Of a DNA stretch of 64,000 nt, positions 1-64,000 are shown in pieces. The notes beneath the pieces were generated by a model. It did no database searches, was not told the origin of the DNA, and saw only the letters and a program-made list of their open reading frames with translations. Both the position numbers and the translations under genes were made by a program. This DNA is from an uncultured Lachnospiraceae bacterium. GTDB taxonomy: Bacteria; Bacillota; Clostridia; Lachnospirales; Lachnospiraceae. The DNA lies in assembly GCA_947644545.1 (NCBI GenBank), contig CANRZW010000008.1, forward strand, positions 1-64,000, given 5' to 3'. Within the stretch, counting starts at the first letter, position 1; the number at the start of each line of letters is the position of its first letter.

Positions 1-268
1 AGGTGATTCCGGGAGGAACCACGGAGGACACAGAAGATCCGGATGGCAGTGAAGAGGAAACACCTGATACGCAGGAACCCCCTTCTCAGGAGGTGATTCC
101 GGGAGGAACCACGGAGGACACAGAAGATCCGGATGGCAGTGAAGAAGAAACGCCTGATATGCAGGATCCCCCTTCCTCGGAAGAAATTCCACCGGAAGAG
201 AACCTGGAGGACGCAGAGACTCCGGAGGATACAGAAGATCCGGATGACAGTGAGGAGAAGACGCCTGT
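1..268 (+). repeat. 90-bp tandem coding repeat
   Basis: Positions 1-90 and 91-180 are near-identical 90-bp units (30 residues each, beginning VIPGGTTEDTEDPDG). A diverged third unit follows at about 181-268. The array probably continues upstream of the window. Units are a multiple of three, so copy-number change would keep the reading frame. Confidence 0.9.
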
Positions 269-2282
269 CCGGCAGAAGGATACTGTGCAGGAGGGGAAGG
301 TCTATCCGCTGGAGCTTCCGGCCGAACTGATCAGACGTGACAGTACGGTTCCGACACCGGCAGAAGCCTATGCGGCTATGATTGCTTTGAAAGACCTGGA
401 TATGTATAAGGAAGGAACGACATGGACCGATGACGAGCCTTATGCATCTCCTAACTTTTACCGGTGGAAGGGCGGTCCCCTCGGTGGGCAGAATATCGCC
501 GCCGTTGGCTGCGTAGCCTTTGCGTTTATCCTAAGCGATGCGGCATTTAACAGTCTGCCGGGCAGGATGTATGCAGAGGGCGAGTTTTCTTATGAGGATA
601 TAAAAGTCGGAGATATCCTGCGGGTAAGCAATGATACTCACACCGTAATCGTGCTTGAAGTGAGTGATGCCGGTGTGGTGGTTGCCGAAGGAAACATAAG
701 CACCGGGGATCATGTAGGCAAAGTTCATTGGGGACGGGGGATCTCTAAGGAATGGGTGATGAGCAACACCAGCCATTATATTACCCGTTATCCGGAAGGA
801 TATATGCCGCCGGATGATCCGGGTGCTGATGATTTACTTGCAGACGGATCTGCAGGAGGCCTGACCTGGAAGTTGACGAAAGCGGGGACATTGACTGTCT
901 CCGGCCGGGGAGCTATGCCGGATTACGGCAGTTACACAGAACAGCCGTGGAGTAATGTGAGCAGCCAGATTCGCAAAGTTGTTATTGAGGAAGGCGTTAC
1001 CAATATCGGTAATTGTGCTTTTTGGAACTGCGATCTCATCAGCGTAGAGATTCCCTCCAGTGTGACGGCGATTGGCCGCTATGCTTTCCATAGTTCTTCG
1101 ATCATTTCCGTGACCATTCCCGCCAGCGTGAAAACAATTGGTGACGATGCCTTCTACAGCTGTCGGAATCTTAGTTCGGTAACGATCAGCGAAGGGGTGG
1201 AAAAGATTGGGCAAAGGGCTTTCTACTCCTGCACGAGTCTTCCCACGATAGCTTTGCCGGCCAGCATTGATGAGGTAGGCGCCGCAGCATTTTTTCAATG
1301 TACGACATTAAAAGGCGCCACGTTTGCCCCTGGAAGTAAGCAGGTAAAAATGGGCGACCATGTGTTTGCGGAGTGTTACTGGCTAATGGGTGTAACGCTG
1401 CCTGTGAATATAGACCGCATCGGTGAAGGGATGTTCATGAATTGCGGGATGCTTGCCGGAGTGGAGATTCCACAGGGAGCGGAAAGCATCGAAAGCAATG
1501 CCTTTTCGTCCTGTCATGGTATGAGTACAGTCATTATCCCCAACAGTGTAAAGACGATCGGGATAGCCGCATTTGCGGATTGTCCGCTGAAAGATATATA
1601 CTTTACCGGTACTAAGGCACAGTGGGACAGCATAAGCAAAATAGGGGGTACGGCAGAGGCAGTGTCAAAGGCAACGATCCATTATAATTACACGCCGGAA
1701 CCCGATGACGATAATAAACCTGGCGACGGTGATGATAATAAGCCAGGCGGTGGGAATAACACAGGAAATAACTCCAATGCAAATAAGCCGGGCAGTAATG
1801 CAGACGGCAATAAGAACAATAGTGCAAGATTGCAGAGCAGTAAGGCTGCGGGGGATTCAGGAACCATAGCGGTTGTGGAACCATGGAAACCGAAGACTCC
1901 GGAGGAGAGAAAGCGTTACGCCTGCCTGGGGAAAGAAATTGTCCGGTATACCCCGTCGAAAGACAATGATTACCAGATTACAATAGAGAATGCAATGCAG
2001 GGTCCTATGTGTTTTCAGTCGTTTGAGGCAGTCCTGGGGGATTATAAAATCGGAAGGACATATAACATTTACTCACGTTCCGACAATATCTACAGCATGG
2101 ATGAGGAAGTGGAATTTACGATAAAAATCCCGTCTGCTGTTTATAAGAAGAACAGGGAGTATAAGATGATCTGCGTAACAAAGGGCGGTCAGCCGTTTGT
2201 TTATAACGATTTGGACAGTGATCCTACAACGATCACCATTAAAACAAATAAGTTCTATGCGTATGCTTTGATTTACAGGTAG
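3..2282 (+). CDS. Secreted papain-fold / BspA-type LRR protein (5' end missing)
   Basis: The frame is open at the window edge, so the true start and any signal peptide lie upstream. In the visible 759 residues, 1-90 are acidic Glu/Asp/Thr/Pro repeats. Residues about 110-265 resemble a papain-fold (CHAP or NlpC-like) module: Cys170 in AAVGCVAFAF, His213 in DTHTVIVLEV and Asn231 are spaced like a Cys-His-Asn triad. Residues about 275-560 are BspA/LRR_5 repeats of the form SVTAIGRYAF and SVKTIGDDAF. A Gly/Asn/Asp linker (about 565-610) leads to a C-terminal beta-rich domain of unknown type. BspA-like repeats usually mediate surface adhesion; a peptidase or amidase role for the Cys domain is inference. 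No sortase motif is seen at the C terminus. The gene is followed by a strong terminator. Confidence 0.8.
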   Translation: MIPGGTTEDTEDPDGSEEETPDTQEPPSQEVIPGGTTEDTEDPDGSEEETPDMQDPPSSEEIPPEENLEDAETPEDTEDPDDSEEKTPVRQKDTVQEGKVYPLELPAELIRRDSTVPTPAEAYAAMIALKDLDMYKEGTTWTDDEPYASPNFYRWKGGPLGGQNIAAVGCVAFAFILSDAAFNSLPGRMYAEGEFSYEDIKVGDILRVSNDTHTVIVLEVSDAGVVVAEGNISTGDHVGKVHWGRGISKEWVMSNTSHYITRYPEGYMPPDDPGADDLLADGSAGGLTWKLTKAGTLTVSGRGAMPDYGSYTEQPWSNVSSQIRKVVIEEGVTNIGNCAFWNCDLISVEIPSSVTAIGRYAFHSSSIISVTIPASVKTIGDDAFYSCRNLSSVTISEGVEKIGQRAFYSCTSLPTIALPASIDEVGAAAFFQCTTLKGATFAPGSKQVKMGDHVFAECYWLMGVTLPVNIDRIGEGMFMNCGMLAGVEIPQGAESIESNAFSSCHGMSTVIIPNSVKTIGIAAFADCPLKDIYFTGTKAQWDSISKIGGTAEAVSKATIHYNYTPEPDDDNKPGDGDDNKPGGGNNTGNNSNANKPGSNADGNKNNSARLQSSKAAGDSGTIAVVEPWKPKTPEERKRYACLGKEIVRYTPSKDNDYQITIENAMQGPMCFQSFEAVLGDYKIGRTYNIYSRSDNIYSMDEEVEFTIKIPSAVYKKNREYKMICVTKGGQPFVYNDLDSDPTTITIKTNKFYAYALIYR

Positions 2283-2310
2283 AAGTACAGAAAAGGCCAT
2301 GTGTAATGAC

Positions 2311-2364
2311 AATGATTGTATAAGAGAGACTCTTAACGAGCCGCTTTTATACAATCATTTTTTT
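2311..2364 (+). terminator. Rho-independent terminator of the LRR gene
   Basis: A perfect 13-bp stem, AATGATTGTATAA (2311-2323) with TTATACAATCATT (2347-2359), ends in a T run (2358-2364). It lies 29 bases after the LRR stop codon. Confidence 0.85.
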
Positions 2365-2403
2365 GTGTAGACGGTTTGTTCGCATACCTGCTTTTCCGCA
2401 TGA

Positions 2404-2442
2404 AAAAAATTTCGTAGAATTCATTATTCTGCGAAATTTTTT
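2404..2442. repeat. 17-bp inverted repeat (hairpin)
   Basis: Arms 2404-2420 and 2426-2442 pair over 17 positions with one G-U pair around a 5-nt loop (TCATT). Poly-A and poly-T ends make it look like a bidirectional terminator. It directly abuts the TTGACA box at 2445, so it could also act in integrase promoter control. Confidence 0.7.
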
Positions 2443-2444
2443 GA

Positions 2445-2474
2445 TTGACAAACAGGAAAAATTATCAATACAAA
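2445..2474 (+). promoter_or_regulatory. Putative sigma-A promoter for the recombinase gene
   Basis: A perfect -35 box TTGACA (2445-2450) is followed after 18 bases by TACAAA (2469-2474), 4 of 6 matches to the -10 consensus. The leader to the recombinase start would be about 200 nt. The rest of 2475-2677 is AT-rich and shows no gene. Confidence 0.45.
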
Positions 2475-2640
2475 GTAAAATAATTTTCCGGCCTGTCTCT
2501 ATAGGTACTGTTTAACATTATACTTGATACGGCTCTTACTGTCAAATATTCTATTGCGAACAGCATCTGTCAGAATATCGAAAAATTTCAAATGCTATGA
2601 AAATCCCTGCAGTCCAATGGAAATATATTTTAAAATTTAA

Positions 2641-2660
2641 TGTGGTCATAAATGTGGTCA
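2641..2660 (+). repeat. Direct repeat TGTGGTCA upstream of recombinase
   Basis: TGTGGTCA occurs at 2641-2648 and again at 2653-2660 (12-bp period), ending 17 bases before the recombinase ATG. Short repeats here could be recombinase or regulator binding sites; this is inference from position only. Confidence 0.5.
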
Positions 2661-2677
2661 GAGAAAGGAGACAAAAA

Positions 2678-3877
2678 ATGCCAAAACATGGGACTAATAT
2701 CCGTAAGCGTACTGATGGACGATGGGAAGGGCGCTATAAAGTATTCCAAGATGACAATTCCTGTAAGTATAGATCCGTTTATGGAAAAACATGCAGCGAA
2801 GTGAAAGAGAAATTGCAGATGAAACTGAAAGAGCAGGAGGGTATCAACCGACAAATACAGTCTGTTTCTGAGATAAAAACAGGAGGAACAGCAAATGCAG
2901 TGACAGATGTATGCAGGGAGGAAGCGGCAGTAATCAATAGGGAATCAATGCAAGACTTCACTTCCGTATCCGTAAAGTGGCTGGAGAGCATCAAAGAGAC
3001 AAGAAAATATTCTACCTATATTAAATATCGTGGTCTTTATGAAAGACATATCAAAGATCGGATTGGCAATACGGCGATCCGTGACATTTCTTACAGTCTT
3101 GTAAATGAGAGAATATTCAGACAAAACGACAAGATCCAATATTCCCAAAATCTAAAGCACAGTATCCTTGCAGTTATCAATCAGATCTTAAAGTATGCGG
3201 CAGAAAATTATGGCTGTCCCAAAATACAGTTAACAAATAAGCCTGGCCATATCGGCGGAAAAAGGGCAGAGATCATGAACCATACGGAACAGGCATTGTT
3301 GCTCCGGTATCTGCATCAGGAGATGGACGCGTCTAAAGCAGGGATCTTACTCTGTATTTATACCGGGCTGCGGTTAGGAGAGATCTGTTCCCTGAAATGG
3401 TCTGACATTGACTTTGAGCAGATGATCATTCACGTGCGCAGGACGGTACAGCGTGTGGCAATAGACGGCGATTGCAGCAGGACGACGCTTCTCATAACAG
3501 AGCCGAAGAGTGCATTTTCCGTCAGGGAGATTCCGATCTCGCGAGGGACGGTGCAGATATTGCATAAGATCCGGCATGAGGAGGAGTATGTAGTCGGCGG
3601 CAAAGCGCCCCTGGAGCCAAGAACTTATCAGAACCGTTTTAAGAGATATTTGAAGGACATTGCCATCAGAGAATATAATTTTCACGCATTACGCCATACC
3701 TTTGCGACAAACTGTATCGATCATGACATGGACGTGAAGAGTTTGAGTGAGATCTTAGGGCATGCGAATATACAGATCACACTCAATAAATATGTGCATC
3801 CGACGATGGATACCAAGCGCAGGCAGTTGGCGATTCTTGATTCTGTATATGGTCAGTTTTGTGGTAATTATGGATGA
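2678..3877 (+). CDS. Tyrosine recombinase / integrase
   Basis: This 399-residue site-specific recombinase has an N-terminal arm-binding-like region (NIRKRTDGRWEGRYKVF), a SAM-like core-binding domain (about 95-200) and a C-terminal catalytic domain. Catalytic residues are visible: Arg232 (TGLRLGE), His336 and Arg339 (HALRHT), His362 (LGHAN) and the nucleophile Tyr372 (NKYVHPT). The start at 2678 is chosen because GAAAGGAG lies just upstream; an in-frame ATG at 2597 has no ribosome binding site. No excisionase, relaxase or phage gene is nearby, so there is no sign of a complete mobile element. Its place directly ahead of a glycan cluster fits either a remnant of the event that brought the cluster in, or a phase-variation recombinase. 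Confidence 0.93.
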   Translation: MPKHGTNIRKRTDGRWEGRYKVFQDDNSCKYRSVYGKTCSEVKEKLQMKLKEQEGINRQIQSVSEIKTGGTANAVTDVCREEAAVINRESMQDFTSVSVKWLESIKETRKYSTYIKYRGLYERHIKDRIGNTAIRDISYSLVNERIFRQNDKIQYSQNLKHSILAVINQILKYAAENYGCPKIQLTNKPGHIGGKRAEIMNHTEQALLLRYLHQEMDASKAGILLCIYTGLRLGEICSLKWSDIDFEQMIIHVRRTVQRVAIDGDCSRTTLLITEPKSAFSVREIPISRGTVQILHKIRHEEEYVVGGKAPLEPRTYQNRFKRYLKDIAIREYNFHALRHTFATNCIDHDMDVKSLSEILGHANIQITLNKYVHPTMDTKRRQLAILDSVYGQFCGNYG

Positions 3878-3883
3878 TATCGT

Positions 3884-4024
3884 GTGTTTATAAGCGTTAT
3901 CGGCGGCGATTCGCAGAATAATGAAATCTACGAACAGTATATCTTGAGTCTGTCGGAATTATACAGATATCTGACAGACAATGATACAGGTGTCTGTATA
4001 TTGATCCATACGAAGAGTGTTTGA
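3884..4024 (+). CDS. Possible small ORF after the recombinase (46 aa)
   Basis: After the recombinase TGA (3875-3877) the same frame stays open to TGA 4022-4024. A GTG at 3884 would give 46 residues beginning VFISVIGGDSQNNEIYEQYI. No good ribosome binding site precedes it. It may be a small protein, the 3' remnant of a longer recombinase frame or of another gene, or chance. I do not recognise it. Confidence 0.25.
   Translation: MFISVIGGDSQNNEIYEQYILSLSELYRYLTDNDTGVCILIHTKSV
3948..4004. repeat. Cluster of inverted repeats ahead of csrA
   Basis: GTCTGTC (3948-3954) pairs with GACAGAC (3973-3979). CAGATATCTG (3964-3973) is a perfect palindrome. ATACAG GTGT CTGTAT forms a 6-bp hairpin near 3989-4004. 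Together they make a dense ACAG/CTGT array in the 5' leader of the csrA-led operon. It may be a binding site for a regulator or recombinase, or a leader RNA structure. Confidence 0.5.
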
Positions 4025-4055
4025 CTTTACAAAAGTGCGGGGAGGATGAAGCGGA

Positions 4056-4286
4056 ATGCTGGAATTGACGGTTACGACAGGAATGGAACTGCAGATCGGG
4101 GATGATGTGAAGATCATCTTCAAGGGAAGCAATGCGCCGGGGCGCATGAGGATCGGCGTGGATGCGCCGAAGGATAAAAGGATCGAACGGGTTGCGGCGC
4201 TGCCAAAGCAGACGGAACCGAAGATCGTCATCGTGAACCAGAACGGGCAGAGAAAGCAGCACACCCCGGAAATGTCATCACTATGA
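4056..4286 (+). CDS. csrA: CsrA-family RNA-binding regulator
   Basis: The first about 47 of 76 residues match CsrA/RsmA: MLELTVTTGMELQIGDD at the N terminus and RIGVDAPKD in the core, the most conserved CsrA segment. Leu4 and an Arg45 aligned with the RNA-contacting Arg44 of E. coli CsrA are kept. A basic tail of about 28 residues is extra. CsrA dimers bind GGA-containing hairpins and block or stabilise mRNAs; in Gram-positive bacteria CsrA usually controls flagellin translation and is antagonised by FliW. No fliW is in the window. GGGGAGG lies 11-15 bases ahead of the ATG. The stop overlaps the next start (ATGA), so it is the first gene of the long glycan operon. Target RNAs are unknown. Confidence 0.85.
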   Translation: MLELTVTTGMELQIGDDVKIIFKGSNAPGRMRIGVDAPKDKRIERVAALPKQTEPKIVIVNQNGQRKQHTPEMSSL

Positions 4287-6802
4287 GACCGGCACAGAAG
4301 CAGGCGCTATTGGAATGCACTGTCAGTCTGCATCAGGCGCACGAGGAGATCAGGGACGCATTGCAGCAGGAGGAATGGGAGCCTGCGCGGAATATGCTCT
4401 GTGAATGTCAGGAGTTTGCCGCAGCTCTGGGAGAAAGCCTCGAGAAGGCAGAAGGGGAAGGGCACTGTACGGTAGCGCATGTGGAATGCTATTGTGAGAC
4501 GTTGTTTCAGGTGTTTGAGAAGATCGGCGCCGGACAAAGCAATGCAAACAAGCTGTATAAGGTCTTGCGCAGACAGCTTCTGGCAGTGGAGAACAGCATC
4601 AAAAACGATATTTCTGTCAGGAAAGAGGTAGTGTTCTTTCCCTATAAAGCGTCTATGTGGGACAGTCTGGAAAGTGTCTATCTGGCAGCCAGGGAAGATC
4701 CGGACTGTGATGTTTACTGTGTGCCGATTCCCTATTATGACCTCAATTCCGATCAGAGTTTTGGCAGGCAGCATTATGAGGGAGACCGGTATCCCGAGCA
4801 GATTGAGATAACCGACTGGCAGCAGTATTGTTTTGAAGAAAGAAGACCGGATGTGGTCTATATCCACAATCCTTATGACGCCTGCAATCTGGTTACCAGC
4901 GTGCATCCAAGATTCTATGCGGCGAACTTGAAGAAGTATACACGCAAGCTGGTCTATATTCCCTATTACAGTACGGCGGGCGGGATGAGTGAAGCGCAGA
5001 GTCTGTGCCCGGCCTATCTCTATGCAGATCATATAGTGATTCAGGCGCCGAAGTTTCGGGCATATTTCGATGCAAATCTACCGGACCGGAAATTCCTGCC
5101 GCTTGGGTCACCGAAGTTTGACAGAGTGATCGACAAGTGTAAGAATCCTCCCGAACCGCCTGTCGAGTGGCTTTCCAGGATGACAGGGAAGGATGGCAGG
5201 CGCAGGAGAGTGATCTTCTATAACACGAGCATCAGCGGGATGCTTAGCGATCCGGAGAATTTCCTGAAAAAGATGGGATACGTTTTTACGTGTTTTGAAG
5301 GAAGAGAGGATGTCTGCCTTCTGTGGAGGCCTCATCCGCTGCTGGAGACGACGTTTCGGTCCATGTGTCCGCAGTACAGCAGGGACTATGAGGCGTTAAA
5401 GATGTCATTTTTGGAAAAGGGGATTGGCATCCTGGACATAACACCTGATATTTCTGCGTCGATCGCATGGAGCGATGCCTATATCGGAGATCAGGGAACC
5501 AGTATCATATCATTGTTTGGCGTGTCGGGGAAACCGATTTTTATATTGAATAGCAGGATGCTTAAGAAGCCGGGCAAGGACGGCTTTAAGGAAATCGCGA
5601 AGGCCGGATTTGAGTTTCAGGAGCGTGACAGCTACACCATCATCCAGGGGAACCGGTTATACAGATCCGGGCCGGGGCAGTATGACTACCATTATTATTG
5701 CGATCTGTCGGACAGACGGCGCGGAAGAGAATACGCGGTTGTGCTGGAAATAGAAGGCAGGGAATATGCCTGTCCTGCCTCTGCGCAGGATATCCTGATC
5801 ATAGGCAGGCAAGGGATTATCGGTAAAAAAGAGTTAAAGAAAGAAGAAGTAAATGAGAAAGCGTTTGCCAATGCATGGAAGTACGGCCGGTTTCTGATAT
5901 TACAGCCATTCGCCTATCCTGCCGTGGTGCGGTACGATACGGTGACGGGAGAGTGTGCGTATTTCAGGGAGCATCTGGATGTGTTTTTGAAAGAGGAAGA
6001 CGGGTGCAGGATCACCGGCGGGGCATTTGTATACCGGGGATGTCTGTATCTGGCTTCTCCGACGGATCATCGGATGTGGGTACTGGATATTGAGCGCGGG
6101 GAAACAGAGGTTATCGAGATTCCGATTCGGAGCAGATGCGGCTGTAATGAACTGACCGCCTATCAAGACGAGCTGTGGATGCTTCCCTATCAGGGAGACG
6201 TGATCGTGCGGTGGAATCCGCAGACCAAAGAAGCAAGAGAGTATCGGGGATTTCCGGCAGATCTTATCTGCATCGACCAGGCAGGCGGGCAGGCGTGTGA
6301 GAAACTGCCCTTTAGCACGATGGCCTTTTATGACGGGTATGTTTATCTTGCACCGCGGCAGGCAGACAGGTATCTGAGACTCCAGATCCATACAGGGCGG
6401 TTTGAGACGTGGGAGCCGCCGCTTGCAGGCAGGGCCGGTCGGGACGTCTTCTTTCCGTGGTGGAAACCGGAGGAGGAAGAAGGATGGCTCAAGATCTATT
6501 CCCGCGTCGAACGGAGGTTATACGCAGTGAATATGAAGACAGATGAGAGCAGGGAAATAGAGATCAAATTCGATCGAAAAGAGTTGGAAGACCATGAAGC
6601 CGGATTCGGTATGTGCTCGGAGACGCTGCCGTATGCCTGTATCGAAAATGTTTTGAATCCGCTTGACAGATTCTTGGACGGAGTGACGGCAGGAAACCCT
6701 TTTGACAAGGAGAAACAGCTTGCGGCATACCGGGAAACTGCGGCGAACAGCGACGGCAGCTGCGGCCGGAAAATATACGAATTTATCAAAGCGCAGGAAT
6801 AA
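4283..6802 (+). CDS. CDP-glycerol transferase-like protein with C-terminal propeller
   Basis: The 839-residue protein has an N-terminal helical region (1-110) with many Glu and Cys, then a TagB/TagF-like polyol-phosphate transferase domain (about 115-430): the stretches LVYIPYYSTAGGMSE, LLWRPHPLLETTFRS and YIGDQGTSIISLFGV match the donor-binding half of that family. From about 450 onward, repeated blades such as FSTMAFYDGYVYLAPRQ and ELTAYQDELWMLPYQGD suggest a beta-propeller, an unusual partner. The likely activity is transfer of glycerol-phosphate or a similar polyol phosphate from a CDP donor; the propeller might bind glycan. It has no membrane segment and sits between csrA and a cytidylyltransferase fusion that could make its donor. 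Confidence 0.7.
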   Translation: MRPAQKQALLECTVSLHQAHEEIRDALQQEEWEPARNMLCECQEFAAALGESLEKAEGEGHCTVAHVECYCETLFQVFEKIGAGQSNANKLYKVLRRQLLAVENSIKNDISVRKEVVFFPYKASMWDSLESVYLAAREDPDCDVYCVPIPYYDLNSDQSFGRQHYEGDRYPEQIEITDWQQYCFEERRPDVVYIHNPYDACNLVTSVHPRFYAANLKKYTRKLVYIPYYSTAGGMSEAQSLCPAYLYADHIVIQAPKFRAYFDANLPDRKFLPLGSPKFDRVIDKCKNPPEPPVEWLSRMTGKDGRRRRVIFYNTSISGMLSDPENFLKKMGYVFTCFEGREDVCLLWRPHPLLETTFRSMCPQYSRDYEALKMSFLEKGIGILDITPDISASIAWSDAYIGDQGTSIISLFGVSGKPIFILNSRMLKKPGKDGFKEIAKAGFEFQERDSYTIIQGNRLYRSGPGQYDYHYYCDLSDRRRGREYAVVLEIEGREYACPASAQDILIIGRQGIIGKKELKKEEVNEKAFANAWKYGRFLILQPFAYPAVVRYDTVTGECAYFREHLDVFLKEEDGCRITGGAFVYRGCLYLASPTDHRMWVLDIERGETEVIEIPIRSRCGCNELTAYQDELWMLPYQGDVIVRWNPQTKEAREYRGFPADLICIDQAGGQACEKLPFSTMAFYDGYVYLAPRQADRYLRLQIHTGRFETWEPPLAGRAGRDVFFPWWKPEEEEGWLKIYSRVERRLYAVNMKTDESREIEIKFDRKELEDHEAGFGMCSETLPYACIENVLNPLDRFLDGVTAGNPFDKEKQLAAYRETAANSDGSCGRKIYEFIKAQE

Positions 6803-6814
6803 CGGGGTGCGAGA

Positions 6815-8158
6815 ATGGTTAAAGTGATCACTTATGGAACCTTTGATCTGTTTCACGAAGGGCATTATAAACTGTTACAACGGGCGAAGCAGCTGGGAGA
6901 CTATCTGATCGTCGGAATCACGACGGAAGAGTATGATCTGACGAGAGGGAAGCTGAATGTCATGGATTCCCTGCCTGTCAGGATAGAGAATGTCAAGAGG
7001 GCAGGGTTTGCCGATGAGATTATCGTGGAGGAATCGGAGGGACAGAAGTTTCGGGATATTAAGAAATACAATATCGATATTTTTACGGTGGGGTCAGACT
7101 GGATCGGCGCCTTTGATTATCTGAAAGAGTACTGTAAGGTTGTCTATCTGGACAGAACCAAGAATATATCCAGTACGATGCTGCGGACGAAGGAGTTTCC
7201 GATTCAGCGGATCGGCATTATCGGTACGGGAAGGATCGCAGAGCGGTTCATGCCGGAGGCGGCGTTGGTCAGCGGCGTCAATACGCAGTGTGTCTATAAT
7301 CCGCATTTTGAAAGCGCCAGGGCTTTTGCCTGCAAATGGGGCATTGATGCCTGTGAAGACATAGAGTCATTCTATAAAGCGTCGGATATCGTCTATATCG
7401 CTTCTCCCCACGGCACCCACTATCGGTACATAAGGCAGGCATTAGAGCATGGCAGGCATGTGCTGTGTGAGAAGCCGATGTGCCTGAAACGGGAACAGGC
7501 AGAAGAACTGTTCGCCTATGCAAAGGAAAGGAATCTTATCTTATTTGAAGGGATTAAGACTGCCTACTGTCCGGGGTTTGCCAAGTTGTTGGGGATAGCC
7601 TGCAGCGGTGTCATCGGGAGCATCAGAGGTGTGGAGGCCTGCTTTACGAAACTGGAGAAGGAGAACGGCAGAGAACTCGGCGACACGGAATACGGCGGCA
7701 GCTTTACGGAACTTGGCAGCTACTGCCTGCTTCCGATCCTGAAGCTGTTCGGGCAGGATTATGAGGAGGTCCGGTTTGAGACCATAGAAGCGGAGAATGG
7801 CGTTGACCTTTACACGAAGGCCTATCTGCGATACCGTAACGGCCTGGCCACGGCGACCTGCGGCCTGGGCGTGAAGTCGGAGGGAAAGCTGCTTGTATCC
7901 GGCACGGAAGGGTATATCGTGGTGGAACCTCCCTGGTGGAAGACGACTTATTTTGAAGTGCATCATGAGAACCCGAATGATGTGGAACGGTTTTCGGAAC
8001 GGTTTCTGGGGGACGGACTGCGCTATGAAATCTGCGATATGCTCTCCCGGATCAACGGCGATACGAGGAGAGAATTCAAGCTGACCAGAGGGGATTCGGA
8101 GACGATCGCGGGGATCATGGAGAGGTTTCTATATGATAGAAGACGAGCCATCGTCTAA
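6815..8158 (+). CDS. Cytidylyltransferase - Gfo/Idh/MocA oxidoreductase fusion
   Basis: Residues 1-127 are a TagD-type nucleotidyltransferase with GTFDLFHEGH (HxGH at 14-17) and RTKNISSTML, resembling the RTxGISTT signature of glycerol-3-phosphate cytidylyltransferases. From about 132 a Gfo/Idh/MocA dehydrogenase begins: GIIGTGRIAERF is the NAD(P)-binding loop and HVLCEKPM contains the family EKP motif. One polypeptide could therefore oxidise or reduce a sugar or polyol and activate a polyol phosphate as a CDP donor; which substrate is unknown. The ribosome binding site is weak, 12 bases after the previous stop. Both catalytic signatures are intact, so neither half looks degenerate. Confidence 0.85.
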   Translation: MVKVITYGTFDLFHEGHYKLLQRAKQLGDYLIVGITTEEYDLTRGKLNVMDSLPVRIENVKRAGFADEIIVEESEGQKFRDIKKYNIDIFTVGSDWIGAFDYLKEYCKVVYLDRTKNISSTMLRTKEFPIQRIGIIGTGRIAERFMPEAALVSGVNTQCVYNPHFESARAFACKWGIDACEDIESFYKASDIVYIASPHGTHYRYIRQALEHGRHVLCEKPMCLKREQAEELFAYAKERNLILFEGIKTAYCPGFAKLLGIACSGVIGSIRGVEACFTKLEKENGRELGDTEYGGSFTELGSYCLLPILKLFGQDYEEVRFETIEAENGVDLYTKAYLRYRNGLATATCGLGVKSEGKLLVSGTEGYIVVEPPWWKTTYFEVHHENPNDVERFSERFLGDGLRYEICDMLSRINGDTRREFKLTRGDSETIAGIMERFLYDRRRAIV

Positions 8159-8195
8159 CGGAAACGGACGAGAAGCAAAGTTTGAGGAGCAGAGA

Positions 8196-8981
8196 ATGAA
8201 GATATGGGCACACCGGGGATGTAGTCAGAGGTATCCGGAGAACACGCTCACGGCATTTTCCGAAGCAGCGCAAATAGAAGGACTGACAGGAATCGAGCTG
8301 GATGTTCAGATGACGAGTGATGGGGAGCTTGTAATTATACATGACGAGCGGGTAGACCGGACGACTGACGGCATAGGATATGTTAAGAATTATACCTATG
8401 CGCAGCTTAAGAAATTGGCAATAGAAGCCGGAGGCGGGAGGAGAGAAACAATTCCCGCCATGCAGGAAGTGCTTGACCTGCTGCAGGACAGGATGAAAGA
8501 TGGACTGCTGTTAAATATAGAACTGAAAAACAGCGAAATACCGTACATCGGTATGGAAGAAAAGGTTATGGAGCTGGTAATGCAAAGGAATCTGCAAAAG
8601 CAGGTTGTCTATTCCAGCTTCTATACAATGTCCTTGCAAAGGATCCGGGAGATTGACGCACAGGCAGACATAGGAGTGCTGGATACGAAGGTTTCAGACT
8701 GCCTGTATAAGAAAAGGGGCTGTTTTGGTGACAGTGGTGTACGGATAGGGAAGCAGGAACAGGAGACACTTCCTCAGACTGCGCTGCATCCGTTCTGGAA
8801 GGGAATGGACTTAAGCGCCGGGCAGCTTGCCGGGCAGACTGTGCGTGCCTGGTTCGGTGGACATCTGTACCCGGAGAAGCCTACCGGGACAAGACTTGCG
8901 CTAAAGCAGCTGGAAGCGGCAGGGATTACGGATGTATTTTTGAATGAACCGGAAGTGTATCTGATGTCGATGGGAACGTAG
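8196..8981 (+). CDS. Glycerophosphodiester phosphodiesterase
   Basis: The 261-residue protein starts at MKIWAHRGCSQRYPENT, the HRG...ENT signature of GDPD (UgpQ-like) enzymes; IELDVQMTSDGELVIIHDE supplies the metal-binding Glu/Asp and the second catalytic His. GDPDs hydrolyse glycerophosphodiesters to glycerol-3-phosphate and an alcohol. GAGGAG ahead of 8196 decides the start over an ATG at 8133 that overlaps the previous gene. No signal peptide is seen, so it is probably cytoplasmic. In this setting it may feed glycerol-3-phosphate to the CDP-polyol pathway or trim polyol-phosphate products. Confidence 0.9.
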   Translation: MKIWAHRGCSQRYPENTLTAFSEAAQIEGLTGIELDVQMTSDGELVIIHDERVDRTTDGIGYVKNYTYAQLKKLAIEAGGGRRETIPAMQEVLDLLQDRMKDGLLLNIELKNSEIPYIGMEEKVMELVMQRNLQKQVVYSSFYTMSLQRIREIDAQADIGVLDTKVSDCLYKKRGCFGDSGVRIGKQEQETLPQTALHPFWKGMDLSAGQLAGQTVRAWFGGHLYPEKPTGTRLALKQLEAAGITDVFLNEPEVYLMSMGT

Positions 8982-8986
8982 ATCTG

Positions 8987-10249
8987 TTGTGGGAAGTAGG
9001 AAGCATTTTGAATTACTATATCTATCGGAGAAAGGCAAAGGCATTTTTCACCGGCCTGCTGTTTTGGATATGCAGGGTATTTCCGCTGCGGCCTGACAGG
9101 ATCGTTATGTGGACACTGGAGGGAAAAGGCGGCTATACCGACAGCCCCAAGTATATTGCGGAGGAACTCCTTAAGAGAAACAGGGAGCGGAAGAGAAACT
9201 ATGAGATCGTGTGGCTGACAAACGTATCCGGGCAGGCATTCCCGGATGCGATAAAGGTGGTAAAAGATTCTCTGTGGAACCGGGCATATTATCTGTCTAC
9301 GGCCGTATTTTGGGTCGGCAATACGAGAACCGGCTATGGTACGAGGAAGAGGACGGGAACGACGTATCTACAGACCTGGCATTCGATTGCCGGAATCAAG
9401 CCGATCGGCGAACAGCGGGGAAACAGGCTGCCGGAGATGGCCCGTATCGTGAGCAGAGCGGATTCTCTGCTGATTGATTATGTTCTTGCCGGCAATGAGT
9501 GGAGCTGCAGGACTTACCGGTCCGGATTGCTCTATGACGGCCTGATTCTGAGAACGGGCACTCCGCGGTGTGATATTTTGTTTTGGGGGAAAGAGGAAAT
9601 CCGTAAGCAGTGCAGAGAGAAGTACGGCCTGGCGGCAGATACCTGCATTGTGCTCTATGCGCCGACTTTCCGCGGAGGAAGCCAGAGCGGGAGGCGCAGC
9701 GTCAGCGCGGAGGTTGGAACGATGGACTTCGGACGGCTGATCCATGCGCTGGTAGCGAAGTTTGGCGGATCCTGGCATGTACTTTTGCGGCTTCACCCGC
9801 AGGTGGCCGATCAGGCGGAAGCAATCATGCAGGGGGAGCAAAACGACAGGGTAGTGAATGTCAGCCGGTATCCGGATATGAATGAACTGCTTGCGGCAAG
9901 TGACATGCTGATCACGGATTATTCCAGCTCGATCTTTGAGAGTATGCTTATGAAGCAGCCGGGGTTTCTTTATGCAGAGGATATCAGGGAATATGTGCAG
10001 GACCGGGGTAAGCTGATGTTTTGCCTGGAGGATATGCCTTTTCCCGTGGCGTATGATATGGACGGGTTAGAGAGGCGGATCGCAGACTTCGACCGCGTAT
10101 CTTATGAGAAGATGCTGGAACGGTTTATGGACAGGCTCGGTGTCTTTGAGGACGGACAGGCGAGCAACAGGGTGGTGGATTTCATGGAAGAGAGGATGCT
10201 GCATACGGCCAGGGGCGTTTCTTCTATAGGAGGCAGGTATGAAGGATAG
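8987..10249 (+). CDS. CDP-glycerol glycerophosphotransferase family protein
   Basis: The 420-residue TagB/TagF-like protein has an N-terminal amphipathic, hydrophobic stretch (KAFFTGLLFWICRVF) typical of membrane-peripheral members, then TYLQTWHSIAGIKPIG, CIVLYAPTFRGG, LLRLHPQV and ASDMLITDYSSSIFES, which are the family donor-site and phosphate-binding motifs. It should transfer glycerol-phosphate-type units to an acceptor glycan or lipid. There is no ATG nearby: a TTG at 8987 gives the longest frame, while a TTG at 9008 has AGGAAG five bases upstream and may be the real start. It overlaps the following glycosyltransferase by 11 bases. Confidence 0.88.
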   Translation: MWEVGSILNYYIYRRKAKAFFTGLLFWICRVFPLRPDRIVMWTLEGKGGYTDSPKYIAEELLKRNRERKRNYEIVWLTNVSGQAFPDAIKVVKDSLWNRAYYLSTAVFWVGNTRTGYGTRKRTGTTYLQTWHSIAGIKPIGEQRGNRLPEMARIVSRADSLLIDYVLAGNEWSCRTYRSGLLYDGLILRTGTPRCDILFWGKEEIRKQCREKYGLAADTCIVLYAPTFRGGSQSGRRSVSAEVGTMDFGRLIHALVAKFGGSWHVLLRLHPQVADQAEAIMQGEQNDRVVNVSRYPDMNELLAASDMLITDYSSSIFESMLMKQPGFLYAEDIREYVQDRGKLMFCLEDMPFPVAYDMDGLERRIADFDRVSYEKMLERFMDRLGVFEDGQASNRVVDFMEERMLHTARGVSSIGGRYEG

Positions 10250-11354
10250 GAAACTGAAAGTATTACATTTCCCGATCAGAAATTCCAACGGCGGCGTTAC
10301 CAGGTCGGCATTGAAATATTGGAAATATATTGACCATGACAGATTTCAGTTTGATTTCGCCACATGCAGTCCCTGCCTGGATTTTGAACAGGACATCCTG
10401 GCACAGGGATGTAAGGTGCATTATATTTCCTGTTATGCGGAAGAAGACGCACGGCAGTTTGGCAGAGAACTGAGAGAAATCATGCGGCAGGGATATGATG
10501 TGGTTCACTTGAATACCAGCTGGTGGAAGAGCTTCCATGCGGAGAAGGCGGCTTTGGAAACGGGGATTAAGAAGATCGTGGTGCACGCCAGAAGTACGTC
10601 GGTGGATCTTGCGGATGATGCACAAAGAGCGAGGGAATTGCTGATTCATGATAAATGCAAAAGGGAGTTCACACAGGAGCTTGCCACCCATTTTCTGGCA
10701 TGTTCTACGGAAGCGGCGGATTTCCTGTTCGGCCCTCAGATTCCCAGAGAGAGAATCAGGATACTGCATAATGCGTTGGATATCGAACGATATCACTATG
10801 ATGAGGGAATAAGAGCAGACATGCGAAAGAGGATGGGGCTGGAGCACAAATTTGTAATCGGCACGGTCGGCCGGATGGGATATGCCAAGAACCATGGTTT
10901 TCTGGTGGAATGTTTTCAGGAGGTCCGGAAGAGAGCGGACCATGCGGTTCTGCTCTTGGTCGGCAGCGGAGAGATGGAAGACGATCTTCGCAGACAGGTG
11001 GAGGCGTATCATATAAGCGATAAAGTCATCTTTACAGGTGCGGTGGACAATGCGGAGGAGTATCTGCAGGCCATGGATGTTTTCGCACTGCCGTCAAGAT
11101 TTGAAGGGCTGCCGAATGTATTGGTGGAAGCACAGGCCGCGGGTCTGCGCTGCATCTGCAGCAGGGAGATCACGGAGGAGGCAGGGATAACGGACAATGT
11201 TATTTTTGCAGCATTGGAGAAAGCGCAATGGATTGACGAAATACTGCATTGTGCAAAGGGATATGCCCGCGGCCGGGTGGATGAACAGATCCGGAAGGCC
11301 GGATATGATATCAGGCAGGAGATCCGAAGATTAGAGGAGATATATGCGGAATAG
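10239..11354 (+). CDS. GT4 family glycosyltransferase
   Basis: The 371-residue GT-B enzyme has an N-terminal acceptor half starting KVLHFPIRNSNGGVTRSAL and a C-terminal donor half with VGTVGRMGYAKNHGFL, LLVGSGEMEDDL and ALPSRFEGLPNVLVEAQAAG (the E-x7-E motif). It resembles EpsF-type enzymes that use a nucleotide sugar. TAGGAGG lies five bases before the ATG. Cytoplasmic; no membrane segment. The sugar cannot be told from the sequence. Confidence 0.9.
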   Translation: MKDRKLKVLHFPIRNSNGGVTRSALKYWKYIDHDRFQFDFATCSPCLDFEQDILAQGCKVHYISCYAEEDARQFGRELREIMRQGYDVVHLNTSWWKSFHAEKAALETGIKKIVVHARSTSVDLADDAQRARELLIHDKCKREFTQELATHFLACSTEAADFLFGPQIPRERIRILHNALDIERYHYDEGIRADMRKRMGLEHKFVIGTVGRMGYAKNHGFLVECFQEVRKRADHAVLLLVGSGEMEDDLRRQVEAYHISDKVIFTGAVDNAEEYLQAMDVFALPSRFEGLPNVLVEAQAAGLRCICSREITEEAGITDNVIFAALEKAQWIDEILHCAKGYARGRVDEQIRKAGYDIRQEIRRLEEIYAE

Positions 11355-12213
11355 ATTGATGTTCGATCGTTGGCAGACGGCATATCGATTAAGGGGCGAG
11401 AAGCGCTTTACACTGATTCCTAATCCGAAGTGGGGCTGGGCGGCGGATCCGTTTCCGGTCATGTTTCAGGGCTCTTTGTATGTTTTTGCGGAGATCTTCT
11501 TATATCGGTCGGAGCGTAACGGCGTTATTGCCTACTGCAAATTTGAGAACGGTTCCTTTACCGACTGGACGGTCAGCATGGATAAACACTGGCATCTCTC
11601 CTACCCGAATGTTTTTGTACAAAGAGACAGGCTGTATCTGTGTCCGGAGACGCGCCAGAGTGATGAGATCGCGGTCTATGAGCTGCAGGCATTCCCGGAC
11701 CGGTGGGTGAAAACAAAGGTACTGCTTCATAATGTGCAATGTGTGGACACCACTTTTTGCACCGATCAGGGACGAAGCTATATGTTTACATTCCGGCCGC
11801 AGAAGGGCGGTGTGAAAGGAGAACTCTGTTTGTATGAGCTGGAAGGGGATCATATTCTTGCAGGCCGGGTGGTTGCGGAGGATACCGGAACGGAATGTGT
11901 AAGACCCGGTGGCAGGATCATCCGGGAAGCGGGAAAGTTGTATCGGGTATCGCAGAACGGTTCTCCCGGATACGGTTTCGGGCTGGTTTTCAGCGAGATC
12001 GATTCTTTTGCTCCCGTCTACAGGGAACATGAGGTCAGGAGGATAACGGCCGGGCAGATACCGGGTAACTGGAAGAAAACGTTCTCGGGGATCCATACTT
12101 ACAACAGGATCCGGGAAATAGAGGTTATCGACTTGAAGTACAGGGCATTTTCGCCGGCCGAATACGTGGCGCGGAGAAGAGTCAGGAAAGTGTTTGTGGA
12201 GAAATACAAGTAG
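11344..12213 (+). CDS. Five-bladed beta-propeller protein, GINT1/GH43-like
   Basis: The 289-residue protein contains WGWAADPFPVMFQGSLYVF, the W-ADPF motif found in the propeller domain of glucosamine inositolphosphorylceramide transferase-like (GINT1) proteins, followed by repeated blades (LSYPNVFVQRDRLYLCPE, SGIHTYNRI). Such proteins accompany glycosyltransferases in bacterial glycan clusters and may act on or bind sugars; catalysis is unproven. AGGAGA lies directly before the ATG at 11344, which overlaps the previous gene by 11 bases. Confidence 0.65.
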   Translation: MRNRLMFDRWQTAYRLRGEKRFTLIPNPKWGWAADPFPVMFQGSLYVFAEIFLYRSERNGVIAYCKFENGSFTDWTVSMDKHWHLSYPNVFVQRDRLYLCPETRQSDEIAVYELQAFPDRWVKTKVLLHNVQCVDTTFCTDQGRSYMFTFRPQKGGVKGELCLYELEGDHILAGRVVAEDTGTECVRPGGRIIREAGKLYRVSQNGSPGYGFGLVFSEIDSFAPVYREHEVRRITAGQIPGNWKKTFSGIHTYNRIREIEVIDLKYRAFSPAEYVARRRVRKVFVEKYK

Positions 12214-12278
12214 AATGAGAGCCGGATGCCGGCTTGACAGGAAACAGAGCAGAAGATGTGTGAGAGAGGTAGGATTCC

Positions 12279-14123
12279 GTGTGCGGCATATGTGGATTTA
12301 TCACACCAGGCAGGGTAACGATTGACAATTTAAGAAGTATGAATGCGACCCTGATCCATCGCGGACCCGACGATCAGGGAGAAGAACTATATCCGATGCG
12401 CGCGGGATGGAGCGTCGGCTTTGCCCACAGAAGGCTTTCCATAATGGATCTGTCAGAGAACGGACATCAGCCCATGCACACCGCAGATAACCGGGTCAGC
12501 GTGATCTTCAACGGAGAGATCTATAACTACAGGACATTGCAGAGGCAATTGTCCGGCTACGCGTACAGGACTGCCTGTGATACGGAGATTATCCTGGCCG
12601 CGTACCTGAGATGGGGCATACGGTTCGTGGAGAAAATAAGAGGCATGTTCGCGATCGCGCTTTTCGACAGGAAGGAAGAGACGCTGTATCTGATCAGAGA
12701 CAGGGTGGGAAAGAAGCCGCTGTATTTCTACCGGGAAAAGGAGGGCGGCGTTGCGTTTGCCTCGGAATTGAAGGCAATTATGCAGTACCCGTATTTCGAG
12801 AAACGTATCGACAAAAGCGTCGTGGGAAGATTCCTGCATAAGCAGTATCTGGCGGCGCCTGACAGTATTTTTGAAAATGTGTATAAACTGGAGGCCGGCA
12901 CGTTTCTCAAGGTAACGTGCGGCAGTTTGGAGAAGAGAAGGTATTGGGATGCCGCCGTAGAAAGTTCCAAGTACGGTTTGCTGCCGGTGAAGGATTATGA
13001 GGACGCCAAAGAAGAGCTGAAAGGCAGGCTGCAGGATGCAGTTGCGGACAGACTGGCGGTGGACGTTCCGGTGGGGGCATTCTTAAGCGGCGGATATGAT
13101 TCTTCTCTGGTGTGTGCAATCGCACAGGAGAAACTTGGCAGGCCTCTGCGGACATACTGTATAGGATTCGAGGACCGGTCCCTGGACGAGGCGGCGTATG
13201 CTGCGAAGATAGCCGGTTACCTGGGCACGGAACATGAAGAACGCTATATTACGGAAACAGACATGCTTGATCTGGTTGCGGACATTCCCCGGTATTATGA
13301 CGAACCCTTTGCGGATTCGGCGCAGATACCGAGTATGCTTGTATCGGCTTTGGCGAAGGAGAAAAATTCGGTCGTATTGACCGGGGACGGCGGAGATGAG
13401 ATCTTCGGGGGATATGATATCTACACGATCCTTCGGCGGGCGCAGGAATGCTATGAGAAAGACCGGGTAAAAGAGCTTCCGGAGACGTCATTGGAATACA
13501 GAATACTGACAGATCAACAGGGGGCGGCGCACAGGGTACAGGCGGGAGTCTCCAATTATGTGGACTGTATAAGACGGCTTCTGGTGCATGATTACGATCA
13601 TTATTATTATGATCGGGAAGCGAGGTACGGGGCAGAACGATGGGACAAAAGGCGGATGCTGCTGGATCTGGACACCTCTCTGCCGGAGTGTATGCTGGCG
13701 AAGGTTGACAGGGCGTCCATGATGCACTCCTTAGAATGCAGATGTCCGCTGCTGGACCAGGAGGTGATAGCGTATTCGTTCAGACTGCCGATGGACTTTA
13801 AATGCGGCAGACACGGCGCCAAAAGGATCTTGAAGGATCTTGTGTATGAGTATATTCCGAGAGAACTTTTGACGCGTCCCAAGCAGGGATTTTGTGTGCC
13901 CTTGGATAAGTGGCTGAGAGGAGCCTTGAAAGAACAGGTTATGGATTATGCGGACAGGGATTTCCTGATACGGCAGGGGATATTCAAACCGGACGAAATG
14001 ACCGCCTTACTGGGCTGGTATATGCAAAAGGGTGACGAAGGAAGATGGAGCGGCAGCAATTATTCAAAGATTGTCTGGCCATATTTCATCTTTCAGCAGT
14101 GGTATCACACCTATGCGGCGTGA
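12279..14123 (+). CDS. asnB: Asparagine synthase-type glutamine amidotransferase
   Basis: The 614-residue protein has the family's usual length. It begins (V)CGICGF, so the initiating GTG leaves Cys2 as the glutaminase nucleophile; RGPDDQG and NGEIYNY are class II amidotransferase motifs. The PP-loop FLSGGYDSSLV (about 268-278) binds ATP in the synthetase domain. In glycan clusters such proteins often amidate sugar carboxylates (for example uronic or ulosonic acids) rather than make asparagine; this role is inferred from the neighbours. Confidence 0.92.
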   Translation: MCGICGFITPGRVTIDNLRSMNATLIHRGPDDQGEELYPMRAGWSVGFAHRRLSIMDLSENGHQPMHTADNRVSVIFNGEIYNYRTLQRQLSGYAYRTACDTEIILAAYLRWGIRFVEKIRGMFAIALFDRKEETLYLIRDRVGKKPLYFYREKEGGVAFASELKAIMQYPYFEKRIDKSVVGRFLHKQYLAAPDSIFENVYKLEAGTFLKVTCGSLEKRRYWDAAVESSKYGLLPVKDYEDAKEELKGRLQDAVADRLAVDVPVGAFLSGGYDSSLVCAIAQEKLGRPLRTYCIGFEDRSLDEAAYAAKIAGYLGTEHEERYITETDMLDLVADIPRYYDEPFADSAQIPSMLVSALAKEKNSVVLTGDGGDEIFGGYDIYTILRRAQECYEKDRVKELPETSLEYRILTDQQGAAHRVQAGVSNYVDCIRRLLVHDYDHYYYDREARYGAERWDKRRMLLDLDTSLPECMLAKVDRASMMHSLECRCPLLDQEVIAYSFRLPMDFKCGRHGAKRILKDLVYEYIPRELLTRPKQGFCVPLDKWLRGALKEQVMDYADRDFLIRQGIFKPDEMTALLGWYMQKGDEGRWSGSNYSKIVWPYFIFQQWYHTYAA

Positions 14124-14163
14124 GAGTGTCAGATACAGAAGGAAGATTGCAGAGGAGCGGAAC

Positions 14164-15267
14164 ATGGAGAGAGCCATCGTATTTGGATGCGGCAGATACT
14201 ATCAAAGGAAAAAGAAAGTGTTGGAAAGCCGTTACGAGATCATCGGTTTTCTTGACAATATGGTCAAGCCCGGGGAAGTGCGACAGTTTGAAGAGAAAGA
14301 TATGCGAAACCCGGAGAATCTGGATTTTTGGGGAACAGATATCCCGATTCTGTTGATGTCGGCGGCTTTTTTCGATATGTGGGAGCAGCTTCTTGCATTG
14401 GGGGTAGATCCGGGAAGGATCCGCTTTATGGTCACACAGCCGCCGTTTTATGACGAGATAGAGGAGATCTTGGCCAAAACCGTAGAAGAGATCTATGCGG
14501 AAGATCGGGCAATGATATTGAAGGGGAAACAGGAAACCGTCAGCGTGACAACGAAGGAGGAACTGTACCGCTGTCTGCGCACGCTTTTTATGGAGAAAGA
14601 CGCTTATATCGGGCTTACGGCTGCCATGCCGGCCAGACCGGTCAGCAAAAGATTCGGGGCGGAGCGGGGAAAACCGGTGGACAGAGTCTATATAGAACGG
14701 TTCCTAATGGAAAACCAGGATAAGATAACAGGTGTTGTGATGGAAATGGCCGATGCGGGCTATACACAGGCTTTTGGGGTTCAGGTAGAGCGCAGCCTGG
14801 TGCTTCACTTGAACGGCTGGGGCAAAGGCGTCATCAAGGGGGATCTGGAGACCGGGGAAGGCATTCCGGCAGACAGCGTCGATTGCTTTATCTGTACGCA
14901 GACAATCCAGTTTATCTATGACATCCACAGCGCGGTCCGCAATATCTACAGGATGCTCAAGCCGGGCGGCACAGCGCTTGTGACGGCGCACTGCCTGGGA
15001 CAGATCTCTCTGTATGATTATCATAATTGGGGTGAGTATTGGCGTTTTACCGATCAATCCATGCGGAAATTATTCTCGGAAGCGTTTGCGGACAGCGATA
15101 TCATCGTGCAGTCATGGGGCAATGTGAAAACGGCGGTCGCTTATCTGTACGGCTTATGTGCGGAGGATCTGAAAGAGGAAGATTTTGCGCTGCAGGATGA
15201 ACAGTATCCGGTGGTCGTTACGGCGGTGGTCAGAAAACAGTGCATGGAGGATGAGAGACAGCGATGA
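14164..15267 (+). CDS. Rossmann module - SAM methyltransferase
   Basis: The 367-residue protein starts with the cluster's Rossmann module (residues 3-110, AIVFGCGRYYQRKKK then IIGFLDNM). The C-terminal half is a methyltransferase of the type-11 fold: VDCFICTQTIQFIYDIHSAV and IYRMLKPGGTALV are the motif II/III region, though the glycine-rich motif I is poorly preserved. It could methylate a sugar. The start at 14164 has GAGGAGCGG upstream; a longer frame from 14032 would overlap asnB by 92 bases. It overlaps the next gene by 4 bases (ATGA). Confidence 0.75.
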   Translation: MERAIVFGCGRYYQRKKKVLESRYEIIGFLDNMVKPGEVRQFEEKDMRNPENLDFWGTDIPILLMSAAFFDMWEQLLALGVDPGRIRFMVTQPPFYDEIEEILAKTVEEIYAEDRAMILKGKQETVSVTTKEELYRCLRTLFMEKDAYIGLTAAMPARPVSKRFGAERGKPVDRVYIERFLMENQDKITGVVMEMADAGYTQAFGVQVERSLVLHLNGWGKGVIKGDLETGEGIPADSVDCFICTQTIQFIYDIHSAVRNIYRMLKPGGTALVTAHCLGQISLYDYHNWGEYWRFTDQSMRKLFSEAFADSDIIVQSWGNVKTAVAYLYGLCAEDLKEEDFALQDEQYPVVVTAVVRKQCMEDERQR

Positions 15268-16412
15268 AGGATCATATAGATACGTATCAGGAACTGTTGG
15301 ATCAAAAAGATAACTATCGATATGTATGCATGTTTGGCGCGGGATATGCGGCAAGTTACTGGTATCGCTTCCTGGGTGACCTGGGTTACCGGATAGACTT
15401 CTTTGCGGATAACGATCCGGATCTGTGGGGCAAAGTTATGATCGACGGCATTGTGTGCATCCCGCCGGCCGAGCTGGCAGCATTCGGCAGAGAGGTTCTG
15501 TGCCTTGTGTCCACGTCGGCATTGTATACGGAAGAGGTGGCTGCACAGCTGCGAAATATGGGATTAAAGGTAATAGGCCTTGACCAGCACTGGATGAATC
15601 TTGACAGGGTCGTGAGCAGGTATGTGGGGATTGATACTATACTTCCGGTTTATGAGGACGGGGAGATGGGGGAATATGACACGCAGGTGTGTGAACATGA
15701 GAGAATCGCCGTCTACACCTGCATAGTCGGAAATTATGACAGCCTGAAACAGCCGAAGGTAACAGACGGACAATGCGATTATTACTATCTTGGTTTTGAT
15801 CCGCCGGAGAATCCGGGCATCTATCAGTGGATAGATATCAGCCCGTATTTTGAAGGCGGGAAGCCGGATCACACGAGAGTGAATCGGTTTTGTAAACTGC
15901 ATCCGCATCTTTTTTTCAGGGATTACAAGTATTCCATATATTTGGACGGGGGATTTGAGATCAGGAAAAGCATAGCCGGACTGGTGAGAAAGACCGGCAG
16001 TGTCGGCATTGGATTATATGGCAAAGCGTTGACCGGAGACGTTGATACCTACGGGGAGGCGGCGTTTCGGCTGATCACCGGGACGATGAGCGGAGATGAC
16101 AGAAGCGTTGTCATCCGGCAAATGGAGAGATATGCGAAGGAAGGATTCCCAAGAAACTTTGGTTCTTCCCACAACGCCGTTATTGTCAGGGAGCATAACA
16201 AGCCGGCGTGCATCAGGATCATGGATACCTGGTGGAAAGAGATCACAAATGAGTGCAGAAGAGATGAGCTTTCCTTTTTCTATGCGCTATGGAAAAACGG
16301 TTTTTGTCCGAAGGATGTGGGATGCCTGGGGGCGACGCTCAGAGATACACCGGAATTCAGGGAGCTTGGACATAACACGGACATATATCCGAAGATTTAT
16401 AACAAAGGTTAG
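15264..16412 (+). CDS. Rossmann module - DUF616 glycosyltransferase-like protein
   Basis: Residues about 20-110 are the Rossmann module (CMFGAGYAASYWYRFLGDL, FFADNDPDLWGK, IPPAEL). From about 150 the protein matches DUF616 (TOD1/MUCI70-like): AVYTCIVGNYDSLKQP, YSIYLDGGFEIRKSIAGLV and PRNFGSSHNAVIVREH. DUF616 proteins are thought to be nucleotide-sugar glycosyltransferases. The start overlaps the previous stop in ATGA, implying translational coupling. Confidence 0.8.
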   Translation: MKDHIDTYQELLDQKDNYRYVCMFGAGYAASYWYRFLGDLGYRIDFFADNDPDLWGKVMIDGIVCIPPAELAAFGREVLCLVSTSALYTEEVAAQLRNMGLKVIGLDQHWMNLDRVVSRYVGIDTILPVYEDGEMGEYDTQVCEHERIAVYTCIVGNYDSLKQPKVTDGQCDYYYLGFDPPENPGIYQWIDISPYFEGGKPDHTRVNRFCKLHPHLFFRDYKYSIYLDGGFEIRKSIAGLVRKTGSVGIGLYGKALTGDVDTYGEAAFRLITGTMSGDDRSVVIRQMERYAKEGFPRNFGSSHNAVIVREHNKPACIRIMDTWWKEITNECRRDELSFFYALWKNGFCPKDVGCLGATLRDTPEFRELGHNTDIYPKIYNKG

Positions 16413-16432
16413 TGTGAATTATGGAGGGGAAG

Positions 16433-17635
16433 ATGGAAGAGAAAATGACTTTAACTGGAATCATAGATGGGGAAGATACGGTAGTCATATGCGGGTATGG
16501 ACCTGTGGGCAGGTATCTTCAACAGGAGATACAGGAAGACGGAAAGGAAAGAAAAATCGTATTCTGCGATAATAACAAGGCGAAGCACGGGAAAGAAAAC
16601 GGCTTTGAGATTTGCAGCTTTGAGAAAGCATGTGCGGAAAATAAAGAAGCGGTCTTTATCCTGACAAGTCTGGAATATGCTTCCAAAATGAAAAAACAGC
16701 TGCTGGAACTGGGCATTTTCGAGAACAGAATCTATTTCCATGAGATCAGGGAATATTTGCAGGGGCTGATGGACAAGAACATGGCAATGCGTAAGCTGAG
16801 TCCGCAAAATTACCTTAGATTTGAGGTTTCCCTGGCCGAGCACTGTAACCTGAACTGTAAATATTGTTCCCACTTTTCGCCGATTGCCGAACCGGAATTC
16901 CTGAATCTTTCACAGCATGAAAAAGATATGGAAAGACTGTCCTATCTGGTTGACGGAAAATCGGACAAAATATATCTGATCGGCGGAGAACCGCTTCTTT
17001 ATCAGGAAATAATAGAGTGCATGAAAATAACCAGAACATATTTCCCGAAATCCAGGATTATCATCTTGTCTAACGGTCTGTTGATCAACAGTATGAAGGA
17101 TGATTTCTGGCAGGCGTGCAGGGACGATGATATAGAGATCAATATCACGAGATACCCGGTTAAGACGGATTACGAGAAAATCATCGACAGGATAGAGCAG
17201 GAGGGAATTACGGGCGACTATTGCAGAGAGAGCAATGTTTCCTGCCTGTTTGACAAGCTGACGCTGGATTTGGAGGGCAGACAGGATCCCTATGAATCAT
17301 TTACGGGCTGCAATCAGGCAAATCAGTGCCATTTGGTGAAGGACGGCAGGATATACACCTGTTCTTATATTAAATGCGCAGAGCATTTCAACAAATATTT
17401 TCATCAGAATCTGCAGATCACGGAAGATGACTATGTAGACTTGTACAGCGTGAAGAGCGGAAAGGAGATGCTGGAGAAGCTGGCGAAGCCGGCCAGGTTC
17501 TGCAGATATTGTGACGTGAAGGGAAGGATTCACGGTTTGCCGTTTGAAATCAGTAAAAAAGAGATGAGCGAATGGGCAGACGAGTCCACAGCGCAAAGCG
17601 CTTCGGAATGGAGTGAAGAATGTATAAAGTTTTGA
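16433..17635 (+). CDS. Rossmann module - radical SAM protein
   Basis: The 400-residue protein carries a Rossmann module at 12-110 (VVICGYGPVGRYLQQEI, IVFCDNNKAKHGK). A radical SAM core follows: Cys138, Cys142 and Cys145 in CNLNCKYCSHF bind the 4Fe-4S cluster, and YLIGGEPLL is the GGE motif. C-terminal cysteines (CNQANQCHLVKDGRIYTC, FCRYCD) suggest an auxiliary-cluster (SPASM/twitch-like) region. It may oxidise, epimerise or rearrange a sugar or peptide; the substrate is unknown. GGAGG six to ten bases upstream favours ATG 16433 over the ATG at 16421. Confidence 0.82.
   Translation: MEEKMTLTGIIDGEDTVVICGYGPVGRYLQQEIQEDGKERKIVFCDNNKAKHGKENGFEICSFEKACAENKEAVFILTSLEYASKMKKQLLELGIFENRIYFHEIREYLQGLMDKNMAMRKLSPQNYLRFEVSLAEHCNLNCKYCSHFSPIAEPEFLNLSQHEKDMERLSYLVDGKSDKIYLIGGEPLLYQEIIECMKITRTYFPKSRIIILSNGLLINSMKDDFWQACRDDDIEINITRYPVKTDYEKIIDRIEQEGITGDYCRESNVSCLFDKLTLDLEGRQDPYESFTGCNQANQCHLVKDGRIYTCSYIKCAEHFNKYFHQNLQITEDDYVDLYSVKSGKEMLEKLAKPARFCRYCDVKGRIHGLPFEISKKEMSEWADESTAQSASEWSEECIKF
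17598..17608 (+). repeat. GCGCTTCGGAA motif, copy 1
   Basis: An 11-base motif found also at 22520-22530 and 24027-24037. Here it lies at the 3' end of the radical SAM gene, 12 bases before the DUF1919 start, followed by a purine-rich ribosome binding site. Confidence 0.6.
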
Positions 17636-18516
17636 TATGGGGAACTGCAATAGAATATGATCAGTATCTTGTCGCGATCAAATATTATGAGGACAGAAAG
17701 TCGCTGCAGGTCGTAGGCGTTACTTCGGACGATCATTATTATAGCTATTTGGACGGGTATCCGTTTGTTCCCAAACAAGACTTGATGAAGATTTCGTTTG
17801 ACCGGATTCTTATTTGCGCCTCGAAGGAAAAAACGGCAGATATCAGAAGAGAAGCCGCAGCAATGGGAATCGCGGAAGATATTCTGTTTTCCGCGCATAT
17901 TCTCCTGCTGCCGGAGTTCGATTTTGATAACTATATTAAGTTGTCAGAATCGAGAATCTCTATCTTTGCGTGTAATTGCTGGGGCGGACAGGTATATAAG
18001 CGGCTGGGATTAAAAGTGCGTTCTCCCTTTTATAATATGTATGAACTCGTACCCGGATATGTGCGGTTCCTGAAAAACGCGAAGGAAATATTACTGCATG
18101 AGAGACTTCAATTTCGGGAGAAACAATACAATGATGAGCTGTCATTTTATTATCCGGTCTATGATCTGGCGGGAATGGAACTGCACATGAATAATAGTCC
18201 GGACCCGGAAGAGGCGGAAAGAAAATGGTATGAAAGATGTGCCAGGATCAACTGGGATAATTTATTCGTAATGATGTATTCCGACAGCGAGAAATATGCG
18301 GAAGAATTTGCGGATCTGCCTTATCGGAAAAAGATCTGCTTTACAACGAAGGAGACGGACATACCGTATACGTACTGCCTGCCGATCGAAAAGGTCTGTC
18401 CGGATAAAAAGTTTGGGCAGATTGTTCTTGGGAGCGTAACCGGACGGTATAAGTTATATGACCTTATGGAACTGCTTTTGACAGGCAGGCCGGCCAGGGA
18501 GGAGAGAGTGCAGTGA
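17620..18516 (+). CDS. Rossmann module - DUF1919 protein
   Basis: The first about 105 residues are a divergent Rossmann module (KVLIWGTAIEYDQYLVAI) lacking the second glycine. Residues about 115-290 match DUF1919, a family found in exopolysaccharide clusters: FACNCWGGQVYKRLGL, SPFYNMYELVPGYVRFL and YPVYDLAGMELH. Its reaction is unknown; it is often thought to be a transferase. The start overlaps the previous gene by 16 bases, with GGAGTGAAG upstream. Confidence 0.8.
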   Translation: MYKVLIWGTAIEYDQYLVAIKYYEDRKSLQVVGVTSDDHYYSYLDGYPFVPKQDLMKISFDRILICASKEKTADIRREAAAMGIAEDILFSAHILLLPEFDFDNYIKLSESRISIFACNCWGGQVYKRLGLKVRSPFYNMYELVPGYVRFLKNAKEILLHERLQFREKQYNDELSFYYPVYDLAGMELHMNNSPDPEEAERKWYERCARINWDNLFVMMYSDSEKYAEEFADLPYRKKICFTTKETDIPYTYCLPIEKVCPDKKFGQIVLGSVTGRYKLYDLMELLLTGRPAREERVQ

Positions 18517-18560
18517 CCGGTAAGGCAGGATTGTGATGATCGGTCATTGAGGGACACAGG

Positions 18561-19727
18561 ATGAGGATATCAATCATAACGGTCTGTTATAACAGAGTGG
18601 AGACGATCGAAAGGACGATCAGAAGCGTGATCAGCCAGGATTACGAAGAGAAGGAATATATTATAATCGACGGCGGCTCTTCTGACGGTACCGTGGATAT
18701 TATCAGGCGCTATGAGGGAGATCTTGCCTGCTGGATCAGTGAGAAAGACGGTGGGATCTACGAAGCCATGAATAAGGGCATCCGTTATGCGACAGGGGAA
18801 GTCATCGCTTTTCTGAACAGTGATGACTGGTATGAGGATAATATTCTGTCGGAAACAGCGCATGGATTTGAGGATGCGAAGACGCAGATTTTGTGCGGTG
18901 ATGTACGCTGTCATCATGACGGCACCGTTTCAAGATACCGCGTAAACAGGGAACCGGAGGAAGAATTAAGATTCCGCATGGTATATTGGCAGCCGGCAAT
19001 GTTTGTGAGAAGAGAATTGTTTGAGAGGTACGGGGGATTTGATACCCGGTACCGGATAGCGGCTGACTATGACTGGATGCTGAGGATGTATGACCGGCAT
19101 ATTGCGATATCGCTGACCGACAGGGTGTTGACGAATTTCAGTTATGGAGGCATCTCGACGCGGGCGGATATGCTCCGGGTACAGGCCGAAGAGGGAAGGC
19201 AGGCAGCGCTTCTGGCGCTAAGCAGGAATCAGGAGCTGTCGGCAGAACAGAAAGAGCAGTGGAAGAAAAGAATCGAGAACGAATATGACAGGGGCATAGA
19301 GAATTATAAGTTTAAAAAACTGTTAAGGGAGATAGCAGGCGGAGACGGGCAGATGATTCTGACGCGGGTCAGAAGCGCTTTTCGGAACGATGCCTGTGAG
19401 ATATTCGGGTGCGGGATGATTTTTCGGGAGATTGGCGGTCTGCTAAGGCGTCTGCAGATTTCGGTAACCGCATTGTGGGACAACGATCCGGGCAAATGGG
19501 GGCAGCGTATTGACGGAATACAGATCAGGAATCCGGCGCAGTTGAAGCCCGGACAAAATACGGTGATCATTGCATCTGTAGATTATGAGAGGCAGATCGG
19601 GCTTTTGCTGGAACAAAAGGGATTTAAGAAAGGCGAAGATTACCTTCCTTACAGTGAATTGAGAAGGCGGATCTTGCGGGCTGCGGAGGAAAAAGGAATT
19701 GATCAGGGTGATGTATGTCATAAATGA
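18561..19727 (+). CDS. GT2 glycosyltransferase - Rossmann module
   Basis: Residues 1-about 230 are a GT-A family 2 transferase: ISIITVCYNRVETIERTI, IIIDGGSSDGTVDII, ISEKDGGIYEAMNKGI and FLNSDDWYED, the subfamily seen in WcaA/PGL-like colanic-acid enzymes. A charged linker (230-275) leads to a C-terminal Rossmann module (277-388: EIFGCGMIFREIG, ALWDNDPGKWGQ, IRNPAQL). It overlaps the next gene by 29 bases. Confidence 0.9.
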   Translation: MRISIITVCYNRVETIERTIRSVISQDYEEKEYIIIDGGSSDGTVDIIRRYEGDLACWISEKDGGIYEAMNKGIRYATGEVIAFLNSDDWYEDNILSETAHGFEDAKTQILCGDVRCHHDGTVSRYRVNREPEEELRFRMVYWQPAMFVRRELFERYGGFDTRYRIAADYDWMLRMYDRHIAISLTDRVLTNFSYGGISTRADMLRVQAEEGRQAALLALSRNQELSAEQKEQWKKRIENEYDRGIENYKFKKLLREIAGGDGQMILTRVRSAFRNDACEIFGCGMIFREIGGLLRRLQISVTALWDNDPGKWGQRIDGIQIRNPAQLKPGQNTVIIASVDYERQIGLLLEQKGFKKGEDYLPYSELRRRILRAAEEKGIDQGDVCHK

Positions 19728-21324
19728 ATCCGGGCTGGGAGGGGCAGAACAGTCTTTGCTGGATATGCTTACTGCGATCGGAAGCAGAGTGAGCCCGGTG
19801 GTTATTATTCCTTCCGGCGGCATGATAGAGGAGCGCCTGCGGCAGATGGAGATTACTTATTATATTGTGCCGTTTGAAACGGATTATCGGCGGATCGGTT
19901 TGTATTCCGGGCAGGAAGAGGCTGCTGTTTATCGAAAGAGTTTTCGGGCCGCGCTGCAGTTAAGAGAGATTATAAGGCAGGAAAAAATTCAGATTGTACA
20001 TACCAATTCGAGTGTCAGCAATGCGGGGGCTATCGCGGCAATGATGGAGAAGATTCCGCATATATGGCATATTCGGGAATTTCTGGAAGAAGATTTCGAC
20101 AGTGAATTTGTCAATAAAGAATTGAAAAAGGAACTGTTTGCCTGCGCCGACGGCATGATCAGTATTTCGGAGTGCATTCGGGACGCGTATCAACGAAAAT
20201 ATCATGCAGATTCCATATGTATTTATAACGGATTGGACAGGGAACGGTTCTTAGAGAGCATTTCGTCAGAGAAATCCGGTAATCGTTTCCTGCTCGCCGG
20301 TAATATCACACCGGGCAAGGGGCAGCTGGAAGCCGTTAAGGCGGTAGAAAGGCTCGCGATGCAGGGAATAGAAGTGCATCTTTATATCGTGGGGACTGCC
20401 GGGAACGATTGGTACAGATGGCTGTTGAAGAAATATGTGCGGGAGCACGGACTGGAATCCTGTGTCCATATCCTGGGATTTAGAAAGGATTTGCGCAGCT
20501 TAAGAGAGAAATGTGGATTTGCGATCGTCAGTTCCAGAATGGAAGCGTTGGGACGGGTAACGATCGAAGCCATGCTTGCAGGCTGCGTAGTCATAGGCGC
20601 AGACACGGGAGGCACGGCGGAGATCCTGGGTCAGGACGGATCGAGAGGATATCTGTACCGGCAGGGCAGCGATGAGGATTTGGCGCGCGTAATGCGTTAT
20701 GCGATGGAACGAAAAGAGCAGAACAGGGAGATTCGGAAAACCGCACAGGCGTATGCCCTTTTAAAGTTCGATCTGAACGGATTCGTCGGAAAGATAACCG
20801 GTCTGTACGAGAGGGTTTTGGAACATGGAGAGGATACCCTGGCCGAAAGCAGAAAGGAGCTGCTGCAAAGATTATACAGGCAGTATGAGGCGGTAAAGGA
20901 CACAGATACCGATGGAAGGCCAATGGCCGGTGAGAACACGGATAAGAGTCTGCTGCGCGGCAAGATGATACAACGCTGGCTGAGCCTTAAGCTGGAAGGG
21001 AAATCATTAGCAGACGGGCTGTTGCAGAGGGGAATCCGCTCCGCCGCCCTATATGGAATGGGGTATCTTGGCTGTTGTCTCTACGATGAACTGGATAACG
21101 GGGGCATCCGCATAAGTTATGTGATGGACAGGCGGCCGGTCGATGCTGATGGTATCGTAAAAGTGGTACGCATTGAGGACGCGCTTCCCCAAACGGACGG
21201 GATCATCATAACGGTATTGGGAGACAATCGTGATCTGCAGAAACTGATAGAGGCAAAGTGTGATGCTAAAGTAATGCTGCTAAGCGAACTTATGGATTGG
21301 TGTGAGAATGGAGAAGATCTGTGA
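19699..21324 (+). CDS. GT4 glycosyltransferase - Rossmann module
   Basis: A 541-residue GT-B enzyme with GLGGAEQSLLDML near the N terminus, FLLAGNITPGKGQLEAV and the donor-binding SSRMEALGRVTIEAMLAG (E-x7-E). After a linker rich in Arg, Glu and Lys (about 375-435) the C-terminal Rossmann module follows (440-541: AALYGMGYLGCCLYDEL, YVMDRRPVD). Translation starts at TTG 19699, five bases after a GGAGGAAAAAGG-type site and inside the end of the preceding gene; no ATG is as well placed. Confidence 0.88.
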   Translation: MIRVMYVINESGLGGAEQSLLDMLTAIGSRVSPVVIIPSGGMIEERLRQMEITYYIVPFETDYRRIGLYSGQEEAAVYRKSFRAALQLREIIRQEKIQIVHTNSSVSNAGAIAAMMEKIPHIWHIREFLEEDFDSEFVNKELKKELFACADGMISISECIRDAYQRKYHADSICIYNGLDRERFLESISSEKSGNRFLLAGNITPGKGQLEAVKAVERLAMQGIEVHLYIVGTAGNDWYRWLLKKYVREHGLESCVHILGFRKDLRSLREKCGFAIVSSRMEALGRVTIEAMLAGCVVIGADTGGTAEILGQDGSRGYLYRQGSDEDLARVMRYAMERKEQNREIRKTAQAYALLKFDLNGFVGKITGLYERVLEHGEDTLAESRKELLQRLYRQYEAVKDTDTDGRPMAGENTDKSLLRGKMIQRWLSLKLEGKSLADGLLQRGIRSAALYGMGYLGCCLYDELDNGGIRISYVMDRRPVDADGIVKVVRIEDALPQTDGIIITVLGDNRDLQKLIEAKCDAKVMLLSELMDWCENGEDL

Positions 21325-22502
21325 TGACAATACGAGATTTGGAATTGATGAAAGATATCAGTCCGCTGTTTCGGAAGAAAATAGTGATCTGGGGAGTACA
21401 GGATAAGGGCAGGAGGCTTTTGCGGGAGCTAAGGAGCATGGGGGCCGGAAAGAAAGGAATCGTCTTATGCGATTCCGATACGACACTCTGGGGAGAGCAG
21501 ACGGAAGGGCTGCGGATCCATTCTGTGAAAGAAATCGGGGAATTGCTGCGGGCTAAAGACGAGGATGGTTTTGTGGTCTGCGTTGCTTATGAAAATGTTC
21601 AGGCGCAGGATGAAGTCCTGTATCAGATAGAGCAGATGCATGTGGAAGGTGTGGATGTCTGTACGGAATATGGTATGGAATGGGGACTTTATCTCGGTCT
21701 TATGAACCGGAATGTGGAAGAGGCTTATCGTGAGAAAATGCTGCCGGAACATGACAGGAACCGCATTAGTTACGAAGAAAGTTCCATGACGGATCAAATG
21801 AAATATTTTGCGTATGCGCCTTTGCACGGTAATGAGATGATCCTTATATATCAGCCGGGCAAGGTTGGTTCCCGCTCCCTTTTCTGGTCGCTGAAAGAGT
21901 ACGGAAGATATGTGTTACATAGTCATGTACTGAGAAGAGCCGAGTATGGTGACGACACGCTGCAGGAACTCTTGCAGCATAACGCGGCAAAGATCATCAG
22001 TATTGTAAGGGATCCGGTTTCAAGACGGATCTCCGAAATGTGGCAGAACATTCCAAGTGTAAACAGATATAGTGCAGAGGTTGATTTTAAGGAAATTGAA
22101 CGTTTCTATTTCAAGGAAGGCTTTGAGCGTCAGGAGTTTAACTGGTTTCACTATGAACTGGAAAATGTGCTGGGTATAAATGTGTATGACCATCCCTTTT
22201 CCCGTGAAGAAGGATATTGTGTGATCAGGGAGAATAAGATCGAAATTCTATTGATGAAAGTAGAACGGTTAAACAGTCTCGAAGGGGTTATCGGCGATTT
22301 CCTGGGCATTCCGGATTTCCGGCTGCAAAACAGGAATATTGCCGTACAGAAACGGTATCGGTTTGCTTATCAGAAGTATCTTGAGGAATATACACTGCCC
22401 AGGGAAAGATTAAAGCAGATATATTATGAGAATCCCTATATGGATTTCTTTTATACGAAACAGGAAATTGACGGATTTTATCAAAAATGGGTGAGAGATT
22501 GA
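21324..22502 (+). CDS. Rossmann module - sulfotransferase-like (NKWYS-type) protein
   Basis: Residues 15-125 are the Rossmann module (KIVIWGVQDKGRRLLREL, VLCDSDTTLWGE). The rest resembles the putative capsular polysaccharide synthesis (NKWYS) family, related to sulfotransferases: ILIYQPGKVGSRSLFWSL (about 175) looks like the 5'-phosphosulfate-binding loop and IISIVRDPVSRRISEMW (about 225) like the 3'-phosphate-binding loop. It may sulfate the glycan, but no PAPS synthesis gene is in the window. GTG 21321 is also possible; ATG 21324 is better spaced from GGAGAAG. Confidence 0.72.
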   Translation: MTIRDLELMKDISPLFRKKIVIWGVQDKGRRLLRELRSMGAGKKGIVLCDSDTTLWGEQTEGLRIHSVKEIGELLRAKDEDGFVVCVAYENVQAQDEVLYQIEQMHVEGVDVCTEYGMEWGLYLGLMNRNVEEAYREKMLPEHDRNRISYEESSMTDQMKYFAYAPLHGNEMILIYQPGKVGSRSLFWSLKEYGRYVLHSHVLRRAEYGDDTLQELLQHNAAKIISIVRDPVSRRISEMWQNIPSVNRYSAEVDFKEIERFYFKEGFERQEFNWFHYELENVLGINVYDHPFSREEGYCVIRENKIEILLMKVERLNSLEGVIGDFLGIPDFRLQNRNIAVQKRYRFAYQKYLEEYTLPRERLKQIYYENPYMDFFYTKQEIDGFYQKWVRD

Positions 22503-22519
22503 GGCGTCCTTTGCATAAA

Positions 22520-22530
22520 GCGCTTCGGAA
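22520..22530 (+). repeat. GCGCTTCGGAA motif, copy 2
   Basis: In the gap before the GT2-methyltransferase gene, 12 bases ahead of its ATG; preceded by AAA as in copy 1. Confidence 0.6.
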
Positions 22531-22541
22531 AGAGGGAAAGC

Positions 22542-23975
22542 ATGAAAATATCCGTTATCGCGTTCATCGATGATAAAGATGGATGGAAACCGACATTAAC
22601 AAGCGTGACAGAGCAGACTTATGAAGATCTGGAACTGCTTTTGATCGATGCAGGAGAGTCTGCGGACAAGGGGGAATGGCTCAAAGCGTTTGCACGGACG
22701 GATCAAAGAGTGAAGATCTGCGAGGGCATATATGATAAGGGGACTTCGACGCCGCGCGATATCACCCCCACGGACATAGAGGGGCAGTATGTTATGGAAC
22801 TGTCTGCCGGCATGATGCTTGCGCCGGATGCGGTCGAACGGATGATGCATGTGTTTGCGCGAAGAAAGAACGAGGTATTTATCTATACCGACGTTCTGCC
22901 TGTAGATCGGAATAATGAGGTCCTGGAAGTTATCGCAGGACTGACCGGGGAAATGGAAAACTTCTATTTGTATAACCCGCTGCGTCTGTGTTTTGTATGT
23001 AAAAAGGAAGTGTATGAAGCTGCAGGCGGATGGACGGAGCGTAATCTTTGGCTTCGGATGCAGGAAGAAGGATTTCCGATGTACCGTCTTCGTGCGAAGA
23101 TGTGCCGGCTTCTGGCAGACAGGGAACTGTCCGGCATCGGAAGCGGCGATGACATTCTCGGTCTCAGGATCAGGAAATATGAAGAAGACGTAAAAGACTG
23201 TCAGTCGTTGGAGCGTAAAGTAAAAACGCTTGAGGAACTGATCGGGCAGTGCCGGAAATATAAGAGAAACGGCAGCGCGCTTCGGCTGGCGGCGGATCTT
23301 ATGTTATTGCACAATCCCGTAAAGGAATACCGAGCAAGGAGTCAGAGAATTAAAGACCAGTCCAGAGCGGCATTTAATCGACTGGCGGACAGTTATGAGC
23401 AGGACGGGGGCTATGAGGAACCCCGGAAATGTTATGGGCCGGTCATGAAGATCATCAGGAAATATGCCGGAAAGGATCTGAAACTGTTGGATATAGGCTG
23501 CGGGCCGGGCATCATGCTGCAAATGGCATTGGACGCCTTCCCGGATGCGGTGAGGATCGACGGCATTGATCTTTCTCCCGCAATGGTCAGGCAGGCCAAC
23601 GCCAGATTGACGGATGAACGGGCCGCTGTAATGGAGGGAACGATCGATACGGCCGCGATTCCCGAGGGTTTCTATGATATCGAACTGTGTATGCACAGTT
23701 TTCATCATTATCCGAAACCGCTCACGAGTTTATGCCGCATGAACAGAGCGCTGCGCGGGAATGGTGTCCTGATCATAGCGGATAACTATTATAGGGGATT
23801 CAAAAGGCTGGAACAGAATTTTGACCTGTATGTGAGCAGGTACGCTTATGGAGATATGTGGATGTATTCCGCGTGGGAACTGACCGTGTTGACTGCTGTG
23901 GCAGGCTTTCACAGACAGCGGTTCTATAAAGTCGGGGAGAAGTCCTTTCTGTTTATCTGCCGGAAGCGGAATTGA
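22542..23975 (+). CDS. GT2-like - SAM methyltransferase fusion
   Basis: The N-terminal about 220 residues have a GT2-like fold (KISVIAFIDDKDGWKPTL, EQTYEDLELLLIDAG) but the usual DXD is not obvious, so activity there is uncertain. After a helical linker, residues about 285-477 form a class I SAM methyltransferase with a clean motif I, LLDIGCGPGIMLQMA (about 315), and IDGIDLSPAMVRQA. It is probably a bifunctional sugar transferase / O- or N-methyltransferase. GAGGGAAAGC precedes the ATG, and the repeated GCGCTTCGGAA motif lies at 22520-22530. Confidence 0.82.
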   Translation: MKISVIAFIDDKDGWKPTLTSVTEQTYEDLELLLIDAGESADKGEWLKAFARTDQRVKICEGIYDKGTSTPRDITPTDIEGQYVMELSAGMMLAPDAVERMMHVFARRKNEVFIYTDVLPVDRNNEVLEVIAGLTGEMENFYLYNPLRLCFVCKKEVYEAAGGWTERNLWLRMQEEGFPMYRLRAKMCRLLADRELSGIGSGDDILGLRIRKYEEDVKDCQSLERKVKTLEELIGQCRKYKRNGSALRLAADLMLLHNPVKEYRARSQRIKDQSRAAFNRLADSYEQDGGYEEPRKCYGPVMKIIRKYAGKDLKLLDIGCGPGIMLQMALDAFPDAVRIDGIDLSPAMVRQANARLTDERAAVMEGTIDTAAIPEGFYDIELCMHSFHHYPKPLTSLCRMNRALRGNGVLIIADNYYRGFKRLEQNFDLYVSRYAYGDMWMYSAWELTVLTAVAGFHRQRFYKVGEKSFLFICRKRN

Positions 23976-24026
23976 AAAATTCTGTTCGTGCGTCCGCAAG
24001 TATTCCTTCGGAAAACTGTGCGCAAG

Positions 24027-24037
24027 GCGCTTCGGAA
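24027..24037 (+). repeat. GCGCTTCGGAA motif, copy 3
   Basis: In the gap before the stand-alone Rossmann gene, 20 bases ahead of its ATG and directly followed by GGGAGGGGGAG. Confidence 0.6.
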
Positions 24038-24057
24038 GGGAGGGGGAGACAAGGGAA

Positions 24058-24528
24058 ATGAAGAAAATGATTTTCATAAATGCCATGCTGCTGTTCGGAG
24101 CCGCTGCCGCGAATTATAAAAGAACAAGAGAACTGGATCACTGCAGACGGAAAGCCGATAAGGTGCTGCGGGAGATGAAGCTGTTTGAGCAATGGCTGTT
24201 CGTCAAACAGGACGGCAAACGATTCGCTGATTATTTTCGGAGAGAAAAGATCCGTACGATAGCGATTTACGGAATGGGAACCATGGGGGAACGGCTTTAT
24301 GATGAGCTGAGAGATCAGGATGTAACCGTAGCATACGCGATTGATCAAAAAGGGAAGCGCGTTTGTTCGGATCTGGAAGTTTATTCCAATACCGATCTTA
24401 GAATGCTTAAGAAGGTGGATGCTGTGGTGGTGACAGCCGTTCACTGTTATGAAGAGGTAAGGAAACGGATTACAGCCGAAATGGAAGTTCCTGCACTGTC
24501 GCTGGAAGAGATTCTGTATGAGATGTAG
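24058..24528 (+). CDS. Stand-alone Rossmann module protein
   Basis: The 156-residue protein has an N-terminal hydrophobic stretch (FINAMLLFGAAAA, residues 6-18) that might anchor it to the membrane or a partner, a charged helical part (19-60), and then only the Rossmann module (62-156: IAIYGMGTMGERLYDEL, YAIDQKGKR, VVVTAVHCY). It closely parallels the C terminus of the GT4 protein at 19699-21324, including the preceding run KRFADYFRREKIRT. It has no catalytic domain of its own, which suggests a scaffold, adaptor or sensor. I know no function for it. Confidence 0.75.
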   Translation: MKKMIFINAMLLFGAAAANYKRTRELDHCRRKADKVLREMKLFEQWLFVKQDGKRFADYFRREKIRTIAIYGMGTMGERLYDELRDQDVTVAYAIDQKGKRVCSDLEVYSNTDLRMLKKVDAVVVTAVHCYEEVRKRITAEMEVPALSLEEILYEM

Positions 24529-24560
24529 CGGCACAGGCGCAGGGAAGAAGGAACCGGAAA

Positions 24561-25925
24561 ATGCAGATATCAATTATTATGCCGTTATTCAATGCGGAGA
24601 AATATTTACCGGAGGCGTTACAAAGCCTGTTGCGGCAGACCTGTAACGATTACGAATTAATTTGCGTCAACGACCACTCAACCGACAAAACCGCAACAAT
24701 TCTTGCGCAGTTTCAGCGGACGGATGATCGAATCAGAATTCTGACGAATGAGGAGCGTCTGGGTGCGGCATTGTCGAGAAACAAAGGGCTGCGGGCAGCA
24801 GCAGGCAGTTATGTCATGTTTCTGGACGGGGACGATATTTTTGAAGAAGAGCTATTGGAAAAGGCCTGTGGTGTAATGGAAAGAGAACAGGTGGATGTTG
24901 TTTTGTTTGAGTACAGGCACGCCCCGAGTGAAACGATCTACACAAAGAGGGTGGCAGAGCATCCGGGAAGTTTTATAGATAATTTTTGCAGACGTCCTTT
25001 TTCGGCGTATGATTTTGACTCGAGGAAATTTCCGAACTGGTCCAATGCACCGTATGACAAGATGTTTCGACGATCCTTTCTTATGGATAACAGGCTGGAA
25101 TTTCAGGATCTACCGTCATCAAATGATGTCTATTTTGCAAAAATGTCCTTGTTCTGTGCGAAGAAGATACTCTGGTTAGAGGACATGAGAATTATGGTTT
25201 ACGTCAGAGACCATAGGGAAGCTTCCAGAATCTCTAATGATCGGGATCCGATGTGCGTATATGATGCCATGGTGAAGCTGCTTTTTGAATTTAAGGAAAG
25301 AGGCATGTCCGTCAGGCTGGCAAAACATTTGTACTGCGCGGTCACGACAAATCTGTCGGATGCCCTGTCGAGGGAAAAGGGCGAAGAGAGGAGAGAACGC
25401 TTTTACCGTTTTCTACATGAGGAAGGCGCAGCAAAACTGATCGCATCCGGGAAGGAATATTACGAGGCGGCGGATGCTTATGACAAATACCTGTTAGAGA
25501 GTTTCCGGAATCATGCCTGTGTCACAGGCTGGTTTCATGCGCGGCAGACCTACTTTCAGTTCTGGCTGGAGAGGAACGGACAGGCGGTTCTTCAATTCTT
25601 ACGGGATAACCTGGAGCAAGGTAAGCGGATCGTACTCTGGGGCGTAGGAAGTAACGGCACAAAACTCCTGGAATATCTGGCGAAACAGAAAGTGGCGATC
25701 GCCGCCGTAACAGACAGAGACACTGTCAGGCAGGGCAAGGTTGTGAATGGCTATACGATACAGAATCCGGATGCCATATGGGAGGCAGCGGATCTGGTAA
25801 TTACAGCTTCCGATTCTGTATTAAGCGAGTTGGAAGATATGACGAAACGCCACAAAATTGCGTGGATGAATCTTCTTGCGTTGCTGTACAGGGAGGAACA
25901 GGAAGCTTTTGATAACGGAATATGA
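24561..25925 (+). CDS. GT2 glycosyltransferase - Rossmann module (copy 1)
   Basis: GT-A family 2 domain at 1-about 230 (SIIMPLFNAEKYLPEALQSL, ICVNDHSTDKTATI, MFLDGDDIFEEELLEKA with the DXD-type DGDD), a helical middle (about 230-345), then the Rossmann module (350-454: IVLWGVGSNGTKLLEYL, AVTDRDTVRQGK). It is a close paralogue of the next gene over its whole length, so the pair arose by tandem duplication. The sugar is unknown. Confidence 0.9.
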   Translation: MQISIIMPLFNAEKYLPEALQSLLRQTCNDYELICVNDHSTDKTATILAQFQRTDDRIRILTNEERLGAALSRNKGLRAAAGSYVMFLDGDDIFEEELLEKACGVMEREQVDVVLFEYRHAPSETIYTKRVAEHPGSFIDNFCRRPFSAYDFDSRKFPNWSNAPYDKMFRRSFLMDNRLEFQDLPSSNDVYFAKMSLFCAKKILWLEDMRIMVYVRDHREASRISNDRDPMCVYDAMVKLLFEFKERGMSVRLAKHLYCAVTTNLSDALSREKGEERRERFYRFLHEEGAAKLIASGKEYYEAADAYDKYLLESFRNHACVTGWFHARQTYFQFWLERNGQAVLQFLRDNLEQGKRIVLWGVGSNGTKLLEYLAKQKVAIAAVTDRDTVRQGKVVNGYTIQNPDAIWEAADLVITASDSVLSELEDMTKRHKIAWMNLLALLYREEQEAFDNGI

Positions 25926-25941
25926 CAGACAGGAGATCAAA

Positions 25942-27294
25942 ATGCCGGCTATATCAATTATTATGCCGCTTTACAATGCGGAGAGATATCTTGCAGAAGC
26001 ATTGCAGAGCGTAGTAAAGCAAACATACGGGAACTTTGAGTTGATCTGTATTGATGACTGTTCTACGGACGGGACAAGGAAGATCGTTGAAGCGTTTCGG
26101 CGCAAAGACGGACGAATCAGAATGCTGATCAATGAAGCGCATGCAGGGGCAGCGCCGTCCAGAAACAAAGGGCTAAGAGCGGCGGCGGGCGAATACATCC
26201 TGTTTCTGGACGGGGACGATATTTTCGAGGAAGAGCTGCTTGAAAAGGCGGCCGGAGCCATGGAGAAATATCAGACGGACCTTGTACTGTTCGAGTATTT
26301 ACATGTGCCGAGCGAGTCCGTTTATATAAAGAAAGTGATAGAGCGGCCGGAAAATTTTGAGGAGCGTTACTGTACCGTACCGTTCTCGATGGAGGATTTT
26401 GCGCCAAGAGAGTTTCCCTGGTGGGCGTCCTCGCCATGCAATAAAATGTTTCTCAGGCGTTTTCTTATCAGGGAGGGGCTGGAATTTCAGGATCTGCCGT
26501 CCAGCAATGACGTCTTTTTTGCACAGATGGCATTGTTTTGTGCGCGGAAAATGATCTGTTTAAATGACAGGCGTGTCATGGTTTATGCAAGGGATCATTC
26601 GCAGCCGCAGAGAATCTCGAATCGGAGAAATCTCATGTGCTGCTATGCCGCCCTGGAAAATCTATGTAAAAAATTGCGGGAAAGAGGGATGCTTGGCAAG
26701 TATGCGCCGTATTTGTATTACAGACTGCCGGCATATCTTATTCATATGCTGTCGTTGGAGAAGAACGAGGAGCGCAGGCGGAAATTATATCATTTCCTGC
26801 AGACGGAAGGTGTCTGCAGGTGTGTAGAATACGGCAAAGAGTATTACGGGCAGATTGATGCGTATGACAGATATCTGCTGGAAAGTTTTCAGGAGAATGC
26901 CTATGAAAGCAGATGGTTTGAAAACCAGTGCACCTATTTCCAATATTATCTGCAGCAAAACGGAGACGTGATCTGTGATTATATCAAAGTCGGGAGAGCG
27001 CAGAACCGGAAAATGATCTTATGGGGTGCAGGGGTTAACGGAGAGAGTTTGCTGGAATATCTGGAGGCGCATTCCCTGAAGCTGTTTGGGGTCGCGGATC
27101 AGGATCGGTCGAAACAGGGAACGATTGTCGGGGGATATGTGATAGCGGATCCTGCGGCCTTTATGCAGGAAGCGGATCATATTCTTGTGACCTCTATACA
27201 GTTATACCGGGAAGTGAGCCATGCGGTAAGAAATACGGGGGTTGTGGTAGTTGACCTTCTGGCAATGTTAACGGAGAGGAAGACGGATTCATGA
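25942..27294 (+). CDS. GT2 glycosyltransferase - Rossmann module (copy 2)
   Basis: The 450-residue paralogue of the preceding gene shares PAISIIMPLYNAERYLAEAL, YILFLDGDDIFEEELLEKA, LEFQDLPSSNDVFFAQMALF and a C-terminal Rossmann module (350-450: MILWGAGVNGESLLEYL, VADQDRSKQG). The start at 25942 has CAGGAGATCAAA upstream; a frame from 25876 would overlap copy 1. Two such enzymes side by side may add successive or alternative residues. The stop overlaps the next start (ATGA). Confidence 0.9.
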   Translation: MPAISIIMPLYNAERYLAEALQSVVKQTYGNFELICIDDCSTDGTRKIVEAFRRKDGRIRMLINEAHAGAAPSRNKGLRAAAGEYILFLDGDDIFEEELLEKAAGAMEKYQTDLVLFEYLHVPSESVYIKKVIERPENFEERYCTVPFSMEDFAPREFPWWASSPCNKMFLRRFLIREGLEFQDLPSSNDVFFAQMALFCARKMICLNDRRVMVYARDHSQPQRISNRRNLMCCYAALENLCKKLRERGMLGKYAPYLYYRLPAYLIHMLSLEKNEERRRKLYHFLQTEGVCRCVEYGKEYYGQIDAYDRYLLESFQENAYESRWFENQCTYFQYYLQQNGDVICDYIKVGRAQNRKMILWGAGVNGESLLEYLEAHSLKLFGVADQDRSKQGTIVGGYVIADPAAFMQEADHILVTSIQLYREVSHAVRNTGVVVVDLLAMLTERKTDS

Positions 27295-28451
27295 GGATCA
27301 TCGTTTCTTTGACATCTTATCCGCCAAGGATAAACAGTGTACATAAGGTGATCGAAAGTCTGTACCGGCAGACCGTACCGGCGGATGAGATCGTCCTGTA
27401 TTTAAGCCTGGATGAGTTCCCGGAAACAAAGAAGGATCTTCCGGAAACACTCAGAAGCCTGGACGGCCGGGGCGGTTTCCGGATTGCATGGGTGCCCGGG
27501 AATCTGAAATCCCACAAAAAATATTATTATGCGCTGCAGGAGTACAGAGACGCCGTGGTGATTACGATCGATGATGACAAGCGATATGCGGAAACCATGA
27601 TCGAAGACCTGCTCAGAAGCCATGAGCGGTTTCCGGATGCAGTATCAGCCAGGACAGCGCGGATTATGCTCAAAGGACCGGAGGGGATGGAGCCATATGG
27701 CAGATGGGAGAACGGAAAATACCTAGAGGAATATAGGGATGTGCCGCGGATGGACCTGTGCGCTATCGGCGTTGGGGGGATCTGCTATCCACCGTTTTCG
27801 GCGAAAGAAGAATGGTTTCGGGAAGAGATCATAAAGTGGAAGGCCGGGGAACATGACGATCTGTGGTTGAAATACAATGAAATAGTAAGTAATATTCCGG
27901 TTGTTTATACGAAACCTTCCGGGGAAGATATTACGATAGAAAACACGCAGATCTGCAGCCTGGCTGCCAATAATCTGTATGGAAGCGGGAATGATGAATG
28001 TATTCGCCGCCTGCTGGCGCTGTTAAGAGGGCAGGATGCAGGCTGTTATCAGAAATGGTTCCGCAGCCTGATGACATGGGAAGCCTATCTGACGGCAAAG
28101 AAGAAATATTATGCAGAGGCTTTCAGGCGTGTCTTCGATCAGGCCGGGAATATGCCGGTTTATTTCTATGGCGCCGGTATCATTGCCCACCGTTTGTCCA
28201 TGGTGCTGGCGGATCTGGGACTGTTGCAAAGAATTACGGCGGTCATAGTCTCAGATCAGGCAAAGAATCCTGCCAGCCTGCAGGGGTTGCCGGTCAGGGC
28301 GTTATCGGAATTGGAGGCGGACAGGCAATTTGCAGTGATTTTGGGTGTGAATGAAGCCCATAAGAAGGAAATCAGAAAACGACTGGCAGCGTATGCCTGT
28401 CAGGAAATGGAATTGGATATGAGGATCATTGCGCGTTATTATCAGTGCTGA
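27291..28451 (+). CDS. GT-A-like glycosyltransferase - Rossmann module
   Basis: The N-terminal about 230 residues belong to a GT-A-like family seen in glycan clusters: IIVSLTSYPPRINSVHKVI, SLYRQTVPADEIVLYLS and AVVITIDDDKRY, where DDD is the likely metal-binding motif; GVGGICYPP and AGEHDDLWLKY follow. The C-terminal Rossmann module (288-386) reads VYFYGAGIIAHRLSMVL and VIVSDQAKNPASLQG. Start codon overlaps the previous stop by 4 bases. Confidence 0.82.
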   Translation: MRIIVSLTSYPPRINSVHKVIESLYRQTVPADEIVLYLSLDEFPETKKDLPETLRSLDGRGGFRIAWVPGNLKSHKKYYYALQEYRDAVVITIDDDKRYAETMIEDLLRSHERFPDAVSARTARIMLKGPEGMEPYGRWENGKYLEEYRDVPRMDLCAIGVGGICYPPFSAKEEWFREEIIKWKAGEHDDLWLKYNEIVSNIPVVYTKPSGEDITIENTQICSLAANNLYGSGNDECIRRLLALLRGQDAGCYQKWFRSLMTWEAYLTAKKKYYAEAFRRVFDQAGNMPVYFYGAGIIAHRLSMVLADLGLLQRITAVIVSDQAKNPASLQGLPVRALSELEADRQFAVILGVNEAHKKEIRKRLAAYACQEMELDMRIIARYYQC

Positions 28452-28505
28452 TCCATGGCGTTCCGGGACAGACGCCTCATCATTTGGATACGGAGAAAAA
28501 CCTAT

Positions 28506-31500
28506 ATGGATATAATACAGGACGCGATCAGCCGCAACCGGCATATTTGTGCCTATAAGTTTGCCAAAGAACAGACTTGGGATACCTTTCGGCGGGAGGC
28601 TTCCGGGCGGGATGTCTATTTATACGGGCTGGGCAATGCGGCCGGCTATTTTGCAGAGAAATACAGTGAAACGGTGAGAATCTGCGGAGTGATCGACAAC
28701 TACGTGAATCTGCAGGGGTTTTGTATGGGGGATTATCTGCCGGAGGCGGTGGAGACGCCTTATGAGCGGATACCGATCTATGATGCCGGGCTGCTTAAGT
28801 CCTTGCCTGCGGAGAAAACGATTATTCTGATCTCCAATATCAACGCCTATGAAGAGATCGCAGAGCAGACGGCAGCCTTTGGCCTGGAATCCTTTGCACT
28901 GCTCCTTCTGGAGGCGGATCAGAGGCTCCATGTGAAGCCGGGGGATGACAAAGAGCGGGAGATGCCAAGGCCTCAGAGTCTGCCGCAGCGTAAAAGCGCA
29001 TATGCCAGGAAGTGCTGCAGCCTGCCTGTTGCGGAGAACAAGATCGTATTCATGATCGGAACGTATGGGGGACACGCGAGAGCGATCACGAGGGCGCTTG
29101 GCAGGAAAGGATTGGTCAGGGGAAAACGGGGCGGCAAAGAAGAAAGCGGGAAGTATGGCGGTCTTGATATCGTCTGGCTGGTGGAGGATCTGAGGATCGA
29201 ATTGCCGGCAGGCGTGCGGCCGGTGCTTATCAGCAACTGGAAGCGGTATCTTTATGAGATGGAGACGGCCCGGATCTGGGTTTTCGATATTCTTGTGCCG
29301 GAATATGTCCGTAAGCGGGAAGAGCAGATCTATATTCAGACCAAACACTGGCCGAGCATAACGTTAAAGAAATTCTATCTGGATGATCCCTCGACAACGG
29401 GAACAGAGGACGCAAGGGAACTTGTGAAACGTAATGGTAAGAGCGCGGATTATTTCTTCGTCGGCAGCGATTTTGATCTGCGGACATGTAAAAGCGGGTT
29501 CGCCTGCGACGGTGCGTTTGTCTTTACCGGGTCGCCGCGAACAGACGTTCTGTTTGACCGGGACAGCAGGAACAAAATTTATACGAAATATCATATAGCA
29601 GAAGAGACTCATACACTGTTGTATGCGCCGACCTTCCGTTATGATCAGGCACAGAGGAAAAAAACGGCAGTACAGGGATTGGACGTTAAGAGACTTCCGG
29701 ACCGGCTGGAGCAGCATTTCGGCGGAAAATGGAAGATCTTGTGCAGGGAACATCCCTCGCTTCGGAGCACAGGAATCAGGGAAGCCGACGATCGGGAGAA
29801 TACAAAGGATAATCGTCATACGGATAAGCGGGTAATCGATGTGAGCGGTCATGATGACAGCCAGGAGCTTGTCGCGGCCTGTGATCTGCTGCTCACCGAT
29901 TATTCAAGCATTCTGTTTGAAGCGGCATTTGTGGGGAAACCCGTATTTTTGTTTGCGCCTGACAGGAAACGGTATCTGACGGAAGAAAGAGAACTCTATC
30001 TGGATTATGAGACGCTGCCATTTCCGACCGCGGAGACAAATGAGGCGCTGGGCACGGTCATCGCAGAGTTTGATTACGATGAATATCAGCAGAAAGTTGC
30101 TCTTTTTACAAAGAGGTATGGCGTTCATGAGGATGGGCAGGCCGGCGAAAGGGCAGCGGCGTTTATGCACTCGCTTTTATCATACAGATCAAAGATAACG
30201 ATTGTTATTCCTGTCTACAACACGGCTGCCTGTCTGCCGCGCTGTTTGGAAAGCGTTATGAACCAGACGTATCGGAATATCGAGATTATTCTGGTGGATG
30301 ACGGCTCGACTGATGATTCCCTGCGGATCTGTGAGGAATATGCGAAGAGAGACGCAAGGATTGTTCTGATCAGCCAGGAGAACGGCGGAAATACTGCGGC
30401 GAGGAAAAGGGGACTGATGGCCGGTACGGGAGAATATGTGATGTTTGTGGATTCGGATGACTGGATCGGGCAGGATCTTGCCATGCTGCTGTACAGGCAG
30501 GCGGAGGAAAATGCCGCGGATCTGGTGATTTCCGATGTACATATGAGCCGCGTGGGCGGCAGGGAAGTGGAAAGAAACAACCTGATCGCCGCCGGGGTGT
30601 ACCGGCATCCGAAGGAGGCGGTAAAGAAACTGTTTTTCGATTATGAAGACTGTAGATACGGGATTCTTCCCTATCTCTTTGCCAAACTGTATCGGAGAGA
30701 TCTGGTGGTCCGCGCCATGGAGGAGATTGATGACAGGATCCGGTATGACGAGGACAGGGCCCTGGTGTGGACTTGCCTTATGCAGAACATAACGGCTGTT
30801 TTTACGCAGTGCAGGGAATACCATTACTGCCAGAGGGAGGAAGGGCTGGTCCGGGCCAGAGACGAGATGTATCTTGCGAAGATCAACTATTTCTATTGTT
30901 ATATGCGCCGGTTGTTTGCACAGGAAGACGAGATCTTAAGAAAGCAGTTGGAAAGATATGTGATCTGGAATGTGGAGATCGCATTCCGGTGGAAGCTGGG
31001 TATGTCAAAGGAGGCTTATCCAAAGGCTCTGCCAAACGGTCAGGGAAGGTTAAGGGCAGGCGTTTCCGGAAGAAAGGAGGCCGTAGACAACCCGATCAAA
31101 GTCTCGGTGATCATACCGTCCCTGAATGCGGAGCCTTATATCAGACAGTGTCTTGACAGCGTGAGGACACAGACACTGGCAGAGATCGAGATTCTCTGTG
31201 TGGACGCCGGCTCCACGGACAAAACGGCTGTTATTATACAGGAATATGCGGCGCTTGATAACCGGATCCGTTACAGGAAGTCGCTGCGGCAAAGCTACGG
31301 TTATCAGGTAAATCTGGGGATGGATGCGGCCAGAGGGGAGTACATAGGCATCGTTGAACCGGATGATTATGTTACGGAGGAAATGTTCGAGAAACTGTAC
31401 TGTGCCGCGCACGACAATGAACTGGATTATGTGAAATCCAATTTCTATCAGTTCCTGGATTACAGGGGGCGGCGGCATTACCGGAAGTGGGAGAGAAGCT

Positions 31501-32450
31501 ATTGGGGAAAGCCGGATGATGTGTTTCATAAGGTGATCCGCTTAAAAGAGACGCCGCAGGCGTTAGTCTATGGCGATCATGGCAATATCTGGTCGGGGAT
31601 TTACAGACGGGCATTTCTGGAGGAGCAAAAGATCAGATTCCATGAGACACCGGGCGCGTCCTATCAGGACACAGGCTTTGCCATCCTGTGTACGCTGGAG
31701 GCGGAGCGGGTCATGTTCCTGGATGACTGTCTTTACCGTTACAGACAGCACTGTGAGGGCGCCTCCGTCCGCTCGCAGGACAAGCACAGTCAGATTATTG
31801 CGGAGTATGCATGGATCTGGGAGCAGATGCAGTACAGAGGGTATACCGACGAGGTGTGCCGCAGCTTCTATATGGCGATGAAATTCCATTCCTATCTGTG
31901 GAATTATAACAGGCTGCAGAAGGAAGGCCGCAGCCGCTTTCTTGCCGGTCTGGCGCAGGATGAGATGCTGGAATTTCGGGAGGAGAGCATTGGATTTCGG
32001 ATTCCCGAGAAAGAAAGAATGCTGCGTCTGTGGCAGGGGGATTGGGGCGAAGTGGAGGCCTGCAATGCGGCGCAGGAAAAGAGAAGGCGCAATACGGCGG
32101 AGCTGCTTAGCCTGTTGGAGAAGGCCGCACAGATCGTGGTCGTCTGTGCGGGAGAATGGGGCAGATCCCTGTTGAAGCTGTATGGGAAACTGGGCGCGGA
32201 GAACATCTGCGCGGTCTGTGATAATGCACCCGCCATCCAGGGCAGATCTGTGGAGGGTCTGGAGGTCGTGAGCGTGGAGAGGGCGGTCAGGGAACATCCG
32301 GACGCCTGGTTTGTGATCGCCGGGAAATACCATGGGGAGGAACTGCTGGAACAGTTAAGAAGCCTGGGAATTGATGCGGCAAGGATCTACAGATGCAGGG
32401 AAGAAGCCTATACGGGTGACAACCTGCTGAAATTTCTACTGGCCCGGTAG
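28506..32450 (+). CDS. Five-domain glycan polymer synthase (Rossmann - CDP-glycerol transferase - GT2 - GT2 - Rossmann)
   Basis: A 1314-residue protein. Order: Rossmann module (36-135, VYLYGLGNAAGYFAEKY); CDP-glycerol transferase-like domain (about 180-550: HTLLYAPTFRYDQ, KILCREHPSL, ACDLLLTDYSSILFEAAF); first GT2 (560-840: KITIVIPVYNTAACLPRCL, VMFVDSDDWIGQDLA); second GT2 (864-1190: VSVIIPSLNAEPYIRQCL, GIVEPDDYVTEEMFEKL); second Rossmann module (1209-1314: IVVVCAGEWGRSLLKLYG, AVCDNAPAIQGR). Three transferase activities could build a repeat of two sugars plus a polyol phosphate. GGAGAAAAACC ahead of 28506 favours that ATG over 28455, which lacks a ribosome binding site. All GT motifs look intact. 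Confidence 0.88.
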   Translation: MDIIQDAISRNRHICAYKFAKEQTWDTFRREASGRDVYLYGLGNAAGYFAEKYSETVRICGVIDNYVNLQGFCMGDYLPEAVETPYERIPIYDAGLLKSLPAEKTIILISNINAYEEIAEQTAAFGLESFALLLLEADQRLHVKPGDDKEREMPRPQSLPQRKSAYARKCCSLPVAENKIVFMIGTYGGHARAITRALGRKGLVRGKRGGKEESGKYGGLDIVWLVEDLRIELPAGVRPVLISNWKRYLYEMETARIWVFDILVPEYVRKREEQIYIQTKHWPSITLKKFYLDDPSTTGTEDARELVKRNGKSADYFFVGSDFDLRTCKSGFACDGAFVFTGSPRTDVLFDRDSRNKIYTKYHIAEETHTLLYAPTFRYDQAQRKKTAVQGLDVKRLPDRLEQHFGGKWKILCREHPSLRSTGIREADDRENTKDNRHTDKRVIDVSGHDDSQELVAACDLLLTDYSSILFEAAFVGKPVFLFAPDRKRYLTEERELYLDYETLPFPTAETNEALGTVIAEFDYDEYQQKVALFTKRYGVHEDGQAGERAAAFMHSLLSYRSKITIVIPVYNTAACLPRCLESVMNQTYRNIEIILVDDGSTDDSLRICEEYAKRDARIVLISQENGGNTAARKRGLMAGTGEYVMFVDSDDWIGQDLAMLLYRQAEENAADLVISDVHMSRVGGREVERNNLIAAGVYRHPKEAVKKLFFDYEDCRYGILPYLFAKLYRRDLVVRAMEEIDDRIRYDEDRALVWTCLMQNITAVFTQCREYHYCQREEGLVRARDEMYLAKINYFYCYMRRLFAQEDEILRKQLERYVIWNVEIAFRWKLGMSKEAYPKALPNGQGRLRAGVSGRKEAVDNPIKVSVIIPSLNAEPYIRQCLDSVRTQTLAEIEILCVDAGSTDKTAVIIQEYAALDNRIRYRKSLRQSYGYQVNLGMDAARGEYIGIVEPDDYVTEEMFEKLYCAAHDNELDYVKSNFYQFLDYRGRRHYRKWERSYWGKPDDVFHKVIRLKETPQALVYGDHGNIWSGIYRRAFLEEQKIRFHETPGASYQDTGFAILCTLEAERVMFLDDCLYRYRQHCEGASVRSQDKHSQIIAEYAWIWEQMQYRGYTDEVCRSFYMAMKFHSYLWNYNRLQKEGRSRFLAGLAQDEMLEFREESIGFRIPEKERMLRLWQGDWGEVEACNAAQEKRRRNTAELLSLLEKAAQIVVVCAGEWGRSLLKLYGKLGAENICAVCDNAPAIQGRSVEGLEVVSVERAVREHPDAWFVIAGKYHGEELLEQLRSLGIDAARIYRCREEAYTGDNLLKFLLAR

Positions 32451-32493
32451 ACACAGCGGCCGGGAAACAGAAGCAACAGAAAGGAGACAGGCA

Positions 32494-33627
32494 GTGAGAT
32501 CGGCAATGAAAACGGACAGCGATAAGCGGCAATGGGTCTACGAAAGTCTGTGTGATGACACATCGAAATCTATCTTTGAGAACAGAAGGAAATACGCGGA
32601 GAGCGGAGAATGGCGTTATATCGAAAATATCGTCGCTGCCATACCGGAATATGCATCCAACGTCTACTATGGAGGGAAGGAAAAAGTACTGTACGAGAAG
32701 CTGAGAGAGTACCGTAAGAAGATCGTGCTTTTCGGGTATGGCTACAGAGCGCGGAAGATTCTTTGCGGTTTGCATGCAGAAGCTGTCGAGGTTGCTTATG
32801 TCGTTGACTCCGATGTCAGGAAGCAGGGCGCTCTGGCGGGGAAGATACCGATCGTTTCCTTAAGTGAGATTATGGCGCGTGAACATGTCGATGACCTTGT
32901 GTTTCTGATCACTTCGGCCTGGCATGTCGAAGAGATACGGTCACAACTGCAAAGAGCAGGCTGTAAGTACATAGAGAACGCAAACGAGTATACGAAGTGT
33001 TTCCGGCAGGACCAGTATTTTGACCGCGGCGGATTTCTGGAGTTTGCAGAGCAGGAGATCTTTGTGGACGGGGGATGCTTTGATCTGGAAACGACGCGGA
33101 TCTTCAGAAAGCTGTTGGAAGAGGAAGGGAAGACGTGCAGCAAGGTGTACGCATTTGAGCCGGATCGGAACAACTATTTGACCTGCAGAGAGAAGATAGA
33201 TCATTGCGGGTGGCAGAATATCAGCCTGGTCAATGCCGGATTATGGCGTGAAGATACCTGGGTAAAACTGGAGAATGCGGGAACGGCAGGCGCGCATCTT
33301 GTGGAAGCGGGGGAAGACGAGAAACATTGTGTGCGCGCTGTTTCCCTGGATACGGTTGTGGATGGGAAAGACAAGATCTCCCTGATCAAGCTGGATATCG
33401 AAGGCGCCGAACTGGAGGCCCTGCAGGGGGCAGAGAGGATTATCCGCAGAGACAGGCCGAAACTCGCGATATGTATTTATCATAAGAAGGAAGATTACTG
33501 GCAGATACCGTACTATCTGAAAAGTCTGGTGCCGGAATACCGGTTCTATATCCGGCATTACAGTAATTATTCTGCGGAAACGGTATTGTATGCCGTTGTT
33601 AATGAAAGGGAAAGAAATCAGGAATAG
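32494..33627 (+). CDS. Rossmann module - FkbM family methyltransferase
   Basis: The 377-residue protein starts at GTG 32494, seven bases after AAAGGAG. Residues 70-170 are the Rossmann module (IVLFGYGYRARKILCGL, YVVDSDVRKQGA, IPIVSLSEI). Residues 186-365 are FkbM-type SAM methyltransferase: EIFVDGGCFDLETTRIF (motif I), KVYAFEPDRNNY, and SLIKLDIEGAELEALQG, the FkbM signature. FkbM proteins O-methylate sugars or polyketides. It is likely a glycan-modifying enzyme. Confidence 0.9.
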   Translation: MRSAMKTDSDKRQWVYESLCDDTSKSIFENRRKYAESGEWRYIENIVAAIPEYASNVYYGGKEKVLYEKLREYRKKIVLFGYGYRARKILCGLHAEAVEVAYVVDSDVRKQGALAGKIPIVSLSEIMAREHVDDLVFLITSAWHVEEIRSQLQRAGCKYIENANEYTKCFRQDQYFDRGGFLEFAEQEIFVDGGCFDLETTRIFRKLLEEEGKTCSKVYAFEPDRNNYLTCREKIDHCGWQNISLVNAGLWREDTWVKLENAGTAGAHLVEAGEDEKHCVRAVSLDTVVDGKDKISLIKLDIEGAELEALQGAERIIRRDRPKLAICIYHKKEDYWQIPYYLKSLVPEYRFYIRHYSNYSAETVLYAVVNERERNQE

Positions 33628-33701
33628 AACTACAAACAAATATAAACATAAATACAGACAGAAGTACAGATCACAACTTTAAGGAAAGTAAGGGAAGAAC
33701 A

Positions 33702-36065
33702 TTGCACAGAGCAGAGGAAGATAAAATAACCCCGCAGGAACTGATCGCGGAACTGCCAAAAGGGCTGATCAAGTGGTATCCGTTTAAGGCGGATCAGTGT
33801 GCGCTTTATATCACCGGGAATACGGAACTTGACCGGGCGGTGGAAGAAGCCCTGCGGGAGAGCGGCATGACGGTAGATTGTGCAGACGTGACAGGACTGC
33901 GGGAAAGCCCGAAAGGGAAGCGGTACGACTACATAGTCATTACTATGGCGTTAGAGCAGACAGGAGACATGGAGGAGGCGGTCGGCATTCTGAAAACGGC
34001 GCGGCAGCTTCTGCAGGCAGACGGCAGACTGCTCCTGGGGCTGAATAACCGCCTCGGAATCCGCTATTTTTGCGGAGACAAAGATCCTTATACCGGGCGG
34101 AATTTTGATGGGATAGAAGACTATGTGCGGGCGGATGTGTCTGTTTTTGACCGCAGGAACGGGCGCTGTTACGCGAAGGCACAGATAATACAGATGCTGC
34201 ATGAGGCAGGATTTGTCCATCATAGGTTCTATTCGGTATTTCCGGCGCTGGAGAGGCCGCAGATTCTGTTTGCGGAGGATTTTACACCGGGAGAACAGCT
34301 GGATATCCGGATTTTTCCGCAGTATTTCTGTGCGGATACGGTATTTCTGGAAGAAGAGATGTTATACGATACGCTGCTGCGCAATGGGATGTTCCATCCC
34401 ATGGCCAACGCCTTCTTCATTGAGTGCGCGCTTGACGGGGAGGTATCCGGCAGGAAACAGATCACGATCTCCATGGACAGGGGCAGGACAAACGCCATGT
34501 TTACGATCCTGCGCGGAGACGGCCTGGTGGAGAAAAGGCCGGTCTATGCGGAAGGAAAATGGAAGCTGAGGGCGCTGATGGAGAATACGGCCGATCTGGA
34601 ATGCCATGGGGTAAGGATGCTGCCCCTGGAATTGAAAAAGGATGCGTGTATCATGCCTTATGTGGAGAAACAGTCGGCGCTTGCATATCTGCGAGAGCTG
34701 GCGCTTCGGGATCAGGAACGGTTCCTGCAGGAGCTGGACCGGTTCTGGGAGATTATCCTGCATTCCTCCGAGCATGTTCCCTATGAGGAGATCGACTGGG
34801 AGAATTATGCGCCGGGCTGGGATGAGCGGGCGGCGGATGACCCGTTGAAGGACCAGTGGAAGAAGCTTGCTTTCGGGACGAAAGAGGAACGCGACAGCAT
34901 CGGCGTAATCTTGAAAAGGGGCTATATAGACTTGATTCCGCTAAATTCCTTTTATGACAAAGAAGGCTATAGTTTCTATGACCAGGAGATGTATGTGGAA
35001 AATCTTCCGGCGAAAACGATCCTGCACAGGACGCTGACAGCCATCTATCTGGGGAACCTGAATCTGTACCGCATTCTTCCTGAAAAACAACTGCGGGAAC
35101 GTTACGGACTGAATGAATGCAAACAGCTGTTTGGCAAATTTTCCGGTCAGTTTTTAAACAAGCTCAGAAATGACCGTATTCTGCGGGACTATCACAAGAC
35201 GGTACGGAAGGATGCGGGTCGGATTCATTCCAACCGCCAGCGGATGAATTATTCGGCACAGGAGTATGACCGTATCTTCCGGGATCTCTTTTCCGGGACC
35301 GATAACCGCCGGCTCTATCTGTTTGGAACGGGAGAATATGGCCGGTTGTTCCTGTCACAGTTTGGTAAGGACTGTGACATTGCCGGTTTTCTCGATAACG
35401 ATCCGGCGAAATGGGATACAAAGCTGCAGGGCATACCGGTCTGCCCGCCGGCGAAATTGGAGGCTTTAGAGCCGGGAACTTATAAAGTGATCATCTGCAT
35501 CAAAAATTACAGGACCGTTATGGAGCAGCTGACGAAAATGGGAATCACCAATTACAGCGTATATGATGCCGGCCTGTCGTATAGCAGGCCCGTAACGGTG
35601 CGTCCGGACAACGGGGCGACCGGACAGGATGCCAGGAAGAAATATCATGTGGGATATGTGGCGGGTGTCTTTGACCTCTTCCACATCGGACATCTGAATC
35701 TGCTGCGGCGGGCCAAAGAGCAGTGTGATCATCTGATTGTGGGCGTGGTGACGGATGAAGGGGTAGTAAGGCATAAGCATACGGTCTGTGTTGTTCCCTT
35801 TCAGGAACGGATCGAGATCGTGCGCGCCTGCCGATATGTGGACGAAGCGGTGGAAATACCGCCGGATCAGTATGATACGGATGAAGCATACAGAAGATAT
35901 CGGTTCGACGCACAGTTTTCCGGAAGCGATTACGACGGCAGCCCAGGGTGGGCGGCGAAGAAGGATTTCCTTCGCCGACAGGGATCGGATCTGGTGTTTT
36001 TCCCCTACACAGCGTCCACCAGCTCCACAAAACTTAAGGAGTTGATCAACAGAAGGCTGCGGTAG
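33702..36065 (+). CDS. Methyltransferase-like - kinase-like - Rossmann - cytidylyltransferase fusion
   Basis: A 787-residue protein starting at TTG 33702 behind AGGGAAGAAC. Residues 1-about 200 have a degenerate SAM-methyltransferase fold (DYIVITMALEQTGDMEEAV, LLQADGRLLLGLNNRLG). Residues about 250-480 look like a small-molecule kinase: Asp410 and Asn415 in YIDLIPLNSFY and Asp427 in YSFYDQEM are spaced like the catalytic and metal-binding residues of aminoglycoside-kinase-like folds. A Rossmann module follows (535-640: LYLFGTGEYGRLFLSQF, GFLDNDPAKWD). Residues 648-787 are a cytidylyltransferase (GVFDLFHIGHLNLL with HIGH; TASTSSTKL near the end). The methyltransferase-kinase order recalls WbdD, the O-antigen chain terminator. 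The kinase call is inference. Confidence 0.75.
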   Translation: MHRAEEDKITPQELIAELPKGLIKWYPFKADQCALYITGNTELDRAVEEALRESGMTVDCADVTGLRESPKGKRYDYIVITMALEQTGDMEEAVGILKTARQLLQADGRLLLGLNNRLGIRYFCGDKDPYTGRNFDGIEDYVRADVSVFDRRNGRCYAKAQIIQMLHEAGFVHHRFYSVFPALERPQILFAEDFTPGEQLDIRIFPQYFCADTVFLEEEMLYDTLLRNGMFHPMANAFFIECALDGEVSGRKQITISMDRGRTNAMFTILRGDGLVEKRPVYAEGKWKLRALMENTADLECHGVRMLPLELKKDACIMPYVEKQSALAYLRELALRDQERFLQELDRFWEIILHSSEHVPYEEIDWENYAPGWDERAADDPLKDQWKKLAFGTKEERDSIGVILKRGYIDLIPLNSFYDKEGYSFYDQEMYVENLPAKTILHRTLTAIYLGNLNLYRILPEKQLRERYGLNECKQLFGKFSGQFLNKLRNDRILRDYHKTVRKDAGRIHSNRQRMNYSAQEYDRIFRDLFSGTDNRRLYLFGTGEYGRLFLSQFGKDCDIAGFLDNDPAKWDTKLQGIPVCPPAKLEALEPGTYKVIICIKNYRTVMEQLTKMGITNYSVYDAGLSYSRPVTVRPDNGATGQDARKKYHVGYVAGVFDLFHIGHLNLLRRAKEQCDHLIVGVVTDEGVVRHKHTVCVVPFQERIEIVRACRYVDEAVEIPPDQYDTDEAYRRYRFDAQFSGSDYDGSPGWAAKKDFLRRQGSDLVFFPYTASTSSTKLKELINRRLR

Positions 36066-36142
36066 CCGTCACCGGCGCCTGTTTCCGAAGGGAAGAGGAG
36101 GAGTGCGCGTGCACAGGCATGTGGGACGAAAGGAGTAGCAGG

Positions 36143-37342
36143 ATGCAGGTCAGTTTTTCTACAAAGAGCATATACGGTCTTGGCAGGCTTGGCTCCGATC
36201 CGGACAGTGTTCTGGATCGGAATGCTTACGGCATCACGGTGGATGCTGAAAGCTTCTATTCCCGGAATGCTCTGGAGGGATATGGGGTAACGGCATTTGA
36301 TGCAGGCGGTGCAAGGGAGCGGTGCAGGAAGCTGCTGCGGGATTGTGCCAGGCATGGCGTGTCAATAAGCGCCATGCGGATGCCCCGCCTGAGATGGGAT
36401 ACGAAGCGCACGGATTTACGGGAACTGCTGCTGCAAATCGGGACGGAAGGAATTGACGCCTGCGCCGGGGCAGGCTGTGGCAATCTTGTGATCCAGCCGC
36501 TTTTCTCAGGGATTCCGCGGGCTTTGCTGTGGCAGGAGAATCACCGCTATTATGCGGCTCTGGGACGGAAGGCAAGACAGGCCGGCGTGCGGATCCTGTT
36601 GGAAAACCAGTGCGGCCATGTGAATGGCCATCTTGTCAGGGGCGTCTGCGCCGATGCCGCCGTGGCGGCGGAATGGATCGATACCTTGAATGAAGAACTG
36701 GAAGCGGAGGTCTTCGGCTTCTGCCTTGACACGCAAGCCTGCAGCCTGTGCAGGCAGGATATGGGAGAGATGGCGGCTTATCTGGGAGAAAAGGTCAAAG
36801 CCGTGCTGGTCAGGGAGTGTGACGGAGTCCATGAGGCCTGCAGGCTTCCCTTTACCGGCATAAACGCGGCCGGATATGATATGGACTGGTCAGGTTTGGT
36901 CCGGGGATTAAGGAAGTCTGCGTTTGACGGCATCCTGATCATGGATGCCTCGGATACCCTGCGGGGATTTTCCCATCTGTTCCGTCCCCAGGTATATACG
37001 CTGATCCGTTCGGTGGCGGATTATCTGCAGTGGCAGATCGGCATGGAACGGTGTATCCGGGAGTCTGCGGCCAGAGTGCTTTTTGGCGCCGGTAAGATGT
37101 GCCGTCAGTATATGGCGCATTACGCGGAGAACTATCCGCCCCTTTTTCTGTGCGACAATGATCCGTCGCGCTGGGGGACGAAGGTATGCGGCGTGGAGGT
37201 AAGACCGCCGGAAGCATTAAGGGATCTGCCGGAGGAGGTTGTGGTCATGATCTGTAATACTTTCTATGAAGAGACTGCGGCGCAGCTTAAGGCGCTGGGG
37301 GTAAAAAAGATCGGAGCGTTCAGTGATGAGTGCCTGCCGTAA
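36143..37342 (+). CDS. Sugar isomerase/epimerase-like TIM barrel - Rossmann module
   Basis: Residues 1-about 300 resemble xylose-isomerase-like TIM barrels (AP endonuclease family 2): VRILLENQCGHVNG and EVFGFCLDTQACSL occupy positions where the family has metal-binding Glu and Asp-x-x-His. The latter site reads DTQAC, with the usual His missing, so metal binding may be altered. The C-terminal Rossmann module (310-399) reads VLFGAGKMCRQYM, LCDNDPSRWGTK, VRPPEAL. AAAGGAG lies before ATG 36143; an ATG at 36119 is less likely. Confidence 0.78.
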   Translation: MQVSFSTKSIYGLGRLGSDPDSVLDRNAYGITVDAESFYSRNALEGYGVTAFDAGGARERCRKLLRDCARHGVSISAMRMPRLRWDTKRTDLRELLLQIGTEGIDACAGAGCGNLVIQPLFSGIPRALLWQENHRYYAALGRKARQAGVRILLENQCGHVNGHLVRGVCADAAVAAEWIDTLNEELEAEVFGFCLDTQACSLCRQDMGEMAAYLGEKVKAVLVRECDGVHEACRLPFTGINAAGYDMDWSGLVRGLRKSAFDGILIMDASDTLRGFSHLFRPQVYTLIRSVADYLQWQIGMERCIRESAARVLFGAGKMCRQYMAHYAENYPPLFLCDNDPSRWGTKVCGVEVRPPEALRDLPEEVVVMICNTFYEETAAQLKALGVKKIGAFSDECLP

Positions 37343-37425
37343 GAGAGGGTGGATTTCTGGCGCTGTCCATGCTATGAGCCGGAAAGCGCAGACTTACAGG
37401 TTACGGGAAAGGAAGGGGTATTAAG

Positions 37426-38394
37426 ATGCATACATTATCTGTCGGAGTGCAAAGCAGCAATATCATCCATGACGAGCATCCTTTTGAGGGGTTTGAGATG
37501 CTGGGACGCGCGGGCTTTACCTGCTGTGATTTCAGTCTCAACAATTATCTGCCAGGTGCAGAACTGTATGCCCATAGAAGAAACGACTTTTTTGACCGGC
37601 CGCTTCCTGCGCTGAAAGCATTTTTTGCACGGCATCGGGAGGCTGCGAAGGCGGCAGGCATCCGGATCAATCAGATGCACATGCCCTATCCGGGTTATGT
37701 GCCGGGTGCACCGGATAGTATCAACGAATATCTGGCAAAAGTGATGGCGCCCAAAAGCATGGAGATCTGTGCGTTTTTCGACTGTCCTTACATCGTGATA
37801 CATGGGTTTAAGCCGGCAGGAGATTCCGGATCGGAGCGGGAGTCCTGGGAGAGAACGGAAGCATTTCTTAAGACGTTAGCGCCGATGGCGAAAGCGCTTC
37901 ATATCACGATCTGTCTGGAAAACCTGTATGTGAGCAGGGGAAATCACATCGTGGAAGGTCCCTGCTGTGATGCGGCGAAAGCCGCTGCGCGTATCGACAG
38001 GATCAACGAAGAGGCGGGAGCCGAAGTTCTGGGATTCTGCTTTGATACGGGACACGCCAACTTAATCGGGCTTGACTTTGAGGACTTTCTGACCACGCTT
38101 GGAGACCGGATCAAGACGCTGCATATTCATGATAACGACGGAATCGAGGATCTGCATCAGATTCCCTTTACCTTTGCCAGAAACCGGGAGAATAAGGCTT
38201 CTACCGACTGGAACGGGTTTCTGGCAGGACTTGCGGGAATCGGATTTGATAAGGTGCTGAGCTTCGAGACAGGTCCTGCACTGTCCGCATTCCCGGACAG
38301 GATGAAGCAGGATGCGCTGCGATTGATCGCGCAGATCGGAGAATTTTTTGCAGGAGAGATTCGGGAAAAACAGGCGGCATCCGGTTCTGATTGA
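37426..38394 (+). CDS. Sugar phosphate isomerase/epimerase family protein
   Basis: The 322-residue TIM barrel has ITICLENLYVSRGNH (metal Glu), EVLGFCFDTGHANLIG (Asp-x-x-His), TLHIHDNDGIEDLH (His...Asp) and VLSFETG near the end, the full xylose-isomerase-like metal site. It lacks the Rossmann module its upstream neighbour carries, and has the DTGHAN site that neighbour has lost. It is the last gene of the long unit; AAAGGAAGGGG precedes the ATG. The likely reaction is isomerisation or epimerisation of a sugar, or dehydration of a related compound. Confidence 0.87.
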   Translation: MHTLSVGVQSSNIIHDEHPFEGFEMLGRAGFTCCDFSLNNYLPGAELYAHRRNDFFDRPLPALKAFFARHREAAKAAGIRINQMHMPYPGYVPGAPDSINEYLAKVMAPKSMEICAFFDCPYIVIHGFKPAGDSGSERESWERTEAFLKTLAPMAKALHITICLENLYVSRGNHIVEGPCCDAAKAAARIDRINEEAGAEVLGFCFDTGHANLIGLDFEDFLTTLGDRIKTLHIHDNDGIEDLHQIPFTFARNRENKASTDWNGFLAGLAGIGFDKVLSFETGPALSAFPDRMKQDALRLIAQIGEFFAGEIREKQAASGSD

Positions 38395-38419
38395 TAAGAC
38401 AGCCTTTATCTGCTATGAT
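38391..38419 (+). promoter_or_regulatory. Sigma-A promoter for the NhaC-type gene
   Basis: TTGATA (38391-38396), a 17-base spacer, and TATGAT (38414-38419) form a near-consensus promoter. The -35 box overlaps the stop codon of the preceding isomerase gene. Transcription would begin near 38426, giving a leader of about 60 nt. Confidence 0.65.
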
Positions 38420-38485
38420 GGGATAGGAATTAAGCGTATCATAAGGACGTAGTGACAGCGGATAAGGGGAGGAACAGTCATAAAG

Positions 38486-39844
38486 ATGAAGAGGATAGAC
38501 TTTCGATTCGGAAGAGCAGGCAGGATGATGCCGCTTGTGGTTGCGGCGGTGATGATCGGATGGGCAGCATTTAGCCAGTCCAATGTGAATGGCTATGTGC
38601 TGGCCTTTTTTGCGGCGTTAATTACGGGTGTTATTTTTGCAAAAGATGAAAAGGCGTACGGAGAGGCGCTGGTATACGGGCTGAGTAAGCCGATGTTTGC
38701 AGTGATCGTGCTGGCAGTGATCCTGGCGGCGGTTTCGGGCAAGCTGATCTCCGCCAGCGGGGCGGTGCAGACGATCGCCGCATACGTAGTGGCGGCGGGC
38801 TTTACGGGACGGCTCTTTGTGGCGGCGACCTTCCTCATTACCTGCCTGCTGGCATTTGCCACAGGAACTTCGGTGGGTACTTATTTCGTGGTGATCCCGA
38901 TCCTGTTTCCGGTAGGCGTGATGGCAGGTGCGGCGCCGGAATTTATGATCGGGGCTATCGTGTCGGGGGCAGCTTTTGGTGATAATCTGGGTCCCATTTC
39001 GGATACTACGATCGCCTCTTCCGCCACGCAGCATGCGGATCTGGGAACCGTAGTGAAGACAAGAACACGATACAGTCTGCCGGCTGCGGCGGGGGCATTG
39101 CTTCTGTTTCTGCTGTTTTCCGGAACGACAGACAATGGGGCGGTGATCGAGGCGGCAGGCAGGGAAGCAGATCCGGTCAGCCTGGTAATGCTGGTAATCC
39201 CGGTAGTCATCATTGTTCTGTGTATGATGCGCAGGCATCTGATCACGGCTCTGTCCTGGGGGATCCTGGCGGGGATCGGCGCAGGGCTGCTTTTTGGTGT
39301 GTATACGATGGAGCAGCTTATCGCGTTTCCCGGCGGATTTGCCGTGTCGGGAGCGGTCATAGAAGCCATTACGGGGACGGCCGGCACGGTGGCCATGCTG
39401 ATCGCGGTATTTTCGCTCCTGGGCGTGCTGGAGTGTGGCGGATTGTTCGAGGATGTGAGAGGGCTGTTAGAGCGTTTTGCAAAAAGAGAGCGCAGTACCG
39501 AGGCGACCATCGTCCTGTCCGTGGGGATTCTCAGTATGATAACAGGTGTGATTTCCGTGGCTATCGTGGCGCTCGGTGATCTGGTTAATGAGATCGGAGA
39601 AAAGGCAGGCGTCAACCGCTATCGCCGGGCGAACCTGCTTGACTGTACGGGCTGTGTCTTCTGTTTCCTTGCGCCCTGGACGGTGCACTGCGTGATTCCG
39701 GCGCAGCAGTCTGCCCAATTCGGCGAACAGTTTGCGGTGGCTCCGGCGTCGGTGCCTTTTGTGAATTATTACTCGCTTTGTATGCTGGTGATGCTGCTTG
39801 TGGCAGTGCTTACCGGCTATGGAAGGAAGAGGCCGGAGGATTAA
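38486..39844 (+). CDS. NhaC-family Na+/H+ antiporter
   Basis: The 452-residue polytopic membrane protein has about eleven to twelve hydrophobic segments. The diagnostic stretch is FMIGAIVSGAAFGDNLGPIS followed by DTTIASSATQHAD, characteristic of NhaC-type antiporters, in which Asp and Ser/Thr residues line the ion path. FATGTSVGTYFVVIPILFP is also typical. It exchanges sodium, or another small ion or metabolite, for protons. GGGAGGAAC precedes the start. It has its own promoter and ends convergently with the AraC gene, the two stop codons overlapping. Confidence 0.9.
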   Translation: MKRIDFRFGRAGRMMPLVVAAVMIGWAAFSQSNVNGYVLAFFAALITGVIFAKDEKAYGEALVYGLSKPMFAVIVLAVILAAVSGKLISASGAVQTIAAYVVAAGFTGRLFVAATFLITCLLAFATGTSVGTYFVVIPILFPVGVMAGAAPEFMIGAIVSGAAFGDNLGPISDTTIASSATQHADLGTVVKTRTRYSLPAAAGALLLFLLFSGTTDNGAVIEAAGREADPVSLVMLVIPVVIIVLCMMRRHLITALSWGILAGIGAGLLFGVYTMEQLIAFPGGFAVSGAVIEAITGTAGTVAMLIAVFSLLGVLECGGLFEDVRGLLERFAKRERSTEATIVLSVGILSMITGVISVAIVALGDLVNEIGEKAGVNRYRRANLLDCTGCVFCFLAPWTVHCVIPAQQSAQFGEQFAVAPASVPFVNYYSLCMLVMLLVAVLTGYGRKRPED

Positions 39845-40725
39845 GTCCTTTTCCTTCGATACTCATTGGGGCTCATATGGTAATGCTGCCTGAATTTGCG
39901 GCAGAAATACCCTGCATTTGCAAAGCCGGCATCCTCTGCGATGGCAGTCACTGATTTTCCGGTGATGTGGAGCTGTCCGGCAGCCTGGGTCAGACGGTAT
40001 TGAATAAGATAGGTCACCGGGGGCATTTGGATGAATTTGTTGAAAATATGGAGGGCGCTGCTTTTGCTGACGGAGGCGGAGGCGGCGATTTCTTCAAGGG
40101 TGAGATCATCCCTGTAATGGTCGTGGATATACTGCATCATGGTCTGGAGCCGTGCCTGCTGGTGGGTTAGCTGCCGGGACTTCCCGGAGTCCGCAGTCAG
40201 ATCCAGATGCTGAAACAGAATATCCCATATTTGTAGAAGGAGCTGCGCTGTCTGCAGCTCATTTTTTTCATCACATTCCTGCAGAGCGAAGGTCTGCAGA
40301 AGAATCTGCAGGATCCGGTTCTGCCATGGAACTTGTGGATCGAAGATCTGGCAGATGGCAGATGAGTTTATCACGGGAAGGACATACTTTTCATAAATAA
40401 GACTTTCCTCCGGCGCCAGAAGAAGGGGAGAAAAGACGATGTTGGGAATCGGGGTGCTGCTTGCAGCCTCGAAACGGTGCAGGATACCGCTGTTGATAAA
40501 AAGGCCGCAGCCCTTGGGCAGTTCCAGCTGTTTGGTGCCCACGAGGCAGAGAGCGCTTCCTTCCGTGACAATCATAAATTCCAGCTCGTGATGCCAGTGC
40601 CAGTCGATGCGGTGGAAATCAAACTGCCAGATATCCTCTGGATAGTAGGCGAAAGGATACTTGCTGTTTCCGTGTTGGACGGTTTCGTAGAGAGTGTCAT
40701 CGGTTGTGATCTTGTAGGTACTCAT
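39841..40725 (-). CDS. AraC-family transcriptional regulator
   Basis: The 294-residue protein has an N-terminal cupin-like sensor domain (about 15-150: WHWHHELEFMIVTEGSALC) and a C-terminal double helix-turn-helix (about 195-292: LTLEEIAASASVSKSSALH, IAEDAGFANAGYFCRKFRQH then MSPNEYRR), the AraC/XylS signature. It is divergent from the MFS/DUF1349 genes, and three 15-bp direct repeats lie between them. It probably responds to a sugar and activates the divergent transporter; the ligand is unknown. Confidence 0.93.
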   Translation of the reverse strand: MSTYKITTDDTLYETVQHGNSKYPFAYYPEDIWQFDFHRIDWHWHHELEFMIVTEGSALCLVGTKQLELPKGCGLFINSGILHRFEAASSTPIPNIVFSPLLLAPEESLIYEKYVLPVINSSAICQIFDPQVPWQNRILQILLQTFALQECDEKNELQTAQLLLQIWDILFQHLDLTADSGKSRQLTHQQARLQTMMQYIHDHYRDDLTLEEIAASASVSKSSALHIFNKFIQMPPVTYLIQYRLTQAAGQLHITGKSVTAIAEDAGFANAGYFCRKFRQHYHMSPNEYRRKRT

Positions 40726-40768
40726 CAGGGCCTCGTTTCAGCGCTGTTTTCTGCGCACGGTATTTCCA

Positions 40769-40813
40769 ATTATTTTGAATATAATTATTTTGTGCATAAT
40801 CGTTTTGAACATA
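40769..40813. promoter_or_regulatory. Three tandem 15-bp repeats, candidate AraC operator
   Basis: ATTATTTTGAATATA (40769-40783), ATTATTTTGTGCATA (40784-40798) and ATCGTTTTGAACATA (40799-40813) are contiguous direct repeats between the divergent AraC and MFS genes. AraC proteins bind direct repeats of about this spacing. The third copy includes TTGAAC, a possible -35 box. Confidence 0.6.
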
Positions 40814-40833
40814 ATAGAAATTTGCGATATTGT
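40805..40833 (+). promoter_or_regulatory. Candidate promoter for the MFS operon
   Basis: TTGAAC (40805-40810), 17 bases, then TATTGT (40828-40833). The -35 box lies inside the third 15-bp repeat, the arrangement expected when an AraC protein activates from a site overlapping -35. Confidence 0.4.
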
Positions 40834-40909
40834 ACCATAAATATGTGAATATGTGCAATGATTTCAGAGGATAAATGCGATACAATTCCATTTGGGAGGA
40901 TACAGGAAA

Positions 40910-42112
40910 ATGAAGAACAAATATAACACAACCATCACGGCCTGCTTTGTGGGATACATCGTGCAGGCGATCGTCAATAATTTTGTGCCGCTGCTCTTTT
41001 TGACATTTCAGAGGACGTACGGGATTCCGCTTTCCCAGATTACCCTGCTGGTGACGTTTAACTTTGGGGTACAGCTTTTGGTGGATCTTCTCTCCATCGG
41101 CTTCGTGGATAAGATCGGATACCGGGCGTCGATGGTCATAGCCCATGTGCTGGCGGCGGCCGGACTGATTCTGCTTACCGTTTTGCCGGAGGCGCTTGGC
41201 TCTCCGTTTGCCGGCATTTTGATTGCAGTGATGGTCTATGCCATCGGGGGCGGCCTGCTGGAGGTCCTGGTCAGCCCGGTGGTGGAGGCATGTCCTTCCG
41301 ATAATAAGGAGAAGGCCATGAGTATGCTGCATTCTTTCTATTGCTGGGGACATGCAGGGGTCGTGCTGCTCTCAACGCTGTTCTTCCATGTGGCAGGCAT
41401 TGGAAACTGGAGGATACTGGCCTGGGTGTGGGCGCTTGTACCGATCTGCAATGCCTTTGCGTTTCTGAAAGTGCCGATCGCTTCCCTGATGGAAGAAGGC
41501 GAGAGGGGGCTGCAGCTGAAAGAGCTGTTTGGAATCAAGGTGTTCTGGATCCTGTTGATCATGATGATCTGCGCAGGGGCCAGTGAACAGGCAGTGAGCC
41601 AGTGGGCTTCTACTTTTGCGGAAAAAGGGCTGGGAATTTCCAAGACGGCAGGAGACCTGGCGGGACCGCTGGCGTTTGCGATCCTGATGGGCGCGTCCCG
41701 GGCATTTTATGGGAAATACGGTGACAGGATCCACCTGGAACGGTTCATGGTCTATAGCAGCTGCCTGTGTATCATCTCCTACCTTGGCATCGCGTTTCTG
41801 CCGTTTCCGCAGCTGAGCCTGGCGGCCTGTGCGGTCTGCGGCCTGTCGGTTGGAATCATGTGGCCGGGGACGTTCAGTAAGGCGTCAGCGGCGCTTCCGA
41901 GAGGCGGTACGGCTATGTTCGCTCTGCTGGCGCTGGGCGGAGATGTAGGATGTTCCGGCGGACCGACCGTGGTCGGGTTTGTGTCGGGCGCGCTGGGAGA
42001 CAATCTGAAGATGGGAGTTCTGGCAGGGGTGGTATTTCCGACGTTATTGTTATTGGGTATCTTGTTGGTATCCAAAGAAAAAGAAAAAAGGAAAGAGAGG
42101 AATGGAAAATGA
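40910..42112 (+). CDS. MFS transporter, sugar-porter-like
   Basis: The 400-residue protein has about twelve membrane segments in two halves: NKYNTTITACFVGYIVQAIV at the N terminus, LVDLLSIGFVDKIGYR as the MFS A-motif between helices 2 and 3, and SLAACAVCGLSVGIMWPGTF in the second half, similar to FucP-type fucose/galactose symporters. GGGAGGATACAGG precedes ATG 40910, preferred over ATG 40892. It likely imports a sugar under control of the divergent AraC regulator. It overlaps the DUF1349 gene by 4 bases. Confidence 0.88.
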   Translation: MKNKYNTTITACFVGYIVQAIVNNFVPLLFLTFQRTYGIPLSQITLLVTFNFGVQLLVDLLSIGFVDKIGYRASMVIAHVLAAAGLILLTVLPEALGSPFAGILIAVMVYAIGGGLLEVLVSPVVEACPSDNKEKAMSMLHSFYCWGHAGVVLLSTLFFHVAGIGNWRILAWVWALVPICNAFAFLKVPIASLMEEGERGLQLKELFGIKVFWILLIMMICAGASEQAVSQWASTFAEKGLGISKTAGDLAGPLAFAILMGASRAFYGKYGDRIHLERFMVYSSCLCIISYLGIAFLPFPQLSLAACAVCGLSVGIMWPGTFSKASAALPRGGTAMFALLALGGDVGCSGGPTVVGFVSGALGDNLKMGVLAGVVFPTLLLLGILLVSKEKEKRKERNGK

Positions 42113-42714
42113 ATTTTTTGGAATGTAGTCCGAAATGGACAAGAAAACCGGAGCAGACAATGATCGGAGAGGACAGAGTCGAGATCTTTACACAGCAGGG
42201 GACGGATTTATGGGCGCGCACTTACTACGGATTTCAGAATGACAATGCGCCGGTACTGCAGATCGAGACGGAAGAGAAGTTTTTCTCCTTTATCGTCAGG
42301 ACGGAGTTTGAAAGCGCGTGCCGCTTTGACCAATGCGGGGTGGCGATGTATCTGGACAGCGATAACTGGTTTAAGGCATCCATCGAATACGAAGACGAGA
42401 ACATTCAGCGGCTGGGCAGCGTCGTGACAAACCACGGATATTCTGACTGGGCGACTACGGATATTCCGTCTGAGATCAAGAGCATGTGGTACCGTTTTTC
42501 ACGCAGGGACAGTGATTACTGTATTGAATGCAGCGAGGACGGCATTGCATACAGGCAGATGCGGATCTTTCATATGTGGGAGGGAGCGGAGAAGATCACT
42601 TATGGTATCTATGCCGCCAGCCCGACGACAGGTTCCTTTAAGGCGACTTTTTCTAATATGCAGATCATAGAATGTCAGTGGAAGTCGGATGCAGACTGGC
42701 GCGAAGAGAACTAA
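42109..42714 (+). CDS. DUF1349 domain protein
   Basis: The 201-residue protein is a concanavalin-like beta-sandwich of the DUF1349 family: SFIVRTEFESACRFDQCGVA, MYLDSDNWFKASIEYED and YGIYAASPTTGSFKATFSN. Related proteins are annotated as regulation-of-enolase-like or as sugar-binding; no enzyme activity is established. It has no signal peptide, starts in ATGA overlap with the MFS gene, and probably works on the transported compound. An upstream in-frame ATG at 41950 lies within the MFS gene and is rejected. Confidence 0.87.
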   Translation: MNFLECSPKWTRKPEQTMIGEDRVEIFTQQGTDLWARTYYGFQNDNAPVLQIETEEKFFSFIVRTEFESACRFDQCGVAMYLDSDNWFKASIEYEDENIQRLGSVVTNHGYSDWATTDIPSEIKSMWYRFSRRDSDYCIECSEDGIAYRQMRIFHMWEGAEKITYGIYAASPTTGSFKATFSNMQIIECQWKSDADWREEN

Positions 42715-42744
42715 GATCCGGGATGAAGGGGGAAAGTCATCTCT

Positions 42745-43500
42745 ATGAGAAAGATCATGAAAAATGCCATCTATACTTTTGTGCTCCTGCTGTTTGGGGT
42801 GTCCACGGTGCTTTTGGGATACCTGCACTTTTTCGCGGCAGGGGACAGAAATCTTTCCGGGGAGTGGACGGCACAGCTGGATATGACACAGAGGGCTGCC
42901 GTCGCGGCACTTAGCTGGCTGCAGGAGATCGAGGGGACAGCTGTCTCGCTGGAAGAGATAGAGTCTTCCATGCAGGGCTTGACCATCCAGGTCAATTTGA
43001 CGATGGAGCAGACCGAACGTATGGAGGGCGTTTTTCAATGCGAGATGCGCGCGGACAGTTATGAGGCGTGCAGGACGGCGGCCTATGAGGCGTTTGCCGG
43101 GAACTTCCGGACGCTTTTGGGCGAGAGGCTTCGCATGGCAGGCTACGAGGGCAGCACCGATCAGGATGCGGTTGAGGCGCTTGTGGCCGAGGAGTTTGGA
43201 ATGTCCACCGTTTCCTATCTGATGGCTTATGGGCCGGAGCTGCTGCCCTCCATGGAAGAATTGCAGGCGTGGTATGCGGGCAGCGGTGTCTACGAAGCAG
43301 GCGAAGACACTTTGATCAGGCGGTTTGAAGAGGAAGGTGTGGTCACCACAAGGGAAGAATATTATGTCAGGAAAGGCGGCAGTCTTATCCTGACGGGAGA
43401 GGCTGTCGAGGCTGCCGCTGTGGATGCAGGGCTTTCTTTCGATCGTTACCCGGTCGTATATACCCTTGCTCCACAGCAGCAGGTAACCTCGGCGCAGTAA
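42745..43500 (+). CDS. Membrane-anchored extracytoplasmic protein, function unknown
   Basis: The 251-residue protein has one N-terminal membrane segment (about 8-31, YTFVLLLFGVSTVLLGYLHF) with positive charges before it, so the bulk should face outward. The outer part is acidic and helical, with Met/Gln/Glu-rich stretches (LTMEQTERMEGVFQCEMRA). It resembles no family I recognise. It stands just ahead of the D-Ala-D-Ala carboxypeptidase gene, separated by 30 bases, which hints at a cell-wall-related role. Confidence 0.6.
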   Translation: MRKIMKNAIYTFVLLLFGVSTVLLGYLHFFAAGDRNLSGEWTAQLDMTQRAAVAALSWLQEIEGTAVSLEEIESSMQGLTIQVNLTMEQTERMEGVFQCEMRADSYEACRTAAYEAFAGNFRTLLGERLRMAGYEGSTDQDAVEALVAEEFGMSTVSYLMAYGPELLPSMEELQAWYAGSGVYEAGEDTLIRRFEEEGVVTTREEYYVRKGGSLILTGEAVEAAAVDAGLSFDRYPVVYTLAPQQQVTSAQ

Positions 43501-43530
43501 CGATTCTCAGTATGCAGAGCAGGAGACAGA

Positions 43531-44991
43531 ATGAAGACTATTTTACAGAAAATAAGCATCTTTATAGTATTCTTAATGCTGGCAGGAATCCTTCTGTCTG
43601 CCAGAGCATCCGCCGGCTTCGAGATCTGCGGAACCTGCCAGGTTCAGACAGATACGGGGGCTGCGGGCACCGTGAAAAGCCTGGATTATGGCTATGTCAA
43701 TAATACGTATCTCTCTCTGCGGGACTTAGCCGCACTGCTTAAGGATACGGAGAAAGCCTTTTCCGCAGAGATCACAAACAATGCCGTCTCTCTGACTCCG
43801 GGAGGCGTCTATACGCCGGTGGGGACGGAGAATGCCCCCTGGGAAAGCGAGGATAATCCGGATCTTTCCCTGCGCCGCAATGAATTTGAGGTGGGCGGAC
43901 AGAAAGTTTTTTATCATACGATGATCATGAAGATGCCTTCCGGGGAGTATGATTGCTATATGATGACCACGGATATGGCGATGCTTTTTGATATGGAGAT
44001 TACCGCTTCCGATACGGGGCAGCTTCTGATCAACACGCAGGAGCCTTTCCGGGTTTCTCCTGACGTGCTGGAGGAGGCAGGTTACTTTTACGGCGTTAAC
44101 GGTGTACTGGCAGGAGACGCTGCTACCGGGGAAGTCTATTACCGGTATCAGGCGGATGAGCCTTATCCGATCGCCAGCACTTCCAAACTGATGACCTGCC
44201 TGCTGGCCATGGAGGCTGTCTCGTCCGGGCAGATTGCGCCTGAGGAGTCCGTTGTTATTTCCGATGCGGTGGAACTGCTGGCCTCGTCCAGTGACGGGGT
44301 GGTTCCCTTGAAGGCCGGGGAGCAGATTACGGTGCAGGAACTGCTGATCGGGCTGCTTCTGCCTTCCAGTAACGAGTGCGCGCTGTGTCTGGCGGAAACG
44401 ATTGCCGGTTCGGAGGAGGCTTTTGTACAGCGGATGAATCAGAAGGCACAGGAGCTGGGACTTTCCCAGGCGGTCTTTTACAACAGCCATGGGCTGCCTT
44501 CCTACTCGAAGGATCCGGTTTCTGCAAAGCGGCAGAACCGCATGAGTGCGGAGGATATGTTTCGGCTGGCCTCTTATCTGCTGAAGGTTTATCCCCAGGT
44601 TAAGGACATCACTTCCCTGAAAGAGGCGAAATTACAGTCCCTTGATCTGGAAGTGCGCAACAGCAATCCGCTGTTGTATAATCTGTCCGGGGTTACGGGA
44701 TTAAAGACCGGGACCACCAACAAGGCAGGCGCCTGTCTGGTCACATCCCTGTCTGCAGACGACAAAACGACGGAGCATGACTTGATCGTCGTTGTCCTGG
44801 GAACGGAAGATTCCATGGAGCGGGGCCGGGTATCGGGACTGCTGGCCAGATATGCATTGCAGGTTTTCCATGGGGAGGCGGAGGCGTCCGGAACCGGAAC
44901 GGCAGGCCGGAGCGAGTCCACGCAGGGACTGCCCGTACATGCCGAGGCGGCGGTAGGACGTATCATACGGAGTGCTGTGAGACAGGACTGA
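43531..44991 (+). CDS. D-alanyl-D-alanine carboxypeptidase (S11) with N-terminal copper-amine-oxidase-like domain
   Basis: The 486-residue protein has a signal peptide (ILQKISIFIVFLMLAGILLS). Residues about 45-165 look like a copper-amine-oxidase N-terminal-like domain (YVNNTYLSLRDLAALL), a common wall-associated module. The peptidase S11 domain has Ser216 and Lys219 in IASTSKLMTC (SxxK), Ser279-Ser280-Asn281 (SxN) and Lys392-Thr393-Gly394 (KTGTT). It trims pentapeptide side chains of peptidoglycan. No C-terminal membrane anchor helix is obvious. AGGAGACAG precedes the ATG. Confidence 0.93.
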   Translation: MKTILQKISIFIVFLMLAGILLSARASAGFEICGTCQVQTDTGAAGTVKSLDYGYVNNTYLSLRDLAALLKDTEKAFSAEITNNAVSLTPGGVYTPVGTENAPWESEDNPDLSLRRNEFEVGGQKVFYHTMIMKMPSGEYDCYMMTTDMAMLFDMEITASDTGQLLINTQEPFRVSPDVLEEAGYFYGVNGVLAGDAATGEVYYRYQADEPYPIASTSKLMTCLLAMEAVSSGQIAPEESVVISDAVELLASSSDGVVPLKAGEQITVQELLIGLLLPSSNECALCLAETIAGSEEAFVQRMNQKAQELGLSQAVFYNSHGLPSYSKDPVSAKRQNRMSAEDMFRLASYLLKVYPQVKDITSLKEAKLQSLDLEVRNSNPLLYNLSGVTGLKTGTTNKAGACLVTSLSADDKTTEHDLIVVVLGTEDSMERGRVSGLLARYALQVFHGEAEASGTGTAGRSESTQGLPVHAEAAVGRIIRSAVRQD

Positions 44992-45004
44992 AAGCGTCCT
45001 TTTT
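44984..45004 (+). terminator. Short terminator overlapping the carboxypeptidase stop
   Basis: AGGAC (44984-44988) and GTCCT (44996-45000) pair around a 7-nt loop containing the stop codon, followed by TTTT. It is weak alone but lies just ahead of a second terminator. Confidence 0.45.
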
Positions 45005-45023
45005 GTGTAATATAAAGTTGTGT

Positions 45024-45052
45024 GGAGCTGCTGTAACAGGCGGCTCCTTTTT
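45024..45052 (+). terminator. Rho-independent terminator after the carboxypeptidase
   Basis: GGAGCTGCT (45024-45032) pairs with GGCGGCTCC (45039-45047), nine pairs including two G-U, with a GTAACA loop and a following T run (45048-45052). Confidence 0.75.
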
Positions 45053-45067
45053 CTGCCGGCAAAAAAG

Positions 45068-45096
45068 TTTCAACTTTTCTAAACCGTTTACGGTAC
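45068..45096 (+). promoter_or_regulatory. Candidate ECF-type promoter of the sigma operon
   Basis: TTTCAAC (45068-45074) is followed after exactly 16 bases by CGGTA (45091-45095). The -35 AAC core and CGTA-like -10 with N16 spacing resemble ECF promoters such as SigW targets. It suggests autoregulation by the sigma factor encoded 120 bases downstream. A perfect palindrome CTTCGCGAAG lies at 45141-45150. Confidence 0.4.
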
Positions 45097-45218
45097 TTAA
45101 ACATCTAATTAGTGTATAAGCAAATTCCTTGTGTTTGAGACTTCGCGAAGCGTATCACAGGGGCTGGTTATGAGGGTTGGATTGCAAACTTTGTACCTTG
45201 CGTGAAAGGAAAGAATCA

Positions 45219-45695
45219 ATGGAAAAAGAACAATTTACAAAACGCATTACAGAAATAGAAGCCGACATGTTCCATCTTGCTTTTTCCATTCTGCACAGGG
45301 AGCAGGACTGTCTGGATGCGGTGCAGGAGGCGGTGGTTAAGGCGTATACCGGGCGGGATGCTTTGAGAAAGCCTGCCTATTTCAAGACATGGGTCATGAG
45401 GATACTGCTCAATGAATGTTATGCGCTGCTGCGCAGACAGAAGCGTTTGCTTCCCATGGAAGAGCAGATGCTTGATTTACAGGCAGATTTCGGCAATTAT
45501 GTACGGGAGGAATATCTGGATCTGTACCGTGCGATTGATGCCCTTCGGGAAAAGGACAGGATCTGTGTGCTGCTCTACTACATAGAAGATTATTCGATCA
45601 GAGAGACCGCACAGATCATGAGGATGCCGGAGGGGACCATCAAGAGCAGGCTGAGACGGGCAAGGCTGCAGCTGCGGGATATGTTGAAAGATTAG
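45219..45695 (+). CDS. ECF-type RNA polymerase sigma factor
   Basis: The 158-residue protein has region 2 (EADMFHLAFSILHREQDCLD, VQEAVVKAY, FKTWVMRILLNECYALLRR) and region 4 (YIEDYSIRETAQIMRMPEGT, IKSRLRRARLQL). Its length is typical of Firmicutes ECF factors such as those paired with DUF4179 anti-sigma proteins. AAAGGA lies before ATG 45219, chosen over 45177. The next gene, 10 bases on, encodes the membrane partner. Confidence 0.93.
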   Translation: MEKEQFTKRITEIEADMFHLAFSILHREQDCLDAVQEAVVKAYTGRDALRKPAYFKTWVMRILLNECYALLRRQKRLLPMEEQMLDLQADFGNYVREEYLDLYRAIDALREKDRICVLLYYIEDYSIRETAQIMRMPEGTIKSRLRRARLQLRDMLKD

Positions 45696-45705
45696 GAGGT
45701 TTGGG

Positions 45706-47226
45706 ATGAAGAAAGATATCTATAAAGAAGTGCCGGAAAATTTTCACAGACAATTTCAAAAGACGCTGGCAGGGCTGGAGGATCGTCCATCCGGAAGGAA
45801 AAGAGGGCATAAACGATATGGTCTTATCCTGGCAGCCGCCGTTCTTGCCTGTGCGTCCGTGACGGCGGTGGCGGCAGGCCTTATGGGGTGGCATGAGAGT
45901 CTGTCCGATCATTTCGGGACGAAGAAGGAGCTGGAGGATAAGCTGACCATGGAGCAGGTGGCGATTCCACAGGATGCTGTGGCGGCAGGGGGAAGACTGC
46001 AGTTTCGGGCGCTGCAGGCAGTCAGAACAGATACCTACGGTTATTTTCTCATTGAGATGACGGTACCGGAAGGGATTACGTGGAACGGGGATATCATGTT
46101 TGAAACATGTGAAGTTGTGGACAGAGAGTATGGCTGTACTTACGGGTTTGTGCAGGATTCTTTTGCAGACGGCAAGATTCTGATGGAACTGCAGGTTCTG
46201 TATTATGAAGAAAAAGTGTCGGAAGGAGAAGAAATCCTTGTCAGGTTGAAAGATCTGGTACAGACAGAGGAGACACAGACCGTGGCCTGTCTGGCAGAAG
46301 GGAAGTGGGAGATCGCGTTGAGCCTGCCGGCGGAAGCGGATACCCTTCGCTTTTATCCGAAGGAAGCGGTTACGCTTGGTGAACATGATCTGTATTTTGA
46401 AAAGGTTGACATAAGTCCTTTCCGGGTACGTCTATATACGGAGAAGGAGGAGGCGCAGCATGCGGTGTGGGGGCATCTGGCCTATCTGACAGGTGTGGAG
46501 TACAAGGACGGAACCGTGGTGGAGGAAAACGGAATGCAGCTTAGCATGTCCGGGCATATGGATGAGACAGAGGCTTTCTGCTTCGAGATCGCGCTGGATA
46601 CGGCGGTAGATCCGGATAAGGTCTGTGCGCTGATGATACAGGACGAAAATACGCAGAAGAGGATTTCTCTGGACCGGCAGGAGCAGGGGCAGAAAGAAAA
46701 GACAAAAACCGAAACCGGAGCCGGGGATAAGGCATTGTTCGCCGGAGTGAAGGGCGATGGGAAGATAGTGGATGTGCGGCTTCTGTATGTGAGAGATGAC
46801 AATGTGTTATTGGAAGCGGGCCAGAGTATCTGGCTGTGGGATGTCAGGTGCGGCAGAAGCAGGCAGCTGGTTTCTCTGGAGGAGTATGGGTTCTCCTGGG
46901 AACAGGGTGCGCAGATCGGTGTATGGAAGGAACAGATCCAGATCCTGCCCCGTGACGGCAGTAAGGAACTGTACCTGTATACGATCACGGATCACGGTAT
47001 GGAGACATTGGAGGCGGAAGCTTTCTGGCCATGGCCGACTTATGAGACCTACAAAGAGCGCAGCAGGGATGTGAAAGAGATCGTTCCGCAGGCTGATGAA
47101 CGGTATGGCGCGCAGGCACATTTGGCGCAGTGGAAGGATGAGACAGCCTGGTATTATCTGTACAGCGAGGACGGGACGATCGGAAATATGGAACTGAAAA
47201 CGGTGCAGGATGACAGGGATTCATAA
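45706..47226 (+). CDS. Membrane anti-sigma-like protein (DUF4179 type)
   Basis: The 506-residue protein has a basic cytoplasmic N terminus (1-42, KKDIYKEVPENFHRQFQKTL), one membrane segment (about 43-63, LILAAAVLACASVTAVAAGL) and a large outer part. Residues about 75-200 resemble DUF4179 (DAVAAGGRLQFRALQAVRTD); later parts are beta-rich repeats without recognised motifs. Such proteins hold the cognate ECF sigma factor at the membrane until a signal arrives. TAGGAGG precedes the ATG. The signal is unknown; the downstream gene is a beta-glucosidase-type GH3. Confidence 0.78.
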   Translation: MKKDIYKEVPENFHRQFQKTLAGLEDRPSGRKRGHKRYGLILAAAVLACASVTAVAAGLMGWHESLSDHFGTKKELEDKLTMEQVAIPQDAVAAGGRLQFRALQAVRTDTYGYFLIEMTVPEGITWNGDIMFETCEVVDREYGCTYGFVQDSFADGKILMELQVLYYEEKVSEGEEILVRLKDLVQTEETQTVACLAEGKWEIALSLPAEADTLRFYPKEAVTLGEHDLYFEKVDISPFRVRLYTEKEEAQHAVWGHLAYLTGVEYKDGTVVEENGMQLSMSGHMDETEAFCFEIALDTAVDPDKVCALMIQDENTQKRISLDRQEQGQKEKTKTETGAGDKALFAGVKGDGKIVDVRLLYVRDDNVLLEAGQSIWLWDVRCGRSRQLVSLEEYGFSWEQGAQIGVWKEQIQILPRDGSKELYLYTITDHGMETLEAEAFWPWPTYETYKERSRDVKEIVPQADERYGAQAHLAQWKDETAWYYLYSEDGTIGNMELKTVQDDRDS

Positions 47227-47328
47227 CGTCTGTTTCGTGAGCGTTTTTTATGAAAAATGGTATTGTCCCCGGTGAGAAAAGCAGGTAAAATGAAGCCATG
47301 TGTTACTGAATCGAAGGAGGATTTCAAT

Positions 47329-49752
47329 ATGGAAAAATGGGCACGGGCAATGTATCAACCGAGTCTTCCGCTGGGGGCGAACGGGCAGCGTCTGACGGGC
47401 AGCAGGGAGCATATCGAGCTTTCAAAGAATGCCGCCAAGGAGGGGATGGTTCTTCTGAAAAATGAAGGAGACCTGCTTCCTTTTGCAAAAGGCACGAAGC
47501 TGGCGGTATTTGGCAAGGCAGCCTTTGATTATGTGAAAGGCGGAGGCGGCAGCGGTGACGTGACGGTGGCTTACGTCCGCAATCTGTATGAGGGGCTGCA
47601 GATGCAGCAGGAGTGCGTCAGTGTATATGAGCCGCTGTGTGAGTATTACCGGAAGGATGTGGAGAGACAGTATGCCGAGGGTCACGTGCCGGGCATGACC
47701 GTAGAGCCTGCAGTGCCGCAGGAGCTTCTGACAAAGGCACGGGCCTATACGGATACGGCGCTCGTCACGATCTGCCGCTTTTCCGGCGAAGGCTGGGACC
47801 GCAAGAGCGTGGTGGACGATAACAAGGAACATCTCTCGGAGGGGGAACGGCAGATGGCGGAGGTATCGGCGAAGATCTTCCAGGATGGAGACTTCAACCT
47901 TTCCGCAGACGAGGCGGCCATGGTGGCGGCGGTGAAGCAGAGCTTTCCGAAAGTGGCCGTGGTCATGAATGTGGGCGGTATGGTGGATACCTCCTGGTTT
48001 GTGCATGATGAGAAGATCGGCGCGGTGCTGATGGCATGGCAGGGCGGCATCGAGGGCGGCCTGGCGGCTGCGGAACTTCTGGTGGGTAAGGGGAACCCTT
48101 CCGGCAAGCTCTCCGACACCTTCGCCGGAGCGCTGCAGGATTATCCGTCTACCTGTAATTTCCACGAGTCCAAGGATTATGTGGATTACACGGAAGATAT
48201 TTATGTGGGGTATCGCTATTTCGAGACCATTCCGGGGGCGGCACAGAAGGTGAACTATCCCTTTGGTTTCGGCCTTTCCTATACCACGTTCGAGGTGGAA
48301 GCCGGATGGGCAGGAGAGCAGGACGGCACAGGCAGCGTGCGTGCGCAGGTGACGAATACCGGGCGTATGGCAGGCAAAGAGGTGATACAGGTTTATTTCG
48401 AGGCGCCGCAGGGCCTTCTGGGGAAACCGGCCAGACAGCTGATCGCTTTCGCGAAGACGCGGCTGCTTAAGCCCGGCGAGACACAGACGCTTGTCCTTAC
48501 TTTCTCCATGGAGGACATGGCATCCTATGACGATCTGGGCAAGGTGCAGAAGTCCGCTTATGTGCTGGAGCAGGGAACTTATGCATTCTATGTGGGAACT
48601 TCCGTGCGGGATGTATGGAAACTGCCTTATGAGTATACGGTTGCGGAAAACAGGGTGACAAGGCAGCTGACGGAACTGATGGCGCCCACACAGTTAGCAA
48701 AGAGGATGCTGGCGGACGGCAGCTTCGAGGCGCTGCCCCAGAGAGAGCCTAACGATCCCAATGCGGACGAGCTTGTGCGGATGAGCGAGGAGCAGATGGA
48801 TGGCTATACGCCGGAAGTGCGGGCTTCAGCGTCCTATAAGGTGTGGAAGACGCCTTACAGGGAAGGCGTGCGTCCTTTCATCGAGGTTGCGGAAGGGAAG
48901 ATGAGTGTGCGGGAGTTTCTGGCACAGCTGCCGGATGAGGAAGCAGCCTGTCTTCTGGGCGGACAGCCCAATCTGGGCGTGGCCAATACGTTCGGCTACG
49001 GCAATCTGCCGGAATACGGCGTGCCTTCCGTTATGACGGCGGACGGTCCTGCGGGACTGCGCATCAAACCGGAGTGCGGGGTCAATACCACCTGCTGGCC
49101 ATGCTCTACGCTTCTGGCCTGCACCTGGGATCCGGCAGTGGTGGAAGCCGTGGGTGCGGCAGGCGGCGCGGAGGTGAAGGAAAACAATATTGCCCTGTGG
49201 CTGACGCCGGCAGTGAATATTCACAGAAGCCCCCTTTGCGGCCGGAACTTTGAGTACTATTCGGAAGATCCTTTCCTGGCCGGCAAGCTTGCCGGTGCGA
49301 TGGTGCGGGGGATTCAGTCCAACCGGATCGGCGCCACAGTGAAGCATTTTGCCCTGAACAACAAGGAGACCAACCGCAAGAACAGCGACTCCCGGGTATC
49401 GGAGCGGGCGGCAAGGGAGATCTACCTGAAAGCTTTCGAGATGATCGTGAAGGAAGCGGATCCGTGGTCGATCATGACTTCCTACAATATTATCAACGGA
49501 CACAGAGCTTCGGAGAATCGGGATCTGCTTGAAGGGATTCTGCGCGGAGAATGGGGCTATGAAGGCTGTGTGACGACAGACTGGTGGACCTGCGGCGAAC
49601 ATTATAAGGAAGTCAAGGCGGGCAATGACGTGAAGATGGGATGCGGTCATCCGACGCGCCTTCTGGAGGCGTTGGATCAGGGCTGCCTGACCAGACAGGA
49701 GATGGATGCCTGTGCGGAAAGAATTCTGGAAATGATCCTGAAAATTGACTGA
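47329..49752 (+). CDS. Permuted GH3 beta-glycosidase
   Basis: The 807-residue protein has the GH3 domains in reversed order. Residues about 15-330 are the alpha/beta sandwich domain (EGMVLLKNEGDLLPF, SFPKVAVVMNVGGMVDTSW, VGYRYFETIPG), 335-430 an FnIII-like domain (GRMAGKEVIQVYFEAP), and 530-807 the TIM barrel (TADGPAGLR, VKHFALNNKETNRKNSDSR, GCVTTDWW with nucleophile Asp751). This layout is known from Ruminococcus albus and Butyrivibrio beta-glucosidases. No signal peptide, so it cleaves imported oligosaccharides. GAAGGAGG precedes ATG 47329; ATG 47257 is rejected. Exact sugar specificity is open. Confidence 0.92.
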   Translation: MEKWARAMYQPSLPLGANGQRLTGSREHIELSKNAAKEGMVLLKNEGDLLPFAKGTKLAVFGKAAFDYVKGGGGSGDVTVAYVRNLYEGLQMQQECVSVYEPLCEYYRKDVERQYAEGHVPGMTVEPAVPQELLTKARAYTDTALVTICRFSGEGWDRKSVVDDNKEHLSEGERQMAEVSAKIFQDGDFNLSADEAAMVAAVKQSFPKVAVVMNVGGMVDTSWFVHDEKIGAVLMAWQGGIEGGLAAAELLVGKGNPSGKLSDTFAGALQDYPSTCNFHESKDYVDYTEDIYVGYRYFETIPGAAQKVNYPFGFGLSYTTFEVEAGWAGEQDGTGSVRAQVTNTGRMAGKEVIQVYFEAPQGLLGKPARQLIAFAKTRLLKPGETQTLVLTFSMEDMASYDDLGKVQKSAYVLEQGTYAFYVGTSVRDVWKLPYEYTVAENRVTRQLTELMAPTQLAKRMLADGSFEALPQREPNDPNADELVRMSEEQMDGYTPEVRASASYKVWKTPYREGVRPFIEVAEGKMSVREFLAQLPDEEAACLLGGQPNLGVANTFGYGNLPEYGVPSVMTADGPAGLRIKPECGVNTTCWPCSTLLACTWDPAVVEAVGAAGGAEVKENNIALWLTPAVNIHRSPLCGRNFEYYSEDPFLAGKLAGAMVRGIQSNRIGATVKHFALNNKETNRKNSDSRVSERAAREIYLKAFEMIVKEADPWSIMTSYNIINGHRASENRDLLEGILRGEWGYEGCVTTDWWTCGEHYKEVKAGNDVKMGCGHPTRLLEALDQGCLTRQEMDACAERILEMILKID

Positions 49753-49806
49753 TCCGCGCTTTGCGGCTTGCGGGAAGCGGCAAAATGTCTGCCGGCAAGA
49801 AAATAA

Positions 49807-49842
49807 TGCACAGATTCGATTCGTTGTGTCGAAATCCGTGCA
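49807..49842 (+). promoter_or_regulatory. Imperfect hairpin/operator ahead of GH43
   Basis: TGCACAGATTCGA (49807-49819) pairs with TCGAAATCCGTGCA (49829-49842), about 12 pairs with one mismatch and one bulge, 22 bases before the GH43 start. It may be an operator (dyad) or an RNA hairpin between the two hydrolase genes. It has no T run. Confidence 0.45.
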
Positions 49843-49864
49843 GAAATGGAGAAAAGTATAAATT

Positions 49865-51280
49865 ATGAAAAAACAAGCGTTTAATCCGTATCTTCCGTCC
49901 TGGGAATATATCCCGGACGGAGAACCCTATGTATTTGGCGACAGAGTGTATGTGTATGGCTCTCATGACCGCTTCCGCGGACATGCCTACTGTCTCAATG
50001 ATTATGTATGCTGGTCTGCGCCGGTGGACGATCTGGGAGACTGGCGTTATGAGGGCGTGATCTACCGCAAGACACAGGACCCTTTCAATCCGGAGGGCAT
50101 GATGTGCCTCTATGCACCCGATGTTACGGTCGGCCCGGACGGCAGATATTACCTGTATTATGTGCTGGATAAGAAGTCGGTGGTATCTGTCGCGGTATGT
50201 GATACGCCGGCGGGCCAGTACGAATTCTATGGGTATGTACATGATCAAAGCGGCGCGCTGCTTGGCGAGCGGGAAGGGGACGAACCGCAGTTCGACCCCG
50301 GTGTGTTAACGGAAGGAGACCGGACTTACCTGTATACAGGCTTCTGTGCGATCGGCGATACCACGCGGACAGGCCCTATGGGAACGGTGCTGGATGCGGA
50401 TATGCTGACGATCCTGGAAGGGCCTGTGAATCTTGCGCCCAGCCAGCCCTACAGCGCCGGCAGCAGCTTCGAGGGCCATGAGTTCTTTGAGGCGCCCTCT
50501 ATCAGAAAACGAGGGGATCTTTATTATTTTATTTATTCCTCGGTGGCAATGCATGAGTTGTGCTATGCCGTGAGTAAGGATCCCATGAAAGGGTTTGTCT
50601 ATGGAGGCGTGATCGTGAGCAATGCAGACCTGCATATTGATTCCTATAAGCCCGCCGAGAGAACAATGGCTTATGGCGGCAACAATCACGGCAGCATTGT
50701 GGAGATCGCAGGCAAGTGGTATATCTTCTATCATAGACAGACGGACGGCACCAATTTCAGCAGACAGGGCTGTATCGAACAGATTTCATTCCGGGAGGAC
50801 GGCAGTATCATACAGGCGGAGATCACGTCCTGCGGAGCCAATGGCGGACCGCTGATCGGCAAAGGAGAATATCCCGCCTATCTGGCCTGTCATCTGTTTG
50901 CCAATGACCCGGCGCTTACCACGGGCGCGCCCGGCGAATGGATGGACTGCCGTTTTCCCAAGGTGACTCAGGACGGAAAAGACGGGGACGAGGAAGTCGG
51001 TTATGTGGCGAACCTGCGCGACGGCGCACACGCCGGGTTCAAATATTTTGACTGCAAAGGCGTCACAAGCGTGTCGATCCGTGTGCGGGGTTACTGTAAA
51101 GGCGCCTTTGGCGTCAAGACCCGGTGGGACGGGGAAGTGCTGGGATGGATTCCGGTAGGATTTACCAATGAGTGGCAGAAATACAGTGCGGACATTGCGA
51201 TCCCGGATGGGGTGCATTCGCTGTATTTCGTCTATCAGGGAACCGGAGCGGCGAATCTGGCTTCTTTTGCGCTGGATTAG
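49865..51280 (+). CDS. GH43 glycosidase with C-terminal CBM-like domain
   Basis: The 471-residue protein has a five-bladed propeller (about 5-310) with the GH43 residues in place: Asp18 (YIPDGEPYVFGD) as base, Asp144 (PQFDPGVL) and Glu209 (EFFEAPSIRKRGDLYYF) as acid. LYAPDVTVGPDGRYYLYY is also typical. Residues about 340-471 form a CBM6-like beta-sandwich (SLYFVYQGTGAANLASFAL). Likely a beta-xylosidase or alpha-L-arabinofuranosidase. No signal peptide, so it acts in the cytoplasm, probably with the GH3 upstream on hemicellulose oligomers. GGAGAAAAG precedes the ATG. Confidence 0.9.
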   Translation: MKKQAFNPYLPSWEYIPDGEPYVFGDRVYVYGSHDRFRGHAYCLNDYVCWSAPVDDLGDWRYEGVIYRKTQDPFNPEGMMCLYAPDVTVGPDGRYYLYYVLDKKSVVSVAVCDTPAGQYEFYGYVHDQSGALLGEREGDEPQFDPGVLTEGDRTYLYTGFCAIGDTTRTGPMGTVLDADMLTILEGPVNLAPSQPYSAGSSFEGHEFFEAPSIRKRGDLYYFIYSSVAMHELCYAVSKDPMKGFVYGGVIVSNADLHIDSYKPAERTMAYGGNNHGSIVEIAGKWYIFYHRQTDGTNFSRQGCIEQISFREDGSIIQAEITSCGANGGPLIGKGEYPAYLACHLFANDPALTTGAPGEWMDCRFPKVTQDGKDGDEEVGYVANLRDGAHAGFKYFDCKGVTSVSIRVRGYCKGAFGVKTRWDGEVLGWIPVGFTNEWQKYSADIAIPDGVHSLYFVYQGTGAANLASFALD

Positions 51281-51320
51281 AACAGGTTTTTGGTATGGAT
51301 TGATAAGAGGTTGTAGAGCG

Positions 51321-51360
51321 AGGGCAAAAGCTGGAGAAAAGAGCATCCGGTTTTTGCCCT
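51321..51360 (+). terminator. Strong 14-bp hairpin after GH43
   Basis: AGGGCAAAAGCTGG (51321-51334) pairs with CCGGTTTTTGCCCT (51347-51360) over 14 positions with two G-U pairs and a 12-nt loop. Only two T residues follow, so termination strength is uncertain, but position after the GH43 stop fits a terminator. Confidence 0.6.
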
Positions 51361-51437
51361 TTATGCAGGCAGGTTTCATTTGTGTCAATTTTTGCATGAT
51401 TGATCGAAATTTGTCGAAAGTTTATTTGCCGGAAAGC

Positions 51438-51467
51438 TTGCATAAATGTCTCATTATAGATTATGCT
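51438..51467 (+). promoter_or_regulatory. Putative promoter and dyad of the FAD-Rieske gene
   Basis: TTGCAT (51438-51443), 18 bases, TATGCT (51462-51467). A perfect 12-bp palindrome GACAAATTTGTC follows at 51486-51497, placed where a repressor would block transcription; a related AAATTTGTCG lies near 51410. Confidence 0.4.
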
Positions 51468-51551
51468 ATCAATTAGGACTCGATAGACAAATTTGTCGTT
51501 TCCAATCACAAAAATAGACGTTTGATGAGACAACTTACATGGAGGATTTGG

Positions 51552-52898
51552 ATGGAATCGATCTGGGTGACAGAAACGGGAATCAGAAAGCGGGAGCCGC
51601 TTCCGGGAGATCTGGAGACAGAGGCGGTAGTGATAGGAGCAGGGATGGCAGGAATTCTGACGGCTTATCATCTGCAGCAGGCGGGCCTTAGAACGGTTGT
51701 TTTGGAGGCGGACAGGATTGGCAGCGGACAGACGAAGAATACGACGGCCAAGATAACGTTCCAGCACAGGCTGATCTATAACCGTCTGATCCAAACACTT
51801 GGCAGCCGCGCAGCCTTTGCCTATGCTTCGGCTAACGAGAATGCTATAGATGCGTATGAGAAATTGATCCGGGAGAAAGAGATAGACTGTGATTTTGTCA
51901 GATGTTCGTCCTATCTGTATTCGCGAAAAGATGCGGCGCCTTTAAGGCGGGAGGTTGATGCGGTAATGGGGATCGGGATCGATGCTGTGTTTGAGACGGA
52001 CAGTGAACTGCCGTTCCCGGTAGCGGGAGTGGCCAGATTTGACAGACAGGCCAGATTCAACCCGCTTAAATTCCTGGCTGCCATATCCGAAGAAGTGACG
52101 GTATATGAGCAGACGGAAGTGTTGAAAGTCGAGGGTAACCGGGTACAGACAAACAAAGGATGCGTGTCGGCGCGGCATATCGTATTCGCCTGTCATTATC
52201 CGTTTATCAATATGCCCGGATATTATTTCGCGAGAATGCATCAGGAGAGAAGCTATGTGGCGGCTTTGGAAGGAGCCGGCCGGATAGAAGGCATGTATCT
52301 TGGTATCGACAAGGACGGCTTGTCTTTCCGGCAGCAGGGGGACATGCTGCTGCTTGGCGGCGGCAGTCATCGAACCGGCAGGAATCAGAAAGGCGGACAG
52401 TATGCCTGGCTGCAGGACAGAGCGCGGGAGCTGTATCCCGAAAGCCGGGTGATCAGGCAGTGGTCGGCACAGGATTGCATGACGCTGGACGGGATTCCCT
52501 ATATTGGACGATTTTCGATCCGCAGGCCGAATTGGTATGTAGCAACGGGATTCGGAAAGTGGGGGATGTCGTCTTCTATGGCTGCCGCTCATATTCTGAC
52601 GGCTTTGATTACAGAGCAGAGATCTGCACAGGCGGGGGTCTTTTCTCCGCAAAGAGGCCTGACAGGCAGGGCGGTGAAGGAACTGGGCATTCACAGCCTG
52701 TATACGATAAAGGGGCTTGTGAAACATCTTCTGCCTGCAGGGCAGGGAAGGATCGTGCCGAATTGTCCGCATATGGGCTGCAGGCTGGAATGGAATCCGG
52801 AAGAAGGAACTTATGACTGTCCCTGCCATGGCTCGCGCTTTGACGAAAGCGGGAAGCTGATCGATGGACCGGCACAAAATAACTGCCGCAGAAGATGA
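51552..52898 (+). CDS. FAD-dependent oxidoreductase with C-terminal Rieske domain
   Basis: The 448-residue protein has a DAO-type FAD fold (VVIGAGMAGILTAYHLQQAG at about 27, VVLEADRIGSGQTKNTTAKI, and YVATGFGKWGMSSS near 340). The last about 60 residues form a Rieske 2Fe-2S domain: Cys405 and His407, Cys423 and His426 bind the cluster, and Cys410/Cys425 (CPHMGC, CPCHGS) can form the disulfide of high-potential Rieske proteins. Similar fusions occur in Firmicutes without a known substrate. GGAGG six bases before ATG 51552 decides the start. The C-terminal tail (PAQNNCRRR) departs from the usual ending. Confidence 0.9.
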   Translation: MESIWVTETGIRKREPLPGDLETEAVVIGAGMAGILTAYHLQQAGLRTVVLEADRIGSGQTKNTTAKITFQHRLIYNRLIQTLGSRAAFAYASANENAIDAYEKLIREKEIDCDFVRCSSYLYSRKDAAPLRREVDAVMGIGIDAVFETDSELPFPVAGVARFDRQARFNPLKFLAAISEEVTVYEQTEVLKVEGNRVQTNKGCVSARHIVFACHYPFINMPGYYFARMHQERSYVAALEGAGRIEGMYLGIDKDGLSFRQQGDMLLLGGGSHRTGRNQKGGQYAWLQDRARELYPESRVIRQWSAQDCMTLDGIPYIGRFSIRRPNWYVATGFGKWGMSSSMAAAHILTALITEQRSAQAGVFSPQRGLTGRAVKELGIHSLYTIKGLVKHLLPAGQGRIVPNCPHMGCRLEWNPEEGTYDCPCHGSRFDESGKLIDGPAQNNCRRR

Positions 52899-52938
52899 GT
52901 GAGGAGGGGCGGCTTCCAAGGACGCCGTATGTTTGCGA

Positions 52939-53631
52939 TCAGAGCAGATTTGCGAACAGAGAAGCGCCGATCACGGTCGCAAGCCCTGCCACAGCGATGG
53001 CCAGGCTGCTCATGGCTCCTTCGACTTCGCCCATTTCCATGGCTCTGGCCGTGCCGATCGCATGGGAGGCCGTACCCAGCGCCAGGCCCTTTGCGATGGG
53101 CTCTTCGATGCGGAACAGCCTGTACACGAATTCCGCAATGACATTTCCGAGGATGCCGGTGACGATAATAACGGCCACCGTGATCGTGGGAATACCGCCA
53201 AGCTCCTCGGAGATACCCAAGCCTATGGCGGTGGTGATGGATTTGGGGAGCAGCGTCACATATTGTTCGTGACTTAGGCCGAACAGTTTTGCCAGCAGGA
53301 AAACGCTCACAAGGCTTGCCAGAACGCCGGAGGCAATGCCGCCTGCCACGGCCCTTATATTGTTCTTAAGCAGGGTGAGCTGCCGGTAAAGGGGCACTGC
53401 AAGGCATACGGTGGCCGGCGTGAGCAGGTAACTGATATAGCCTGCACTTTCGCTGTAATGGTTGTAGTCCACCTGCAGAAGAGACAACACTGTCATGACG
53501 CAGATTGTCCCGATCAGCAGCGGATTTAAAACCGCCAGTTTGAATTTTTTCTTTATCAGCAGTCCGACCTCGTATGCGGCCAGACTAATTACTGCGCCGA
53601 AAAATACGGAATCGATCAACATATGCTGCAT
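52939..53631 (-). CDS. lrgB: LrgB family protein
   Basis: The 230-residue membrane protein has about six to seven hydrophobic segments. LLPKSITTAIGLGISEELGG and GLALGTASHAIGTARAMEMG are the conserved LrgB/CidB motifs. With LrgA it modulates murein hydrolase activity and autolysis; some homologues carry pyruvate or glycolate-type acids. Translation from the ATG at 53631 has AGGCAGGG upstream; a longer frame to 53682 is less likely. It follows lrgA by 61 bases on the same strand and converges with the FAD-Rieske gene. Confidence 0.93.
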   Translation of the reverse strand: MQHMLIDSVFFGAVISLAAYEVGLLIKKKFKLAVLNPLLIGTICVMTVLSLLQVDYNHYSESAGYISYLLTPATVCLAVPLYRQLTLLKNNIRAVAGGIASGVLASLVSVFLLAKLFGLSHEQYVTLLPKSITTAIGLGISEELGGIPTITVAVIIVTGILGNVIAEFVYRLFRIEEPIAKGLALGTASHAIGTARAMEMGEVEGAMSSLAIAVAGLATVIGASLFANLL

Positions 53632-53692
53632 AGTATAAACCCTGCCTTTCTGTGCTGTCTCTGGATAGGATTCGGCTTCCATGGACGGGCTC

Positions 53693-54088
53693 TTATTGGG
53701 AATTCTGTCTGGGCTGCTCCGGCAGACCCTGTTCTTTCTTCCGGGGCTTATGCCGGATCATGCGCTGCGTTACTTGTCCGGTCACGGCCATGACGATCAC
53801 GGTAGTGATGACAGTGATCGCGATCACGGGCAGACAGACAGGTTTGAGGACCGGCCAGGCGTCCAACAGGCCTACGGCGGCGGGAATGAACATGACCGGC
53901 ATGATCTCGATCAGGAAATCGGCGGCGGCGCCTACCTGCTCCGTTTTCAGGATGCCCGTGCACAAGGCGGTGAGCATAAGGACCAGCCCGTAGACGCTTG
54001 CGGGAACGGGCAGCGGTATCAGGACATGCAGGATCTCACCGAGAAACGAAACGATCAGGATGATGCAGAACTGGCGTAAATATTTCAT
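53693..54088 (-). CDS. lrgA: LrgA/CidA holin-like protein
   Basis: The 131-residue protein has four membrane segments (FCIILIVSFLGEILHVLIP, PASVYGLVLMLTALC, FLIEIMPVMFIPAAVGLLD, LPVIAITVITTVIVMAV) and the family's IPLPVPASVYGL motif. It is the holin-like or antiholin-like partner of LrgB. GGGGGAT precedes the start. The C-terminal tail is basic and cytoplasmic (MIRHKPRKKEQ). Confidence 0.92.
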   Translation of the reverse strand: MKYLRQFCIILIVSFLGEILHVLIPLPVPASVYGLVLMLTALCTGILKTEQVGAAADFLIEIMPVMFIPAAVGLLDAWPVLKPVCLPVIAITVITTVIVMAVTGQVTQRMIRHKPRKKEQGLPEQPRQNSQ

Positions 54089-54116
54089 TGCTTATCCCCC
54101 TGTTATTTATTAGGAA

Positions 54117-54185
54117 ACCTGGTCTCATGACAGGTCTTTTGTCGATCTTAGCCGTGGAAACATAGAATCCGCCCTCCGAAGATCG
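54117..54185 (-). promoter_or_regulatory. Inverted repeats in the lrgA leader
   Basis: CGATCTT (54143-54149) is repeated inverted as AAGATCG (54179-54185), and ACCTG (54117-54121) pairs with CAGGT (54131-54135). Both lie in the roughly 107-nt leader between the likely transcription start and lrgA. They may be regulator sites or RNA structure. Confidence 0.4.
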
Positions 54186-54200
54186 AGTGTGTCAGTAGAC

Positions 54201-54229
54201 ATCATAGAGCACGGAGTATCAATCGTCAA
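54201..54229 (-). promoter_or_regulatory. Sigma-A promoter of lrgAB
   Basis: Read on the minus strand: TTGACG (54229-54224), 17 bases, TATGAT (54206-54201). The -35 box overlaps the 3' end of the upstream SGNH hydrolase gene, so lrgAB has its own promoter rather than depending on read-through. Confidence 0.6.
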
Positions 54230-54758
54230 TAGGAAAAAGAGTATCGGCTATGACGGAAGCCGCCAGCGTGGAGCCGGCAAGAGAGGCGTGCTGCCCGTCC
54301 GGAGCATATAATTCCACTTCCGGGTGTGCCTGATGGTAGGCCCACCATTTCTCACCTACGGGGGCCAGCTCACAGCCGGTAATCTCCTGTAACTTCCGAT
54401 AGGCGTTACTCATGGAAGGCTGCGCGGCTTCCCCGTCTGCTTTGCTGGTCCAGGTCATGTACAGAACGGGTCTTGCGCCGGCCTCCTGCACCCACTTAAT
54501 CAGCTTACGGCCGCATTTCTCCATGACTGACAGGTCGCCCATTGGATGTGCCGTATGCTGCAGGATGACCGCATCATAACCGCCATGGAAAATATTAAAT
54601 CTCACTTCCGGTTCTTCCAGATGGAAGTCCCATCCTTTCCCGCCATGGGCCAGCATGGTGACTTCCGTGTCAATCCCCTTCTTTCGGCATAACCCGGCAA
54701 ACAGTTGGGGCATATCGTTGAAGTAAGTGTGGCTGTTGCCGATAAAAAGAACTTTCAT
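54219..54758 (-). CDS. SGNH/GDSL-type hydrolase
   Basis: The 179-residue protein begins KVLFIGNSHTYFNDMPQL, where Ser of GNSHT is the block I nucleophile. LQHTAHPMGDLS provides a further conserved block, and DGQHAS near the C terminus gives the catalytic Asp and His. Family members are esterases, lipases or sugar deacetylases; no signal peptide, so a cytoplasmic substrate. GGAGGCAGCT precedes ATG 54758, better than a start at 54782. Confidence 0.88.
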   Translation of the reverse strand: MKVLFIGNSHTYFNDMPQLFAGLCRKKGIDTEVTMLAHGGKGWDFHLEEPEVRFNIFHGGYDAVILQHTAHPMGDLSVMEKCGRKLIKWVQEAGARPVLYMTWTSKADGEAAQPSMSNAYRKLQEITGCELAPVGEKWWAYHQAHPEVELYAPDGQHASLAGSTLAASVIADTLFPIDD

Positions 54759-54822
54759 AGCTGCCTCCGATCCAAACTGCAATAGTTTTCAGTAAGATTT
54801 TATTTGATATTTATATGATTTT

Positions 54823-54850
54823 ATTTTATCCTGTTACTTGTAGATGTCAA
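54823..54850 (-). promoter_or_regulatory. Sigma-A promoter of the SGNH hydrolase gene
   Basis: On the minus strand TTGACA (54850-54845), 16 bases, TAAAAT (54828-54823): near-consensus. Transcription would begin near 54816, about 58 nt before the start codon. Confidence 0.6.
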
Positions 54851-55102
54851 TTCCAAGTAAACTATTTTGGGATTTTTTATTCCCGCGGGCAATGGGCCAG
54901 GCGCCGTGCTTAATGTCAGCCGCAGGCCGGCATAAGGATACTGGCGGGTGCGGTGTGGGATGGCCGTACAGGGGAAGGCGGAGCGATACGCGTTATAAGC
55001 CGTCAATGCTAAAGATGATAAAGGGCAGGGAAATCGTGAAGCAGTGAAGTGGCAAGGAGAAAACTAAATTCGCAGGTTGAGCGAGAACGGAGGATGAATA
55101 TT
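54851..55102. other. Intergenic stretch upstream of the TlpA gene
   Basis: An AT-rich part (54851-54885, with GGGA-TTTTTTAT-TCCC) is followed by a GC-rich block (about 54886-54990). No convincing gene, plus-strand promoter or known riboswitch was recognised; a 67-codon frame from 54844 lacks a ribosome binding site and any family likeness. Confidence 0.5.
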
Positions 55103-55729
55103 ATGAAAAAGAAAAGTTATGCAGGTCTGCTTTTGTGTTTATTGTTGATGACAATGTTGCTGTCGAGCGGCTGTGGCGGGACGGAAGAGAAAGAAAAAGC
55201 GCAGGGAGCAGAGACGGAAGAGACAGCGGCGGATGAAAAGGAGCAGACCGGTCAGGCAGAAAGTGAGGATACAGACGGTGACAGCGGACAGTCCGCAGGA
55301 ATCACCTTTGAGGCTCAGGATCTGGAAGGCAATACCGTCACGGAAGCGGTCTTTGCGGAGTCTGAGCTGACGATGGTCAATGTGTGGGCGACCTACTGCA
55401 ATCCCTGCCTGAGCGAAATGCCGGAACTGGGTGAACTTGCGGGAGAATACAGTTCGGATGAGTTTCAGATCATCGGTATTGTCAGTGACGTGCAGGAAGG
55501 AACAGATCTGGAAATGACGGTATATGCGGCAACGCTGGTGGAACAGACCGGGGCGGCGTATCCGCATCTGCTGTTGAATGAATCATTGTTTCGCGCAATG
55601 CTGAGTGATGTGAGTGCAGTGCCGACAACATTCTTTGTGAATGAAAAGGGTGAGGTGCTGGATACGGTTGTGGGCGCCATGGATAAGGATTCCTGGAAGG
55701 AGAAGATCGATGGGCTTCTTAAAGAGTGA
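55103..55729 (+). CDS. TlpA-like thiol-disulfide lipoprotein
   Basis: The 208-residue protein has a lipoprotein signal ending LLSSGCGG, an acidic Glu/Thr/Gln linker (about 30-65) and a thioredoxin-like domain with Cys99-Asn-Pro-Cys102 in NVWATYCNPCLSEMPEL and the cis-Pro region SAVPTTFFVNEKG. It should work as an extracytoplasmic thiol reductase or oxidase tethered to the membrane. GGAGG nine bases before ATG 55103 supports that start over 55049 and 55094. It overlaps the CD1871A-like gene, and a ferredoxin-type membrane protein follows, forming a redox cluster. Confidence 0.92.
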   Translation: MKKKSYAGLLLCLLLMTMLLSSGCGGTEEKEKAQGAETEETAADEKEQTGQAESEDTDGDSGQSAGITFEAQDLEGNTVTEAVFAESELTMVNVWATYCNPCLSEMPELGELAGEYSSDEFQIIGIVSDVQEGTDLEMTVYAATLVEQTGAAYPHLLLNESLFRAMLSDVSAVPTTFFVNEKGEVLDTVVGAMDKDSWKEKIDGLLKE

Positions 55730-55922
55730 TAAGGGTGATATGCGTGATAGTGGAGACAGTCGGATACCTGCCCGGAGGAACAGAGGGTGCAGGAAATACG
55801 GATGGCTGACCGGTGTGCTGTTTGGAGTTATATTCCTGGGAATCGGCGCGGCGCAGGGGCAGTTTGGCGTGATCTGCCGCAAGGCGGTGATGATCTGTCT
55901 GGAATGCATCGGCATCGGATAA
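55710..55922 (+). CDS. CD1871A-family small CXXC protein
   Basis: A 70-residue protein with one membrane segment (about 31-50, KYGWLTGVLFGVIFLGIGAA) and a C-terminal CRKAVMICLECIGIG, matching the CD1871A family of small Clostridia proteins with a CxxC motif (CLEC). These genes regularly stand between TlpA-like and NapH-like genes; their role is probably electron or thiol relay across the membrane, but this is not proven. AAGGAG seven bases before ATG 55710 supports this start; it overlaps the TlpA gene by 20 bases. An internal ATG at 55740 is an alternative. Confidence 0.78.
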   Translation: MGFLKSDKGDMRDSGDSRIPARRNRGCRKYGWLTGVLFGVIFLGIGAAQGQFGVICRKAVMICLECIGIG

Positions 55923-56065
55923 ATACGCGGTACATGATATACGGTCATAATGCTGTCTTGACAGAAGCGGTATGGATATGGATTTCGTAACAGGAAGTCG
56001 CAGGTTGCACTGCCGCAGATAAGGCGGAGACCGATGACAAGACAGAGCAACGGAGAGGAAGTAGT

Positions 56066-56101
56066 ATGAAAAGAATATCTATTGTGTCCGGAAAAACATG
56101 A
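56066..56101 (+). CDS. 11-codon upstream ORF (possible leader peptide)
   Basis: GAGAGGAAG, a good ribosome binding site, precedes an ATG that encodes only MKRISIVSGKT before a stop. The ferredoxin-type membrane gene starts nine bases later with almost no ribosome binding site, so translation of this mini-ORF may be needed for re-initiation. It could also be the remnant of a longer gene. Confidence 0.35.
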   Translation: MKRISIVSGKT

Positions 56102-56110
56102 GGTATAAGT

Positions 56111-56974
56111 ATGAATAAGATTCGGCTGGCCGTACAGCTTGTTTTTACGATCGTGACCAACGGGTATCTGTATGGCTTTATGAATGGAAAAATATATCAG
56201 GGCAATCTGAAATATGTGTGCGTTCCGGGACTGAACTGCTATTCCTGTCCCGGGGCGGTGATGTCCTGCCCGATCGGTGCATTGCAGGCGTTATTAAATC
56301 AGCAGGGATTTACCGTGCCCTTCGGTGTGCTGGGATTCTTCTTTGTGTTCGGAAGCCTGCTCGGCCGGGTGGTCTGCGGCTGGCTGTGCCCTTTCGGGCT
56401 GGTACAGGATCTGCTGCATAAGATACCGGTTTTCCGGAAGAGGAAAAGGCTGCCTTTTCACAGGATTCTGAAATATGGGAAGTATGTTACGCTTGTGCTT
56501 CTGGTCGGTGTCGGATCCCTGTTTCTCTTCGGCGGATTTGCGAAGATTCCGGCATTCTGTAAGTATCTGTGTCCTTCCGGGACGCTGCTTGGCGCCTTGC
56601 CTTTGCTTGGCAGGAACGAACTGCTGCGCAGTCAGATCGGCGGATTGTTCTATTGGAAACTTGGTGTGCTGCTCTTTCTTCTGATCCTTTCGGTCAAGGT
56701 TTACCGGCCCTTCTGCCAGTATCTGTGCCCGCTGGGAGCGATCTACGGGTGGTTTAACCGGTTCAGCCTGGTGCAGATTCGGTGGGAGAAGGAGAAGTGT
56801 ATCTCCTGCGGCGCCTGTGAGCGGGCCTGTCCGGTGGCGCTTGACGTGCAGGAGATTTCCGTTTCGCCGGAGTGCATCCGCTGTGGTAAGTGTGTGGGCG
56901 CCTGTCCGACGAAGTGCCTGCAGTTTTCCGGTTTCAAGGCGGGCAGTGTGGTTTCCGGAAAGAAGGAGTCTTGA
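56111..56974 (+). CDS. NapH/YccM-like 4Fe-4S membrane protein
   Basis: The 287-residue protein has about five membrane segments, cytoplasmic-side cysteine motifs CGWLCPFG and CQYLCPLG (the paired CxxxCP motif of the NapH/NosR/RdxA family), and two ferredoxin clusters at the C terminus (CISCGACERACP, CIRCGKCVGACP). An N-terminal CVPGLNCYSCPGAVMSCPIG is typical of the Clostridia members. It likely passes electrons from cytoplasmic donors across the membrane to the TlpA-like protein and CD1871A partner. Its own ribosome binding site is poor; see the mini-ORF just upstream. Confidence 0.9.
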   Translation: MNKIRLAVQLVFTIVTNGYLYGFMNGKIYQGNLKYVCVPGLNCYSCPGAVMSCPIGALQALLNQQGFTVPFGVLGFFFVFGSLLGRVVCGWLCPFGLVQDLLHKIPVFRKRKRLPFHRILKYGKYVTLVLLVGVGSLFLFGGFAKIPAFCKYLCPSGTLLGALPLLGRNELLRSQIGGLFYWKLGVLLFLLILSVKVYRPFCQYLCPLGAIYGWFNRFSLVQIRWEKEKCISCGACERACPVALDVQEISVSPECIRCGKCVGACPTKCLQFSGFKAGSVVSGKKES

Positions 56975-57139
56975 GGCGCGGAGCGGCATCGCCAGATTTC
57001 TCCGGTCTGACATATCAGATTAAACCATAATTAAGGTGTGTTAAATTAAATGGAATCCCACGGGTGTGATGTGAGCTGAAGACAGAGAAGAAAAACGTGG
57101 TCCAACGTAGTGTGGACAGAAGTCGGATAAACCATAGAG

Positions 57140-57190
57140 GCAGTATAGAAACAGGGGCAGTATAGAAACAGGGGCAGCATAGAAACGGAG
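57140..57190 (+). repeat. Three 17-bp tandem repeats ahead of the beta-glucuronidase gene
   Basis: GCAGTATAGAAACAGGG at 57140-57156 and 57157-57173 is followed by GCAGCATAGAAACGGAG at 57174-57190. The last unit, changed at two or three positions, supplies the GGAGG ribosome binding site before ATG 57197. A partial unit (CCATAGAGG) precedes the array. Confidence 0.85.
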
Positions 57191-57196
57191 GCAGTC

Positions 57197-58969
57197 ATGG
57201 AAAAAGTGAAGAAATATATGTCGGATATTCATCTGGAAGATTATACGAAGCAGTACGAGGAAAAACAGGCCAGTGCGGATACCATGGTGTTTGATGCAGG
57301 CAGGAAGCGGGATTTGCTGAATGGCGAATGGCAGTATGCGGTGGATCAGTATGATACCTGTCTGCGGCAGAAATGGTATCAGGAGCGGTATTTTGACGAG
57401 AACGGCTATTCCCTTCCGGTGGACTATTCCTTTGACCAGTGGCCGGTCATGCACCTGCCATGCTGCTGGAATACGGTGGAGGAGAAGTTCCTGTTATATG
57501 AAGGAAGCATGGTGTTTACCAGAAAGTTTTCCTACCGCAACAGCGGGGAAGCGAAGGTAGTCTTGAAAGTGGGCGCGGCAAATTATCTGTGCCGGGTATT
57601 TTTGAACGGCTCTTATGTGGGGATGCACAGGGGAGGTTCCACGCCGTTTTATTTTGACATAACGGATGTTCTGGCAGCTGAAAACAGAATCGTGATCGTG
57701 GTGGACAGTACCAGAAGGGCCGAGCAGGTGCCGACGGAGAATACGGACTGGTTTAACTACGGCGGGTTGTACAGGGACATAGAGCTGCTTTATCTGCCGG
57801 ACGTATTTATCAGGGATTTCAAGATCGGGCTGTCGGCGGACGGTACCTACGGACGGATAGAGGCAAGGCTGACGCTGTCGAAACCGGTGTCCGCCACGGC
57901 GTTGCTTTCCATTGAAGAGCTGGGGATCAAGGAACAGATTGCCATTACGGATGGCACAGGCTCCCTGCTTCTGGAGGCACAGCCGGAATTGTGGTCGCCG
58001 CAGACGCCGAAGTTGTACCGGGTGGAAGTGACCTGCATGGAGGATCATGTTGAGGACCGGGTCGGTTTCCGGGAGATAAAAGTGGAGCAGGGGGAGATCC
58101 TTTTAAACGGGAAGCCTCTTTATCTGCGCGGGATCAGCTGCCATGAGGACAGTGTGGAGAACGGGAAGGCGCTGACGGACCGGGAGCGGACGGAGAATAT
58201 CAGGCTGGCAAAGGAGCTGGGCTGTAATTTCATGCGTATCGCCCATTATCCGCACAGCGAGCGGATGGCAAAGCTGGCGGACGAGCTGGGCATTCTTCTG
58301 TGGGAAGAGATTCCGGTATACTGGGCGATCCGCTTTGAGCGTGAGGCGACTTATGAGGATGCGGAGAACCAGCTGCGGGAGTTGATGATAAGAGACTGGA
58401 ACCGGGCGAGCGTTATCGTGTGGTCGGTGGGCAATGAGAATGCGGATACGGATGAAAGGCTGCAGTTTATGAGCAGGCTTGCGCAGTGTGCCCGTGCGGA
58501 GGGCGGAAATCGTCTGGTATCGGCGGCCTGTCTGGTGAACAGTGAACGGAATATCATTGTGGACCGTCTGACGGACTATCTGGACGTGATCGGCTTAAAC
58601 GAGTACTGCGGGTGGTATACGCCGGACTTCGAGAAGCTGCCGCAGCTGCTGGCCAACAGCAGACCGGAAAAGCCGGTTGTCATTACGGAATTCGGCGCTG
58701 ACGCTCTGCCGGGGCACCATGGAACGGGATCGGATAAAGGGACGGAAGAGTGTCAGGCATACGTGTATGAGCGCCAGATCGAGACGCTGCGGGATATCGA
58801 CTATGTGAAAGGGATGACGCCGTGGATCTTATATGATTTCCGCTGCCCGAGAAGGACCAGCTTTATTCAGGGCTATTATAACAGGAAGGGGCTGCTTTCT
58901 GCGGATAAGGAGCATAAAAAGATGGCGTATGAGATCCTGCAGGCATTTTACCGGGAGATGGAACGCTGA
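57197..58969 (+). CDS. uidA: GH2 beta-glucuronidase, No-Loop-1 type
   Basis: The 590-residue protein has the GH2 order: sugar-binding jelly roll (about 30-200, with [17 protein letters not shown]), immunoglobulin-like domain (200-290) and TIM barrel (290-590). Glu414 in VWSVGNEN is the acid/base and Glu498 in VITEFGAD the nucleophile. Asn562-Arg-Lys564 (YNRKG) matches the NxK motif that recognises the carboxylate of glucuronides, nearly co-linear with Asn566/Lys568 of E. coli GUS. The segment after EIPVYWAI is short, so it lacks the active-site Loop 1. No signal peptide. It would release glucuronic acid from imported glucuronides. GGAGG precedes the ATG. Confidence 0.9.
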
Positions 58970-59032
58970 CGAAACAGCAGGGGACTGCCTGCTGCGGGGA
59001 GTTGGCTTCAATAGGAGGAGGGTATTTTTGAT

Positions 59033-60868
59033 ATGAATCATAATGAGACGGGGCAGCAGTCCTATACAAAGGTCTCTTTGGTATTTAAGTTTCTGCGCGG
59101 AAGCAAGCGGTATTTTGTGATCTGTATTGCTGCCGCGTTATGTGTAACGGGGGTGGACATGCTGTCGCCGCAGCTGATCCGTACCACCGTGGACGGTATC
59201 CTGGGTGAGAACGCGCTGCGTCTGCCGGGCTTTCTGGTGGATCTGGTGGAGCGGATCGGCGGCGTGGGTTATCTGCGGGAGCGTCTTTGGCTGATCGGCG
59301 GTCTGCTCATTCTTCTGGCACTTCTCTCGGTCACCTTTCGCTATCTGTTCATACTCTTTAATGCCAAGGGGGCGGAGAGCCTGGCGGAGACAATGCGGAA
59401 CTGTCTGTTTTCCCATATCCAGAGGCTTCCTTTTGCCTGGCATATGCAGAACCAGACAGGGGATATCATTCAGCGCTGCACTTCGGATGTGGATATGGTC
59501 ATAAATTTCATATCGGAACAGCTGACGTCTGTTTTTCGGATTGTCATTTTGATTATCTTATCTTTGTTTTTCATGTTTTCCATGAATGCGAAACTGACGC
59601 TGGTGGCGTTGGCTTCCATTCCTATCATTATAGCGTATTCAACTTATTTTCATTCCAAAATCAGCAGCCAGTTCATGAAATGCGATGAGAATGAGGGGAT
59701 TCTGTCTACCATTGCGCAGGAAAATCTGACCGGTGTGCGGGTCGTGCGCGCATTCGGCCGGGAGAAATACGAGAAGGATCGTTTCGAGAAGCAGAATAAT
59801 ATCTACACGAATCTGTGGATCAGGCTGTGCCGGTTACTGGCACTGTTCTGGGGCGCCGGGGATCTGATCTCCGGTCTGCAGGTTATGCTGATTGTCATCT
59901 TGGGTTCCGTCTTCTGCGTCAGAGGCAGTATGACGGCCGGGGAATTCATTGCCTTTATCTCTTATAATGCCATGTTGACCTGGCCGGTTCGCTCTCTGGG
60001 GCGTATGATCGCCGAGATGAGCAAAGCAGGCGTTTCCATCGAACGTATCCGGTATATCATGAATTCTCCTGTGGAGCAGGATAAATCGGATGCCGTAACG
60101 CCGGATATGAACGGCGATATTGCATTTGAGAATGTTACCTTTGCCTATGCGGATACGCCGATTCTTTCCGATATCAGCTTTCGGATTCCGCAGGGGACTA
60201 CGTTCGGCATCCTGGGCGGCACCGGGTCCGGCAAATCTACGTTGATGCACCTGTTAAACCGACTTTATGACCTGCCGCCGGAAAACGGGCGGATCACCAT
60301 TGGCGGTGTGGATATTGCGGACATGAAGGGAAGCTGGGTGCGTTCTCATATCGGCATGGTGCTGCAGGAACCCTTCCTGTTCTCCCGCACGATCGCGGAG
60401 AATATCGGCATTACGCGCCGGAATATGGAGTTGTCCGATATTCGCTGGGCGGCATCCATCGCCTGCGTGGACGATGCCATTACGGAATTTACGAACGGTT
60501 ACGATACCGTTGTGGGCGAGCGGGGGGTCACGCTGTCCGGCGGGCAGAAACAGCGGACGGCCATGGCGCGCATGTTGACCCAGCGGACGCCGATCATGAT
60601 CTTCGACGATTCCCTGTCGGCGGTTGACGCCGAGACGGATGCAAGGATCCGTCAGGCTTTGAAGAAGAACCTGCAAGGATCCACCGTGATCCTCATTTCC
60701 CACCGGGTTACCACGCTGATGCAGGCGGAATGTATCCTGGTGCTGGATAAGGGGCGGATCGCCGAAATGGGTTCCCACGAGGAATTGATGGAGAAAGGCG
60801 GCATCTACCGCCGTATTTACGATATGCAGATGACTTTACCGGAGGAGGTGGCTGCACATGGCGTATAA
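59033..60868 (+). CDS. ABC exporter half, degenerate catalytic site
   Basis: The 611-residue half-transporter has a six-helix membrane domain (about 25-330, with PFAWHMQNQTGDIIQRCTSD) and a nucleotide-binding domain (about 365-600): Walker A GGTGSGKST, signature VTLSGGQKQR, Walker B IFDDSLSAVD. Asp526 replaces the catalytic Glu after Walker B, as in the degenerate half of heterodimeric exporters (BmrC, TM287). AGGAGGAGGG precedes the ATG. It overlaps its partner by 11 bases, so the two are co-translated. Substrate unknown; drug-like molecules or lipids are usual. Confidence 0.92.
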   Translation: MNHNETGQQSYTKVSLVFKFLRGSKRYFVICIAAALCVTGVDMLSPQLIRTTVDGILGENALRLPGFLVDLVERIGGVGYLRERLWLIGGLLILLALLSVTFRYLFILFNAKGAESLAETMRNCLFSHIQRLPFAWHMQNQTGDIIQRCTSDVDMVINFISEQLTSVFRIVILIILSLFFMFSMNAKLTLVALASIPIIIAYSTYFHSKISSQFMKCDENEGILSTIAQENLTGVRVVRAFGREKYEKDRFEKQNNIYTNLWIRLCRLLALFWGAGDLISGLQVMLIVILGSVFCVRGSMTAGEFIAFISYNAMLTWPVRSLGRMIAEMSKAGVSIERIRYIMNSPVEQDKSDAVTPDMNGDIAFENVTFAYADTPILSDISFRIPQGTTFGILGGTGSGKSTLMHLLNRLYDLPPENGRITIGGVDIADMKGSWVRSHIGMVLQEPFLFSRTIAENIGITRRNMELSDIRWAASIACVDDAITEFTNGYDTVVGERGVTLSGGQKQRTAMARMLTQRTPIMIFDDSLSAVDAETDARIRQALKKNLQGSTVILISHRVTTLMQAECILVLDKGRIAEMGSHEELMEKGGIYRRIYDMQMTLPEEVAAHGV

Positions 60869-62699
60869 GAAAGACGAGCAAAAGGAATATGTATCGCTTC
60901 CCTGGTTTGGGATCAACAAATTATTGCCGTATTTAAAGCCCTATCGTTATATCATCATCTGTATGATACTTCTGGGACTGGCAGGCGGACTGGTGGATAT
61001 TATACTGCCGCTCTTTCAGCGGTATGCGTTGAATCAGTTTATTGCCGCAGGGACGCTTACTACATTGGGAAGTTTTATCGCAGCCTATATCATGGTACTG
61101 GCCTTTCAGGTAGTGGCCAATACGATCTCGGCTTATCAGGCGTGTCAGATCGAGATGTATGTGGGCAGAGACATGAAGCGGGCAAGTTTCGACCATCTGC
61201 AGACGCTTGCCTTTTCCTATTATAATCAGAACAGCGTAGGCTATATTCACGCCAGAGTCATGAGCGATACCAATCGTATCGGCAGCCTTGTTTCCTGGGG
61301 CCTGATGGACGGCATCTGGAATATGTCCTACATTCTGGGGGCCGTGGTGGTCATGCTGACCATCAATTTTAAGCTGGCGCTGTGGGTATTGGCCATTGTG
61401 CCGCTTACCACGCTGGCGGCTGCCTTTTTCCAGAAAAAGCTGGTGATCTTAAACCGCCGTATCCGGGAGATCAATTCCCGGATTACCGGTAACTTCAATG
61501 AAGGCATCACCGGCGCAAAGACCACGAAGACACTGGTAATCGAGGAAAAGATGGAGCAGGATTTCAACCGGACTACTGCCGAGATGAAACATACTTCCGT
61601 ACATTCCATGCATTATCGGGCTTTGTTTTCTTCGATGATCTCGTTCTCTTCGTCGCTGGCGCTGGCGCTGGTGCTGTGGCGGGGCGGCATCATCAACCTG
61701 CAGGGAGTAATCGAGATCGGCACACTGTCCGTCTTCATGTCTTATGCACTGGGCATGATGGAGCCGGTGCAATGGATCGTCCGCGCTGTTTCCAATCTGA
61801 TCACCGTGCAGGTGAATGTGGAGCGTTTTACCAGACTGATGGAGACGGAGTCCGACGTCAGAGACACGCCGGAAGTGGTTGCCAGATACGGAGATTCTTT
61901 TGAGCCTTTGAAGGAGAACTGGGAACCGTTACACGGGGATATTACCTTTGAGGATGTATCGTTCAAGTACCCGGACGGCGACGAGTATGTGCTGGAGCAC
62001 TTTGACCTTCATGTGCCGCAGGGTACCAATGTGGCGATCGTGGGGGAGACCGGCGCCGGCAAATCCACGCTGGTCAATCTGGTCTGCCGTTTCTTTGAAC
62101 CGACATCGGGACGGATTCTGATCGATGGTAAGGATGCCAGAGAGCGTTCGCAGCTGTGGCTGCACAGCAACATCGGCTATGTATTGCAGACGCCCCATCT
62201 GTTTTCCGGCACGGTGCTGGAAAATCTGCGCTACGGGAATCCGGATGCCACCATGGAACAGATCGAGGCGGCGGTAAAGAGCGTATCCGCCGATGCCGTG
62301 ATTGCCCGTATGGACAAGGGCTATGACAGTGATGTGGGGGAAGGCGGAGACCTGCTTTCCACCGGGGAGAAGCAGCTGCTCTCCTTCGCCAGGGCGATTT
62401 TGGCCGATCCGCGCATTTTCGTGCTGGATGAGGCGACTTCTTCGATCGATACCGTGACCGAGAAGCTGATTCAGGATGCGATCGAGCATCTGATGAAAGG
62501 ACGCACCTCTTTTGTCATTGCCCACCGACTTTCCACCATCCGGCAGGCGGATGTGATCCTGGTGGTGCATGACGGTAAGATCGTTGAGCAGGGGACCCAT
62601 CCGGAACTGATCGCAAAGAAGGGCGCTTATTATAACCTGTATACCAGACAGTTCCAGGAGGAAGCCGTGGAGGATGCTTTCGAGGGGAAAGAGATGTGA
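60858..62699 (+). CDS. ABC exporter half, catalytic partner
   Basis: The 613-residue half-transporter has a membrane domain (about 30-335) and a nucleotide-binding domain with Walker A VGETGAGKST, Walker B IFVLDEATSSID with the catalytic Glu kept, and a signature that reads LLSTGEKQ in place of LSGGQ. Its altered signature faces the partner's degenerate Walker B site, so together they make one active and one inactive ATP site, as in heterodimeric type IV exporters. GGAGGAGG precedes the ATG. Confidence 0.92.
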   Translation: MAYKKDEQKEYVSLPWFGINKLLPYLKPYRYIIICMILLGLAGGLVDIILPLFQRYALNQFIAAGTLTTLGSFIAAYIMVLAFQVVANTISAYQACQIEMYVGRDMKRASFDHLQTLAFSYYNQNSVGYIHARVMSDTNRIGSLVSWGLMDGIWNMSYILGAVVVMLTINFKLALWVLAIVPLTTLAAAFFQKKLVILNRRIREINSRITGNFNEGITGAKTTKTLVIEEKMEQDFNRTTAEMKHTSVHSMHYRALFSSMISFSSSLALALVLWRGGIINLQGVIEIGTLSVFMSYALGMMEPVQWIVRAVSNLITVQVNVERFTRLMETESDVRDTPEVVARYGDSFEPLKENWEPLHGDITFEDVSFKYPDGDEYVLEHFDLHVPQGTNVAIVGETGAGKSTLVNLVCRFFEPTSGRILIDGKDARERSQLWLHSNIGYVLQTPHLFSGTVLENLRYGNPDATMEQIEAAVKSVSADAVIARMDKGYDSDVGEGGDLLSTGEKQLLSFARAILADPRIFVLDEATSSIDTVTEKLIQDAIEHLMKGRTSFVIAHRLSTIRQADVILVVHDGKIVEQGTHPELIAKKGAYYNLYTRQFQEEAVEDAFEGKEM

Positions 62700-62700
62700 A

Positions 62701-62728
62701 CCGGTATCAATAAATGGCATGATACCGG
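62701..62728 (+). terminator. 9-bp perfect hairpin after the ABC operon
   Basis: CCGGTATCA (62701-62709) pairs with TGATACCGG (62720-62728), two bases after the stop codon. No T run follows, so it may be a weak terminator or an mRNA-stabilising 3' structure. Confidence 0.45.
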
Positions 62729-62819
62729 AGTGCGAGGGATAAAAAGGATTTTGCAGTGAAACAGTAAGCATGGAATAGGGACGAAATCGGAAAATATGCT
62801 TGCGAGGCCATATATTGTC

Positions 62820-62889
62820 AGATAAAATAGTATCATATAGTGTTTGTGTGTTTGAAAATGACATGGGCGCTATATGATATTTTTTATCT
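62820..62889. promoter_or_regulatory. Long inverted repeat upstream of the second GH3
   Basis: The arm 62820-62840 and the arm 62870-62889 are inverted copies over about 20 bp with one mismatch and one bulge; the inner 10 bp TATCATATAG / CTATATGATA are perfect. The 29-nt centre contains TTGAAA (62852-62857), and TATGAT (62873-62878) in the right arm could be its -10 box at 15-bp spacing. Either paired operator sites around a promoter or a large hairpin. Confidence 0.5.
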
Positions 62890-62942
62890 TATAGGAAACA
62901 GGCAGAATTGTTTCTATTACATCATAAGGAGGGTTACTGTAT

Positions 62943-64000
62943 ATGAACAAGATCAGAATCGAATCGCCGGAGGTGCAGGCTTTTGAGAAGGAACACACCG
63001 CGGCGGCGCGCAGGCTTGCACCGGAGTGTATGGTGCTTCTGAAAAATGACGGCACGCTTCCGCTGCAGGGAACGGGGAAGCTGGCTTTGTACGGCAGCGG
63101 CGCCAGGAAGACTATCAAGGGCGGCACGGGCTCCGGCGACGTGAATGTACGGCATTTCGTAACCGTGGAGGAAGGCTTGAAGAATGCTGGATTCGAACTT
63201 ACTACCGGAAGCTGGATGGACGGCTATGATCAGGTGGTGGCGGATGCCAGGAAAGCCTTTTTCGGGGGAATCCGTAAGGAAGCGGAAGCGGCAGGCGTGA
63301 CGGGACCGCAGATGATGATGTTCGCCATGGGAAGAAGCTGCCCGGAACCGGATTACGAGCTGCCGCTTGACGGTGAGGGAGATACGGCGGTCTATGTGCT
63401 GGCGCGCAATTCGGGTGAAGGTGCGGACCGGAAACCGGCAGCAGGCGATATCAACCTGACGGCGACAGAGATCCGGGATATTCTGGCATTGCATGCGAAG
63501 TATGAGAAGTTTGTGCTTGTACTGAACGTGGGCGGTATGGTGGATTTAAAGCCGGTGGCGGCAGTGGGCACGATCCTGCTTCTGGGGCAGCTCGGTTCCG
63601 CCACGGGAGACGCGCTGGCGGATGTGCTTTTGGGCAAGTCTTATCCTTCCGGCAAGCTGACCATGACCTGGGCGCCGATCGAGGACTATGCGTCCACGGA
63701 AGGCTTCGGCGATCCTAACGATACATATTATAAAGAAGGCGTTTATGTAGGATACCGCTATTTTGATACCATCGGCTATGTGCCCACCTATCCTTTCGGT
63801 TATGGTTTGGGATACACCACCTTCACCGTGGAGCCGAAAGAACTGTCGGCGGATGCGGCGACGGTATCCGTTACGGCGACGGTGACCAATACCGGCGCGG
63901 CAGCGGGTAAGGAAGTGGTGCAGGTTTACTATTCCGCGCCGGCAGGGAAGCTGGACAAACCTTATCAAGAGCTGGCAGGCTATGCGAAGACGAAGGAACT
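62943..64000 (+). CDS. Permuted GH3 glycosidase (3' end outside window)
   Basis: The frame opens at ATG 62943, behind AAGGAGG, and is open to the window end (352 codons). It begins with the GH3 alpha/beta domain (ECMVLLKNDGTLPLQ, GGTGSGDVNVRHF, FVLVLNVGGMVDLKPV, YPSGKLTMTWAP, EGVYVGYRYFDTIGY) and enters the FnIII-like domain (NTGAAAGKEVVQVYYSAP), so the TIM barrel with the nucleophile is expected beyond the window. It shares this reversed order with the GH3 at 47329-49752. No signal peptide. Likely a beta-glucosidase or beta-xylosidase. Confidence 0.9.
   Translation, partial: MNKIRIESPEVQAFEKEHTAAARRLAPECMVLLKNDGTLPLQGTGKLALYGSGARKTIKGGTGSGDVNVRHFVTVEEGLKNAGFELTTGSWMDGYDQVVADARKAFFGGIRKEAEAAGVTGPQMMMFAMGRSCPEPDYELPLDGEGDTAVYVLARNSGEGADRKPAAGDINLTATEIRDILALHAKYEKFVLVLNVGGMVDLKPVAAVGTILLLGQLGSATGDALADVLLGKSYPSGKLTMTWAPIEDYASTEGFGDPNDTYYKEGVYVGYRYFDTIGYVPTYPFGYGLGYTTFTVEPKELSADAATVSVTATVTNTGAAAGKEVVQVYYSAPAGKLDKPYQELAGYAKTKE

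Follow-up and report, generated by a model that had tools for sequence, protein, structure and literature searches.

A run of genes in an uncultured Lachnospiraceae bacterium encodes one small Rossmann module 16 times over, in 15 of the 16 proteins between positions 14164 and 37342 of the window (positions 1 to 64,000, forward strand, of contig CANRZW010000008.1, assembly GCA_947644545.1). Profile searches and pairwise BLAST place these homologous copies where a first-pass annotation of the DNA had claimed them, including a copy that stands alone with no partner domain and a protein that carries two (Table 1); the GT2-methyltransferase gave no module match in the genome-wide profile search or the called-gene scan. 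Judged from sequence, the tagged neighbors are mostly sugar-handling enzymes. The same tagging is seen in many related bacteria, frequently close to flagellin genes, and from this the analysis proposes that the sugar coating of flagella is organized by a single common part, a switch or a docking element. We posit, with a probability of roughly 0.45, that cytoplasmic enzymes of flagellin-glycan synthesis are regulated and/or assembled via a module that binds a nucleotide-type ligand, with the bare copy as regulator or tether. The fold family itself is already known, and related domains are partly in Pfam (PF08484, PF22674, and PF17836); the analysis adds the recurrence of the module across the genus and in other families, its nearness to flagellin genes outside the genus, and the conserved family of the bare copy.

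Table 1. Genes of the module run and neighboring genes in the window
Product	Positions	Strand	Module	Remarks and basis
SAM methyltransferase (Methyltransf_11)	14164..15267	+	N-terminal, 14164-14472	Pfam, module profile
TOD1/MUCI70 (DUF616) glycosyltransferase-like	15264..16412	+	N-terminal, 15309-15605	Pfam, module profile
Radical SAM protein	16421..17635	+	N-terminal, 16472-16762	Pfam, module profile
DUF1919 protein	17620..18516	+	N-terminal, 17620-17919	Sole copy above Pfam C2185-like_N cutoff
GT2 glycosyltransferase	18561..19727	+	C-terminal, 19386-19676	Pfam, module profile
GT4 glycosyltransferase	19699..21324	+	C-terminal, 21031-21309	W-helix subfamily, as in bare copy
NKWYS putative capsular polysaccharide synthesis protein	21321..22502	+	N-terminal, 21369-21689	Sulfotransfer_1 at just E 0.053
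GT2 + methyltransferase	22542..23975	+	None detected	Single such protein in run; Pfam
Bare module protein	24058..24528	+	24244-24525	Module follows borderline hydrophobic N terminus and conserved W-helix
P10, GT2 glycosyltransferase	24561..25925	+	C-terminal, 25620-25889	Above Methyltransf_14 cutoff
P11, GT2 glycosyltransferase	25945..27294	+	C-terminal, 27004-27276	Pfam, module profile
P12, GT2-like	27291..28451	+	C-terminal, 28149-28430	Slightly under Pfam cutoff
Glycerophosphotransferase + two GT2 domains	28506..32450	+	Both termini, 28605-28913 and 32124-32411	
P14, FkbM methyltransferase	32494..33627	+	N-terminal, 32713-33003	Pfam, module profile
P15	33702..36065	+	Middle, 35304-35582	Uncharacterized N-terminal part; C-terminal cytidylyltransferase domain
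P16, xylose-isomerase-like TIM barrel	36119..37342	+	C-terminal, 37064-37339	Pfam, module profile
P17, paralogue of P16 barrel	37426..38394	+	None	Pfam, sequence comparison
Cytidylyltransferase fused to GFO/IDH/MocA oxidoreductase	6815..8158	+	None	Upstream neighbor
CDP-glycerol-type glycerophosphotransferase	8987..10249	+	None	Upstream neighbor

The resemblance among the copies exceeds chance. Scored against a model built from the other 15, each of the 16 exceeded the best of 2,000 shuffles, with E values of 9e-19 to 8e-4 for 15 of them and, for the weakest (the DUF1919 copy), 0.022 versus 0.52 for the best shuffle; many copies are also linked pairwise by BLAST (E down to 4e-20 when only this small set is searched). 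Run against the whole genome, the module profile gave 28 matches at an E value of at most 0.1: besides the 16 of the run, a second cluster, on contig C21, accounts for 10, and the last 2 lie outside both. The sequences are very divergent (mean column identity, 17%), and the shared pattern described in the first-pass annotation is present but looser than claimed. Among 135 modules, with gaps at a position excluded from its count, the first and second glycines (G10 and G12) occur in 95% and 93% and D34 in 83% (missing in about 17%), and the third glycine occurs in just 56% (missing in 44%).

A shared fold is borne out by an AF2 model of the bare copy's module (119 alignment rows; pLDDT, 91.3; pTM, 0.85), which is a confident Rossmann fold, and a Foldseek search with this model returned, among the PDB matches listed, mainly Rossmann-type proteins. 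In the model, G10, G12, and D34 (95%, 95%, and 87% in the 119-row alignment) directly follow strands 1 and 2. The module has the beta-alpha-beta unit, the glycine loop after strand 1, and the strand-2 acid of the Rossmann NAD(P)/CoA-binding type.

The best sequence match of known structure is the NADH-binding domain of Rex (5zz5; E 1.5e-11), with which the module shares a GxGxxG-type loop and an acid on strand 2. The partners of the module are enzymes, and the N-terminal DNA-binding domain of Rex was reported in none of the 15 module proteins (Pfam, E 0.1). The second-best match (2.8e-11) is 3NKL, a similarly small domain of UDP-D-quinovosamine 4-dehydrogenase from Vibrio fischeri (Foldseek TMq, 0.74), which in contrast belongs to one single NDP-sugar enzyme; we know of no system of tagged proteins for it. 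The accessory domain of WbaP and other large phosphoglycosyl transferases (PF13727; profile match E 3e-5) is likewise Rossmann-type and likewise carried on a glycan enzyme, and the NKWYS copy matches the NCBIfam WbaP model weakly (E 0.002). As described in excerpts of one report, this domain provides most dimer contacts of WbaP and is stabilized by UMP, UDP, and UTP (PMC10942596). It is part of one membrane enzyme, whereas the module tags most proteins of its clusters and also occurs bare, and neither PF13727 nor a sugar-transferase domain was reported in the 15 window proteins (Pfam, E 0.1).

Three further families are related. The CAC2185 or C2185-like_N domain of DUF1919 proteins (PF22674, PDB 2G6T) matches the DUF1919 copy with a score of 52.5 against a cutoff of 27, and the A3 profile matches 2G6T at 9.7e-7; the other 15 window copies gave no match to PF22674 at E 0.1, and among relatives it was matched at 1e-3 by 4 of the 115 module proteins. 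Methyltransf_14 (PF08484; cutoff, 23.5), a Rossmann-like domain, belongs to sugar C-methyltransferases, whereas the module sits on unrelated enzymes; one of the 16 copies exceeds its cutoff (P10, 30.7), three fall just below (21.1 to 21.8), and the remaining 12 were unreported at E 0.1. The resemblance to PglD drawn in the first-pass annotation reflects real kinship, with PglD_N matching 5 and NeuD 20 of the 115 module proteins (1e-3), but Rex and 3NKL are closer by sequence in the profile search. In the genome scan, PglD_N (PF17836; cutoff, 23.4) matched none of the window copies and one module elsewhere, on C21, above cutoff, and no PglD-type acyltransferase partner is among the families listed.

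Because its placement varies within a single partner group, the module is a recruited tag. Across 37 GT2-like cluster proteins it is C-terminal in 23, N-terminal in 5, in the middle of 2, at both ends of 2, and absent from 5, and across 14 GT4-like proteins it is N-terminal in 6, C-terminal in 5, and absent from 3; for these two partners, therefore, it is not an integral part of the catalytic domain in all homologues. That the tagged isomerase P16 has a module-less paralogue (P17) is further evidence of separability. DUF1919 proteins are an exception, since a related N-terminal domain of theirs is already in Pfam (PF22674) and the PDB (2G6T). Of 134 modules, 67 have their closest relative on the same partner group, in another cluster for 62 of those 67, which indicates that these modules travel with their enzyme. 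Modules on different partners are 19.5% alike within a cluster versus 19.1% between genomes (about 0.5 points; 21 of 2,000 permutations reach this difference), an excess so nearly nil that module-module docking gains no real support from sequence. The earlier interpretation is partly supported: one fold, modular tagging, and a conserved ligand edge are borne out, and docking is conjectural.

In the orthologue groups of P10, P11, P14, P15, and P16, the glycine loop and the strand-2 Asp are among the module positions conserved best, and in that of P12 the loop is but the Asp is not; relative to the rest of the protein, the module is more conserved in P16, equally so in P15, and slightly less so in P10, P11, P12, and P14. 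The module is best read as a nucleotide-type ligand-binding domain, with a putative ligand. The family of the bare copy, which 15 of 25 genus genomes encode at full length, likewise conserves the glycine loop and strand-2 aspartate best, with Y71, G72, G77, D96, and T126 invariant. By a crude rule, and with the family defined after the N termini had been seen, 14 of 16 of its members have a hydrophobic N terminus versus 2 of 70 other module proteins; the window's own copy is borderline (hydropathy, 1.55). Among 27 standalone-size module frames, 17 have the W-helix and 10 lack it. The best reading of the bare copy is that of a regulator or membrane tether, tethering being the presumptive part.

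The arrangement recurs in relatives. A match at 1e-6 is found in 23 of 25 genus genomes (the window's own included), and the module tags 131 of the 178 genes called across 11 clusters. In 80 named loci, which were found with P15 as query, it tags 496 of 649 called genes; this count becomes 494 of 648 if module frames get no priority and 337 of 491 if two edge genes are removed from each span. One testable hypothesis thereby covers about three-quarters of the genes in clusters that number in the dozens and are poorly annotated. Few of these proteins look like polytopic membrane proteins: a crude hydropathy rule assigns at least five hydrophobic spans to 0 of 16 genes of the window run, 1 of 178 in the 11 clusters, and 2 of 649 in the 80 loci. 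A flagellin-glycosylation island would be expected to use a cytoplasmic route that needs neither flippase nor polymerase.

Outside the genus, 14 of 17 module-rich genomes have modules and a flagellin-family gene (PF00669) on one contig no more than 45 kb apart, and on this basis we read the module clusters as flagellin-glycosylation islands. The run in the window is most likely one too, with flagellin as its putative target. Its contig (114,746 bp) holds none of the genome's 10 flagellin-family matches, and contig C21 bears one, about 30 kb from the cluster there. Of 12 genomes examined in the genus, just 6 have a flagellin-family match and a listed module on one contig, separated by some 10 to 77 kb, and one of those six has a single module listed on that contig. 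All module-rich genomes are flagellate (18 of 18 versus 307 of 380; p 0.024), a difference that is weak alone. The sugars on flagellin may influence how gut commensals move and how the immune system recognizes them. Relatives of P15, P16, and P17 lie together, directly adjoining flagellin genes, in L196 and L140 (58% and 56% identity for P17), a gap of 159 bp separates P15 from flagellin in L144, and Maf and FliD genes are near module genes in L193, L194, and L195. The excerpted accounts of known systems are similar in content: a Geobacillus flagellin-glycosylation island has FkbM methyltransferases and a glycerol-phosphate cytidylyltransferase (PMC5109656), and the Clostridioides difficile type A locus has nucleotidyl- and phosphotransferases for flagellin (PMC10714395). 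The word "Rossmann" is absent from both main texts, and the excerpts describe no shared tag.

In the model we favor, the run would encode a cytoplasmic glycan-building system, nearly all of whose proteins are fused to a module that is related to Rex, the 3NKL domain, and the WbaP accessory domain and that would act in trans to catalysis. The module would bind a shared nucleotide, such as NAD(H) or the UMP, UDP, or CMP released by transferases, and this binding would set enzyme activity and/or self-association, such that successive enzymes on flagellin could respond jointly and be gathered through presumed module-module contacts; the bare copy, from a family in which most members have a hydrophobic N terminus, would serve as regulator or membrane tether. 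If so, many gut Lachnospiraceae and their relatives would decorate flagella using enzymes with one common plug-in module. This would explain how clusters exchange enzymes yet still work together and would offer one handle, a ligand or an interface, on many different glycan enzymes. The module might also be put to use for colocalizing enzymes. A more speculative reading, which we consider unlikely, is that the system is a nucleotide-gated flagellin-glycosylation metabolon, in which tagged enzymes assemble via their modules on a membrane-tethered bare hub when the common nucleotide is bound and dozens of enzymes are interchangeable by acquiring the tag.

Could the module instead be a handle for substrate, binding the nucleotide part of a nucleotide-linked intermediate (e.g., a CDP-linked residue from P15), so that unrelated catalytic domains share a carrier-bound substrate? 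The region does have two proteins with cytidylyltransferase domains and two with glycerophosphotransferase domains, and related domains occur in Methyltransf_14, VioB, and 3NKL, which we take to be enzymes of NDP-sugars. Excerpts on the C. difficile type A flagellin glycan also propose a route via CDP-threonine, a point in favor (PMC10714395). We nevertheless regard this as unlikely: classical NDP-sugar enzymes fall among the 44 module-less cluster proteins (two SDR epimerases and one DegT aminotransferase) and are absent from the 25 families listed, of 55, for the 115 module proteins, the bare copy lacks any catalytic domain that it could serve, and glycosyltransferases already have donor sites. 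Equally improbable is a pure docking tag without a part for any small molecule, in which modules attach enzymes to one another, to the bare copy, or to flagellin or its chaperone. Fusion to unrelated enzymes at either end and the presence of a bare copy in 15 of the 25 genomes of the genus would fit, and precedents are FlmG, whose N-terminal domain binds flagellin (PMC7591256), and MurG, reportedly a scaffold (PMC6420597); however, the strongest constraint, in the bare family too, is on ligand-edge residues, and within-cluster similarity barely exceeds background. Less probable still is a habit of the lineage, in which ancient accessory Rossmann domains, their functions unrelated or lost, persist on many glycan enzymes of Clostridia and their relatives and their density is not a system: partial Pfam coverage of related domains, strong divergence, the modules that stay with a partner group across clusters, and a module no better conserved than the remainder in 5 of 6 orthologue groups favor it, but about three-quarters of cluster genes are tagged, the same catalytic groups are fused at both ends, the bare protein is conserved, and the P16 module is better conserved than the P16 barrel.

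The module that recurs through the glycan genes of the window is a small Rossmann domain of about 95 residues, and the first-pass count of 16 copies in 15 proteins is borne out: the run holds 16 proteins, one of which carries two copies and one of which carries none. Each copy, scored against a model built from the other 15, outscored every one of 2,000 shuffled sequences (16/16 trials); the weakest was the DUF1919 copy (E 0.022, best shuffle 0.52), the next weakest a methyltransferase copy (8e-4), and many copies are joined directly by pairwise BLAST. Across the whole genome, 28 profile matches were found at E<=0.1: 16 in the run, 10 on contig C21, where they form a second cluster, and two elsewhere, namely, a 230-aa frame on C5 and a weak match on C1. 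An extra frame with a weak module (1.5e-5) lies between the C21 cluster and its flagellin and suggests that this cluster extends beyond its counted span.

Principal features of the window and of two related loci (L191, C21 cluster; L197, a fetched locus)
Location	Strand	Feature
3-2282		BspA-type leucine-rich repeat protein, preceding the integrase
2597-3877		Phage-type integrase, shortly before the glycan genes
4283-6802		839-aa protein at start of glycan genes; no Pfam match at 0.001
6815-8158		Cytidylyltransferase domain and GFO/IDH/MocA oxidoreductase in one protein
14164-37342	+	Module run
22542-23975	+	GT2 plus methyltransferase; sole run member without module
24058-24528	+	Bare copy (module without catalytic domain)
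24561-25925	+	P10, GT2
25945-27294	+	P11, GT2
27291-28451	+	P12, GT2-like
32494-33627	+	P14, FkbM
33702-36065	+	P15, module and cytidylyltransferase
33702-35300	+	First ~500 residues of P15; Pfam gives only very weak methyltransferase matches
36119-37342	+	P16, isomerase-type TIM barrel and module
37426-38394		P17, P16 paralogue without module
L191:1849-4344		Extra frame with weak module
L197:13668-19124		~1,820-aa frame with flagellin N-terminus

The proposed Rossmann-type fold is supported by structure prediction: the module of the bare copy was modeled confidently by AF2 (119 rows; pLDDT 91.3, pTM 0.85), with the strand and helix order of a Rossmann domain. Foldseek against the PDB returned Rossmann domains of dehydrogenase type along with 2G6T, 3NKL, and Rex, at modest E-values (best, 7.8e-4). 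The earlier likening of the module to PglD-type proteins did not hold as a statement of closest kinship, and PglD was dropped: the profile ranking puts Rex (1.5e-11) and 3NKL (2.8e-11) first, with far better scores, followed by 2G6T (9.7e-7), WbaP (3e-5), and VioB (9e-4). No single Pfam model spans the window copies (1/16 above the Methyltransf_14 cutoff and 1/16 above that of C2185-like_N), and NCBIfam matches to the module among the 10 window proteins searched are weak and of Rossmann type only (Rex, NeuD, and WbaP).

The catalytic partners are indeed unrelated. Pfam assigns them to methyltransferase, TOD1/MUCI70 (DUF616), radical SAM, DUF1919, GT2, GT4, NKWYS, FkbM, glycerophosphotransferase plus GT2, cytidylyltransferase, and isomerase-type TIM barrel families. 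In 11 clusters of nine genomes of the genus, the 132 module proteins make up 53 partner groups (single-linkage BLAST, which may mix subfamilies), and 135 modules are N-terminal (60), C-terminal (57), internal (10), or in proteins shorter than 190 aa (8). Could the module simply be a built-in part of each enzyme, integral in all homologues? That may hold for DUF1919 and is ruled out for the GT2-like and GT4-like groups by its varying place: among 37 GT2-like proteins (module-less cluster proteins included), it sits at the C end in 23, the N end in 5, the middle in 2, both ends in 2, and is absent from 5, and among 14 GT4-like proteins, it is N-terminal in 6, C-terminal in 5, and absent from 3. 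Given these varying ends, together with the module-less P17 (whose relatives in loci L196 and L140 are 29-30% identical to the P16 barrel), enzymes of the same type have probably acquired the module on more than one occasion. Of 134 modules, 67 have their closest relative on a protein of the same partner group, 62 of them in a different cluster, and thus many fusions are old. A cluster-specific sequence code among modules was also considered; the effect is tiny. The Pfam tables for these clusters cover the top 25 families each, for the 131 module proteins less 2 large and 14 window proteins and for 44 of the 47 module-less genes (set A5; 3 doubtful antisense or overlapping frames dropped).

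The arrangement recurs in relatives. Counting the window's own, 23 of 25 genomes in the genus have at least one module match at 1e-6, as do 4 of 16 from elsewhere in the order. Module carriers make up 131 of 178 called genes in the 11 clusters, called by a simple longest-frame rule by which an antisense frame replaced the window's bare copy (14/16 counted; true value, 15/16). In 80 named loci, the best 80 of 491 P15 relatives, the module occurs in 496 of 649 called genes, a fraction raised, as in the 11 clusters, by delimiting each span by its outermost module genes and found with a query, P15, that is itself a module protein; it is 337/491 without both edge genes per span and 494/648 without the priority given to module frames, which had little effect. 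In 78 of these 80 loci, P15 is conserved along most of its sequence, and many records of P15 relatives are labeled Lachnospiraceae, with others from Clostridium, Eubacterium, Hungatella, etc., two from Selenomonadaceae, and one from Paenibacillaceae. The named relatives of P15 and P16 point to Lachnospiraceae as the family of the window's source as well. Phylum-wide, 256 of 398 sampled genomes have matches, and 18, the window's included, have at least five modules (at most 12 candidates were scored per genome, so that 12 is a floor); judged by frame length only, many single matches are probably Rex.

What does selection keep in the module? The commonest residues over 135 modules are G10 (95%), G12 (93%), and D34 (83%), with G15 at 56%; in the predicted structure, G10-G12 follow strand 1 and D34 follows strand 2, and the position after strands 1 and 2 is the usual nucleotide site of the Rossmann fold. 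The orthologue groups of P10 and P11 conserve W360, G361, G366, D385, and G397; that of P14 conserves G81, G83, and D105; that of P15 conserves L540-G544, D565, N566, W571, and C599-K601, among others; and that of P12 keeps the glycine loop and has no Asp. In P16, the module outscores the barrel in mean commonest-residue frequency (0.79 versus 0.57) and columns at 95% (28/92 versus 37/315) and holds 15 of 22 invariant columns; in P15, it equals the rest (0.59), and in P10, P11, P12, and P14, it is slightly below the rest.

In the family of the bare copy, the N-terminus, hydrophobic in most members, is followed by a helix built around an invariant Trp and then by the module, and Y71, G72, G77, D96, and T126 are invariant (alignment A7; 17 rows, 16 distinct, one near-identical frame with the Trp helix left out). 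This helix was present in 17 of the 27 standalone-size module frames in the loci fetched by then. By a simple hydropathy rule, the N-terminus is hydrophobic in 14 of 16 members of this family, which was selected after the N-termini had been seen, versus 2/70 module proteins with the module beginning beyond residue 60 and 3/47 module-less cluster proteins; the window's copy is borderline (1.55). A profile partly built from these members finds 18 full-length copies in 15 of 25 genomes of the genus, most of them in or near module clusters by their listed places, and none in 16 further genomes from the order; other members occur in the named loci L091, L116, L120, L124, L126, L127, L129, and L157. 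The ligand edge is the part best kept across copies, the enzyme-free bare protein included, which speaks for a regulator that binds a ligand and against a merely passive tag.

The likely target emerges from gene placement in relatives. A flagellin-family gene is present in 18/18 module-rich genomes versus 307/380 others (p 0.024), and its position tells more than its mere presence. Among the 17 module-rich genomes outside the genus, searched as sets of nine and then eight, 14 have a flagellin-family gene on the same contig, 1.2 to 43 kb from listed modules (distances for the set of eight were read from tables by eye); in G414 and G272, hits are only on other contigs, and G416, whose module places are not listed, is uncounted. 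As to chance nearness, the single chances of so short a distance are 0.012-0.21 for nine of these 14 genomes. PF00669 also matches hook-filament junction proteins, so the nearest match is not necessarily a filament flagellin. In L193, L194, and L195, module genes accompany flagellin, FliD, and Maf-type genes, with FliW in L194 and DegT in L195. In L196, two flagellin genes are followed, after a first gap of ~150 bp, by relatives of P17, P16, and P15 (58, 38, and 44% identity), and in L140, labeled Selenomonadaceae, relatives of P15, P16, and P17 (47, 48, and 56%) precede a flagellin-like frame by ~80 bp; P15 and flagellin are 159 bp apart in L144 and ~1.2 kb apart in L103. The flanks of 9 of the 80 P15 loci contain a flagellin-like frame versus ~3.4 expected (assuming 6.5 flagellins per 3.4-Mb genome), a modest enrichment. 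In L197, the frame with a flagellin N-terminus, ~10 kb past the module cluster, is a giant flagellin.

The association is less tight inside the genus: 6 of 12 genomes examined, i.e., the window's (on C21), G002, G006, G007 (a contig with a single listed module), G008, and G012, have a flagellin-family gene and a listed module on one contig, some 10 to 77 kb apart as read by eye. The window's genome has 10 flagellin-family matches on C4, C9, C20, C21, C23, C34, and C37, several in 467-706 aa frames. The window's own contig (114,746 bp) has no flagellin-family match, and we therefore infer flagellin as the target of its cluster from relatives, most strongly for the P15-P16-P17 core. A capsule or wall polymer is disfavored as the product, for the window only tentatively, since the cluster spans encode hardly any proteins rich in hydrophobic segments (at least five spans in 1/178 proteins of the 11 clusters and 2/649 of the 80 loci).

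Two precedents bear on how such a module might act. The related domain of WbaP reportedly makes most dimer contacts and responds to uridine nucleotides (PMC10942596), a precedent for combining the two roles, and FlmG exemplifies a flagellin glycosyltransferase that can depend on a distinct domain for binding flagellin (PMC7591256). Based on these precedents and the conservation of the ligand edge, we propose that a shared nucleotide-responsive module would coordinate, and perhaps also assemble, the cytoplasmic enzymes of the flagellin glycan; a specific nucleotide, contacts between modules, and tethering by the bare copy are all putative. The fold family is already known, as are flagellin-glycosylation islands (PMC5109656), and among the matches listed from the open-licence PMC literature, there was no description of a shared module tagging most island enzymes or of the bare-module family.

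Upstream, the integrase and the BspA-type protein indicate that the cluster may lie within a mobile or variable island. The cytidylyltransferase-oxidoreductase protein adjoins a GDPD phosphodiesterase and a glycerophosphotransferase, and together they are possibly a module-free CDP-polyol branch.
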